Assembly (NCBI GenBank): GCA_947172415.1
Contig: OX359191.1
Coordinates: 5,332,001-5,396,000 of the forward strand
Length of the DNA stretch: 64,000 nt
Reading direction: 5' to 3'
Source: Chondrosia reniformis
Taxonomy: Eukaryota > Porifera > Demospongiae > Chondrillida > Chondrillidae
The position numbers and the translations under genes are program-made. The notes below the pieces were generated by a model that worked only from the letters and a program-made list of their open reading frames with translations, was not told where the DNA came from and searched no databases. Positions 1 through 64,000 of this stretch are shown here, in pieces; within the stretch, counting starts at the first letter, position 1; each line of letters begins with the position of its first letter.

Positions 1-190
1 GCCCTTCCTCACTGACGGTATACGATAGAAAGATACATCCTTACCTCTGTCTGATCACTTGGAACATCCAACAACAATGCAAATCACCATGATCAGAATA
101 CGTACAGTTGTGCACCAAAATGGCAGCAACTAATTATGTGATGTCACGTGAAAATACTGTATACATTCGGTATGTGCTCTTATAATAGGC

Positions 191-1473
191 GTGAACGCAA
201 GAAAGTCTCGTGAATTAGAAGACATCATTGTTGATCTGCGAGGCTGCCTTTCATTTGATGATGCTGGTGTGAGACCACTGCAGGCAAGCGGTACGAGATG
301 GGTGTCGCACAAGGTTGAAGCCATGAAGCGTGTTCTCTCCAGGTTTGGGGCATACACAAGCCATCTTGCAGCTCTGTCAGAAGATAAAACAATAAGGGAC
401 AGAGCCAAACTGAAAGGATTCTACACAAAGTGGACGGATGCCAAATATCTTCTGGGTGTGCACTGTTTGTTGATGTCCTCACACCTTGTGTTATTCTATC
501 CAAGGTAATGCAGAGCGATGATTTGGATGTACTAGGTGCTTTCATGAGCATGCTGAGGACCGTGAAGGAGGTCGGAAAGCTTGCAGACAAGCCCCTAGAT
601 GATAGGCCCACATACTTGCTGACAATCAAGAAGCTTGCCGAGACGGAAGGAGAAATGGCGTATCAGTGTCAAACACTGAAAAGATTTCAGGGAGCAAAGA
701 GCTACTATGGGTCGCATTACCATGAGTATTGTGCAGCAGTCAGTGACTGCCTCAAGTCACGACTGCAGTGATCCGATCTTCAAATAATTAGAGATGTCAT
801 CTTCGTTTTGGCAACTCATGGCTGGCAGGAGATATTTGACGAGGAGGAAACATCCCAGACAGAAGGCACTGGTGATACGGATGTGCTTGAGCCTTTGGAG
901 AGGTTGGACAAGAGGTTCGAAACACCCCTTGTAGCTGCTGGGGTAGACCTCAGTCAACTACGAAAAGAGTTTCTTGAGATGCTGCAATATGCCATCAATT
1001 TCATTTCCCTGGCAACACTCGATTACCAGACAGTCTGGTGGAGGTTGTTTCATGCCCCTAACACTGGTGAATGGCACAGTCTCTTAGTGCTGGCGCAACT
1101 ACTTTTCACCCCACCTGTCACCAATGGAAAACTGGAGAGGTGTTTCTCCATGTTAAAAGTGATCAAGAGTGAAAAGAGGTCTTCACTCAGCAATGAGTAC
1201 CTGGATGACCTGCTGAGTCTTTCTTTAGATGCTGTTCCCCTCAAGATGTTCAATCCCGATGCAAGCATCAAGCTTTGGTGGAAGGACAAAGTTAGGCGTC
1301 CCAACCAGCAACCAAGGAAGACGTATGAAAAGAAGGCCGGCCAAAGCAGCACTATGGTAGACCTCACAGAAGGAGATGAAATGGAACAAGTGGATGCACA
1401 GCTCACTCTGGATGACTGGGATCAGTGGATAAACCCGCATGATGGTGATGATGACCCTACTGTGCTGCAGTAA
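191..1473 (+). pseudogene. hAT-family transposase remnant (ZNF862-like, C-terminal half)
   Basis: Three reading-frame pieces read as one hAT transposase. The first (191-508) contains TRWVSHKVEAMKRVL, the second (430-771) continues after a frameshift near 450-460, and the third (808-1473) follows an in-frame TGA at 769-771. The last piece has the hAT C-terminal dimerisation signature: TPPVTNGKLERCFSMLKVIK followed by the conserved LDDLLSLS block, then an acidic tail. The protein would cut and paste DNA in the nucleus, but the frameshift and stop make this copy inactive. The N-terminal zinc finger and DDE core lie outside the window or are lost. The resemblance to vertebrate ZNF862-type proteins is from family knowledge. 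Confidence 0.8.
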
Positions 1474-1615
1474 CCATAACTTTTGATTTTTTTGCTATAT
1501 ATCTACTATTAGCATCAAAGAAGTGTAAAATTATTTTAATCTACTACAGGAATTGTATCACTCACTGTATTGCTGTACCTTGCACATGTTTACTTGACAG
1601 TCATATAATTATTAC

Positions 1616-1682
1616 CATTAAAAAGTGCTGACAATTTTATTGAATTATATTTCAATAAAATCGTCAGCACTTTTTAATGTGC
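1616..1682. repeat. Palindromic hairpin repeat (MITE-like)
   Basis: AAAAAGTGCTGACAATTTTA is mirrored about 30 bases later by its near-exact complement, ending in GTCAGCACTTTTT. This forms a hairpin with roughly 28-base arms and a very short loop. A third partial copy, GTGCTGACGATTTTGTTGAA, follows directly at about 1679. It is a small foldback or MITE end, and no coding sequence is seen. Confidence 0.7.
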
Positions 1683-1794
1683 TGACGATTTTGTTGAAAT
1701 ATAACGTCCGACCAAATTATCTAAGCGTCCGACCATATTTGAGTTTGCTTGGACATATGTCCTAGCATAACCAAATAGTTATTTTCAGCACTGA

Positions 1795-2345
1795 GGGAAG
1801 TTATCCTAAAGGCCCAACCTCGTTTTTGGGGTCTTGACCAAGGAAAATATTAAGGCCACTTTTATGCATTGAGTAAGTTGTCTACATTGAAATGTCAACC
1901 GTTAATCAATGCCTCACCATTGGCCCTTTAGGCTGTAGGGTAAGATAGTCTTCTAGATTGTTTGTAACTTTAGCTACACTTGACACAAAATTTAGATATG
2001 GGCCTAAATAAACGGGAAAAATTTCTTTGCCACACCTTTAGGCAATAACTGTAAATCTCTTATTATTAGTGTGCTACTAAATTTAGCTATATTAACGATT
2101 TGACATTTACCGCTAAAATTAGAGTTCGCTAAATATTGTACTACTACTATCTATATTACTGTGATTAACTAACAAAAATTCCCTGCTTCTTGTAAATAGC
2201 TAATATTAAATTCCGCTTTGTAGGGGTAAAATCCAGTATTGCTAACTTTTGGTTCCACTTAAATAAAGGGATTTACAGTATGTGCGTGGGCAACCTCAAT
2301 CCGACTCCCTTATATAAGCGACTGAAACAATTAACCTCGCTTACC
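1795..2345 (+). repeat. Repeat matched in inverted orientation at 14245-14590
   Basis: This non-coding segment shares long stretches with the reverse complement of 14245-14590. Shared parts include the tract around TAGATATGGGCCTAAATAAA, the stretch around ACCCTACAGCCTAAAGGGCC on the opposite strand, and a distal block with CAACCTCAATCCGACTCCC. It lies directly upstream of a THAP/DDE transposase remnant, so it may be the terminal region of that element family, but no clear terminal inverted repeat was defined. Confidence 0.65.
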
Positions 2346-2488
2346 ACTCGGTAATAATAGACCTTTTGCGTATTCTAAAGTTAATATAGAAACTATTGTG
2401 CAATAGTTGTAGTGGTGGAGAAGGGTTTTCATTTTGTTTAGGTTGTCGTATTGTCGACGCACATATCAACTGTAGCTGAAGTCTAGCA

Positions 2489-3996
2489 GTGTGCCTCATC
2501 ATTGTTCGGTCCCAGGATGTACATCCAACAGCAAAACATTATCCTTTTACATTTTTCCGTCCGACCCAGGTCTACGAGGAATTTGGATTCGTAACATTCA
2601 CAGGGACGAGTGGAAAGGGTAATGGACTATCAGCGCTTCAATTCATGTCTGTAGCCTACATTTCACGGATGATTCTTACCATGAAGATTGGTAAGAAGGT
2701 GAAAAGGAGTAAGAAAGACGGAAAGAATGAATAAGATGCTGAACAGTGCGTCGCCGACGATCTTGGAGTGCTTCCCCGCTAACCTACACCCGACTTTAAG
2801 CAATTGGAAGGCTCCAGCAAGCCGTCATTTGCCTTCTCCTAAATGAACAGATACTGAAATTCCTCCCACAACATCTTCAGGGGACACTGCAGCGTCTTTT
2901 TGCAATGATGCTGCTTTGTCAGACATGAATCCAGATGATGATGTGCCCCACGAGCATTGCCAGTATGTACAAGAATTGGAAGAATCTATGAGGACATTAA
3001 GGAGCGAACTGAGTGCCTTGCTTCTCAAGACCAATGAGTTAATGCAGCAACTTCAGCAGGAGAAGAACTTAAAAGATTTCAGTTTGAATCGCTTCAAGAA
3101 TGACGATAAGAAGATTTTTCATACTGGATTTGTTTCTTTTGGTATGATTTAGCCTGTTTCAACTTTCTAGCTGCATCAGCTAAGCAAATGAGGACATGGC
3201 AAGGTAAACAGACCAGCATGGATGAAGGAACCACTGAGAACCTTGGCCCAAAATCAAAATTATCACTTTTGGATCAGTTCTTTTTGACTATGGTACGTTT
3301 GCGGCTGGGATTGAGTATATATTAAAGACCTTGCGGACCGTTTTGGGTTAATCTATCCCCTGTGAGCAAAACTTTCATCACATGGATCAATTTGATGTAT
3401 GTAAAGTTCAAAAGAACTACCCATGTGGATGTCCCGAACCCAAGTCAATTGGTGGATGCCACTAAATTTCCGGAAGTGGTACCCTACTGATTATTGATAC
3501 CACAAAGGTTTTCATTGCAAAACCATCATCACTAGCATGACAAAGTGCCACTTGGTCTTCTTAAAAAAATCATAACACCTTTAAAGTTCTTGTAGGAATA
3601 TCTCCGGACGGAACCATGGTTTACATCAGTGTTCAGTATGAAGGGTCAGTTTCTGATGTGGACCTTGTGAGCCAGTGTGGGTTGTTGGCATTACTGGAGC
3701 GAGGTGCTAGCATTATAGCAGAAAAGGGATTTGACATACAGCACCTTATAGGAACTATTGGTGTATGTTTGAACATACCAACCTTTCGTCGTGGGAACCA
3801 GCAAATGGCTCCTGATGAAGTGATGAAGACTAACAAGATTGCAGCTGTGCAAATTCACTTGGAACGAGCAATCAAACGATTGAAACAATATTCTTTGGTC
3901 TCAGGGTTCATCCCAAATACATTATGGAATATTTCAGATCAGTTGATTTTTGTTGCGGGGTATCTCACTAATTTTGAACCTGGACTTGCAGCTTGA
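2489..3996 (+). pseudogene. ISL2EU/Harbinger-like DDE transposase with THAP domain (decayed)
   Basis: From about 2490 one frame reads [14 protein letters not shown], then FPSDP and HRDEWKG, the start of a THAP zinc-binding domain; the initiator ATG appears as GTG. A coiled-coil segment follows (2916-3080), then FKNDDKKIFHTGF and LLDQFFLTMVRLRLGL. The DDE_4-type core is at 3616-3996, with SDVDLVSQCGLLALLERG, AEKGFDIQHL, LNIPTF and the IHLERAIKR helix. These blocks are in different frames with several stops, so the gene is dead. It faces the SWIM/YqaJ remnant on the opposite strand, matching the two-gene layout of ISL2EU-type elements. The family assignment rests on motif recognition. Confidence 0.75.
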
Positions 3997-4142
3997 TTAT
4001 TTTTGTAACATTAGCAATGCCTATCATATACATATATATAACCACAACATCATTCTCACATGATCTCACATTCACACCATGTTACTGTTAACTATTTTTT
4101 ACTATAGCACTCTTTTATTTGTTATGCTGTAGGCATGGTAAT

Positions 4143-4550
4143 TTAGGTGGACTTCCTTCTTTTTATTATATATGTTACTACCATTCTTGTATCTGGGTAG
4201 TTGAGTTCAATGGAGTTATCATTTAAATTTGGTGAAAAGTGTTCTAACATTTTCATAGTGTAATAACAACATATATCTTGTTTGATTCGGAGAATTGCAT
4301 ACAGGTAGCAACAGCTACACCACATATACATATCCTCATGGCATGTGTTCATTACCATTTGTAATTCAATAATATTCCAACTTGTAATTCAATAAATGAC
4401 GCATACACAGAATTTTCAATATTTCACATACAATACTCTGCTGTGAAAGCTGGCAAAAGTTTTTCGAAATAGTAGTTTTTAAGTTTGGGTATGACGGCCT
4501 TCAGAAAGTTGTCATCTTTAGTGACACAAATGTACTTTGTTTTCTTTAAA
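4143..4550. other. Non-coding spacer inside the decayed element
   Basis: AT-rich sequence between the 3' ends of the convergent transposase and nuclease remnants. I see no gene or clear repeat here. Confidence 0.5.
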
Positions 4551-4558
4551 CGTCCAAA

Positions 4559-6188
4559 CTACAAAAAACATGTAAAACTTCTGCATACATGGGTTTGCAC
4601 TTGCACTTGATAGTAATAGCGATGTGATTTCTTCAATACAATTTGTTCACATTCAGCATCCATTTTTGACATGCAGAAACCTTTGATCTTGTCAATAGCT
4701 TCATCCACAGTCAGAGCTCTAGCTGTGCATGGGCATTTGATCTCCACTAGAACTTTCTCTCCATTTGTCATTGTAACTTAAGCATCAGGTGATACTCCAA
4801 GCCAAGACTGTGTAGGATTTATGACAAGCCCAGTTCTAATAACATCTACAATATCATTGCGTGAGGCAGTGAGGGATTTTAAAGCAGTCTCCTCATGTTC
4901 ACTCCCATGTGGAGTTACCTTGTTACTCCTGAAATGGCCACTAAAGTGCCGCCTAATGACAGGTGTAAAATCAGGTTTCTTTCCTGCGGCGATGTTTATA
5001 CTGAGCGATGCCATTACCCGCATGCGTCTGGCAAGGTGCCATTCATTAGATGTTGCCTGACCACGTGTCTTCAATTCAAGATCGTTTGCTTCCTCTTGTG
5101 TTTTCTCTCATAGAACCCATATGGCTCTACGGTTAATATCACATTCGAAATAGTGGCTTCAGTGTTCATAGGCATGTTGTTCATCATCAGATGAAATGTC
5201 TATGAGCAGTTCATCTTCTGAACCAGTCCCTGACTCCTCTTCATCTGCCGTGATCATCAACTTGAGGAGACAGCAGGAACCATACCTTTCCACATTCCCA
5301 GTCTTGTCTGACTCCATTTCCTTCTGATGTTCTTTCTGCAGGGTTTCAAATAATGTCAATTGCTCGTGAGGGTCTGCAAGTCTAAAATTTGGTGGTCTTG
5401 GATCATAGTTTGGCTGCACTTTTCGTCTTTTATATTACATTTACCAAATTCTTCTTTGACTGCAACAACCTCTACAACTTGGCTTGGTGGCATGTTTCAT
5501 CCCCTTGGCCTGTTCCACATCTGTAGCTTGCTTATGTATGAAAGCTTTGATTCTTCTCGTAATCCAAGTCTAACAAACTCTTCCAGGGCGTACAGCAACC
5601 CAGCAATGTGGTTGCGGGTGCCAGCAAGTCCAGCAGGGCAAATACAGTAGGCAGTGTGCACTTCGCCATTATCCTTCATGAAAATCTTAACTATATAAAT
5701 TTTAGTTTTCACCATTGATGGCAATACTTTGGCCCAGACCAAACACATCCCTGGTGTCTGTGGAAGGACATGGCACTCAATGGTTTGGACATGGCTGTCC
5801 CTAAAAAATCTGTAACCCTGGCCAAGCCCGCGAAAGACATTATTCTCTTGTCTTGTGACTCACCAACTGAAGATCCATGCTCAGTTTCAATACCATCAGT
5901 TCCCATCAAAGCGCTGTTGATAGGCTTCTCAACTTAATGCTAGTAAAAACTGGCGAACGAAACGAAAGGTAAATCTCCAAGATTAGAGGTCCATCCCATG
6001 CTTGGTATTTCTGGAGATAGGTGCAGGTTGGTATGAAAGTTGAGATCCAAACCAAACTTTTGCAAAGCAGACAGTTTCTTTACGATGTTGGCGCCGTTGT
6101 CAGGATCTGCGATATCTTTGTCCAATCCCATCTGAATGTATTCTTTGACTCGGCACAAGAATAATAGTGCGCATCGCTTGTGATACAT
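4559..6188 (-). pseudogene. SWIM zinc finger / YqaJ-type nuclease remnant
   Basis: Read on the minus strand from 6188 downward, the order is an N-terminal helical piece (5940-6188), a SWIM-like segment (5497-5748, AYCICPAGLAGTRNHIAGLL, where a cysteine expected before NH is arginine), an acidic linker (5159-5419) and a YqaJ-type nuclease core. The core contains TPHGSEHEETALKSLT and LGVSPDA (4778-5074), then VLVEIKCPC (4740-4771) after an in-frame stop. The spaced acidic residues and the final E-x-K are the YqaJ/lambda-exonuclease active-site pattern. Frameshifts and stops make it inactive. It probably belonged to the same element as the convergent transposase at 2489-3996. Confidence 0.72.
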
Positions 6189-6199
6189 CCTAAAACAGT

Positions 6200-7490
6200 T
6201 ACATGTAGATATGTCTACAGTTACAGCTTACCTCTTAACTAGCTTTGGCTTTCTTCCCGATCTTCTTGCGCATCTACAGGCCAACCATCGTTTCAATTGT
6301 TCAACATTTAAGTCATCAGGCGACTGCCCATGCAGACATGCTCCAGTGACCTCTTCCTCTGACAAACAATAGATTTTGGTCAAATTTGCTCATTCCATTG
6401 ACAAATATTTTATGCAGAAGGTTGGATTTTGTCTAGATATATACAAACGGTGAATTGCACTCACGACCAAAAACACCCTTCGCGACAATTTCCGGTTACG
6501 ATAATGCAATTGACGACGTCATTATGCAATACGTGTATTCGCTTAACTTAACTAGATTCATCGAATGACGCCATTAAAACCGCCATTTTACTATTCCTAC
6601 ACAACTGGAAGTCTTTATGTTTGCTGTATGTAACCCTATGATGTTATGTACAAGATATAAATACTTAAAAGCGTCATAGTTTTTCAAGAAGGCCACTCCA
6701 GGGCGGCCACGAGTGTTTTAACTCGAATAACTTGTTGTTTTAGTAAATTAGGATTGTTGGTATTTGCTCTATACCTTCCTAAAAACGGGATGATAATACA
6801 ATCAACATAAGGTTCAGCTATATACTTACTTTACTGCAATAATTGCTGCTTATAATTAGTACATTGCCATAGGCTGGCAAGACCCTAACCCAATGCGATC
6901 TTTTGGGAAGGCCAATGCCAAGCAGTTTTGATAGAATTACAATAAAGCAGGCTAGGGCAGGCCCTTAACAATAGACACAGCACAATGGCATATTCCCCAA
7001 GGCAACAACAGGGGGCCCCGGCTACATGTCTATCAATTAGGTGACATGGGAAGCTAAAATTGGAATAATTGACTAAAAGCCATTTGATGAACCGAACACT
7101 GCTTGAGGCATGCTGTGAGAAAGTGTCATGACCGGTGACCGCTAGGTGCATTTTGACCAATGCAAAATCCCAAAGCTGAGTATACTGTCACAGAGATACG
7201 TATATACAAGCAAATGTATATATGTCCTCTTACTAACATGTGTAGTGACAACATCATAACATGATAGCTGCCTTGTTAATCAAGGGCAACCTGAGAATAA
7301 TGAATACAATTAAAACCCCATGAATCTCATAAAATAGCCCACTGCCTTACCGCATCTGTGCATCTGCCCATGCTCATGCCAAAAGGTGGTCTAAAAAGAG
7401 AGGGTCTTGAAAGGTCATGTATATATGAAGTCACCCCAACCCAAAATTGCAATTGGATCCATCTAGTGTATGTCATCATGAAGTCCCTGC
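6200..7490. other. Intergenic, no gene recognised
   Basis: Low-complexity AT-rich and unique sequence. Open frames here are short with no recognisable motif. The right end of the preceding element should lie in this stretch but was not located. Confidence 0.4.
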
Positions 7491-7501
7491 TCCTGTCCTA
7501 A

Positions 7502-9700
7502 TTGGGAAGGAATAAGATTGTGTCCATAATAGAACAAGCTGGAGAGAATGACCTTGACAAATGGAAAGAGCTATTCTGCACCGTTTTTGCCGATGATCGC
7601 ACTGTATCAGTGTCTGCAGCAGTAACGTACCAGAAATACAACCCTGAATGGGAAGAGTACATCGAGCTAGAAATGGATGCTATACTTGCAGACAGGGACA
7701 AACTGAAGGTGGTGCTAATATCCACAGTGATGCCATCTGATAAGGTTAGTGCAAGGACCACATAGCCAAGTACTGTGTTGAAGTAGAGGACCATCTGAGT
7801 ATTAGCTATATAGGAGTACAAACCAATGCAGGACTGCACCATCAGCATTCCTAAACAAATATCTGACTGCATTCGCTGCAACAAAAACTCACTAAAATTT
7901 CTTGACCTTCCACAGGGATATGGCACAAAATGGTTCCAGTTAGTAAGGATCGAGTAGATGAAACATTGCTAACATGCTGGCTTGATCTGGCCGAAATCCA
8001 TCCATATTAAGTACTCTTCTTAAATAGAGTTTACATGAACTCACCAGTAAAGCAATAAGACACACTCTGTATTAAAGATATATCCAGGTAAGAGCAGCAT
8101 ATTCCAGCATAACGGCTCCTAGTCACTTAGCAAATGTCCGAATACATAAAATCGCTGCGTCCCTGTCCACCTCAGTAAAGACGTGAGGCTAACTCTCTGA
8201 GATGATCCAACATCTCAGAGTCGATGTTCCTACAACTAAAAGCTTACCCCATTCCACCTGATAACACGCTGGCTTGATCTGGCCGAAATCCGTCCTTAAG
8301 TACTGTTCTTAAATAGAGTTTACATGAACTCACCAGACACTGTTACTTTACAAACACATTTCTATTACTAGCGCCTTACTATATATCAAATTATATGATG
8401 ATGATGATGATGATGAGGTAGATGATTGGGAACAATATAGCACCTCCACAGACAGTGTTGCAGTGAGGATGCCTAGGAAAATACAAAAGATAGACAAGTG
8501 CTATGACGATGCTGTCCCCTTACTGAACCCCTTCCCCTACCTAAGCACTATAGTGCTGAAGTGGAGGTGGCCCTAAAGGCAATGTTGATGCATCCAAACA
8601 CAGAAGTTATGTGTATATATAGTTAAGTCACTTAAATTTCATGCCACTTCTGTATGGTTAGCTTATTTCAATTAATAATGTGCTAGTCAATGTAGGAAGC
8701 ACTGCCATTTACTTAGGGAGCAATACCACGTACTCTCTAATATTAAAGTTGCCAGGTGTAGTTATAGTTTTTCATTATTAATTAGTCATATTACTTTAAC
8801 AGTAACTTTATAATTATGTTTCTATTTTTAGAAATACAGAAATTGAGCCAACTCATGCTGCAGTGACAATGAAAGTGCTTGTAGCTCAAGAATGACACCA
8901 GAGGTTGGACTAGGTTCACTGTTGCTTGACCACGTTGCTAGAGTTTATGGTGATTCAGTACTTGCAGATGAGGTGCAGTATATATGAATATGTAGGAACC
9001 ACCTGTACGCAGATGCTCTGCATGCATGCACCATGTCTACCTCAGACCTATCTCTACCCCTCGTGGTCACACTTATTAGAGAAGAAGGCCAGGATGGTGG
9101 TGGTCTCAGGCGAGAATTTGTTCATATGATTATTCAGAAGATGGGTATTTTGAAGGGGAAGCAGAGCAGCTGTAACCTATTCACTCAGTAGATGCTGTAG
9201 AAAAAGGAACTTCTCAAATATTTGGTCAAATTGTGAGCTGCAGCATTCCCATGGTGGCAGAGAATTTCACTTCCTGCATCCTCTAATTTACCGCTACATA
9301 ACAACAGGTTTAAGTGAGATTTGAGAAGTGGCAATCATGCCAAAGGAGGCTGTTACTATGAACTATAGCAGCTTTTGGAATCAGTGAAAGTGGTAATATG
9401 TTGCAAGCATTACTAGAAGGCAATGAGGGAATTGACCTACTTCTTGACTCAGGCTTCACAAAGCCCATAAACAGTTTGGATGTATGTGATATTCCAGCTA
9501 TTACACGAGCTATATATAGTCATATATACATGATGGCACCTTGAAGAGAAAGGCTGAGATAGACCAACTCCTGATGGGAATGGAATGCTTGCAAGTTCTT
9601 ATAGTGGCTGTAGGAGTGATAGCATATTCAGGGAGAGATTCCACTTAACTGGCACTTATGGGACTATATTTTTGATTGTCGGTATCCACTGCATCTTCAT
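7502..9700 (+). pseudogene. HECT-domain E3 ligase-like gene, degenerate
   Basis: Pieces in order are: 7502-7743, an acidic helical segment ending in a plausible splice donor (GATAAG/gttagt); 8395-8605, starting with six Asp codons and then EVDDWEQYSTSTDS; and 8832-9540. The last piece contains HLYADALHACTM, LVVTLIREEGQDGGGLRREF and, further on, FEGEAEQL and GNEGIDLLLDSGFTKPI. The EGxDGGGxRREF block is the N-lobe signature of HECT ligases of the G2E3-like type. Several stops and frame changes, and the absence of a recognisable C-lobe cysteine motif, indicate decay. In a living relative this would be a ubiquitin transferase; here it is a relic. A heavily interrupted real gene is less likely. 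Confidence 0.55.
7973..8340 (+). repeat. Imperfect direct repeat, two copies of about 75 bp
   Basis: The tract GCTGGCTTGATCTGGCCGAA onward at 7977-8050 recurs at 8269-8336 with few changes, including the shared AAATAGAGTTTACATGAACT. The copies are about 290 bases apart and flank a short unique stretch, suggesting local duplication inside the degenerate HECT gene. Confidence 0.75.
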
Positions 9701-9783
9701 CACTTCATCAATTGTAGGAAATAGATAGCCCTAAATCTGAACGTGCTCTACAAGAAGCTGGTTAATTGTGAAAAGCAATAATT

Positions 9784-10149
9784 GTGGTCTTCTCGGACGC
9801 CATTTTGGTATGGGATGCCACTTGCCCTGATACATTCGCCCCTTCCCATGTAGCCCTCGCTGCAAGGGAAGCAGGGCTGGTGGCCAGCCAAGCAGAGAAG
9901 GCAAAAACCCAGAAGTACGCCCTTCTTGGTACCAGCCACCATTTCGTTCCATTTGCAATCGAAACATCAGGGGTTTTTGGGCCAGAGGCCATTACTTTCA
10001 TCAAGGAGCTGGGTCACAGGATCAGGGCTGAGACCGGGGAGCCACGCTCCTTGCAGTTCCTGATGCAAGGTATTGCGGTGGCTGTCCAGCGGGGCAATGC
10101 GGCCGCAGTGAGGGGCACTTCTCCCCCAACAGACAATGTTTTTATTTGA
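9784..10149 (+). pseudogene. C-terminal tail of a non-LTR retrotransposon RT protein
   Basis: The 121 residues begin DAILVWDATCPDTFAPSH and continue with a run of Ala, then KYALLGTSHHFVPFAIETSG, AITFIKELGHRI and FLMQGIAVAVQRGNAAAV. This is the conserved segment that follows the reverse transcriptase in many animal LINE proteins (LWDVT...ADSY, then AI.FL..LG.RI...T.D). The RT core upstream is absent, so it is a fragment, as expected for 5'-truncated insertions. Its function in the element is unknown to me. Confidence 0.7.
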
Positions 10150-10327
10150 CTATTTAGAATGATTATGCACATTATTATTTTATTTATTATAATATGAACA
10201 ATCAGTATTTTGATAATTAAGATATTATCTTATTTCTCTTGTCTAAGACGTTATTTCGAGATTTTCGCCAAGTAAACTTTCAAATCAATTTAAAACAAGA
10301 AGAAAAAAGGTGAAAATACAAGTAAAT

Positions 10328-10530
10328 ATAAAATATTTACAAAAATGATGTTAGAAGTAGGAATATGGTGCACCCAACCACAGAGTGTATGGTTAAGCTA
10401 CTTAAATTTCAGTATACATGCAACTTCTGTATGATTAGCGTTATCATCTAATCACTGTCTTGGTTCGATACGTTTTGCTGATGTATTAGTGAACCCTGCC
10501 ATTCCTACTTCTAACATCATTTTTGTAAAT
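10328..10530. repeat. Inverted repeat around the end of the LINE tail fragment
   Basis: ATATTTACAAAAATGATGTT followed by AGAAGTAGGAAT (about 10330-10365) is mirrored as ATTCCTACTTCTAACATCAT and TTTTGTAAATG (about 10491-10530). The arms are about 33 bases with a loop near 125 bases. It is probably a small non-autonomous DNA element or foldback. Confidence 0.7.
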
Positions 10531-12425
10531 GTTTTTAAATGCAAAAGTGAAAAACACGAATGACAAAAGGTTAAACAGAAGAAAATGAATGAACAGGAAA
10601 TTGTTTATTGAAAATCGTTTGTTATAACCCAAAATTCGTAATGAACGAGTTCGACAAGTTCGAAGTGGAGTCAACTGAATATACATACTTGTTGTTTCTC
10701 TATTAAAGGATATATCATGGTAAAATCACCAAAATGCAAAATCATGATATGAACATTATTGCATGACATATATATACAGTTACAACTATAGTATACATTT
10801 ACAACAGTATTTTTATTGATGTTTCTTCTTTTTCACTTCAAATTGAAGAGAAAAAAATATATTTCTATAAAGAAGTAATTTTTAACTGTTGGCCTCGTGC
10901 AGGTCAATTCCAATCTTCACAAGAAAGCATCTTATCAAGGTTCCTTGTTGGTAACTGGGGATCTGCAGAGTGGAATAGAGTAGTGCTACTTGACGAGTGA
11001 AAAACCATTCAGCAAAATATTGAAAATTCACGAATTAATAATTTTTTTTATTTAGCTCTTTTTATATTTTTTATTTATAATATCTGCATAGTACAGGCAA
11101 TGTTTTTCAACTTTTAGAATTTTTCTTTTTAAATATATAGTAAACTACCTAAGAAACAAAGTCTTGCAAAAACAGTAGCTAAATTATATTATCAACATCA
11201 TGCACTCTTTTTTCACCATTTTATCTTTATTTTACTATTGTACAATTTTTACAATAAACTGTAGTATACATTTAATTAATATGAGAAGTAATTGGTAATT
11301 GATAATGGAAAATAAGGAAATGCGGAGTTATCCTAATTCTATTCAGTCCTATTCAGAAAACAATGTAGTATATATGTGCCTAAAGTAAGCTACCTTAATT
11401 GAATTACAAAGTATTTAAAATTTACGGCTCCTTTCTATTAGCTTAACAAACTTTACAAACTTTATATAATTGCTGACAGAGCATGTAGTTTGTAATGCTT
11501 CATTAATTCTGCATACCTTGCACTAGCTACTATTGGGGCTTCCTATGTGTGCACTTTGAACAATGGCATTCCTTGGGAAGAAGATGAAGAGGAGCCCTGG
11601 TATATATAAGTAGTCTGAAAGGAGATGCTATTAATCAGTTGAAACACGTTTCACAAAAGAATGAATGAAAGAGTTTCTACAGCAAAAGATGAAGAACAGG
11701 GTTGAGAACTTGTTTTGTTGAAAATGTTGTCCTGCTGCTAAGTCAGTTAGTAAGAAACTGCTAACAATATACTGTAACAAGTACAAACGTACCTAGACTA
11801 CTTGCTGCTCTCTTATGACTTATCTAGTATGTTGTGTTTGTTTACTCAACTATCGTAAGTTATACAGATAACTTGTGACTACGAATACATTGACATTGAG
11901 ATGTCCGGTGTGTGGTCTCAAGTAAAGAATTTTATATACATATGATCAAGCCAGTATATTACCTGTAACACCATGAATGCTCATATATTAAGTCAATCTC
12001 TACTAAATACTATATTGTTATACCAGCCTAAGAAAGATCATGTCAGCAAATATTTGTATATCATTTTTATCTGTTGTGTAAGTCACTACTAAAGGCAGTG
12101 CCAATGATAATGCTACAGCCAATGTGTAAAACTCAGAGGGAGAAAAGTTGGTTAGATCATCTTACCAGATGTAAGTAAGTCATTTGATATGGTAGACCTG
12201 GAGATCATGCTCCATAAACCAAGTACATTGTTAGAAGTGACACTGAAACGTTTGAAGATGGTATGTATGTAGTAGGAAGAGAATCTTGTTGTGCATCATC
12301 CAAGTGGTGATCCTTGGAACCTTGACCACGGTCATGCCAAGAGCACAACAGGGGTTAGACCCACTGGCATGCTGTCCTGATCCATGTGTATCCAGTGGTT
12401 CACAGAAAACCAAAGCCAGTAAAAC
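10531..12425. other. Intergenic AT-rich sequence, no gene recognised
   Basis: About 1.9 kb of AT-rich sequence with homopolymer-rich tracts. No open frame longer than about 70 codons carries a recognisable motif. Confidence 0.4.
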
Positions 12426-12429
12426 CAAG

Positions 12430-13175
12430 GAATGCAAAAAACAGTCTCACTGTTTCATGCCAAATGCAACACAAGAATTGCCTATTGGAATGTATGCACT
12501 CTCAGCTCCTTTAGCCAGCAAAGTCTGCCGCTCATGCATGCCTAGAGAACCATGAAGGAGAGGTCTTGAATGTGTCAGAATCACATTGAACTGGTCATGG
12601 AGTCACAAAAATCGGTTCCCACACCATTTTCACTCTGGTACTTCTTCAACTCATGTGCATGGTGTAGCCATTACCCTCAGCCCCAAAGCTGCTTATTATC
12701 AGAATCCGGGTCAAGGCACATCTTGGTTATGTAACCATTATTGCAATCTGTGCTCCCATGAACCTTACCAATGCTACCTCTGATGCCAGAGCCCCCTCAG
12801 ATGCATTCTACAAACAGCTACATTCTACCCTAGCATCTGCCACTAGCCGTGATATGACTCTCATCTTGGGTGACTTTAATGCTCAATTTGGCAGTAGATC
12901 CAGTCAATGGAGATCGGTCATCAGCCTGTACGGTCCTGATGAGCTTAATGAGAACGGTGAATGACTCCTTTCTGTGCTAACAACAACCTAATTGTCTCCA
13001 ACACCTGTTCGAGCACAAGCACATCAACCAACTAACCTGGTATTGGAATGGTGACCGTTCACGACCAGGTACCATGATAAACCTAGTCCTCATCAATTGG
13101 AAATTCCGTTCTAGTATGCTAGACACAAAGGTTTTCCATGCCACCCATTTGCAATCTGATCCTGAATTAGTCATA
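12430..13175 (+). pseudogene. AP-type endonuclease domain of a non-LTR retrotransposon (decayed)
   Basis: Split over frames, the sequence reads RIAYWNVCTL near 12475, GVAITLSPKAA near 12665, then LILGDFNAQFGS at 12864-12895 and NENGE at 12946-12962. Finally comes LTWYWNGDRSRPGTMINLVLIN near 13035-13100. These are the ordered blocks of the exonuclease-endonuclease-phosphatase fold that nicks target DNA in LINE elements; GDFNA carries the catalytic Asp and Asn. Several stops and frameshifts are present. The matching linker continues at 13880-14090 beyond a small MITE. Confidence 0.75.
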
Positions 13176-13230
13176 CAGGGGTGTCAAGTTGACAATATGA
13201 AAATGAGTGAGATCAGTCAGCAGTGCGCAT

Positions 13231-13325
13231 AGTCTCGTACCCAGCCCCAACTTCCGCAAAAATGGTTGACGCCATCTTCCGCGGCGTCAGCCATTTTGCG
13301 GAAGTTGGGGCTGTGTACGAGAATA
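13231..13325. mobile_element. Short palindromic MITE with 10-bp target duplication
   Basis: A 95-base element made almost wholly of two inverted arms (TCTCGTACCCAGCCCCAACT and its near-complement AGTTGGGGCTGTGTACGAGA). It is flanked on both sides by the perfect direct repeat CAGTGCGCAT (13221-13230 and 13326-13335). The 9-10 bp duplication and long arms suggest a Mutator-type non-autonomous element. It lies between the endonuclease and linker parts of a LINE remnant. Confidence 0.85.
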
Positions 13326-13615
13326 CAGTGCGCATTAAACTACATTGGGGGGCGCCGCCATTTTCGTTACTAAGGATTATGTAATCTTTATGAGGCTCTT
13401 CCAGCTTCCGGTTCGCGTTGCCTATCCCGTTATTGTTCGTGTATCTATGCTCTGATTCGGTTTCCAGTCGAACCGTTGTCGAATTTTCGCATGAACATGT
13501 GTTCGGCTACAAGCGACGGCAGCTGATAGCGCAACTTTGAAGTCTCGTACCGGTAACATATGAACGAGGACTGAGTGATTAAGCCTCAGCCACGTTAGCA
13601 GCTAATGCGTGAGAA

Positions 13616-14090
13616 ATGTTTTTGTATGAGAGTGAGAGTGAGAAATCTTTCGAATGCGTGTGTCACACGGCCAATGCGTGTGACTTGACAGGCCTGAGCC
13701 ATATCTACAATACACTTCAAGATCAAGCCAAAGGGATTTCAATAGAGGAAGAATCCTCGTATCCAGACTCAAGGTCTCCCCGAGGAATTGGTGCTGTCCT
13801 TCCAGTCCATACTGTTAGACGGTCAGCCCAGCATGCAACTGGTGTTGATTCCATCTGCACCTCTTTCACAGAGGCTGTTTCATCAGCGTCTGCCAACCTG
13901 CCTAGGGCTCCCATGAGACAGGAGTCTGACTGGGTGACAGATGCGGTGAGTAACTTGTCCCAGAAGGATGCCTGGATCAGCCTTTGTAACAACAGAACCT
14001 CAAGCTCAGTTGAGGAGTACAAACACCTGTTCAAAATGACAAAGCTTGCTGCTGACCAGGCTCGGAATGCATAGTGGAGTGCCCGAGCTA
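13616..14090 (+). pseudogene. Linker region of the non-LTR retrotransposon
   Basis: The 152-codon frame 13616-14074 ends with SDWVTDAVSNLSQKDAWISL, then EEYKHLFKMTKLAADQARNA. One stop codon later it continues WSARAKEAE. This matches the helical linker between endonuclease and RT in animal LINEs (K.AW...KLT..AA..AR..WW..RA.E.E). The first 60 residues resemble nothing I know. The RT itself is missing, so the copy is 3'-truncated or interrupted by the repeat that follows at 14245. Confidence 0.6.
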
Positions 14091-14244
14091 AGGAGGCAGA
14101 AAGATAAGCAGATCTATCTATCTACCAACCTACATAAACAATTAACTGCAATTTAAACCTTTATTAGTGACTCATGGGCCCAGTCTGGCCTAGTGCTAGT
14201 TTCTTTTGTATGCACGTGTTACTTAATAAACGTTTATTATTACT

Positions 14245-14590
14245 GAGCGTTATAGCGAGGTTAATTTTTTCCGTTGCTTAGGGGAGTCGGATCGAGGTTG
14301 CCCGCGCACATAATTGTTTAAAGGTGTGGCTAAGAAATGTTTCCCGTTTATTTAGGCCCATATCTAAATTTTGTGTCAAGTGTAGCTAATGTTACAAATG
14401 GGCTAAAAGACCATCTTACCCTACAGCCTAAAGGGCCAACAGTGAGGTATTGAACGACGGTTGACATTTCAATGCAGACAACTTACTCGATGCGTAAAAG
14501 TGGCTTGAATATTTTCCTTGGTCAAGCGCCCCGAGATCAAGGTTGGGCCTTAGGATAATGTCCATTGTCTCAAAATTACAACAAGAACGA
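14245..14590 (-). repeat. Inverted copy of the 1795-2345 repeat
   Basis: Reverse complement matches the stretch upstream of the first ISL2EU-like transposase, including the gaggttgcccgcgcaca end and the AAATTTTGTGTCAAGTGTAG block. No transposase frame adjoins it, so it is a solo or non-autonomous copy. Confidence 0.7.
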
Positions 14591-14880
14591 CTTTAAACTT
14601 TCCTGTGGAAAACATTTTTCGATTCACTTACAGGAATAGTGGGGACTACTAATTTCTCTTCGGGACACTCAAAACGAGCAGCCATATTGACTTCCATATT
14701 TTTAATCTAACGATACATCATGTTACATTTCAAAATGGATGGCAGCGAGGGTCTGAACTGTGTTCATGCCTAGTTATATTATATGTATTATATGTGTTCA
14801 GGTTCTACCTGTTGAATAACCCCTGGTTAATTTTACTCCCAATATTTGTGCTGTTGCCAACTATTGTCTCATCATCATTG

Positions 14881-14995
14881 ATTTATAGACCACAGCTCTA
14901 GCTAACAAAGATTTTGTAGCAACAGTAATAAAGTATCGATTTATAGACCACAGCTCTAGCTAACAAAGATTTTTGTAGTAACAGTAATAGAGAAC
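14881..14995 (+). repeat. Tandem duplication, two units of about 58 bp
   Basis: ATTTATAGACCACAGCTCTA through AACAGTAATA occurs at 14881-14930 and again at 14939-14988, with only a few differences. It is a recent local tandem duplication. Confidence 0.85.
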
Positions 14996-15067
14996 TGTTT
15001 TTTTGTTCTTTTATTTACCTATTATATTCTCATTCCTTTTGTGTGGTACTTTACCAAATTGCTTTGA

Positions 15068-15605
15068 TTGATAGGTATAGCTGTATGTATCTTTACTAAA
15101 TTACAATTTTTTCGCGCCATAAAAGTATGTTAATCATAGTCGATAGCTACGTTAAATAAGCGACAAAGGTATGCCCATCAATACCTCATTGACAGAGTAG
15201 GGAGCCCTACGCAGAGTTTAGAGTAGATGCGGGCTACCAACCTCACAGGATTCCACTTGATTAACACTGGGAAGATCTTCGTATTGCAGGTCTCTCTTGA
15301 CAGTCATTTGCTCCCTAATCTCGGTTACTTTGGCTTCCAGGCTCTGAATGTCTTCGTGCAACTTGTGGTTCCGTCTCACCAAGCTCTTATGCTCTTGCTG
15401 AAGTACCTGGCATTCTTTAAATATGGATACATCTGCAGGTGCACAGAGCAGTCGAGTCCTAATATCATCACGTGCAAGGTTATATCCAACAGGCACAGCA
15501 TTTCTACAGTCTTACCAGGTCCTTAAAGGAGAAGGCTTAAACTACAGCTTCTTATTGCCATTTTGGAACGGCTTAGCCTGGCCGCCATTTTTATTGTCTT
15601 AATAT
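15068..15605 (-). repeat. Left arm of large inverted repeat carrying LARGE 5' end
   Basis: The reverse complement of this segment matches 19228-19795 over about 540 bases, covering upstream sequence, exon 1, intron 1, exon 2 and the start of intron 2 of the LARGE gene. The arms are about 3.6 kb apart and enclose the CARD-like gene. Divergence is only a few percent in the exon 2 part. Confidence 0.9.
15242..15570 (-). pseudogene. Duplicated LARGE exons 1-2 (broken copy)
   Basis: On the minus strand the exon 2 copy spans 15432 down to 15242. It keeps an open frame for 64 codons with the same coiled coil ([20 protein letters not shown]), the cctgcag acceptor and the gttggt donor. The exon 1 copy keeps its gtaaga donor (boundary 15516/15515), but a deletion of roughly 35 bases removes most of the signal anchor and a TAA replaces the Glu codon just before the donor. 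No downstream catalytic exons follow on this strand. The copy therefore cannot encode a LARGE enzyme, although a short coiled-coil peptide (frame 15218-15496, MPVGYNLARDD...) could in principle be made. Confidence 0.85.
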
Positions 15606-15691
15606 GTACTTAAATGTAGGCCAAGTATAATTGAAAACTTTACAGATGATCACATGACGTCGCCGAAGTTCGTATAGTCGTAAATTGTAAA

Positions 15692-18190
15692 ATGATCAAG
15701 GAAGATGGTGTGTTGTACTTGTTGTGTCTTGCTTTCCTTACGATACTGTTGGCAGTGGTACTAGTTTGGATAAGACACTCCAAGTACTTGCGAAGCGGCA
15801 CAAAGGAAGACCATTTGAACTGCCAACGCCAATCACTAAGTACAAAAGCCGGAAGTAATCTTTCAAGTGTTAGACCAACAGAAAACAATTTAAATGGTAA
15901 GCCCTTAAAAATTTACACCTGTAGCTAACAAATTCAGTCTTGGTTCTTTAAATAACTAGTAACCTAACATTTCATTGGTAGAACCATAGCTCGTACGTAT
16001 TTCCTCAAACTGTGTCAAACTATTTGTCTCAGAGATGATTTTATCTTCCGATTTATTATTTATATTTAGGGTTTAGCAAGCCTACAGTTCGTTAAGTTGG
16101 CTTCATTAGGATGTATTTCCATCCCGAGAGGTGTATTGAATAGCTAAATTTATTTAGAAGGGTAAATTTGGATGTTAATATTTTAAGTTCTATGAACTTG
16201 GGTTCATAGTCATGACCATTATTTAATAGATTGCCCTATATATTATCATATATGATAAGGTTAATTTAATTAAGTGTACTGTAATACTGATACCCTCAGG
16301 TAAAGTGAAACCATGTCTAACCAGAAGGTCCTGTAGATACCAAACTTGCTATATATACAGAGCAAGCATTTACATACAAATGTATGGCAGCGATTAGAGA
16401 TAGCAGCTATCATGACCATGTGAGAGGGTAATCAGTAAATATTGAACGAATGACAGAATATTTTCTTACCCGAAGTGTGTATCTCTAATCAATTACCTCT
16501 TTAGCATAGTGCTGGTGTTAATGGGGGACCTTGAACAACTGAACTTATTGTTGTATATATTTGCATGTGTCTACATATCTTGTCATATAGTAATGTTTTG
16601 TAAGTAGCTTTGAATCATATGCAAGTGTGTTTTCTCTGCAATGATATAGAATCCCAACCAAGTGGAGATCTAGACTCTCTGACATGCCATCTGTCTCCAG
16701 AGAGTACCAGAGTGTCTCGGGCTATCCAGATGAACTTTGTACTTCAAAGTGAATACCTCCATGTCAGATATATTTGTGGAGAGCTTTATCAAGAAGGTGT
16801 GATTGGACAAGCCCTGCTTCAGCAGATCTGTTATGAAAATAACCCAACCGAGAGGAGACATATGCTTTTGAATCATCTACATGGGGTTAGCTGTGGACAA
16901 CTTCTAAAATACTGTGAAATTCTTGAGAATAGTGCTAAGAAGGAAAAATATTACAAACATCATGAAATATCACAGAGCTTGAAGGGATCATTAGGTGTAG
17001 CTAGACCTGAACCCACCAGTAGACCTCAGCATACTGAATGTTTTACTGGTTCCAACTCTCTTAAGGAATCTGTTCATAGCACAGAAGATGATTTTAAAAG
17101 TGATAGTGAAATGATCATTGTGGCTGAGGCTTTTATTGAAGACATTCTAATTGTCTTAGAAGAAGAAGACTTACCAGAATTTGTTATAACTAATAAAGAA
17201 ACATCTTTATCTACTTTCAGATCAAGCACAAGTAGTGAAGCTGTTTCAGTACTAAATTACAATATGATGAGTGCCCGTATTCCAATAAGTGATGTCCTAA
17301 AGAGTTCATATTATCATAACTTCTACAAGAAAATGTGGAACTTGTATATGAAGGACCCCAAGAAAAGTCATAAGGCTTATGTGGCTGTGAAGAAGAAAAA
17401 AGTATTTCAATCCCGAATAGTTCTTCAAATTTCATTGTTATTGGCTTGTAAGAATTATTCCAAAGAGACCATCGCAGATATTACAGATGGAATTGCTCTG
17501 ACTGCTTCCCTTAATAATAACCAAGATGTCCTTTTGTGTAGATTATACTGTCATTTGGCTGACTGTAGTCATAATGTCAAAAATGATTGCTATCCTAATG
17601 CTGTCGACAATGTTGCAGACTATGTATCACGTGCAGTCCTGTTTGCTGAGGCCATTGAACCTGATTATAGCTCAGCATGGGCATGGAGCTGGAAAGGATG
17701 GCTTCTTCATTGGAAGTATACAAAAAGTTTTCATAACATAATTCCTCAAAATGTGGAAGAAGAAATAGATAATGCTTTAAGTCGTGCAGTGCACTATGCC
17801 AATAAATGCATTTCCATTCAATGGCTCTCTGAGATTGTGAAGGTAGGCAAAGCACATTGGCATATTGAGATGGCAACCATGTACAGATCCCAGCGGGATG
17901 AACATGTTGCATCCATGCATTTGAGGAGTGCTAAGAATATACTTGAATACTCTGTCAATATCTCATTCCTCAATACTTTTGGTGTTGGCTATTATTTTCA
18001 TGTCTGGACAGGTTATCATTGGTTGAGGTATGACTTAATAATGGCCAGATGGACAGCCAGAAAATCTGTAGACATGTACATCCACCCCTGTATCAAACGA
18101 TATGAACATGCACTTACAGTTGCACATCTCATCAGTGACAGAGAGTTAGTTGAGTACATAAACCATATTATGCAGAATATATATTTGTAA
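15692..18190 (+). CDS. Membrane-anchored CARD-like/helical-repeat protein, two exons
   Basis: Exon 1 is 15692-15896 and exon 2 is 16650-18190, joined by a gtaagc/atatag intron of 753 bases in matching phase (phase 1). Together they encode about 581 residues. Residues 7-28 (VLYLLCLAFLTILLAVVLVW) form one hydrophobic segment followed by basic residues. With no long N-terminus before it, this predicts a signal anchor or short-lumen membrane protein. Residues about 88-185 (QSEYLHVRYICGELYQEGVI, then ERRHMLLNHLHGVSCGQLLK) look like a six-helix CARD/death-fold domain. Residues about 260-575 are helical with repeated Ala/Tyr/Trp positions, resembling TPR-type solenoids. No enzyme motif is visible. 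The role may be assembly of a signalling complex at a membrane; this is inference. An unspliced reading could start at 16610 and would lack the anchor. Confidence 0.72.
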
Positions 18191-18217
18191 TCATTACATT
18201 TCCTTATTTGCACTGAG

Positions 18218-18255
18218 CTGTATGTATATTATTATTATTATTATTATTATTATTG
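18218..18255 (+). repeat. (ATT)n microsatellite
   Basis: About twelve ATT units directly follow the CARD-like gene. It is a simple repeat. Confidence 0.95.
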
Positions 18256-19227
18256 ATTTATGTGCATCATGTGCTGGACACACACTAGGGCTACATTGCC
18301 CCATGTAGCACTGTACAAAGAGTAATTAAACCTACATTCGGGTTAAACATGGATAAGCACAATCCGTATAACTTCTAATTCACCCCGTCCAAACAACCCT
18401 ATCTTGAGCTCGAAATCTTCCCTGAGAGAATTGTTTATTCATGATCAGCCCCTCAATTCTCCAAAATCTATCTATATATATATATATCTGAAATTTCAAT
18501 ATCATCAGCGAACACAAATATTTGTAAGCATCATGTTTTTCCACTCGAGGTATTGAGAAACAAGAAATACACCCATATACTACTGTATGGCATGTATATA
18601 CTTACGTTATATATGCATATAACAAGATCAAATGCAATTGAGTTAGTGTAATTTGGTAGTATATACGTAGTTTAGTCACTTTTACTGTGAAAATACCTTG
18701 CATTTACGTACATTTGTACAGAAGATGTGGTCAATAATTAGTTTTGTAAGATTTTGGATGAAGTGATACTATTGTTTTTGTTGTACTTCACGCTGATAAA
18801 AAGCTGTCAAGAATTTTTTGGGAATTTCAAGTATATTGTTAAGGTCCAACTATTTGTACTTTTGTCTAATGAGTGCAAACATGGAAGTATACGTAACGCC
18901 TATCGTATACTAAATTTTCAAGAGAAGTGTACAATTATTAAGGGAAACCTTGCAGGTGACTACCTAATCATATAAATTCTTATATAGTATATGTACGACA
19001 AATTATTGGCAAAAACACATATAAAGGAATTCACTTGAGCGAATCACGTAGAGGCCTATATTTTGCAAATGGTGGTTCGATAAGTTAGCTAGAGACCAAA
19101 ATATTTAAAATGAGATATAAATTGCTTTTTGTTGAACGAGTTGATCGGCACATGTTCCTTTGTGATTCTTTGGAATTTAATGTCTTATCCACATTACCGA
19201 CTAGACTATATCGCGGCGAATTCACGG

Positions 19228-19795
19228 TATTAAAAATGGCTGCTAAGCCAAGCCGTACCAATAGATATGATTGGCAATAAGAAGCTGTTAGTTATATCCT
19301 TAGTTGGAACCATAGTTATCTTTCTATTAAGCCTTCTCCTTGAAGGACCTGGTAAGACTGTAGAAATGCTGTGCCTGTTGGATATGATCTCGCACGTGAT
19401 GATATTAGGACTCGAATGCTCTGTACACCTGCAGATGTATCCATGTTTAAAGAATGCCAGGTACTTCAGCAAGAGCATAGGAGCTTGGTGAGACGGAACC
19501 GAAAGTTGCACGAAGACATTCAGAGCCTGGAAGCCAAAGTAACCGAGATTAGGGAGCAAATGACTGTCAAGAGAGACCTGCAATACGAAGATCTTCCCAG
19601 TGTTAATCAAGTGGAATCCTGTGAGGTTGGTAGCCCGCATCTACTCTAAACTCTGCGTAGGGCTCCCTACTCTGTCAGTGATGTATTGATGTGCATACCT
19701 TTGTCACTTGTTTAACGTAGCTATAGACTATGGTTACCATACTTTCTTGCGCAAAGAGTTGAAACAGTAAAGATACATACAGCTATACCTACCTT
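19228..19795 (+). repeat. Right arm of large inverted repeat (LARGE 5' end)
   Basis: Partner of 15068-15605 in inverted orientation. It contains upstream sequence (around AAAAATGGCTGCTAAGCCAA) plus intact LARGE exons 1 and 2. Confidence 0.9.
19267..19625 (+). CDS. LARGE: LARGE exons 1-2: signal anchor and coiled coil
   Basis: The start ATG at 19267 opens [20 protein letters not shown], a basic start plus hydrophobic stretch typical of a type II Golgi anchor. The donor is CCTG/gtaaga at 19351/19352. The acceptor is cctgcag at 19434, chosen because it alone restores the coiled-coil frame ([20 protein letters not shown] onward). Exon 2 ends at GAG/gttggt, and NQVESCE joins to [12 protein letters not shown] of exon 3, aligning with the human KCETIHVAIVCAGYN stretch. 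A second open frame (19371-19649) reads through intron 1 from its own ATG and would give a soluble coiled-coil product if the intron were retained. Confidence 0.85.
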
Positions 19796-20039
19796 AAAAT
19801 ATATTTCTAAGGTAAACTATGTAGCTCAGTGGCGGATCTAGGATTTTAGAAAGGGTGGTTCCAAATTTCTGAATTTTGTGTCACACACACTTTCTGTTTA
19901 GATTACGTCCAAAAGAGGCTGATTTTCTCTATGGGTGTTATACGGAAATTATGTTGACCATTGTCATATGCAGTGGAATCCAGTTCATTTTTTTATAATA
20001 TAATAATAATAATAATAACACATACCGTATATATAATAG

Positions 20040-20071
<32 letters not shown>

Positions 20072-23000
20072 CACATACGTAGGTCAAGAACAGTTCATGA
20101 ACTTTAGTTAACAGATGGTATATGTCCTTCAGCCCTAGCTAGTTGAACAGAGTTGGAATCAAAAATAGCTCGATGATATGCTGTACGACTTCCTCTGATA
20201 CAAAGTACAGCTGCTCTAATCAAAGCAAAACAGCAGCTTGCATCTGATCCAACTCATCACATTAGAGTAATGGTCTTTATTCTTCTCAGCAATCAGTGTT
20301 GCCAAACGGCCATAGAATGCCCTACACTCTCCCCCATGCCACCTCTACTTGAAAATACAAATGGTGTGAACACTCCTCTTTCAATCTCCCTAACACGTTG
20401 ACCATAATGCCGTTTCTTTTCCATTTCATGCTTCCTATATACAGATATTAAGCTATTGGAACTCTTAGAAGATGCAATGGGGTTAAAAACCCTTACATCA
20501 AAAAATGCCACCTGTTTAGAGTTCCAAAAGCCATTAGCCAGATATCCAATCTAGTGTTGTGGTCTCTATTGGCTGACCTATGATCATGTACCTCATTGGT
20601 AACAGGTTGTAGGAGTGGTTCCTTACAAACACTGCTGCAAACCTCAGATCTCTAACCTCATAATGTCTCAATGTTAGAAAACCACCCATCTGGCAAGACA
20701 TGGCATGACTGACACTAAACTTACTTCCACAGATACAATCTGCAGGAGTATGCTGCAACTGCCATCCATATCTTAAAGCTAGAGCATCTTGGAAGGACCC
20801 TTGTGTAAACTGAATCCATGATGGGCTATTGGTAGAACTGATAGCCATGAAGATGATCCCTTTTCTTTTGCTAAATCAACAAGATACTGTTGGGAGTGGC
20901 TCAGAGTTTGGTAGTTATCTTTAGCCTTTACCTCCAGCCTTTGTGCTTTCCACATCAATATTTCAGCTTTGGCAGATCTCACTACTTCTTGTATTACACA
21001 TTCTGTTCCATCTTGGGTAACAATGATGTCTACAAGGGGCTTAGTTATAGCTGCTGAATTGGAATATAAATCCTTGGCATCGCTCACTGGGTTGTTAATA
21101 CCAAGTCCTCCAAGTCTGACTGGGAGTGACACAGTTCCCTTTCTTCCGATGAACATGGAGGACGACCTGTAATAGCTGGTATCAGATGTCTATGGATGGC
21201 TGTCTCTAATGGATGGAAAAGAGCTGAAATTCCCTGGATGGTTCTCATAATGAAAGACCATTTGTTTTTCATACCATGGTTGTAGGCATACAAGGCCTCC
21301 TGAGGATAGCTATCAGCTATATGGGCTAGAAACTCTATTTCTTCAACCCAATTCTGGACTTTCTTCAACACATAATCTTCTGTAAAGGCTCTAGCTCCAA
21401 TTGCAGCCCTCAGGTGGCGTTTACCTGCTGAAGTAATGATCATATTAGCCTCAGCAAAAATGCTTTTGGCTTGCTCCTCTAAACCATCCTTAACTACCAA
21501 ATAGGTTTTGGAAGCATTAGGATAATAACCAAAATCTGGACCACTGGATGATAAGACAGCCCACCACCTCTTCAAATTCCCAAAGCTACCAGCCCCTGTG
21601 GCGTCATCAGCAAACCAAACCTGTCTTGTACACCACACTTTTTACGAAGCTGTTGAATAAGTGGTGTGATTGCCAATGCATAGAAGGCCATCGACAAAGG
21701 ATCTCATTGTGTTGTTCCTGCGTAGGAAATGATTTCACCATTACCAGGAACTACCAAAGTACTTGGCTCCTAATAAGTGTTCCTAAGAATAGTTGCAAGT
21801 GGTGGACAAAGGACACTAACATTATGCAAAGCAGCTTGCCTATTAATAGTATTAAAAGCATTAGTAGCGTCAACCAGTAGAACTCCATCTATACTCCATC
21901 TTCTCTAAATATCATCTCCATAGCATGAAAGGCAGCTTCACAGCCAGACTCCTGTCCAACACAAACTTGAATTTGGTCGACTGTGTCTCTGATATCTGAA
22001 TACATCAGCCTAAGGACAGCTTTGGAGATAATTCTCCTAGGGATCTCTCCCATTCCAATTGGTCTAACACCTGGACATTTGTTTAATGGAACAAGGCAGC
22101 ATGAGACAAATGCACTGAAACCTATAGGATCAACCTCAGTACTGCAAATGCAGCGACTAACCGCCGCAAGGGCAGAGCAAAGGTCTTGCGAGCAAGATTT
22201 GAAGGAACAACACATTCTTCTCCAGATCGAGCCATCCAGACCAGAAGAACCACCCGAACCTTGTATCCGTAGTGCAGAACTACGAATTGCTTCAGAATCT
22301 AATCCCTCAAAGATGATCCAATTAGAAGAATGGTTAGGAACCTCAGCTGGATTGAGCAGAGTAGATGGGGCTGGAGGCTTGCTGAGAGGATGCTTTGATA
22401 TTAAAACATACTTCACTGATAACATAGCCCCACAGTCAGAATTTAATGATGGTACAAGATCATGAAACCCAAGCAAGCATTTGCTGGAGTTTCTAGATAA
22501 AAAATTGATGGCACTTTTTACTTTGCCCTGTAACATGAGACGACTGAAGACTCTGGCTGTGTGGTTAGAGTCTTTATTCACTGGATACCGTATGCGTTTC
22601 TGAATGCAACGACCCTCCTCAAGCAATTCAGAAAACTTGCCATCTTTCCATAACTGTAGTCTTCTCGTCAAGTGAGAAGCATGATGTTTGGCCTTGCTAC
22701 TCTTCGTAGGTTTCTGCAATACAAACATTTGACAAACAAAGCTGGCTTTCAGGACTATATATTCAAGTTCGGAGTTGTTTGCAAAGGCTTGGTATAACCT
22801 TGCAGTTTCACTTACAAGGTTCCTACCAGCTTGGCCTGATGGTATCATGAATAAATTTCGTTTTCAATGCATAATTTCATCATGAATTTTAGATATCTCC
22901 CTAAAAATTGACTGACCGTCTTTTTCTCCCCAGAAAAAGGTTTATGTCTGCTGACATTGTATTTTCACCTGCATTTGGGCCCTTCAGTTTCTGTTGCCAC

Positions 23001-26000
23001 AACTGTTGAATGATCCGTCATAACCGACACAAGATGATTAGAACTAACAATGCTAGGTACCGTTGAACTGGAATTGGAATTGGGATTATTCAATTCTTTT
23101 GGCTGACTGTTTTTCTTTCCACGTGATTTGGGCGCAGAGTCACGAACGCCATTTTGACATGACCCTAAATCTTGTGGCAGACAGGAATCACACCTCCTTC
23201 CAGCTTAAACGCCAGCACATCTGGAACAAGTTCCCTTGCGATTACATCTACAGCAAGTCATTTGAAATCAAGAGTTTGAAGATGGGTATAATCTTCTCAA
23301 ACTAGAATTACTTCGAGGAACTTATTGATACGGCCATTTTATTGTTGCCGTTTTCAATTCATCCAGTTCATTCCACTTATATATCCAGCATGTAGCTATA
23401 TACATAGAGTGTATACGTAACTTGGACATAAGCTTTATGTAACGCTGGATATTTGCTTTTAATACAATATATATTGCATCCTGCAGTTAGTTAGTGTGAC
23501 AGAAAATTTAACTTATATAATAATGCATGAAATGTTCATGTGCTGAGTGTATGTTTTATGTAGTACTGTTAAACATTTTTCAGTTTTTATCATCAGGCAA
23601 CATAAAGCAGAGTTTCATTCTCCTAGGATGTAGTTGAGCAAACAAGCGAACAAGTTCGTTCATTTTCTCTTCATTGGATAAAAGTTCATTGCATCTTTTA
23701 CGATTGATCTTCATCAATGCAAGGGAACTCAGTCTGGATTCTGACGTGGTGGCACGTCGGGCAGTCTTGACAAGTTTCAGTTGGCTAAAACTCTTCTCAC
23801 TCTCACATGACGTGATGGGAAGTGTAAGAGCCAAGATCAGTAAAGCATTCAGGTTTGGGTATGCCAGAACACTGCACTCCTTCAAAGCACCTATCAATGT
23901 GTCAGGAACAGTAGATGAACACCCCTTCCACTTCCGCACCCATGAGTCATACTCAGTGTTAAACATAGCAGCATGGGGCAGATCACCCTTGAATACATCA
24001 AGTGCTTTAATTGGACAGCTCCTCAGGAACCATTACATTATCTCCCATTCTGATACACTCGCTTGGAAGAAGATGGAGAAGGCCAATTGTAATACTCCGA
24101 GATGGATTATTTACAAATCTCTCTTCCAATTCACTCACAACAAAAGACAGAAATTCATCATAAAGAGTAATCCTGTAGTACTCTTCTGGATTGGATGAGG
24201 GTAGATTGCTACGATGTGTCTGCTGCCCAGAGAGCCTTGGGGTTATCAATTCAAATTGATCTCCGTGCAGCTTTTTACCAATTTTAGTTGCTTCTATAAA
24301 CTGCTTCCTGAATTCCAAAACAGAATTAGGAAAACAGCGTAAGAATCAATTCTGGGTTCGGCAGGCATCTTTCAACTTTTAGGCAATAGGTGTTGAGTCA
24401 CAAGCTTCGATGGAGGCATCCAGTAGCCTCTGCCTCTTTGCTGAATAGTTAAAAAACCTAGGAATCTCTCCTATAGTAGCTTCAACATTTCTAAAGGTTT
24501 GGATTCTACAGGCAGATATCACTGAGAGATTGAGGTGGTAAGCTGCACAGTGGTAGTACATTGCCTTGGGAGCTACTTTTTAAACTACTGCCTTCACACC
24601 AGATCTAGCACCACTCATGTTGGAAGCTCCATCATAACACTGACCGCGCATGTCAGCAACGGAAATGCCATGACCCTGGAGCCAACTAACAATGGCTTCC
24701 CCTAGCACCCTTCCAGTGATCCTCTCAACTTCAATAAAATCTACAAAGTCTTCTCTGATCTCTTCATTATGGATATAGCGGATAACAAGAGAGAGCTCTT
24801 CATGGTTGGCAACATCGGTAACTTCATCTGCAATGATGGAATAGTATTTTGCATTCTTCACCTCACTAATAATACTATTCCTAATGGTGTCACCAACTAC
24901 ACTCAGTAACTCATTCTGGATGTTTTTGGAAGTATAGCGGGCATTCTTTGGACCTTTGGAAAGATGTTCAGACAGAATGGTGTCAGTTTCGGCTCTAAAA
25001 CCAAGTAATTCAATAAAGATTAGATTCAAACTATCACTAGCCAATTGAAACAGATTTTTCATCCAACGTTTCGGTAGCAATTTCAGCTACCTTCATCAGG
25101 GATTAATGAAAAAGGATATAGCTACACAGTTCTTAAGTTGTAAGTTCATAAAATGATTGTGGTGAGTTGACAGTTAATGATATGATACCATTCAGTGAGT
25201 CCAAATTGAAAAAAATAAAATAAAAGGAAATAAAAGGAGGAAGTAAAATGATAGTATATATTGGTATATAACTAGTTGAGGAGGGCCTTGTATTCAAGAG
25301 GAAGAGTCCCCTTTTCTCTGTTCAAGGTATTAGGATGGTTCTGGATGTGCCAACTTTCAAGAAGGCATCGTGTGGTGACATATGGATTGGAGTCTATTAC
25401 TTCAGCTGAAGATAGATCAACATAATGGCCCGTGGACCATACATGTTCAGCCAAAGCAGATGCTGTCACATTACCATTTCTGATGGCACGTCGATGTTCG
25501 GGCAGTCTGTGGTTTAGGCTACGTCCTGACTGTCCAATGTATACCTTATTGCAGTCCGAACATGGGATTTGGTATACTATCCCTTTGTGCTGGTTAGATG
25601 GGATTGGATTCTTAGGATGAACCAGCCTCCTCCTCAAAGTGTATAGTGGAGAGAAGATGACTTTGATAATTAATGGTAGGAGGATTCTTCTAAGAGTCTC
25701 GGATAGTCCTGATATATATGGGACGGTAAGGCTGGTCTTCGGTCTTAACCTGCTGGCACTCTCTCTTCCTGATTCAACATTTGAGTATCTATGGATAAAT
25801 CCAGTAGGGTAACCATTCTTTTTCAGGGCTTCCACTACTCTTCTTTTCCTCAGCTGTTCTCCCACAGCAGGTAGATGACAACTTGTGGGCCCTGTTACTA
25901 ATTCAATGAAGTTGCCCTCATTAGACCCCTCAGCTGACAAATATATTCTGTGATCCCTGTGACCACGTAAAGCCAATCCCTGCTTACCGCACAGAATAAT

Positions 26001-29000
26001 GATTCGCAACAGGGACTCGATCACCTTCTGGTTGGCTTCAATTATCTGTCTAGTCTGACTATCTAAAACAGCATCCAGAGCTTGTGATGGTGACTCATAA
26101 TGCGCCAAAAACTCTGCCATCTTAGCCATTGCATTGCGATGATACTCCTTCTTCCTTTCTTCTTCTGTTGCTCTTTCTGTAGTCTTATTCCAAAACCGGA
26201 ATGGCTCCAAGACAAATTTACCTAGATCATTTCCACCGATGCGGTATGGTGAAAAAACAACACAAGCACGACAGTACACTCCATCAGAAAATTGACTGTA
26301 ATGCATCCATGAATACTGTTTCAGCCAATCTGGTTTGAACCTGTTCAAATTATTTGATGGACACGGGTGTGTATGTAGATAGCTGTGTGGATCAGGATTT
26401 GGCTCAGTGGTGAGGAGACGATATTTATCATCTCGAGAGAGACCAGTAATATCCACTCCAGAATTCCTGAGTTTGCCAATGTCACACTCTATTGGGATAC
26501 TCTCCCTTGCAATACTAGAACCTGAGCCTCCATGACTTACCGAAGTAGCCTCAACTACTTTCTCATTCTCAGAAACATCACCAGACTCTTTCTGTACATC
26601 AACCGCGGAGGTATTTCCGACATCACTAGATGTGACACTTTGAGAGGGCTGTACTTCAGAGTCACTTTGTGTATCATCATCTGAACAACCTACCTAGTTT
26701 TTGCTTTTCACATTTTATTCTTGTATTGTCAATTCATATAAGTAAAAAAACATGCTGGCATTAAGGTTAGTGGTGTGACTCATGTGTCACAAGCAGCTAC
26801 CAGCTTTCTTGATCATATGTCAAGTGTCACTTAAAAATCGAAATATCATAAACTAAGTGTTTTAAGCACGGAAACATGGTGGAGATAAGATACCGTTAAT
26901 ATTCTAACAATCAATATTTTATCTAAGACGTATTACAAGTATGTGATCAAAAGCTAGTAAATGTACCTACAGCTGGTTTGCTTCTTTTCTGGAAAATGAT
27001 GTTAGGTTAACGTTGCCTGTCGCTTGCCGCTTTCTATTGCTCATCCTACGCCACGACGTGCACGTTAAACAGCGGGAAAGATAGATAAATAATAATTTTA
27101 CGTCTACATTGTGTTATTGATTATGTAATGCTAAATGGCGGAGAATAATACATACAGCAGTAGAGGTGTGAGTTACTGCCGCATTTGAATAGGTCGTATA
27201 AACTGTCTTTGTAATATTATAGATTATTGAATTATTATTTCCGCTACAGTAATTCAGCCTGTACGTTCTTGCTCTTGTACTTACGAAAGCCAACTTACAG
27301 GCAAAAGGGGGGTTCCTTTGCACCCCTGGATCCCCCCTAGATCCGCCACTGTAGCTAATCTATTTGACAGTTGCAGTATTTTGATATAGTTACAGTATGC
27401 AACATCTAGAGAGGGTACTTCATTTTTAGAGAAAGTGAGCTCATAATATCGCAGAAACTCCATTTGCTGGAAAATTACAGTTAGTATCCAAAATATTCTG
27501 TAAGAGTAATTTAGAGGCATACTACGGTAATGATACAGTAATATAATATTATTATTATAAATAGTTATTCAGTATTTAATACCACCATTAATTGTGTTTC
27601 CTCATGCTAACATGATGCATATATCCCTGATATCTTAGGTGGTCCATGTGGTGATGGTGGTGGCTGGATTTGGGACCTGCAGAGATGTCTACCCAATGAT
27701 AAAGTCAATTTTGTTTTATAGAACTCACCCATTGCATTTCTACTTTCTTTCTGACAAGAATGCAGCTGTCATACTGCGGAACCTCTTTCATACTTGGGAC
27801 CTCCCAAGGGGTATGTACGTAAGTACATATAAAGCAAACTATTTCATCATAAATTTACCATTGAGCCAAGATGTAATCCCTTGTTCTCCTTGTAAATTAT
27901 AAGCTAACAGAGAAAATCATTACTAGTGACAGAACTGTTATCAAAGAGATAAAGTGATATGCCCACTTGTTAATTACAGGTTTATGGACAATCCCTTGTA
28001 TTTGGTCAATACTTCTGCTACCACAAGTTCTCATTAATGATTCATAATTGGCTACTTCGTACATACCTGAATATTTTCCAGACTGATATGTGATATCTGT
28101 CCATCTATCATCAATCTCAATACTATTGAAATTTACCAAAGTTGATTAAAAATTAATAGCCATTATTGGGGTTTGTTATAACCTTTTAAATCAACTAATT
28201 AAGTGAATGTTTTTTTCTGTATATTTTCTTTAGTTGACGTCAGTATTCTTGAAATAGAGATGTACAAAGTGAGTGAGTTGAATGATCAATGTACAGTATA
28301 TAAATTCACAATGCTCTTTTAAACTTTACTTACATAAATATCCCTTTAATTTAATATTCGGCGCAATTTCACAATGACATCATCTTTTCACACCTCTCAT
28401 CCAACTTCTATATAAACACCAACCATTCCTCATTTATCATGTTTGCTGATGAAGACCTACGGGTTGAAACGTCTTATAATCAATAATTTATGTTGCTGTC
28501 GCTCAATAATACCTCTGGATTAAATCATGATCGCAACAAACAGCACTTATCACTTCAAAAATTTCTGTGTATAATTGGGGCGAGCCTTAGCGATCCCCAC
28601 ACTAGGCAGTTGAACAGCGATTTTGTCTATATAAATATATATATATATATATATATGTGCCGTACGGCTTACCATTTACCAAAACCGAAATGGTCGCCGC
28701 TCGTGAACAGATTGAATATTCGGCGCGAAAAGCTTCAAACGGTTGGTTAAGCGCACGAAATAAAGAGTACTTGCCAACCTTACCCATACACAACGTTTTC
28801 TGGAGCGCCATCGCGAAGATCAGCCCCTATTCTCGCTTCAGCCTTAATGCTCTCTCCCACCCCAGCTTGACATCCACAGCATCCTGCTGAGCTTGCTCCC
28901 CCTATCTATCTGCATCTCGCACTCCTCTCCTCTTTTCATGAGCCTTCTCACTCCTTACATTCCACAGCATGCATGGACCTTTCCCTATTCTCCACCCTCT

Positions 29001-32000
29001 ATATACATGCATCCCCACTCCACCCTATGCATGTCTTCTGGTAACACTCATCTCGCATCCTTCCCAGCTCCTTCACACTCACCCACACACATGCACATGG
29101 CGCTCATGTCTTGTAGCCTCTCCAGCTCCTTCACAGCTCAATCCTGGGCTACCTCACGCTTCTGCTGCCTACCACCTTTAATTTATATACTTGCTCAGGC
29201 TCGCCCCCACAATACAATGCATCTGCCTAGTATATAAATAGATTGGTACTCTATGGTTTACTGTACAGTATGTACCATTGTCTAGCAGCTAACCGATAGG
29301 TGTATCTTAAATATATGAACAAATGTAGCAATAGCTTTTAATTTGGAAAACTAGATACAGTGGACCCTCGCTAATCCGAATAGCATTGTACACAAGGTTA
29401 CAGGAATGTGTTCAGATTAGTGAATTTGTTTGGATTAGTTAACGTTTCACAAAATGTGCTATAGATGATGTTACAAGTACAAAATTAATATAGTCTTAAT
29501 TATCAACGCTCTTCAATTATTTAACTCATTCCATTAACTGTAGTTATTGCATTTCAATTCTTACTTATGTATTTTATGTTCACTGCATTCCTATATAATG
29601 TATTATTATTGAAAATATAGTACATACATAAGGACAACAAAGTACATACGTAACTAAGCTAAGCTGAGAAATAATCAGTTAAACACTTCTGGGTAATGCT
29701 GCTCAGTCGCTTCTTTGCTGCAAGCTCATGTAGGTCATGTAGCACAGATAGGTTATAAGCATTCACTTCATCCTACTCCTGCAGCCAAGCTATGCAGTTG
29801 TCAAACATTTTTGAAAGCATTTCCATGAGTGACGGAAGGAGTTGAAGAAGAACTGGAGGAAGAAGAGGAGTCCACTCCCTGCATGGCTACTGTCTCTGTC
29901 TCATCATCAGAAGAGACAGCATCAGATGTGGGCGTTGGGATGTGCAGAGCAGTTATCAAGCAGGAGCACAGCTTTGGGTTCAAGATGCATCTCTCTCAGT
30001 TTCTCTTAAACCCAAGGGACAAAGTGATGATGGAACCAGTCTGTAAACAGAGCTGTATTAACCCAAGCATTTGACTGGGAGGCATACGCCACAGGCAGGT
30101 GATCACGGCTAACATGCTTGAAGCATCGTGGATTCTTTGATTTCCCAATCAACAGCAGAGGGAGCTTTATTTTGCCAGTCGCATTTGAACACGCATTGAT
30201 GGTGACGTGTTCCTTCTGTGTTTTGCGCCCATCAACAGACTTCTCAAAGTGGGCAGCCAAGTCAGTTTGAGGGAGGTCTTTGTAGTATAAGCCAGTCTCG
30301 TCACAGTTAAAAACTTGGTCAAGACTGTAGCCACCATCTTTGATGAAGGCTTGGAAATCGGGGATGAATTGATCAGCAGCTGGCTTGTCTGCTGACAGTT
30401 TTCCCCCCTGCAAAGTCTGATAGTGTGACGTTTGCAAAATCTCCACATCCAGCCAGAAGAAGTGGTGAACTCTTGGTCGTCTCTGTTGCTTTGTGCCTCT
30501 CAATCGCTTGTGCAACTCACGAGCCTTTGCCTGCAAAATCGGCCTGGTGATAGGGATTCCCTCTCTTGCTTCTACTTAAACTATAAAAACACCGCCATTT
30601 CTAGTTCTTCATCCTTCCCCAGCTTCATCACCTTTGCAGTACGCTTCACTCCCATCTCAGTCATTTTCTGCCTGTACTCCCACAGTGAAGACTCGCATTT
30701 CTTGATGTCCATGATGGTAGACTGTCCTATTCCATACTCCTTGCCGAGCACAGTATAGGATTTGTTTCCAATCTGGTCGACAGCTTATGATCAACAGTTA
30801 GGATCTTGTGCGCTCTCTTGGCCTTCGTTTAAGATGCTATCTCACGTACTTTAATAACCTAGAATCGGCTGTCAGGCGCTGGCGGTGATGTCACACGGCA
30901 AGCATGCATTTAATTGATTAGTTATTCGTCATTCGGATTTCCTAGGGTTCGGATTAACACGATTCGGTTTGGCGAGGGTCCACTGTACATCTAAATGTAC
31001 ATGATTTGTGCAATTTTATTTGCACTAGTCACGCACTGTATATATTGTATTGTTTTGATAAATGTAGAGTGATACTCTCAGCTTTATACTTGATATTACT
31101 ATTTGTACTCCCATTTGGTACACCTTTGCAGCCCTTAGTGGAGTGGGTTCCAAATATTCACTATTCTGGAGTGTTTGGCCTAATGAAGCTAGTACTGCCT
31201 GAGATTTTACCACTTGATGTGGAACAAGTGAGTTGTTTACATTTTATTCTACAACTGTAAACCTATGAAGCCAGTTAGGTGTTTGTAGACATTTTTAAAT
31301 ACATAAAAATTGGAAAATGTTTTTTCTTATCTATATACACATTATGGTTTGTACAAATTATTGAAAGATGTACCATATCAAAGAGAAAGCTAGACAGTGC
31401 AGTTTGAAAAAGTCCTTATTCTATAAACTGTTAATGTACCATGCATGCCTAGAATTATTGCTGTGTTATACAGTTGGGACTAGTAAATGCATGTAGACCA
31501 ACTGCAGTATAGGAATATGGGATTTGTGTATGTACAGTATTTTATTTATATCATTTATTGTACAAATAATTGAATTCTGTAAATCATAATGTCTGTGTAT
31601 GTATTGATGGCATATCTAGGTCATAGTGCTGGACACTGATCTGACATTTGCAGCTGATATTACAGAACTTTGGACATTCTTCAGTGAAATGAAAGAGAAA
31701 GGAAAGGTGTGATGAATTAGAGAACCTAAGTATTTGTGTTACTAAATGGTTTTCTGGTAGACATTGAAATTAGATGGATTTTGAGGCCTCCAAATGTTTC
31801 TAGGGCAGTGTGATTTATGTGCGGATTTGCAGCCTGGAGTTTAAGTAGTCATCCATACAGTTTTTATTAATAAGTGATTACTAATTTAGCAATTGCCATC
31901 TGGATAGTATACATGAATATTCTAACCCACCAATTTTCAGCATACTACATTTACTTTAGAGTTAAAGGCCTATAGGAACTAAACCTAGTGAGAGCTTTGG

Positions 32001-35000
32001 ATGAGGATGCAAGAGTTTTCTCCTTCTCCACTGGCCATTCAGCTGTTTCTGTGAATTCCACGTACCCTTCATCAGTGACCTTGGGAATCTTTATCTTCTT
32101 CCTGATCTTTTGACAGTCCTTGGCATAGGCTGGCATGCATACATGTATGTAGCCTGTCAGCCTATACTCTCCCTCACAAATGCCATCTGTACATTCTTGT
32201 TGGTTGGGTTGCGTGGTGCATGTACTTTTGTACTGTATATCTTTATATGGACCTGTGGAATATAGGTAATTATTTATTATGGTGGTTTTAAGTTGACACC
32301 AGTCGGATCATGGAATTGAGTGTATATATCATTTTAATATGAAATATTAAATTTGTAAAAGTAGTTAAATTGATGAACAATAACAACAATAGTAAGTTAC
32401 AGTTAGTATAGGAAGTTTTAACCACAAAGGTCTTCATCACTGGTAATATGCTTACTCTTGACTACAGATATTAGGGATTATAGAAAATCAGAGTGACTGG
32501 TATCTAGGCAGGCTGTGGACCAACCACAAACCATGGCCAGCTGTAGTGAGTTGCTTCTTAAATATAGACCCTTTTCATAATTAAGTCACAAAACGTCACA
32601 AGAATGTTACAAGTACGGAAGTGTTGGCAAAAAACGTTGGTACCTATATGCGTGTATACGTATGTACAATCCTCTTTTATTGCCAACTTATTGTACTTGT
32701 TTGGTTTTACTACTAGAAACAGCAGCTAGTGATGCGAACTTTCTAGAGCTTCTGAGGAAGCTAAATATGACGTTTTTGAAGATGGTTTGCAAGGAAGTTT
32801 TGCTGAAATTGTCAGGGAGCAAAGTGGATGTAAAAGGCCGCTTTTGATGTATTGGAAACGTTTCTTCACTGCAGAAAGTGACAATGAGGAGGAATGAGTG
32901 CCACCTACTAGCATTTCCTAGTATCTTATTAATAGCAGAGTTAAGTGAGAGTTTGGAAGCCTTCAAGTCCCTCAAGCCTACAAATATTTTGCAGATGGGC
33001 TAGTTAAGAATGTATAGGCTCATAATGCAGAAGATGGTTTGATAATTGTTAGAGGACATTGCTTCTCCTCCTTGAAAGCCAAAACCACGTACACTGTCTT
33101 TGCTCTATTTAAAGCTACAGGTGACATTTTAGCTGCACAGTGTAAGTGTGTTGCTGGGAGGGGAGAAGCCTGTAGCCATGTTGCTACTTTGCTTTTTTGT
33201 GGAAGACCATAAAAGGAAGGCAGAACCAACCAGACCAGACAGACCGTCTTCAAACATGAAACATTCCCCAAGGAGAGATATCATCCCGAAACCGCTGGAT
33301 AAAATATGCTTTCGTAAAGCAGTTTATAGCAAAGAAATTAAACTTTCACCACCTCAGAGCAAACCATTAGCTGAGACTCATCTTGAAGACCCAGTCCGTT
33401 TGAAACGGTTAGTAAACCAGGTAATGCAGCAACACCCTTTTAGTGATCTAAGTCATTTTTGGCTCAATAAAAAGCCTGTACTTTCAAGTGCAACTGAAGA
33501 TGAAGAGGTGGCTTTGGAGGTTGATCAAGATCATGAAGTCATAAAAGGTCTCATGCTTTTAGCCAGAAAGTTAATAATATATGAAGGTCAAAACAGGGAG
33601 CTACCCTCATTAGTTCAAGATCTGGCTATGGTTGATGTTGAAGGGGAGTATTTTAGAGAATTATGCTTTGATTATATCAGTGAGCAAGTCATCGACCAAA
33701 AGCTGTTTGAAGAGTGCACTTGTCAGCAGAGTAATTTCAGATTTATGGTATGAGTTACATAATGGGCGCATCACTAGTTCTGTTTTTGGGGAAATCATGA
33801 GTCGACACCAGTCCCATTGCCATAACTAAACATTTGATGGGGTATAATAAGAATGAGAGGCTTGCTGCCTTACCACAGTTAAAGTGGGGAAGTGAAAAGG
33901 AATCGGTAACGGGAAGAGATTATCTTGAAAAGATGAGATCTAGTGGTCATATACATCTAGAATGTTTGCCATCTGGCCTTACGCTTATGCTAACCTAGGG
34001 GCTTCAGCTGATGGTATTATTATGAATCATCGACACCATAATTGCCCAGGGATACTAGAAATTAAGTGCCCATTTTCCATCAATAGTAGACCAATTCACC
34101 ATCTGAAGCCAGAATATATAGCAAAAGATTATAAAACATATTTTGCATATAATGTTGACAGTGGCAGAATTGGAATTAAAGAGAAGTAGTGCCTACTACT
34201 ATCAAATACAAGGGGAAATGGCTATTAAGTGGGCTCATTTTGTGGTCTAGGAATGATAACCTTTTTATTGAACAGATCCTTTTTTGATGAAGCCTTATGG
34301 ATAAACATTATGCTTCCCAAACTCAAGCTTTTCTTTACAAACATAATATGTAGTACCAGAAATTCCAACTTGTAAAATTAAACAAACAATTGTGTAATTT
34401 TGTATCATTGCCATTTATACATATATATCTGTATTCTACATTGTCAATTGAAAATGTATGCATGTATTAAAATTATAAGTTAATTTTTAAATGTCCGAGG
34501 GTATAATTGGCTTTAAAAAGTAATCAAATACGCACACACAAAAACAATATCTGTGGCATCAGATATTTTTTTTGTCAGCTAAACTAAGTGGAAATGTAGA
34601 TTGGCACAGGTGATAGTTTTTACGTCTTCCAATTGCACGTTCAACATGAATTCTAAGTGAAGCAATCCTTCTTGTTTCTAATACTTGTTTAACAGATAAT
34701 TGACTTCTCTGCCCAAGGAAAAGGGGAATATTTAAAGTAATACCTTGGTTTTCCAGCACTTCTCCAATGTTAAAGCCTCGGTCCGCCTTTACATTATCTC
34801 CTGGCTCCAATAAATCTAGTAACCCAGATTTTTTGGTGATGGTATTATCAGATATTCTCCCTCCCGAAAGAGGAGACACAAATGTTATTACACCTCCTGG
34901 ACTAATCCCTATTACACTTTGAAAGTGTTGTGGTGCTTTTAGTGGGAGAAAGTTAAAGCTTGTGCCACAAGTGAAGTTGGCCTTTGTATGAAGAATTATG

Positions 35001-38000
35001 TGCAATCAATAATGACACGGGCATTGGGATACTTTTTGAAGACTTCCAGTGTCGTTGATTTAATCTGTTCCTTTGTTGACCATGGGAATATATTTCTCAT
35101 CTCAGCTGCTAATGTCTTGATTCAGAGTGAAAAGAATCTCGAAAATGTGGCAGGAGAGACCTCGAACATTGTAAAAATGTCCTCAACTAGCAATCCCAGA
35201 CACAATTGTATTAAAATACTGCTAAAAATTCCTCTTTGCAAGTTAATTTTCCTGTCCTTCCAGACATAGATACTTCAAGGTCTGATGTTTTACATGCCCT
35301 TTCTATTACAGGCTGCAGGTAATCAAAAAGACTGCAGAAAAAGGCATAGGATGGAAGGCCTGTAAGAAACCTGCTTTTTTGTTGTTATGAACAATAAATG
35401 TCATCATTTTCTGCTTTTGTGATAAGGTGAACCGTGTACCTTCTAATGATAACAGTTTACTTTGAAGTTGTTGAATAGTTACTTTCAACTGTACCTGCTC
35501 AAAAGAGGTCGAAGATAGGTTAATTAGAATTTTAGCTGCCGTTTCAACTTTGTCTTGGTCTTGTTTCCTTCTTGTCTGCCTCACTAAACGCTTTCCTCTT
35601 TTATCGTCAATTTTTGGCACAATTATTTGTCTTTTACGATCCTTAAAGATTGTTGGCACAAAATTGACATCTTCGGGGTTCTTAGATAGTCTTCCTTGAA
35701 CAAAATGTTCACTGCAAATGCTATCGAATTTCTTCGAAATCCATTTTTCACGGGATATAGCTCGGCACCAGTGAACTGTGAGAGATATCGGTTACAGAGA
35801 AGAGAACTCAATTCAATCCAATACAATAGTAATCACACTACACGTTTATCACGTAAATTAAATATATGTCTTAGAAGGTTCTAGAATAGATCATTGAATA
35901 ATAGCAATTAGGGATTACACATAATAAAGATAAGGTCACCATGTTACAATCCTATCCCGGAGTTCTTACTAAATCTGTTCATGCAATTTACAGCACAACA
36001 ACTGACAGGGAAATTGTGACGTAATTATGAAAAAGTCTATACTAATACTTAATATTTAGGATGAATTGAAATGTTTGCATGTGTCACCTTCTAGGGTAGA
36101 GGTTTTAATACTGGTGTAATGCTGCAAGATCTAAAGGAAATGAGAAACATGAAATGGAATGAAATTTGGAAAAAAGTGGCACAGGAGACCCTACCAGAGT
36201 TTGGTTCTACTTCATTGGCTGACCAGGTACGGTGTACTGTATATGTAGGATTGAAAACTTACTAAGGCTACCATGTTTTAGCTGTTAGCTATTGTATAAT
36301 GTATTCCTAACACTTTCATAACACTGAAAAGCAATGGTTAGGTGTCACCAAACCATACCAACGTAAATGAATGACTACAGTTAAATATTTTGATATCAAA
36401 GAGGTTTTCCTTATCAGAGGCACCTACTAAAGGGAAATTCGCCTATGTAGGCTATAGTAACATAATGGAGTGTCATTAACAGTAGATGAGTAGTGGATGA
36501 TTGGGTGGTGAGTATAATCTGGGGGGTGGTCTAACCAGAAATTAGTGGTTTCTATAGAGGTCAATATTTGCCGTTGTCTTTACTATCAATATTAACTGAA
36601 CCTTTACATGATCTCTTGTATATTTGTATGATACTCAGTGTACTGTTTACTGATTATTAATTAGTAGCTATCAATTCAAGTAAACTAGATAGAGTGAAGG
36701 TGCAAGTTTACTGTAAATACAAATGAAAACAAATATTTGTACAAGTGCTGTATAAATGTTTTAGACCTTTATTTTAGCTGCATATATTAATCAACTTGGG
36801 CAGAATGTGGAATAGTTGGAAGTACAGGACACTTTGAATACCCTTATATATCTTGTTTAGATTTGAATAAACATGGTAATATGTATTTATAGGAAATATT
36901 ATATTAAATAGACAATTGCACACTACATATGGCTTGGATATGTACATATCCATGTGGATTTTCTGTAGGATGTTGTTAATGCTGTTTTAAAGAAGTATGA
37001 TCCGGAACTTCACCTGCTGCTACCTTGTGTGTGGAATATACAACTGGGAGATCATTCACTCAGTGAGGTGAATCAGTTAATAGCCTGTGTGTACGTATGT
37101 AGGCAAATAGGGAGCAAAACCATTTATATGGAAATGTATATGTGTAATACTTAAAAGTGTACATGTGTTATTTAAATTAAGAAATTAATGGTATATGTAT
37201 TGTTTCAACGTTAAGCCTTGATAAGTCCATGATTTTAATTCCATGTATGTGGCCTGTTAACTCTGTTTGTATTACAATAACAAGCTCTCCTCATGTCAAA
37301 TTGTTAATGGTACCTCATTTTCGCTTTACGTGTTTAGGGCTGCTATGAGGATAGTGCTGACTTAAAGGTGAGATTACAGTATGTTTGACTGTAGTAGAAA
37401 TTATTGAAGCCTTTGCTATAATATGAGACTGTCTTTATGCTGCTGATACGTACGTATGGATACTATTCATCTTTTGGAGATCCATACATTCTTACTTACT
37501 GCCTACCTGTACATTCACAATTAAAATTCTCAAAATGAGGTATTTTTTATTTTCATTTCAGATTTAGTCAAGTTTGTTGTATTAAAGTATGTTATTCCAT
37601 GTTCTGAATATGCCATTGCTAGGTGCTACATTGGAACTCTCCTTTAAAACTACAAGTGCTACATAAGCATGCTCACATATTTAAGAATCAGTATCTTACA
37701 TTTCAAGAATACAATGGAGAACTGCTAAGGCTAGTGCACTTGAACTTTTTATATGAAGCTTCTTGATTGGCTTAATATTTGATGTTTGCATTACGTTATC
37801 CTGTTACTACTGTATATGTACATAGATATACATGTATGGGAAATAATAAACATAAATTAGCCAGCATCCCTAAAATCATTACAATTTCTACTCTCTTTTA
37901 TTTAATGCCGATATTTTAGGAAACTAGTTACACTGTAGAGTAGGTCTGTATGCTATTAAAGTTCTATAGCTATTAATTGTCATTTGAGAGCTGCCAATAC

Positions 38001-41000
38001 TTCTCAATAATAACTATGTCTTTGGCAACCCATCCAATTGGCTATTCAACCACATTAGTCTGTGTTACGACAAATTGCATGCTAAAGTTAGTACATATGT
38101 ATCTTTCAAATCCTACACCTGTCAAAATGCTAAATAATGTACCGACTATAGTTTCAAACACTAAATTATGCTTTATTTCTACTTTAGCATTACATTGTAA
38201 AACTGTTACATAGTTAAAATAGAGTAGAATTGCATAATTTGAAATCTGAGTAATCCCTTTTTGTTTTATTTTAAAATAGTTTGATATCACCTACTGTTTC
38301 ATTATCTTCAAGGGTTATTTATACGTACACATAGTGTTAATCACATATTTTTAATGTCAAGTAGAAGTCTTAGTGTGTGTACATACTATTGTAGCATAGG
38401 TTTTTTAGCGAAATGAGTAGCTTCACATACGTACCTGTTAATGTACATACATGAAAAATCTAAGATGCCATTTTCCTACATGCTATGCCTATTCTGTAAA
38501 AAGAGCCTATAGGGGAACTAAACCTGAACAGAGCTTTGGATGAAGATACAGGAGTCTTTTCTTCCTTCTTTTCCCTTCTTTCATCTTCTTCTCCACTGGG
38601 TCAGACAGCCGTTTCTGGGAATTCCACCCTTCATCAATGATCCTGGGAGTCTTTGTCTTTTTATTTATCTTGATCTTCTATGAATCCTTGGCTCTCTGCT
38701 AAATCTAGGGGCCTTATATACACTATTTTGGAGTCAAAAGTTAAACAAGGTGTTAACTAAGACACATAATGAAATTTAACTTTATGAAAGGAATGTAAGT
38801 CAAATTAAATTTAATTAATTAAATCTATTAGTAATCTTGCTTGTACAGGTAAAACAGACTCAGCCTAAATATAGACACAAGTAGGACATATTACATTAGT
38901 CTACCCTTAGGTCTTATAGTAGTAACATATCTTTGGAGGTGGGGTAACACAATATGGGGTAACACAAGACAGTCCTTAAGCATACTAGCTACTTTTGCTT
39001 ATACCTGATTCTAACTAGAGGATGCCAGGATAGGAAGGTTTGAAGGTTGATTTTAGCTTAAAGTATTTGTAACCCTGCTTAATAAGCCTACTGCATAACT
39101 GCAAACTTTTAGCCTGAAAACTGGAGAAGTCACTACATATTCTGGAATACCTAATTAGTTGTGAAATAAAGACACTATAGGCTGGGGTATTAAGAATATT
39201 ACTATCTAAATGGGGGAAATTTACTATTTCAAAGTTAAAGTCCTTTTGCTTATCATATACTTTAGTGATAAATTGATTACTAGTAATGGTTATATCTAAG
39301 GGGGATTTCCTAGGGCTGGTTTTTGTCTTTTTAAAAATAAGTTCTTTAGGGTAAATATCACTAATTGACAGTTCGAAATCCTTGTTGTTAATACATAAAA
39401 GGTCATCAATAAGCCTATAAGTATTGGAAAATTTAATAGCTAGGGTGATGTTATCCTTAAGTAGTGTCATAAACTCATACTCATAGGCAAACAGAAAAAG
39501 ATTAGCAACTACAGGGGCACAGTCAGTACCCATAGGGATACCTATACATTGCTTAAATACAGAACCATCTACACATACAAAAATGTTGTCAATAAGGTAA
39601 TTAAAGAGCTCTACTAAATGAACAGCTATGACTGCTTTATTGGAGACATTGTTAGACCAAAAGGCTTTATCCTGACAGACTTCTATATATTGGGACTTTC
39701 TACAGGTATAGGCACTATGAATAAGGTTAGTAATCTTGTCTTTAAGTAGGTTATGGGGGATCGCTGTATATAAGGTAGAAAAATCAAAACTAGCTAGCTG
39801 GGCTTTTCTGGTGGGTATAGACCTAAGACTATCTAAGACTTCTAGTGAGTTTTCTACTATCCAAAAGGCATGCATAAGTTAATAGACTATTCACAAGGTT
39901 TTATTGTGTTTATATCCCTTATTATATCGGGTCACTAGATATGGGAACCCCATTTGTCCAAATTTGTCTTTGGACCATCTGAATATTTGGTCCTAAAGGG
40001 TTTATTTCACTTATTGCATGAATGAGATCTAGGAATTATAGATCTTAAATTCTTATATATATACATATATTCAGAAAAGATTTAGTAAAGTGCCCATCCT
40101 GCCCCGAGTGTCGCAATAAGGCTCATGATGAGACACTTGTAGATGACTGTATTCTTATGAAACAGTTTGCCAAGGAGGAGTACAGAACACATTTGTATTT
40201 TGTGGATTTCAACTACCAGGTTAGACTTTAATTAGCTTAACTATTGGAAGTAAATAATTTAAGTTGTGACTATTAATTGTAACGTATTTATTATGTTTAT
40301 ATCGTCTGGAGCCTACATTCAAAGACCCCCAGAAATTGTTGATAGTACTGGTTGGATAATAGTTGAGTATGCAACACTCAGTCGTATCTTGACTGTACTC
40401 CACTTGCTGATTTAAAACCACTAGTGTTTACTTCATCAAATTTAGACAATAAGTCATCCAATCAACAAGTATTTATTTTTGACATTACAAAATAGTTTAA
40501 CATCCAGCACTTAAGATGCTCTTCTACTGAAGTAGACATTGCATTGTTTTGCTGTGTTCTTCTAATATATATGCATCTGAAGTAACACTTAGTTATATCT
40601 CAGTAGCTGTTTCTCTACCTGATCAAAATTAAACTCACTCCCTGCTAAGTGACTTGGTACAGCATTACCATTTGCACCCCAAGAATTTGTTTACATGTAG
40701 TGGATTTCTTTTATCATTTTTGACTTCTGACACTATATAATACCTTCACAGATATAGCTACATAATATAATACCTTCACGGATATAGCTACATAGCTAAC
40801 CTGTCTTTATCAGTCCTCTAGTAGCAGTGATATCACCTTAGTCAGTCAACTGTCATTTGATCGATTACACTTGTTGGAATCACTGGCCAAGCACTGGCAT
40901 GGTAATGCAATACATTAACACCAAGCTTAGAAAACAGGAAGACATCACAGCTCCTGAGGTGTTATGTTACAATGTGTATATGTGGACATCTTTGCTCTTA

Positions 41001-44000
41001 CTTGCAGGTCCAATGAGTTTAACTGTCTATCTTTCAGATGCTGAAACTGTAAAACTTTTAGAACTTGTCCAGACATCACCTGTTTTGTCAACTAGGATGA
41101 ACTTGGGCTTACATGTAGTCTACAAGAAAGGGGTATGTTCAACTAAACAAAAACGAATGTCCAAGTGTGCACAAATTTATCTATGCAATTTGTGAGGTAC
41201 TGTTACAGTAGCTTCATAAAGTCTAAGTAACAAATTGTCCTTGAATTGCATGTCAAATAGTTCTTAGGTTTATGTCTATTTTTTCTTCATTCCATGCTCA
41301 TCTTTTCTGTAGCCATTTTATCCAGTTAATTATCTCCGTAATGTTGCCTTATCACACACTGTTACTCCGTTTGTGTTCCTGTCAGATGTCGATTTCCTTC
41401 CCAACTATAACAGCTACAAGATAATTATGTAGGTTTATTTTGAATGTTTCCCTATTTAACAGAAGCGACATTGTTTTATATTTACAAATATATCAAATAA
41501 AGGAGTGCATAAGTTGCACAATGGTTATTTACATCATATTTTATTTTGGTTGTGGGACCAAAAAAAGTCTACTTGAAATGACAATTTGATCACCTCTCAG
41601 TCATCCAAGATAACCAGCATCATAGAATAGCCGCAGGCAGCTGTTGTGCTCTTCTAATTAAAGGCTCATCAGTGGGATACACGTTGGTGATGATTGTGAT
41701 AAGACTGCTATCAATGTATTTACCCATTACAAATGAAACATTTATGGTTCTATAATTAGAGGAATCTGAGGAGGTTGAAACTGCAGTTCATATTACACAT
41801 GCATTTGTATGTGTGGTATATAATGCTACTTATTACTATTGACTACTTAGGACTTCTATAGCTTCCACTGTTTCTGAAGGTGGCCTCAAGGTTTGTGTGC
41901 ATACTTTAACTTGGGTTGAAGTTTTGTACATATATAACAGTGTACTATTTACCCACGTTATTAGGCTCTTGTAGTTCCCGCCTTTGAGACACTTCAGTAC
42001 AAGTTTGCATTTCCAACAAGTAAAAAGGATCTACTAAAGAGAGTGAAAGAGAGGAAGGTGATACCATTTAGGTCACAAGAATGGCCCAGAGGTCATAAAC
42101 CAACTGATTATGAAACATGGTTCACAAGTAATGCTACTTACAAGGTGAAAGACCTTATATGCTGCAAATTCAATATTGTAATCACATTACATTAGAGTTT
42201 GATACTGATAGCAGCATAGTCAGTAGTTTAATCCTGATCCAATCATTAACTCAGGCTATATCATCATTTGTCACTGCTGAACAACACCATGTTCATATAA
42301 CATACCTATACTAATGACTTCTACGGCCTCTGAATTAACTTTTCATCCATTTAAGCACTACTACTGATAAGGACAACTGTTCACAAACGACAAGAGAGCA
42401 TGTTTAAACGTTTTTGTGATGACAATTTCTATGTATGTATGTATTACGTGCTATTTGAATATAAACCAGGTCATGTAATGCAGTACGATAGGTATGTGTA
42501 CATAAGTTATGTTTCTATGTGACTTGGATATAAACACTGACATATGCACTGCCAAGGATTCACAGAAGATCAAGATAAAGAAAAAGACAAAGACTCCCAG
42601 GATCATTGATGAAGGGTTGAATTCCCAGAAACGGCTGTCTGACCCAGTGGAGAAGAAGATGAAAGAAAGGGAAAAGAAGGAAGAAAAGACTCCTGTATCT
42701 TCATCTAAAGCTCTCTTTAGGTTTAGTTCCCCTATAGGCCCTTTTTACTGAATAGGCATATAGCATGTAGGAAAATGGTATATTAGATTTTTCATATGTA
42801 CGTACCATGCACTTACCCTTATATAGCCATTAGTAAGATATGCTTGCCACAGGTTGACTGGTCCCCAGACTTTGAACCCTATGTGGTGGTGAGGAACAGT
42901 GTCCACTTGTATGACACAAGGTTCTTGGGATTTGGTTGGAATAAAGTGTCTCATATCATGACCATGGATGCATATCAGTAAGTTGTGGCCTCCCAGCTCA
43001 TAGTGAACTGGATGGTTCTAAAACAGGTCATCTCGTATACGTATCACAACATTATACATGTACGTATATGGCATATATTGCTGCTAGTGTCTGTTGACTA
43101 GTTGCCAACATTCCCGCCATGTTGGTTTTATATGTGAGTGCTAGTTAAACAGCTGAAATTAGGGAAAATATTTTTCAGGCTGTGGATTGCCTGTAATTTA
43201 CTGTGCATATCTAAAAGAACAGTCTGATCTATTTGTATTTCTCCTTAGCTCCGCATGCATGTCTAACTTATATCTTGTTTTAAATTCTTCCTTAACACAT
43301 CATGCAAAATGTAAAAATGTACGTATTAGTAGAGTAAATCTGTACAATACAATGGATTGTCCAACCGTTGATCTGTCTCTTGTTAAAGTGAATGTCTCCT
43401 TTTCTCTGCAGATACAAATTTATAGTCTTGCCAGATGTGTTTATGATTCACCTTCCACATGCTCCCTCAACTGATATTTTAAAGTATAGAGCCAGAGAAG
43501 TTTACAGAAAGTAATTGCCTATATGTAAATAAGCTATATTCAGTGGCACATGTTGTATATAGCGGGTACTTGACAGTTATTGGAAATCTCAGTCTACTAA
43601 AATGTTATTCTAAAATGTATTATAATAGCATATTGCTTAGGAGATGTATGGAAATTGCAAATTGGGGACACAATTTAAAGTCACAGACAGATATTAAATA
43701 TACTAAATATACATGAAAAATCTAAGATACCATTTTCCTACATGCTATATGCCTATTCTGTAAAAAGAGCCTATAGGGGAACTAAACCTGAACAGACCTT
43801 TGGATGAAGATACAGGAGTCTTTTCTTCCTTCTTTTCCTTTCTTTTTTTCTTTTTCTTTCATCTTCTTCTCCACTGGGTCAGACAGCCGTTTCTGGGAAT
43901 TCCACCCTTCATCAGTGATCCTGGGAGTCTTTGTCTTTTTTTTATCTTGATCTTCTGTGAATCCTTGGAATGCATTTTTAATGTAAAAAGAAGCATTAAA

Positions 44001-45397
44001 TTTCTTTATGTCTAACTGTATTACGTATATTACCCAAGTCAAATAAGCCGTTTATTCAAAACAGTTAGTTAAAAGCATTTAACCCTTGACCACAGGTCAA
44101 CATTTTGAAATCCTTGCAAAATGTGTCACATTGTGATTGAAAAGTATCTGGCAATTATAACAAATACCGTATACCTGGAAAGTTTGACAGGGGACTTATT
44201 TTGATGGATTAGCAGTTTTGATAACAATTTGCCAGTATTTTAGCCACCAACAGTATGATATCATCATTGGTATATGCCACTATTCATACATACAGGAAGG
44301 AAATTATTAACCATTTTAACACCTACATTGGACTCACCTAGTCTCGCCATCGTGGCGTTGAAGTAAGGGTTGCAGCCCCAGCTTATGGGCTTAGTAATTC
44401 GTAGTAAAAATTGTCATAAAACTCAAGTTTACCACTGTGCTATAAGGCCTTTTCGGAGAATACCACTCCTCATAAGTAGCACTGGGTAGCAATTCTTTAG
44501 AGTAACCTAGCTACTAATTCTTTATCTCTCGACAAAGGATTGGCTGAAACGCATTTAAAAACGTCAAACCTTAAACTCAGAAAACTCTATAACCAACATC
44601 AATATTATTATGTACGCAAAATAGTATGAACAAGGAAATTATTAACCGAGTCCAATGTAGGTGTTAAAATGGTTAATAATTTCCTCTTTTCCTCTGAAAA
44701 GACGTTTTTAAATGTTTCAGCCAATCCTTTGTAGAGAGATAAAGAATTGGTAGCTTGGTTACTCTAAAGAATTGCTACCCAGTGCTACTGATGAGGAGTG
44801 GTATTCTCCGAAAAGGCCTTATAGCACAGTGGTAAACTTGAGCTTTATGACGATTTTTACTACGAATATACTAATTATGTTTTAACGGCATGGAGTTGGC
44901 TATTGGCAGCTCTATACGAGGACCTGGTCCTCATGTCTGCAAAGAGTTTTGGACACCGACTGTAGGAGAACAACTACCTTGTCAGCTTGAGGAAGGCAAT
45001 CTGCATTATCTGTATGTAGTTGCTGTGAAGACTGACATTTTTGGTACTGCCCAGCTGCATGCCAAATAAAATGTGCCAAACATCATAATTTAAGCAATTA
45101 GTTAAATATTCTTCCCACCACATTTTCTGGCCATACAGTATGTGCATGGACAAAGGCTCTTAATGCACATTACACTTACTAGGCAAGCAGTTTATGAATC
45201 TTAATTGCCATACTTTTAGCTATATAGGTGCAGGCTTATTCTTAATTTCTTCACTTTTTATAACACTATATGAAATGCAGCAAATCCTCCATTGTTATCT
45301 TGGTGTATATTTTTATTTTTGTAGGTGTATGAATGAATTGAAAAGGGAGTTCATCAACCAGCTGTCAGATAGTTTCAACACCAATAAATACCTTTGA
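19267..45397 (+). CDS. LARGE: LARGE-type xylosyl/glucuronyltransferase, 20 exons
   Basis: Exons: 19267-19351, 19435-19625, 27639-27810, 28234-28268, 31132-31227, 31620-31706, 32468-32545, 36095-36226, 36969-37067, 37337-37366, 37623-37729, 40075-40219, 40814-40901, 41008-41132, 41313-41428, 41851-41890, 41965-42144, 42853-42977, 43412-43510, 45325-45397. All junctions keep phase, giving 700 residues (human LARGE1 is about 756). Order: signal anchor (about 7-26), coiled coil (about 30-75), GT8-like domain (about 93-370, DTD at 198-200), link, GT49-like domain (about 420-690, DVD at 515-517). In known animals LARGE alternately adds xylose and glucuronate to O-mannosyl glycans of alpha-dystroglycan in the Golgi. 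Collinearity with human LARGE1 runs from the anchor to KYL at the end. Intron 11 has a GC donor; the others are GT-AG. No frameshift was found. LARGE1 and LARGE2 cannot be told apart here. Confidence 0.93.
20001..20067 (+). repeat. (ATA)n microsatellite
   Basis: Two adjacent tracts of ATA/AAT units separated by a short unique stretch, near the 3' end of the antisense RT element, where such tails are common. Confidence 0.9.
20293..23200 (-). pseudogene. Reverse transcriptase element with CCHC and restriction-like tail
   Basis: Minus-strand blocks from 23200 down: N-terminal helical part (21889-22848, [20 protein letters not shown]), [69 protein letters not shown] (frameshifted near 21890), the catalytic [12 protein letters not shown] (21600-21625), then [11 protein letters not shown] and [10 protein letters not shown]. 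After the RT come [15 protein letters not shown] (C-x-C-x7-H-x4-C), RHYEVRD and [10 protein letters not shown] (20480-20511), and a basic tail with [15 protein letters not shown]. This layout of RT, CCHC and RHxxxxD/DVxV resembles R2/CRE-type elements with restriction-like endonucleases. There are at least four frameshifts or stops, so it is inactive. The same family recurs at 53430-54390. Confidence 0.75.
25019..25898 (-). mobile_element. 5'-truncated Penelope-like fragment with GIY-YIG endonuclease
   Basis: Inserted in the hAT transposase and flanked by near-identical 13-bp direct repeats, TAATTCAATAAAG (25006-25018) and TAATTCAATGAAG (25899-25911). The minus-strand frame reads [45 protein letters not shown] and [17 protein letters not shown]. 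This is the GIY-YIG endonuclease of Penelope-like elements (here IVY..YIG). The RT half is absent. By chance it fuses in frame to the N-terminal hAT part, making one 394-codon frame (25272-26456). A hammerhead-like motif lies at its 3' end (25061-25102). Confidence 0.9.
25061..25102 (-). ncRNA. Hammerhead ribozyme-like motif of Penelope element
   Basis: On the minus strand CTGATGA is followed by AGGTAGC, a short loop, GCTACC, then GAAAC and GTTGGAT. This matches the conserved hammerhead core CUGAUGA, a fully paired stem II and GAAA. Penelope-like elements are known to carry such motifs in their terminal repeats. Cleavage activity was not tested, and the partner strand of stems I and III was not fully traced. 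Confidence 0.65.
26701..27300. other. 5' non-coding part of the hAT element
   Basis: AT-rich sequence between the transposase start and the terminal inverted repeat at 27310-27351. No gene was seen. Confidence 0.5.
27639..37729 (+). CDS. LARGE: LARGE exons 3-11: GT8-like xylosyltransferase domain
   Basis: Nine exons with short coding lengths (30-172 nt). Motifs in order: [47 protein letters not shown] with the metal-binding DTD (exon at 31620), [35 protein letters not shown] across an intron, [12 protein letters not shown] and [10 protein letters not shown]. Exon 4 is only 35 nt ([12 protein letters not shown]) and was found by phase and by alignment to the human segment between the two flanking motifs. 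The introns here hold Tigger, Penelope and ISL2EU-like insertions. Confidence 0.92.
28380..28510 (+). mobile_element. Penelope-type terminal remnant with hammerhead-like core
   Basis: GCTGATGAAGACCTACGGGT followed by TGAAACGTC (28444-28472) gives the CTGATGA...GAAAC core with GACC/GGTT as stem II. The remnant lies in LARGE intron 4, and no coding part of the element remains. Confidence 0.55.
28576..29212. repeat. Repeat with GGGGCGAGCC inverted ends
   Basis: The left end ttGGGGCGAGCC and right end GGCTCGCCCcc form short inverted termini enclosing a (TA)n tract and a CT/CA-rich low-complexity body. A shorter relative sits at 51653-51853. It is probably a non-autonomous DNA element, but no target duplication was proven. 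Confidence 0.5.
29358..30985. mobile_element. Tigger/pogo element in LARGE intron 4
   Basis: Terminal inverted repeats CAGTGGACCCTCGCTAATCC (29358) and the reverse complement of GGCGAGGGTCCACTG (ending 30985), flanked by TA on both sides as expected for Tc1/mariner-type insertion. The length is 1628 bp. It encodes a broken pogo-type transposase on the minus strand. Confidence 0.93.
29801..30800 (-). pseudogene. Tigger/pogo-type transposase (broken)
   Basis: The main frame 30006-30536 has [14 protein letters not shown] with the first catalytic Asp, the block [20 protein letters not shown] and [18 protein letters not shown]. Beyond a stop the next block reads [14 protein letters not shown] (about 29945-29985), giving the second catalytic Asp. 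The HTH DNA-binding part upstream of 30536 is split by stops. CENP-B-like homology comes from family knowledge. The antisense orientation to LARGE avoids strong splice and stop effects on the host transcript. Confidence 0.87.
31951..32150 (-). repeat. Dispersed lysine-rich coding-like repeat, copy 1
   Basis: The minus strand reads [20 protein letters not shown] and, after a gap, [11 protein letters not shown]. It is the most divergent of four related copies, all within LARGE introns (others at 38498-38720, 42548-42805, 43712-43970). Confidence 0.7.
33010..34189 (+). pseudogene. SWIM/YqaJ-type nuclease of the ISL2EU-like element
   Basis: The frame around 33110-33205 reads [20 protein letters not shown] and SHVATLLF, a complete SWIM zinc finger (CxC...CxH). 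The 33148-33753 frame continues through an acidic/helical linker to [16 protein letters not shown]. After a frameshift come [16 protein letters not shown], then (33962-34189) [12 protein letters not shown] and [16 protein letters not shown] and the EIK triad supply the YqaJ active-site acids and Lys. At least two frameshifts separate the blocks. Better preserved than the copy at 4559-6188. Confidence 0.82.
34559..35826 (-). pseudogene. DDE_4-type transposase of the ISL2EU-like element
   Basis: Minus-strand pieces: 35623-35826 and 35306-35659 (basic, coiled-coil linker with [11 protein letters not shown] and [14 protein letters not shown]), an interrupted stretch, then 34559-35005. The last piece has [40 protein letters not shown] (catalytic Asp pair region), [14 protein letters not shown] and [20 protein letters not shown]. 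These match the core at 3616-3996, so both elements belong to one family. The middle catalytic part (35005-35300) is broken by stops. Confidence 0.83.
38498..38720 (-). repeat. Lysine-rich coding-like repeat, copy 2
   Basis: GCCTATAGGGGAACTAAACC on the plus strand begins the unit. The minus strand reads toward SSSKA...FRFSS with one frame change. Together with upstream ATGAAAAATCTAAGATGCCA it nearly matches copy 4. Confidence 0.8.
39015..39875 (-). pseudogene. Penelope-like reverse transcriptase fragment
   Basis: A continuous 286-codon minus-strand frame. It has [20 protein letters not shown] (RT motif A), [20 protein letters not shown] (motif B region), the catalytic [13 protein letters not shown] (motif C, IDD in place of the usual YxDD form), then [32 protein letters not shown] and [10 protein letters not shown]. 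This is the RT/thumb region of a widespread Penelope-related group. The N-terminus and any endonuclease are missing. It lies antisense within LARGE intron 11. Confidence 0.8.
40075..45397 (+). CDS. LARGE: LARGE exons 12-20: GT49-like glucuronyltransferase domain
   Basis: Exon 12 (40075-40219) is the link between domains, with CPSCPEC and [14 protein letters not shown]. Then come [46 protein letters not shown] (the second DxD), [66 protein letters not shown] and the final CMNELKREF...NTNKYL before TGA at 45395-45397. An AATAAA hexamer overlaps the last codons. The 43412-43510 exon is followed by a 1.8 kb intron containing a foldback element. Confidence 0.92.
40738..40800 (+). repeat. Tandem duplication of about 31 bp before LARGE exon 13
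   Basis: ATAATACCTTCACAGATATA and ATAATACCTTCACGGATATA each continue with GCTACATA. Two adjacent units, ending about 13 bases before the exon acceptor at 40813. Confidence 0.85.
42548..42805 (+). repeat. Lysine-rich coding-like repeat, copy 3 (inverted)
   Basis: In LARGE intron 17. The plus strand encodes [20 protein letters not shown], then [16 protein letters not shown] and [17 protein letters not shown] with no stop until TGA near 42750. Opposite orientation to the other three copies. Confidence 0.82.
43712..43970 (-). repeat. Lysine-rich coding-like repeat, copy 4
   Basis: In LARGE intron 19. The minus strand reads [20 protein letters not shown], then a lengthened Lys/Glu run (pyrimidine tract TTTCTTTTTCTTTC on plus) and a frameshift before the SSSKA end. 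Confidence 0.82.
44297..44866. repeat. Foldback element in the last LARGE intron
   Basis: The arms 44398-44565 and 44701-44866 are inverted copies (for example CGTAGTAAAAATTGTCATAA against TTATGACGATTTTTACTACG). A second pair lies at 44297-44335 and 44648-44685 (GGTTAATAATTTCC type). The nested arrangement gives a stem of about 165 bp. No coding sequence. Confidence 0.88.
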
Positions 45398-45613
45398 GTT
45401 TTTTAATTCCTTTTTAAGTGCATATAGTTTTGTATTTATATCTGTTAATTAATTTGTATTCATTCCTGTACAGTACTCTGTATAGACTTCATAAGGAGTA
45501 TATATACAAATGAGGGATCAGATGAAGCAAAACCTCATATATTTCTATTCCCTGTGCATACATGTAAACAATTGCTGCAGGTTTGATATGGTTATTATAA
45601 TCATAGTAATATA

Positions 45614-46936
45614 CAGTCAAAACGTACAGCTTATAACGACGGCCTTAGTTTCTCAAAATTGCGTTGTTGTAACCAGATTGTTGCTATAACCAATATTCAT
45701 AATAGAATGTGGAATGCAGTCACCAAATTAGCTATTAATTAACATCATAATTGACTAAATAATTTAAATCATAATGGACTTAATTGACTAACCATGCAGT
45801 ACAAGAAGAGACATTACTACACTTTAAATAATTTTCAATATATATATATAGACATCTGCTGTAGTTGAGAGACATAGGCTGTATGATTTGATGTTCTCCT
45901 CTAAATCTGGGAGCCACAATATAGCATCAGCCCTTCACATACCACCACATGCTCTAAGAAAGCAATAGAATCGCTCATGCAGCCCCCTCTAGCTTGAATT
46001 GGCCTCGCTGACTGTGACTACACGAAGATGTAGGTCACATATATATTCGTCGATAGCTGATGTATATATATATCTGCAGAATCATCACCGGTGGAGGTTA
46101 CAAGAGCCATAATGTCACCTTCACTTCCTTTGTCGATTGATGTCACACAAGTCATCTGCACTCATGACGTTTCCTCTGAAAGCAGATTTCAGCTTATCTA
46201 AATCTCACTGTAGGTCCTTGTCTAATTCTTTATCTTCATCATCTTGATCCTTGTAGTCATGTTCATCAGCCATAATGTTTACACTTTGTCAGCAATTTTG
46301 GATTGTGGGTCTAGTGACAGCCTTCCATTCACTCATACACAGGTAGATTGCATCTTTAATGATAAACTTAAGTAGTTTGCCTTGTTTCTCCAGTATTTAC
46401 AAATATATTCGGACCTATTTCTTGCGATACTTGCACTTGAACTTCGAATAATGCTCTCGTCAAGTGGCTGTAGATGGAATGCCATGTTAGGAGGAGCAAA
46501 AATGGATGGTAATATTGGATACTGAGTCAGGAGTCACATGACTACTGGCATTGTCCAATATGAGCAAAATATTTCTATCTGCCTTCTTCAGTTTAATGTT
46601 CCACTTCGTTATCTAATCTTCAAAGACAGTACCCATCATCCATGCCTTGGTGTTGTAATAGTAATGCAGCAGCAAATTTGGATCAAATGTTTTCCCAAAG
46701 CAACGAGGGCGTTTCGATTTTCCAATCACCACATGTACAGGTAACATTTTGTCTCTTCCAGTGACATTTACACAAAGTCCTACGATTATTCGTTCTTTGT
46801 CAATCTTTTTGCCTTTCACAGGTTTCGATGCCAATGTTTCCTGTGGCTCATGGTGAAAGAATAGGCCAATCTCATCAACATTGTATACATCTTCCATGCT
46901 ATAAATAGCTGTGTGGCATTCAAAATGCACTCTCAA
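45614..46936 (-). pseudogene. Second Tigger/pogo-type transposase remnant
   Basis: The frame 46613-46936 contains YNVDEIGLFFHHEP with the first catalytic Asp, then KGKKIDKERIIVGLCVNVTG and VVIGKSKRPRCFGK. Further down the strand another frame gives ADRNILLILDNASSHVTPDS (about 46515-46575), then FKCKYRKK and LEKQGKLLKFIIKDAI. A TIR-like end with GTACAGCTTATAACGACGGC is at 45625; the partner end was not found. Several stops make it inactive. Confidence 0.78.
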
Positions 46937-47284
46937 CCCTCAGCAATAGCAAGCACATCAGCACTCTCAGATTCACCTGACACACTTCGTATCTTAAAGA
47001 TGTTCTGATAAGGATTGTGAAATTCTTATTAAGTTTTTTTCTCAAAATTTAGCATATATTTTCAATTTTATTTTGAAATTCAACATATTTAAGTAATTTT
47101 AATGCCTCTGCTTAAATCCTCAGAAAAAGTGATTCAAATTAACAAAATCACCAATTTCAATCTTTGTATTAAATAGATAAAGGTCATTTCACTGAGTGAT
47201 GAATCCATAACTTTCAGGTAAAAGTGGCAAAATGATAAATTTCAATAAATGCTTCAGTGTGAAATTGTATAACAATAACATTGA

Positions 47285-47600
47285 TAATTAAAGAATGTTG
47301 CTATATGCTTCTTTTGAGTGTTCTACAGTTTTCTTATGTAAATGTCCCTTACTAATCAGTTCAAAGTCATATAAAATTATTGATTCTTTTGGAATTGTAT
47401 CTTCCCAAGGCACAACCTTATTTCCTTTTCGTAGTGTCCAGGGTTTCCAGGAGGATGAATATTCCCTTTTCATCCACTGAACAACTACATCCATCTCACG
47501 GACCTTCAAAACCTTCCAATTGCTGGTTTGCCTTCTTTTTCCACAGTATTTACGGCTACTAACTGATCTTCCATCAACCCAGAAGGATCTTCAACCATTC
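47285..47600 (-). pseudogene. C-terminal fragment of a DUF7869-associated repeated family
   Basis: The minus strand has DPSGLMEDQLVAVNTVEKEG, then VREMDVVVQWMKREYSSSWK, ILYDFELISKGHLHKKT and the tail EAYSNIL before TAA. This resembles the C-terminal chromatin-reader-like tail of repeated sponge/coral proteins that also contain the region seen at 52.7-55 kb. The function is unknown and one frame change is present. Confidence 0.45.
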
Positions 47601-47699
47601 GGATCCAGCCAGATGACAATCAGTGTGATCCAATGTATACCTGCATGGGTATATAAGTAGATTGTCTTGTAATCTCAGTAATTACATTGTCAAATTAAA

Positions 47700-47826
47700 G
47701 CCCCAAATTTGGGTACATAGACAGAGCCCCAAATTTGGGCAAATAGACAGAGCCCCAAATTTGGGCAAATAGACAGAGCCCCAAATTTGGGCACATAGAC
47801 AGAGCCCTAAATTTGGGCACATAAAT
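47700..47826 (+). repeat. 26-bp tandem array with palindromic core, five units
   Basis: Five units of AGCCCCAAATTTGGGCACAT followed by AGACAG. Each carries the 12-base palindrome CCCAAATTTGGG; the last copy is CCTAAATTTGGG. Small substitutions distinguish the units. No flanking gene uses it in an obvious way. Confidence 0.95.
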
Positions 47827-48710
47827 TAATACCTACTTTGGAAAAGCACACAGGACTTATTTAATTTTAAACATACTCTAATGAAAGACATGAAATTCTG
47901 TTTTAAGGATTTTAGTATGTTTACTTTTCATTTTGCATATTTATAGGAAGAAAAAAATGAAAATCGTGCCATGTTTGAAGTTATGTTAATTGTATAATAG
48001 TAATGTGTGTCATTTGTCACACAATTGTTTTTCATATATAATATTTCTATTGTACAAATGTAGACGTTTACATTGAAGTTCATTAAAATGCGTCATGAAA
48101 ATTAACTTAAATGGGAATAGAGAGTTCAGGGCCATAGGAAGGTTCTGAAAAGGGGTACTGCCCTGAAAAATTCCATAGCCTCCATGTTTTATGACGTTTC
48201 CGTCAATTACGTCATAAACATGGCGGGGATATGGTCACGAGCGAATTGCAAGTGTCTAGAACACAACGGGCTGTCCTGACTGCCTTTCTCGCTATTTGTA
48301 TCTTGTATCTCTAGTCTGTTCTTCTTCCCTTGAGTCCTCACCGATTAGTTTTTGGGGTAGGGGGTAGAGGTTACAATTTAGTAGCTAAAAACACTGCATT
48401 TTGAAAACTAGAATGTGTTGGCTGCTCAAAAACTGGTAGGGGCATAGCGTATGCACATCATAAGTTCCCATCCAGTTACCCATCCATATTGTACTCATTT
48501 TATTATAATGTAAAATATAATACATATTGCGTAACAGTTTGTGGTGTAGTCGGCCATTTTATACTGCCTTTCAACTTGCTCAGGTTCTTCCTAGTTCGTG
48601 AAATTAGAAAAGATTTCAAGATGGGTATCATTGCTCAACACAATGAAGAATTTGAAGAGCATGAGATTTGTTACAATATATAGTGGAAATTATTAGACAT
48701 GCTGATCTGT

Positions 48711-50091
48711 TATTAAATTCGGTAAATTATTAGGACTTTTAACACACGCCTTTGATTAATTCACTTCAAAAATAATCACTCCAATGTTTCACCCTTCTTG
48801 GGCTTCTTCAGGTATACAAAAATAAGCTGACAATGGGTTTAAATACTGTATGGGATGGTGATTGGTTGTTGATTAATTGAAAAATAATTGAAAAAAATGA
48901 TAAAATAATTGAAAAGAACAACCAATGGAATGTGTGGAATGAATACAGTATTATTAGGTGATACCAAATAAGGAGTCCCATGTTGGATGGATAGGGACTC
49001 CTTGGTCCAGGTTGTAGGTCCTTTCTTGCTTGATTTGCAGGCTTTCCTTGATCTTCCTTAGCTTCAACATTGGTTCCCTGTCCAGACGATGTGCACCCTT
49101 CCAATTGATGGTGTGTCCCATTATATCGGCGTGGACAGCGTTGGCATTGTTCTTGTCCCTCTTCTGTACTGCGCATTGGTGTTCTGTGATCCTCACACTT
49201 AGAGGTCTTCCTGTTTCTCCAATGTAGACCTCCCTACAATCTTTACATGGGATTCTATAGATGACACCTTTGTTCCTGTACTTGTGTACATTCTTCTTTG
49301 GATGGGATATTATCTCTCTCAGCGTGTCACTGTATCTAAACACAGGGATTAATCCGTGTTTGAGACAGATTTTCCCCAGTCTTTCTGTGGTTCTTTTGAT
49401 GTATGGGAGGCTTATGATCTTCTTGTTGGCAGTTCTAGGTGATGGTGTTGAATCTTCGGTCACGTGTGGTTTGGGTTGTTTCTTTGGGTACAGGGCTCTC
49501 TTAATTATTCTCTCTGGGTATCCCTTCCTTTGGAAGGCTTCTTCCAGGTGTTGCATTTCCTGTTCCAGTTGATCTGTATCACACACACGTTGTGCTCTCA
49601 CCCGCAGATAGCTGATAACTCCTGACTTGGTGTTGGGATGGTGGTGGGAGCTATAGTTGATGTACCTGTCTGTGTGTGTCTTCTTTCTGTAGACCGTTGT
49701 TGTCCGTTTTCCTCCTTTTTTTATGAGGACATCCAAAAAGCTAAGGAAGATCAAGGAAAGCCTGCACATCAAACAAGAAAGGACCTACAACCTGGACCAA
49801 GGAGTCCCTATCCATCCAAAATGGGACTCCTTATTTGGTATTACCTAACAATACTGTATTCATTCCACACATTCCATTGGTTGTTCTTTTCAATTATGTT
49901 TATCGTTTTTTCAATTATTTTTCAATTAATCAACAACCAATCACCATCCCATACAGTATTAAAACCCATTGTCAGCTTATTTTTGTATACTGAAGAAGCC
50001 TTAGAAGGGTGAAACGTTGTAGTGATTATTTTTGAAGTGAATTAATCAAAGACGTGTGTTAAAAGTCCTAATAATTTACCAAATTTAATAA
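48711..50091 (-). mobile_element. Penelope-like element with inverted terminal arms
   Basis: The arms 48711-49065 and 49737-50091 are inverted copies, each ending outside with AAATTATTAGGACTTTTAAC. The core encodes the C-terminal RT region and endonuclease on the minus strand. The arms contain the element's 3' coding end and terminal repeat, so this is a partial copy joined to an inverted second 3' end, an arrangement often seen for Penelope insertions. Confidence 0.9.
48954..49772 (-). pseudogene. Penelope-like RT C-terminus with GIY-YIG endonuclease
   Basis: A 272-codon frame. The thumb region has EEAFQRKGYPERIIKRALYP. A connector follows, then the endonuclease with NKGVIYRIPCKDCREVYIGE and TGRPLSVRITEHQCAVQKRD (VIY..YIG, Arg and His as in the family), ending NLDQGVPIHPTWDSLFGIT. 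The CxxC between the two halves of the GIY-YIG motif is typical of Penelope proteins. The RT catalytic core is absent. The first 12 residues come from the inverted right arm, so the start is not original. Confidence 0.85.
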
Positions 50092-51640
50092 GATTTGTTA
50101 GTTGCTTTCCAAGTTGTAAGACAGTGTGTTTTATATTTTTAAAGGCCTTCTGACATAATGTCAGAAGAAACCTAAATTTTACATCGTCTGACACTCATTT
50201 TGGCTGAAAATACGTACGTACAGACTATGCTAGTGGAACATGTCAACACTTCCGGAAATTTTCAATAAAAGTCGCTAACTAACACTCTTTTTAAATTTAT
50301 TCTATTTTACTTTAGAAACATCGTATCGCTAAACAAATTATATAAAATTGAAGTGCTACTCTTTCATAATATTTTAGCTACAACAGCGTCAGGATTGCAG
50401 GCTTAAAGGAGAAGGTAAGCAGCCGTAAGTGATAGGTGCCAAATCGCCAAAAATGTTTTATCAGACAGTGGAAAATACGAATATAGAATAAATGGTGACA
50501 CCAATCTATGAAGGATAATGATATCTAATGATTGTATGCATACTCCTTTAAAACACCCTTGAATTATAATCGAAAACGCATTTTCGTACCTTTATCGGGC
50601 ACCTCTAGTACTTCATATCTCAGTTAAACAAGGGGAGTAAGAGATTGAAGTCAAAAAATGGTTACATATACAATCCTCCACTGTCTGATAATCGGTTCAT
50701 TTTCCATTTGTCTTTTCTCTGGTATTGTCACATGATTATCAGCCAAAATTAGTAGTATAGCTTAGCCATCATACAATGACGTCTTATGACGTTGCATATG
50801 CACCCAAATATTTGGTACAAACATTAGACTTCCGAAGTTGATATTTCAAGTAAGGCTTCTCGGTAGCAATACAGTTTCCTTGATCGAAGGTTTTTGTTGT
50901 CATAAGAGGTAAGTGGAAACAGTAAGCATATTGCTTGTCTACTAATATCTATGTAAATATCAATGGCGAAAATGTATGAGCAATTAACCAAGTATAATCA
51001 AAAGAAGAATAGAATGTTTCGGTCACGTAGGCCTTTATTGACCTTCCTCTGTGTTGGCCTTCCTCCGCTATACTATATAAATTGCTCATATGTTTTCGCA
51101 ATTGATAATTTCACATCAATAATGACTGGTGATGTGTCGTGACGTTTCATGCTGGTGTTCCGCTTCACGCGCAGGTCACATGCTAGAGACACTTCTGCCT
51201 GGAATGCATGGGACACATCTGTAGGCGCTAATATGACGATTTACAAAAATCAGAAATTCGCAGACATGTTCCACATGCGTATATGCCAACTGATAAAGTA
51301 TATGCAAATTAATTCTAAAAAATATGCGTGCGTATACATAATCAGTAAGCCTTTGTCAGTTTCTTTTTTAACTGGTTGAAACAAACGGGGATATACTAAA
51401 AGGGTAAGTTTTGTCTGGCCTAAATGTCAGAATAACACTTAACATCAATATTTTTAAATTAGCTAAATTGACAAATCACAGCCAAATAGCTGTATCATTT
51501 GGTAATATGTATGCTGCATGTTGTTCCCAGTTTTAAGTTAAATTCATTGGTCAAGTGACTATCACAGCCAGATATTTGCCATGGTTATAAATATGTGTAA
51601 ATAGGACTTTAATTAATGTACATATAATAAAAATATGTTT
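50092..51640. other. Intergenic, no gene recognised
   Basis: Unique AT-rich sequence with short frames only. No motif was recognised. Confidence 0.4.
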
Positions 51641-51652
51641 AACTTAGTAATT

Positions 51653-51853
51653 GGGGCGAGCCGAATGGTGATTTTTCTATCTGTCTGTGTATTGTGTGTT
51701 ATTTCAAAGACAGTTGGGGAAGTGGCTATTTAATACATTAAACAGCAATCGGAATGATAAAAGAAAATGGTTGAGTGGTAAAGTGATAGTACCATATATT
51801 TGGCACGAATCACTGAAACAACCACTGGCACTTGCTCAGGCTCGCCCCACAAT
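51653..51853. repeat. Short repeat with GGGGCGAGCC inverted ends
   Basis: GGGGCGAGCC at 51655 and GGCTCGCCCC near 51840-51850 bound about 200 bases. Same termini as 28576-29212. Confidence 0.5.
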
Positions 51854-52925
51854 GCCTTGCATTCACTAGTTTGATAATTGGAGGCAAAACTAACCTCTGG
51901 TGTTTGATTGTGTGTTAAAAGGGTTTCTTTTGAGCCTGTGTCTAGCTCTTCCATGTGTTCATCTTGATGTACTTGTGCTTTATTGGTTAGCAAAGAGGGT
52001 AGTATCCAGGTACTGCTACGTTCCTCCTCTAACTCCCTTAAGAAGGTGTTCCAAGTGGTGTAGGAACTGTCTGACACCCATTTTGCCCACTTGGGTAAGT
52101 CCGACTTAAACGATGGAATGTCTGATTTTTCATAAAATGGTAGGGAGACATGTGGTTCTCCTTCTGGCATAGTATACAAATTTAGAATGGGATATATTAT
52201 CGGTATGATATCCTTTTAGAAGCTATAATTTATAGTATGTGAGTATACTTCATTATGATATGTATATTAAATAAGGGATTGTGACAGTGAAAGCGTATAT
52301 ATAAAACACTAGAATAGAGAGGTAATTTAGGATCATACTAATACATACATCAATTCAATACTGTTGCTAGGCTCACAATTAAGAGGATTAGACCTTCCTT
52401 TGACCACTTATCGGTAGTCCATTGTCGCCAATGCATGACAGCTTTGTTAGATTCGTTGAGTTTGAATCTAAAATGTAAAGGATGTGTATGGCCATGGACA
52501 TTTTCAATGTAGTCCATTAAGCTCTTGTTATTATACACAGCATGTAATTGTTGTACAAATGGTTATGGAGTGTAGCTCTCCTTAATTGAAGTAATCAGAT
52601 CTAAATTAAGTAGAGCTGTTTCAAGGTGGGTAGGTTGTTCATGAACATAGTAAGTTATAATATGTTATATACCTGGAATTGTTTCTGCTCCATGTCTTTG
52701 GAGATAGGTTGAAATTTTAGAGAAGAGCTGGTCTATGTCCTCACGTGTATATATGTCCAACAGGTAAAAAATTTACTTTAATCTCGAGTATTAATAAAAA
52801 TGCTCTTATAGTAAGCAGTGAGGAATTAAGACTAACTCAGGCCATTTTAATTCAGATCAAAGCTGAAATGCCTAAACAGTCTGACTTGTAACAGTTCAGT
52901 TCAACAAACTTAAGAAATAAATATA

Positions 52926-54652
52926 CAGTGGGCCCTGGTTTAACCGACACTGTTTGTTTCAACCAAAAATGTCGGATAAATCAGGTGTCCGATAAAAAGG
53001 GGTTGCGAAATAATGAATGAAATAGAATAACTTTAAGCACAAAAAGTCAAAAACCATGGCATTAACGCTTATTTCATCTCGTGGTGTGGTAGTCTCTTCT
53101 TTATGTTGTTGGAATCCTCTTAAAGGACGATTCTTCAAGGATATCGCTGACAGTCAATCGTTTTTCTACCATTCTTTGAAACTTTCTTAATTTACACCGC
53201 AACTGTCGGATAATAAAGGTTAAAATATATGCACATGCACCTAAATCTGTATCTGCTTTCGTTCTGAGTATTCAGAACAAATGGTCGTATTTATCCAGAA
53301 CAACACGAGGCATTGGACATCTGCTATATACAACCAATTGAAGACGTATTATGACATGAGTTGATATCAGCAATCACGGGACGGCAAGCAATAAGTGATA
53401 CAGAAAGAAGAATGTTTACCTTGCCCACATGACTGGGGGTCTAAGATTTGAGGTACTACCAGAAGTAGCAGATCGGTTGTATAGTGCTGCAAGGAAGGTA
53501 ACTGAACCCTTGAAGAACTCTATTCAAAGCAAAGAGGAAACCAGTAAAGCCCAGATTGATACAGAGCAGGGTAGACCTGCCAAGTCAGTGCAGATGGAGA
53601 ACAAGGAAGAACAGCAAAGAAAGGCTGAGGCAGTGCGAAAAGTAGTGAGTGCTAACGAAAGAAAAGCGTTGTCTCTGGCTGAGCAGAAAGGGTGGAGCCT
53701 TCCGCGATGCCATTGCATTGAGGCATGGGTGGCGACCAACAGGAATGCCCAATGTGTGTGTATGTGGAAAGGCAAATAGAGTTGAGCATGCTCTGAGCTG
53801 CTGCAGGGGGACACGTCATCAAACATCACAACGAGATTAGGGACGTCACCGCCACATTATTACAAGAGGTCGCACACAACGTACGAACTGAGCCAACACT
53901 GCAACCACTCACAGGAGAAGTGCTGAGGGCAGGTGTGCCAACACTGAAAATGCGGGCAGAGTTGATGTGAAATGCACTGGATTTTGGAATGTACATCAAG
54001 ACGCATTTTTAGATGTAAGGGTGCATCCAGTAACAGAAACAAGCCAATCAAAACAGTGTATCAGCATCATGAGAAGAAGAGACGAATGTATGATCAAAGA
54101 ATTAGAGAGATTGAGCGGGGAACTTTCACCCCTCTAGTCCTTTCAGCCACAGGGGGCATGGGACCAGCAGCATCCATTTTTTCAAGAAATTGGCATCCAT
54201 GATTTCTGGCAAAAGAGGTCACACCTATCAGAAGGTGATGACCTGGATCAAACAAAGAATCACATTCAGTCTTCTCAGATCTGCCATTAGTGCTATCAGA
54301 GTGACCAGACCGTCCATGTCTCCACCACCAGATCCAACAATGATTACCATCATTACCCGTAGTGGACATAACATTGACTGTATTGTATATGAATGTATAT
54401 ATTAAAAGCGGTCAACAGTGACTTGCAATATTAAATTAATGGCAATACATTATTTTATTGCATATATTATTAAATATTATTCAATTACCTAAATCTGTAT
54501 GGGAAAATAGTGTCGAATACAGATTAACCAAGGTCAGATATACAAGGACCTAATGTATTACAGAGAATACGATTTAAATAGGTTTCAGGCGATTTGATTT
54601 GGCCAAAGAAGGTTGTCGGTAAACTCGAGGTCAGTTAAACCAGGGCCCACTG
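52926..54652. mobile_element. Non-autonomous pogo/Tigger-type element with nested RT fragment
   Basis: The ends CAGTGGGCCCTGGTTTAACC (52926) and the complement of GGTCAGTTAAACCAGGGCCC (to 54652) are inverted repeats flanked by TA. No transposase is seen. Instead, 53430-54390 holds the tail of an RT element, so that fragment inserted into this element or was captured by it. It lies between exon-like blocks of the DUF7869-type gene. Confidence 0.9.
53430..54390 (+). pseudogene. C-terminal part of RT element with CCHC and restriction-like motifs
   Basis: Frames in order: KKALSLAEQKG-like helix, GGAFRDAIALRHGWRPTGMP, VCVCGKANRVEHALSCCRG (C-x-C-x7-H-x4-C), then RHNEIRD-like (shifted frame, near 53825), GRVDVKCTGFWNVHQDAFLD, VRVHP and the basic tail EKKRRMYDQRIREIERGTFT, ending ATGGMGPAAS. 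Same family as 20293-23200 but an independent, 5'-truncated copy. Confidence 0.78.
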
Positions 54653-54999
54653 TACATATGTTTCTTCAGTCAAGTAGTAAAATAAGCTTTGAATTATATA
54701 CTTTTAAAATTACATTTCGGAATAATTTCTTTTCAACAAACAGGGCATATAAAGCCAAAACATATTCGTTTTTTATTCTCCCTGAAGCTATTGTCCAACT
54801 GTAAATAAAGAACCTCTGGCAACTTAGTGACAGTGGATAGACAGTGGAGAAGAATGTTAGTGGTTAAATTGCTGCCGTGAGCCCATTGTAGGAGGTCTAT
54901 AAAGACCATAGCTGTTTTCCCTTTTTTGGCCTTTGTGTGTATCAAAGCACCTGTATGTATTTAGTTATAAAGTATTAATATTAAAACCTGATTATTGTA

Positions 55000-56060
55000 C
55001 TCACATATATTATAAAGATGTACATAAAGTACAGCCAAACAGACAACACCCATACCTGTGTACCTGATAGCCAACCCATTCAAAAATGGTGTACTGGATC
55101 CATTCAAAAAGTATAGTACAGTGTAATTGATGATTTTACCTATCTGTGATTGGCTGAGGTATTGAATTTTTCATTTACCACATGCCACAAGAAATTTTAC
55201 AAAATCCTAAAAAATTCCGCAGAAATTCTGTTGCGGATTCTGTGCTAACCATGGCATTACCGTACTATTTCGGCAAAACCTGTCCGCAGATCGTCTTTGT
55301 CCTTATCCACAGAAAGTATCTGCTGTATTGCAACTTGTACAAGGTTTGTACTGATATGTATCTACCCATATTGGCTACACTTCGACGATTCCGCAGATGC
55401 CCTTTGACAATTCTGCGGAACCCTTTGAGGAAGCCGCAGATAGTTACTTGTGACACGTACCGTATATACAGCAAATGGGTGAAAGTGTACTTATACAACC
55501 CTTTTTAAGCCTACTGTAAACCTATAGCAAACCCATCCATGTCCCATCTAATGTCAGTTTTTGTTGACTTGTACTGTGGTACATGTATATCACCTGTTAT
55601 ATGTGTTCTGATTCGCCATAGATTTTGGTTTGATTTCGAAATGGTTGGGAGATAAGGAAGGTTAGTTTTTGCTTGATCCATACCATCCAGAATAATTGTT
55701 ATGTACTTGTCTGGCTCCCGTCTTGCCTTTTCTCGGTGACTATAATATTTGTCACGTTCTAGCCTACATTATGTTTTGTAAAAATGCCAGGCAAGGGGTT
55801 ATAGTAAGGCCAAGTTGTATATACATTTACTTACTGAGTGTACCATGTATTCCTCTTGATGCTTCTTGGTACCTTCTTTATTCCCTGCAACCTTTTGTCT
55901 CTTTTGACAGAATTTGACCCACAAATCGCATTTTGAGAAAAGGCTTTTCTAAAGGGAATAGCATGTAAGTTGAGTATGATTTATAGTATCATTTACTACG
56001 CATGTGCGGCATTTTTTAAGTAATGTCAACCTTAGGAATCACTGTATTTTTGAACTATTT
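55000..56060. other. Intron-like or intergenic sequence, no gene recognised
   Basis: Between exon-like blocks of the DUF7869-type gene. A compositional oddity is a run of motifs of the kind TTCCGCAGA/TCTGCGGAA near 55215-55440. No supported coding sequence. Confidence 0.4.
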
Positions 56061-56548
56061 CGCCCATAATGCATAAAATGAGAGGCACACACTACATCTA
56101 CAAATTGGCTCTTTAGGTCTTCGACCATCATTTTGTATACTGCCCGCTTGGTAAGAAAGTGGGGAAGACGAACCTAAACAAATTAAAACCAGCATTACAT
56201 TGACAACAATGTCACCATTTAGTCCCTCTTGTTAAAGCAATCTGCAAGCATTTAAGACCAAGTATTGGCTTGGTTCCCGAATGCTAGATATATGCTTAAT
56301 TCAAGGTTATTTTAAATTGCCATAACCTGACTAACCTAAAATTCAATTGTTCACTAAAAGTAAGGATGGAGAATCATAAAGGGTTTATATTACTTACTCA
56401 CCTGATCAAGATGAGGCATTTTGTCACCTATTATGTTAAATTTTGCCTTCATCCATGCCACTGTGGCAGTATGTCTTTCTGTCTTTGATCTAATATCTAA
56501 TTTTGACTGGATAGTGTTGGCTCCTCCCTGATATTGTAAAAAGGGTCT

Positions 56549-57042
56549 TTAACCCTTTAATGACCGCAAACGATATACATCGTCATGATAATTATATGCA
56601 GCCGATAACCGTTGACGATATACATCGTCATAGATAGGCGGCAGGCTTTCCCGGCGAATTATTAGCATATGCGCGGCCAAAGCAAACTCTAACAGGTGTT
56701 AAGTGGTCGTCAGACAGTTGCACTTTACGATTAGTGCACACAGGTGGCAGGAACCTTCCCTCCGTGGCGAAAAAAGCCTACGAATTAACCGTATACGTAC
56801 CGTGTGAGTGAAGAGAACTGACCAGGCTCTAAATGCGACCGCATAGGGTTAGGGTTAGGGTTAGTGCCTGGTCCGTTCTCTTCACTTGATTTGAAAGGCT
56901 AAACTTGACGAGAATCCACTTCCTCAGTCGTAAAAACAACCTTATCTTACACGTAGCACTTACGTACATCACGTGGCCTTCAAAAAAGTCAGTCATAAGG
57001 TATAGAGCTGCCCACGCAATAAGTTGGCGCGGAATGGGTTAA
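56549..57042. mobile_element. piggyBac-like MITE
   Basis: TTAACCCTTTAATG at the left and GGAATGGGTTAA at the right give TTAA ends with CCC/GGG termini, the piggyBac pattern. Inside are two copies of GATATACATCGTCAT, an inverted pair (GTGAAGAGAACTGACCAGGC against GCCTGGTCCGTTCTCTTCAC) and three TTAGGG units. There is no transposase frame. Confidence 0.65.
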
Positions 57043-57689
57043 GGAGTGAGTGAGATACCTTCAATGTCCTCTTAGATGCTTCTCTGCAAATTTCCTTGCC
57101 CTGTAGTATATTTTAATGTAACTATTATTGACATTAGGTTTACAATTTGGTCACATATTAAACCTAAATTTAATCAGTGCCATCATTAACTTACGATAAG
57201 AATATACTTTGCATTGCTCCAACTGGTTTCCCTTTTTAAAACTCACGGAGAAGCAGTCAAGCAGGTATTGTCTGTGTTGCTTTTGATTCAGTGTACTGAT
57301 TCTCTTTTGCATGCTATCAATGTCAACTTTGCTAAATTGATCCAAACATCTTTGGCTACAGCATTCTTGTTTATCTGCTAATTTTAGTTTAAATATACCA
57401 CTAGTTACTCATATCAAGGTTTTGTTAGAATACATTGTAACCTTTTAAATGAAGTATGGAACATAATTCTAGCTTTTTCCTAGACTAAGCGCAGAGTTTT
57501 AAAATCGGCCCCTTTTAACACTTTATATATTCAATATTGGTTGTTCAATCTCGCCCAAATTTAAGACTTCGCTGACATTTAAAAGAAGCGCTTCGATGTA
57601 TACCAGTTTAAGGTAGCAAATCGTTTCTGTTAGAATGAAACTTGCTTTAAAAATGTTTATGAAAAAACCTAAAAACATGCAGATCAGTC

Positions 57690-58150
57690 ATATGGCGTCT
57701 GTGAAGCTGATGGACGCCGCAACTACAGTCTTGAAGCTGTAAAATTATTGAATGACCATATCCATCTACTATCACCAAGACAATCTACTCAGTTGCAGTG
57801 ATCCCGATTTGTGAACACTCATGGACGTCAAGGCCTCAATTTTCCTTTGGATCTCCATTTGGAGCATCTGAATAGATGACTAAAGACAAATCTAGCAGGC
57901 TTACACTCTAATGTCACACCAAAGGCCATCAGACTTATTGGTAAATCGCTTGCTGTGGTTCACCATATTTGTTCTACTTTGGAAGAGGAACTGCAATCAA
58001 AATCTCCAACTGATCACCATGCACCTCCTAATTTCACAAAGGACTATCAACTTGTATTAAAGTGCTTGCAAGATGCAAAAATGTTAATGCATATAGCCAG
58101 TACCTTTTCTTTTAGCCAGGGACTTTTTCCAAGAGGTAGACTTGTCTAAA
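57690..58150 (+). pseudogene. DUF6589-like repeated-family fragment
   Basis: In one frame with two stops: RFVNTHGRQGLNFPLDLHLE then HLNR, LAGLHSNVTPKAIRLIGKSL, and the open part 57955-58149. The FPLDLHLEHLNR block resembles the C-terminal part of DUF6589-type proteins that are repeated in sponge and coral genomes. Function unknown. Convergent with the RecQ remnant that follows. Confidence 0.5.
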
Positions 58151-58489
58151 GTTATAGAGTGGCTTCTGGGAGTATACCACAAACTTTATATATGTATTAG
58201 TTATACCACGGCGTTGAGGTGTGTATGGGTTTTATACGTATGAGTCACGAGGGCGAGTACGTATATAAACCCATGTACACTAAAACACCGTGGTATGAGT
58301 GATATATACTCCGTCGCTTCTTATCATTATTTTGGTGGGACTTCCAGGATGGCTCATCTAGCGTCTGGTTGGTTTTGCTTAAACGCTGATGACTTCATAG
58401 AATGCTCGTGCCCTGACTACTCCAATTGTCCTAAATGTAAGGAAAATTGTGCACCCCAAGAAGAAATGTCTTACTTTACCATATTGGGT

Positions 58490-59560
58490 AAGTGAGTAGG
58501 TAAACCATCTTTTCCAGCTCTTCCAGTTTCCGGTACATAATGATCTACTTCACTTGGTTAACCCCAATGAATCACCTGGTGTATGTCGGGACAATCTATA
58601 CCCATACCAAATACTGTGGTGGCAATTATCAGGCATAAATGAGTCCTTCTTGAGCAAAATGATGAAATGATATATATACCTTGGAAGCCTGAGTATACAT
58701 ATCCACTAGCCTAAACTGTTGTAGATTGGGATAGGATGGGGTTCAGTGAAATCCTTGCCAATTTTGAACTGTAAATGCATGTAAATTTCAACACAGCCTG
58801 TATACCTCCTGCAAAATATAACAGTCTTTGGAAATTGTAGCCTTTGTACTTGTAAGCCAGATGCCAATTCCTCAACAAAGGTTTCCATGCTTCGCTGCTT
58901 TGCGATTGAAAAATAGATGTTTGGTCTGTCTGGTGGCAATGAAACTATCTCTGGCTTCTGAAGATTTAGGTTTTGTTCCACTGCTCTAAGTGTGGCAAGC
59001 GTGGCAGTTGCAGTCAGTGCCAATAAGTTAACATGCGATGGAATAACACCACAATTCTTCCAAATGTGCATAAGCAATTCTGAAGTCATCTCCTTTATAA
59101 ATTGAATTTAGCATATACATAATTACAATATTAAATAACACAATCAAGGTGTAAATCAAATCATATTAACTCACCATGTTTTGACACAATGAGCTTCATC
59201 AACTACTAGCTAGTGCCACAAGGTATTCCTTGTATCTTTCTGATAGGAACATGTTCCTAAACTTAGGGTTGTAGATTATGTTCTCTGGCCATGAGCAAAT
59301 AAACACTAATTGCACTTTGCCTTTTAGCACCTTCGAAATGGCATCAGGATTTACTTGTGCTTCGCCAACAAACTCCGTAGAAAGGCCAAAAGGCCCCAAC
59401 GTATTTCTCTGATCAATCAAAAGCGATGTCAGAGGGCTAATGCAAAATGTAATGCTCCTTTTTCGGGTTAGTAAACATTCGGTAGTGCTGCGTAGATGAT
59501 GAATTTGCTATAACCCGTCGGCAGAAAAAGGTGTATCCTTTTTGCTTACAAAGGAATTAA
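58490..59560 (-). pseudogene. RecQ-type DNA helicase remnant
   Basis: Read from 59560 down: SPLTSLLIDQ, VSPENIIYNP-like block, VVDEAHCVKTW with the DEAH box (near 59190, shifted by a 4-base duplication ctagctag), an intron with gtgagt, then DDFRIAYAHLEEL (another frame), LLALTATATLATLRAV (helicase motif III), PDRPNIYFSIAKQ, TVIFCRR, FGMGIDCPDIHQVIHWG (motif V) and DHYVPETGRAGKDG (motif VI, near 58510-58550). These are the ordered RecQ/BLM helicase motifs. Motif I with the Walker A Lys was not found. The 4-base insertion and a second frameshift make it non-functional as read. Confidence 0.75.
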
Positions 59561-59899
59561 AGGCTTCGATTTACTTGTCCTTAAAGCTCCCAACACCAAA
59601 CAATTTAGCTACGTCCACAAGAATTCCCGTTAAGATCACTAGATTTAGAAGTATTCATCTCGTACGTAGATCGTATATAGGACGTTTTGAGGAGTTCACG
59701 TTACATACACGTATCTCGTATGAATATAATTATTTCCATGGTAACTGCATATTTAATGAGCCCCCAATTTCCGGGTGCCAGAACAAAAAGACCCTATCTC
59801 GCCGACCATGTGACGTCATAATATAAATATGGAGGCGAGATAGCGGTCTGAGCTATGCTATGAGAGACTAGTATTGAGTCAGGCGAGTACTAACAAGGT

Positions 59900-61300
59900 A
59901 TGAACTGTCTTATTGTTTTAGGCTGTTGGAGCTCAGTAGAGTGAAATTTAAATGACTTAACCATACACATCACTTCTGTCTTTGGGCACACCATTCCTAC
60001 TTCAGCTATCATGGTGCACGGCTGTTTCCATTCCTATTCTGCCTGTCAACTTAGTTTTTCACGTGTCTATTAAGCAATATGTTTCTCAATAGAGAAGTGA
60101 GAAATACCTCCTTTTTTGGAGCATTTTTTTCATCAGATGGTGAGTATATTTATTACTACTTTTAAAAAAATGTTTAGCACCATAAATTCGTTTCTTGGGA
60201 GTTAATTCAATGTTAAAATGTGAATTTTATTATGATGTTGTTTTCTCCCATTTATAGGATCTTCCGACTTTTTGGAGAACTTCTGACTGAGCTGAAGATA
60301 AATATTAAAAGTGACTCTATATACAATTACTTGTTTCTGGGCCTATTCTATAAGGGAGAAATTCCGAAATTTTCTCTCATAATCAGATTGGGCGGATATA
60401 CGAATATGCTTAAGATTCAGTTTATTAGATAATTACATACCTTCAAATATCAATGATGATTCATTAGATGATGGCCCTGTTAAAAATCATAATCACATCA
60501 TTCTAAAATAAAACATCACGTGACTTATACAACTTGCCATCAGAAAATAAATCTTGTGATATTTCTGGATCTATGTATATACACGAAACATTTGAATAGA
60601 TCTATATAAGGTATTTAAAATACATAACAAAGGGAATTGTAGTTATACTTGCCCATGGTTCTCCATTTGTTTGTCTTTGCGTTTAGGTTTGGGGTTTTCT
60701 TTTGATGACCTAAATAGCCAACAATTACCATATAGCAATTAACTACCTTGTTTAAGCCTTGTGGTAAATTGATGATCCTTATGCAACTGTATGCTTACAT
60801 TCAGAATTAGACACAGCTGACTTCAGATTAGATGAATCCTTTGAAAGCAACAGCTTATTCTATACTCTACAACATGGGAAACAGGAAGTAGGCAGCGTGT
60901 TAATTTCTAAACAAAACATATTTATTTGGTTTAGGCCTAAAATTTATATTTATTTTATTTATACTATTATTTTTGTTATGCAATAAGTATTTGATGTACT
61001 TTATAAACCAGAGCCTATGGATATAGTGTTATCTAGTCTCGTGTTCCCCAGAGTCCTCACACATGAACTTTTGAGACAAGAAAACTGAGTTCACATGCCA
61101 TGATCACTTAACTAACCAACTGTGTAATAATTTCTGATAATATATTTAAAATGTTTTCATGCCATATATAATCTCTTTTCTAGCAATATTATTGGACATA
61201 GCATAAAGATTTTGATAATGACACTTCATGATATCAGAATTTTGGCAATTTCCGGTATATGGCTGTTAAAACCTTACAGTATATGAGGATACATGCATAA
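59900..61300. other. Intergenic, no gene recognised
   Basis: Very AT-rich stretch with only short frames and no recognisable motif. Confidence 0.4.
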
Positions 61301-61329
61301 TTAAACTACAAAATTATTAATTATTTCAT

Positions 61330-62620
61330 TAAGTAATTATTTAAGTCTTTCGTTGCTTTATTGTTGGCCTTTCCTTCGTAGCCTGTGGGCAGATTTGTAG
61401 GCAATGTTCTCTCAGTATGGCTTTTAACTTTTGGGTAGGCTATATATATTGTATATTAGTTCTTTATAGCGCATGGAATAAATTGTGTATAGATTCAGCA
61501 CCTTGTTCGCAACACAAACCCAGACTGCATTGCCACCTTGTCATCATTGAAACAGCATGATCCTCCAGCATATGCACTTTTGGTGTAATAGTTTCATCCG
61601 GGAAGGATTGCCTATAGCAACTTAGGAATAGACACATGCATAAACATTATGATTGATTGAGGCCTATTACATCCTCATGCAATGAATAACTAGTTAAGTG
61701 AACTCTTTTGCATCCTGTTCACCTTCAAAAACCGACTTAAAAAGTAGTACAAATTTTATACAGTGTCTAATACTAAACGATTCAATATATTGTCATCAGA
61801 CATTGGAGATGCTGTAGTATATAGATACCATAGCAAAATCAGAAAAAAACAAGAATAATTTTTTGAAGTTTTTGGCTATTTGAAAAGCCTCCTACCTGAT
61901 TTCAGGAGAGTTATTTGTTGATATGGTGGAAAGGCTGCTGCACAGTTTGATGATGTTTTAATACTATATGTAGGTAACAATAATTATGAGTGAGTCTATC
62001 TACAACATAGTTGCTTCATGTACGTATGTACGTACCTGACAACATTTGTGGACATGGTTACCCATAAATGTTCCACCAAAATAGGCTTGCCTTTGTACAC
62101 CAACAGTGGACAGAGTCTGGTCTAAAGCTTCAATGTAAGGTCCATTGTGCTGCTTTATGTTATTATTTTGCAAGTGTTATATCTGTTCTTTCTATAATAT
62201 ACATTAGAGGATTAAGTTGTCTTATGCATCCAAGTGCTAAATAGGTAATTTATACTAACCAATCTTTTAGCCTCCTGTCTGAAATCTTCGCATTCTTTTA
62301 GTAACATTTCTGCCTGACCACTGGCTTCTTCATCATCATGGATTGAAATCCAAAGAGCTATTTCTTCAGCAGTTATAGCATTATCCTCACATTGAGCTAG
62401 TTGTACTTGACATTATTGTGTTTTTGTAAGGTTGATAAAGAGTTGGCAAATTCAAGGGAGGCATTTTCTGGTATGTTTCCACTTGCAGCTGTCTTAGCAT
62501 CTAACTTGTAGCAGGCATTTTCCAACATTTTAAACAGCTTGTTGAATATTCCAACTGACTGACCAACTGTTCTTAGCCATTAACTGACAAAGTACCAATC
62601 TGTGAGGTGAAAGGGGAAGA
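61330..62620 (-). pseudogene. Multi-exon repeated family of unknown function (partial)
   Basis: Minus-strand exon-like blocks: about 62262-62410 (EEIALWISIHDDEEASGQAE, then KECEDFRQEAKRLV before a gttagt donor), about 62030-62160 (HNGPYIEALDQTLSTVGVQR, GGTFMGNHVHK before gtacgt), about 61490-61625 (FPDETITPKVHMLEDHAVSM, LGLCCEQGAESIHNLFHAL) and about 61330-61430 (LKAILREHCLQICPQATKER). The same order of blocks recurs in proteins repeated in sponge and coral genomes, probably transposon-associated. Stops occur between blocks. No enzyme motif can be named. Confidence 0.5.
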
Positions 62621-62869
62621 AATAGCTCTATTGGCAGTCCATTTTGTATTCAACATTGAGTATCCTAAGGAATGTGAAGCAGTTTACAGATTTCTGGAAT
62701 ACATTTACTTGGGTATAGTTATACATATGTATGCATGAGGATATAAGGATATTTACTGTTCCTTATAGTGTATAGATAAGGAGCCAAACAAACAAGGCAC
62801 TGCATTTGTACACTGTTATTTTCAGAATTTAGAAGAGTATTTTCAGAATAACAGTGTACATTACATTGC

Positions 62870-63185
62870 TAGTGGAGGTGGGTCGCCGAGGGAGGTCACT
62901 CAACAAATAGTCTGGGTACCCATTGGTTGCTAATACATGGTGGAGGTAGGTGAGTCCACCTGAACTGTGGTCTCACCATTGATCCTGTCTGCATGGTTCC
63001 CCCTCTTGACCCATCCTGACTCTTCCTCTTAGTATTATTATCACCCCTCCCCCTTTTACATCACTAATCCTTTATTACATCACTTTTCGTAATTCACACC
63101 TATCCTTGCACTTCACCTGTATGTTTTGTTTACAATTGATGAAGATCTATGGATGAAAACGGCTTGTAATTTTTATTAATGATTG
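62870..63185 (+). mobile_element. Penelope-type terminal remnant
   Basis: TTGATGAAGATCTATGGATG followed by AAAACGGCTTGTAA (63136-63170) is a decayed version of the hammerhead-bearing terminal motif at 28444 (TGATGAAGA...TGAAACG). No coding part is left. Confidence 0.45.
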
Positions 63186-63199
63186 AACTTGAAAGTTTC

Positions 63200-64000
63200 C
63201 CTGCTGCGATATGCTCCAAAAATCACCCCTTATACTTATCAACATAACTATGCAGCAATGAATCTTTATAGTATCAATAATGATTTTCTTTTATTTCATG
63301 ATCAATGATGTAGCAAATTGAAGTTAATTATAAACTACATATGTACATGCCTACATATACGTACATCATGAATATTATTTACATTCAAAGTACCTCATGA
63401 ATATTATAAACTGGACAATATAGGCTGTTATGATAGTGACAGAGCTAATAATATTCACAATTACCTAAAGATATTCATGACCCTTGTATACTGCCATATA
63501 AAACATTGAATATTAAGGGGTTCAATCCAGTTTGTATACTTACCAGTATCCCTCCTTGTATAATTCCTGTATACTCATAGTATCCAACTGAGTATCCTAC
63601 CTGAATTTTGGAGATTTTTTTGCAGTGACAGGTGGTACAGGTGGTACAGGATGTACAGGTGGTAATTGCAGATGGTGCTAGTATAGCTGCTAGACTAGTC
63701 TGGCTTACTATCTATCCCCTACTTGCAGCCCGCCAATGATAATTGCTGGGGGCGAGAAAGTAGGGTCTAGCAGAAGATGCAACTGCCACACCTCGCGGAT
63801 AAGTGCCCCACCGTTTGGTACCATAAGTGTACATACAATTCACGTGGAGGTTCTATGGCTGTTTGGTGGTCCGACAATGGTTTCAGCTGAAATGCCTTTT
63901 TGTGCCTAAAGGAAGCCCTCAAAAGTATGGAAAGAGCACAAGCCGCAGGTAGCTCATGTATATATACTACTGGCCTCCCCATGTAGGTGCCCATTTACTG
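63200..64000. other. Window end, no gene recognised
   Basis: AT-rich sequence with a small GGTGGTACA tandem tract near 63630-63665. The longest minus-strand frame (63767-63994) shows no motif. Confidence 0.4.

Follow-up and report, generated by a model that had tools for sequence, protein, structure and literature searches.

In vertebrates, LARGE builds the sugar chain that joins cells to the surrounding matrix. Demosponges are animals without muscle, and the locus described here raises the question of whether short coding pieces scattered over transposon-rich sponge DNA make up a complete gene of this kind. The DNA analysed (the window) is a stretch of 64,000 nucleotides (assembly GCA_947172415.1, contig OX359191.1, positions 5,332,001 to 5,396,000) from the demosponge Chondrosia reniformis, which agrees with the early-branching animal that a preliminary description had supposed as the source. 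The locus is a real, ordinary LARGE gene; judged by its predicted product, it is almost certainly the LARGE gene of this sponge, putatively coding for the bifunctional xylosyl-/glucuronyltransferase, and the only whole copy found in the genome.

The gene model runs on the plus strand from 19267 to 45397 and consists of 20 exons with 2,103 coding bases, out of 26,131 in the span, which encode 700 residues and end in a TGA stop. The exon borders were set by eye on the raw sequence from 18800 to 46500 and joined by a script; made separately, this model reproduces the start, end, exon count and product length of the preliminary description, in which 20 exons had been joined in phase to 700 codons. 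In a separate spliced alignment (dynamic programming with a flat penalty), the human LARGE1 residues taken from the phmmer match given below were aligned to the DNA; exons returned there exactly as in the model are marked as identical in the following list.

19267 to 19351, plus strand: LARGE exon 1, start codon and putative signal-anchor transmembrane segment (assembled model, hydropathy)
19435 to 19625, plus strand: exon 2, coiled-coil-like stem; 3' end also in the spliced alignment
27639 to 27810, plus strand: exon 3, GT8 xylosyltransferase domain begins; 3' border less certain, start also in the spliced alignment
28234 to 28268, plus strand: exon 4, coding for about 12 residues; borders less certain, a related stretch occurs in broken copy B (see below)
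31132 to 31227, plus strand: exon 5, 5' border less certain; 3' end also in the spliced alignment
31620 to 31706, plus strand: exon 6, first DXD (D198-T-D200); identical
32468 to 32545, plus strand: exon 7; identical
36095 to 36226, plus strand: exon 8, GT8 catalytic Gln (Q292); identical
36969 to 37067, plus strand: exon 9; identical
37338 to 37367, plus strand: exon 10, 10 codons; identical
37623 to 37729, plus strand: exon 11, metal-binding His (H338), then GC donor; identical
40075 to 40219, plus strand: exon 12, inter-domain linker; identical
40814 to 40901, plus strand: exon 13, GT49 domain begins; identical
41008 to 41132, plus strand: exon 14; identical
41313 to 41428, plus strand: exon 15, second DXD (D515-V-D517); 3' border less certain, start also in the spliced alignment
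41851 to 41890, plus strand: exon 16, least certain exon, not recovered by the spliced alignment
41965 to 42144, plus strand: exon 17; identical
42853 to 42977, plus strand: exon 18; identical
43412 to 43510, plus strand: exon 19, GT49 metal-binding His (H660); identical
45325 to 45397, plus strand: exon 20, holds the stop codon; start also in the spliced alignment

The reading frame is kept at every junction and all 20 exons are open, no frame-breaking boundary having been found across the 19 junctions. The 19 introns range from 74 to 8,013 bases; 18 are of the GT-AG type and one, intron 11, is GC-AG (AAG, then GCTAGT, at its donor). Exact agreement between the model and the spliced alignment extends to 12 of the 20 exons (6 to 14 and 17 to 19), the GC-AG intron included; three further exons agree at their 5' border (3, 15 and 20) and two at their 3' border (2 and 5). 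Other borders were picked by the alignment at two places, one running from the 3' border of exon 3 through exon 4 to the 5' border of exon 5, the other taking in exon 16 and the 3' border of exon 15. With splice-site matrices trained on the agreed exons (11 donors, 12 acceptors), the sites of the model outscore the rival sites at both places; the exon 15 donor and the exon 16 acceptor reach -0.2 bits each, no higher than the mean for GT or AG dinucleotides in the window, and the 14 residues there are therefore the least certain part of the model. Between a stop at 19231 and the start at 19267 there is no in-frame upstream ATG; a short upstream open frame at 19236 to 19280 (plus strand), read by eye, has its ATG (AAAATGG) 31 bases 5' of the LARGE start codon, in a different frame.

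Split genes are usual in animals. That no frame exceeds about 125 codons, as had been stated, is true of the exon-bearing stop-to-stop frames, the longest of which has 117 codons (exon 14), but untrue of the span as a whole, where longer open frames lie on both strands, mostly in introns (394 aa at 25272 to 26456, minus strand; 201 aa at 33148 to 33753, plus strand), three of those on the minus strand carrying transposon-type domains over the cut-off. A 286-codon open frame without Pfam match is also present at 39015 to 39875 (minus strand), inside intron 11 (37730 to 40074). The related suggestion that the gene is hidden and would be missed by annotation is overstated and applies to prokaryote-style frame calling only; this assembly, as far as the account in PMC12181767 goes, was annotated by Ensembl with 17,340 protein-coding genes, mainly transcript-based, and by BRAKER3 in a second set.

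An alignment of the product to LARGE1 had been proposed as a check on the claim of a complete LARGE gene, and its outcome is clear. A phmmer search of solved structures with the 700-residue product returned human LARGE1 (7ui6, 729 bits, E 4.5e-218; 7zvj, 725 bits), and besides these only XXYLT1, with 40 bits, was matched at E <=0.001. Chance is excluded, because LARGE1 is matched with 729 bits and because the spliced-alignment score is 1476, whereas three shuffled proteins scored 157, 179 and 176 and the reverse strand 183. Two Pfam domains, both over the cut-off, follow each other in one chain, Glyco_transf_8 (PF01501, 57.4 bits) at residues 168 to 344 and then Glyco_transf_49 (PF13896, 164.3 bits) in two stretches (best 489 to 658), in keeping with the identity and apparent completeness first proposed. 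The collinearity with vertebrate LARGE that had been described as full holds from residue 88 of the product, where the match begins (chain residue 140); exon 1 and most of exon 2 lie outside it. Identity to human LARGE1 amounts to 314 of 605 aligned residues (157/282 in the GT8 part, 17/52 in the linker and 140/271 in the GT49 part, with analyst-set borders between the parts). From the near full-length similarity, together with the single GT49 locus of the genome, we infer orthology to LARGE.

All eight active-site positions checked (D242, D244, D334, Q335, H380, D563, D565 and H708 in the human enzyme) hold the same residue in the sponge, and the roles of seven of them, all but D334, are named in the account of PMC9746966. 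The sponge equivalents at LARGE1 positions are D198/D200, Q292, H338, D515/D517 and H660, among which both of the DxD centres noticed earlier are found at their proper place. Human residue 704 is the same in the sponge, and Met 706 is replaced by Leu; at the three human disease positions checked, S331 and W495 are the same, and C443 is aligned to a Met in the poorly aligned linker, with a Cys three residues ahead of that Met. The type II membrane anchor and coiled-coil stem expected of LARGE are both suggested by simple scores rather than a dedicated predictor, with a hydropathy peak of 2.98 over 19 residues from residue 7 and a heptad a/d hydrophobicity of the stem that was equalled by 27 of 5000 shuffles; lying outside the matched part of LARGE1, anchor and stem rest on frame, hydropathy and heptad pattern.

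The transposon-rich setting reported for the gene is evident from its introns:

19827 to 27351, no strand assigned: 7,525-bp insertion forming most of intron 2 (8,013 bases), bounded by perfect 16-bp terminal inverted repeats and flanked by TAGCT at either end
30006 to 30536, minus strand: DDE_1 transposase fragment (Pfam) in intron 4
34559 to 35005, minus strand: DDE_Tnp_4 transposase fragment (Pfam) in intron 7

The first of these has hAT-type domains inside it, namely a hAT dimerisation domain and DUF4371, along with a GIY-YIG match just below the cut-off, and transposon insertion has enlarged some of the LARGE introns. Outside the gene, DDE_Tnp_4 and GIY-YIG fragments lie at 3616 to 3996 (plus strand) and 48954 to 49772 (minus strand) of the window, and an Rfam scan of the whole window gave 0 matches at the gathering score.

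The gene is presumably transcribed, and its product would be a type II Golgi membrane protein in which a short anchor at the N-terminus is followed by a coiled-coil-like stem and then by the GT8 and GT49 domains. Its two metal-dependent sites may add xylose and then glucuronic acid, alternately, which would yield a matriglycan-type polymer on a mucin-like acceptor, for example the dystroglycan-like protein of the same genome:

C10 (L036 390 to 4301), plus strand: open frame of 1,303 codons, dystroglycan-like, which has Ser-rich repeats and a transmembrane segment, with PPPY near its end

The features that mark a dystroglycan are a Ser/Thr-rich stretch, an IG2-like domain, a transmembrane segment and a PPxY tail. 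The 393-residue C-terminal part of this frame has a collinear match to the beta-dystroglycan chain 8yt8_O over 267 residues (E 1e-4) and matches two alpha-dystroglycan chains at E 0.007 to 0.009. Pfam DAG1 reaches 19.7 bits at this locus, below the cut-off, is unlisted in the domain scan of its product, and gave no match in the genome search at E 0.001. The one DAG1 match that passes the cut-off at E 10 (on C13; 22.8 bits, 23.5 with its neighbours) is a transmembrane stretch that TMEM154 fits slightly better.

LARGE may act on another acceptor here than in vertebrates, since the genome yielded neither a further GT49 match nor one to LicD or IspD. Profile searches of the genome went exon by exon and covered GT49, LicD, IspD, FKTN_N, PMT, GNT-I, GT61, Laminin_N and DAG1. 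All three GT49 candidates fall within LARGE, no second GT49 gene having been found in the genome, and the same exon-by-exon search gave no genomic match to LicD (which we take to be FKTN/FKRP; matched in 2 of 14 controls), IspD (presumably CRPPA; 13 of 14 controls) or FKTN_N (matched in no control); searching in this way, such pathway genes may have been overlooked. Detected by the same kind of search were the PMT family (5 matches at two loci, C13 and C14; assumed to be POMT1/2), GNT-I (7 matches on C11 and one more below the cut-off on C6; POMGNT1 or MGAT1, as we suppose), GT61 (six matches, C10 and C12; presumably POMGNT2 or EOGT) and Laminin_N (seven matches), a domain that occurs in netrins too. 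This pattern, together with the sponge O. carmela being reported in PMC4582122 as lacking B4GAT1, speaks for a LARGE-family enzyme with a non-vertebrate product or acceptor, for example another Xyl-GlcA polymer or another primer than that of phospho-ribitol matriglycan. Such an enzyme is nevertheless rather unlikely, given that exon-by-exon searches may miss diverged, intron-split genes, that FKTN_N failed on the controls, and that B4GAT1 is placed in all lineages analysed by PMC8478517 and in all animal phyla except ctenophores by the listing in PMC4582122, to the extent that these accounts cover it. More doubtful still is a LARGE polymer made without the vertebrate primer, with LARGE, PMT, Laminin_N and the dystroglycan-like protein present and the IspD, LicD and B4GAT1 steps absent; if true, LARGE would extend a simpler or other acceptor, perhaps the ancestral state.

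That the locus is a recently dead copy of LARGE, with the working gene elsewhere, is highly improbable. It would be in line with the broken partial copies that exist on the same chromosome. When the 700-residue protein was searched against the genome of the sponge, 19 matches were returned, 17 of them exons of this gene (the short exons 4, 10 and 16 missing) and the remaining two partial copies, A and B, which are additions to the preliminary description:

15072 to 15593, minus strand: broken copy A, an inverted partial duplicate from the LARGE 5' end to the start of intron 2
C3:5196362 to 5197083 (L045 4363 to 5084), minus strand: broken copy B, about 135 kb upstream of the window, comprising LARGE exons 3 and 4 and, between them, intron 3

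Against it stand the 700 codons of the locus, free of any stop, frameshift or lost catalytic residue, and the same 19 matches, which beyond the exons of this gene hold broken copies only. Copy A is 94% identical over 469 aligned bases, and its shortened exon 1 contains a stop; copy B, which is older, is 78% identical to LARGE with its frame broken, and 269 bases adjoining it match LARGE intron 8 at 80%. Protein-level selection was not clearly evident when LARGE was compared with copy B, the divergence being 25/202 in exons vs 81/503 in noncoding sequence (p 0.24), 18/168 in exon 3 alone vs 69/384 in intron 3 (p 0.03), and 8/66, 7/68 and 10/68 by codon position, without clear third-position bias. 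With copy A, exon 2 differs at 4/191 positions vs 26/249 in introns (p 0.0004); the identical block continues into intron 2 and the four exon 2 changes alter three residues, so that conversion or chance fits equally well as selection. A plus-strand transcript across copy A would run antisense to the first two LARGE exons, and between copy A and LARGE there is a 526-codon open frame without confident Pfam match (16610 to 18190, plus strand). Contamination by another organism, for which no favouring point was found, has a negligible probability, the window lying inside a 9.4-Mb contig that carries further partial LARGE duplicates elsewhere, and it was rejected on this ground, as the dead copy was on the intact 700 codons and the own-genome matches.

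The preferred reading, a LARGE gene of the sponge itself, describes an expected gene, because LARGE1 has already been reported widely across animals. As described in 2015 (PMC4582122), LARGE1 occurs in Capsaspora, in choanoflagellates and in every animal phylum other than ctenophores, and in the account of PMC8478517 all enzymes of the pathway but LARGE2 are older than dystroglycan, LARGE1 is among the best conserved, and 4 of 13 were lost in Porifera. The bearing on the origin of matriglycan synthesis first claimed for the locus is narrowed accordingly, gene-level timing having been addressed in these accounts. What the locus adds is one more species for a known family, a demosponge whose LARGE looks catalytically intact, and, should the absence of the primer enzymes be real, a test case for the substrate that LARGE extended before dystroglycan became the fixed target of the full vertebrate pathway. 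A search for LARGE relatives with six short peptide patterns in viral contigs (1 pattern match) and in bacterial and archaeal genomes (23) gave none that passed tblastn; with patterns so few and short, it reaches close relatives only.

Compared with human LARGE1 (7ui6, 7zvj), the sponge product has the same GT8-then-GT49 order, DXD motifs, GT8 catalytic Gln and metal-binding His residues, whereas its N-terminal stem is shorter, its linker is gapped and its length is 700 residues vs 756 (the LARGE1 length as given in PMC8478517). XXYLT1 (PDB 4wlg) is likewise a GT8 xylosyltransferase, matched weakly at residues 170 to 319 (E 1.2e-09), but only part of the GT8 half is covered and its 306-residue chain is without a matched GT49 half. 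The non-vertebrate LARGE genes in the accounts of PMC4582122 and PMC8478517, those of sponges included, belong to the same family, the likeness being one of description, not of sequence.
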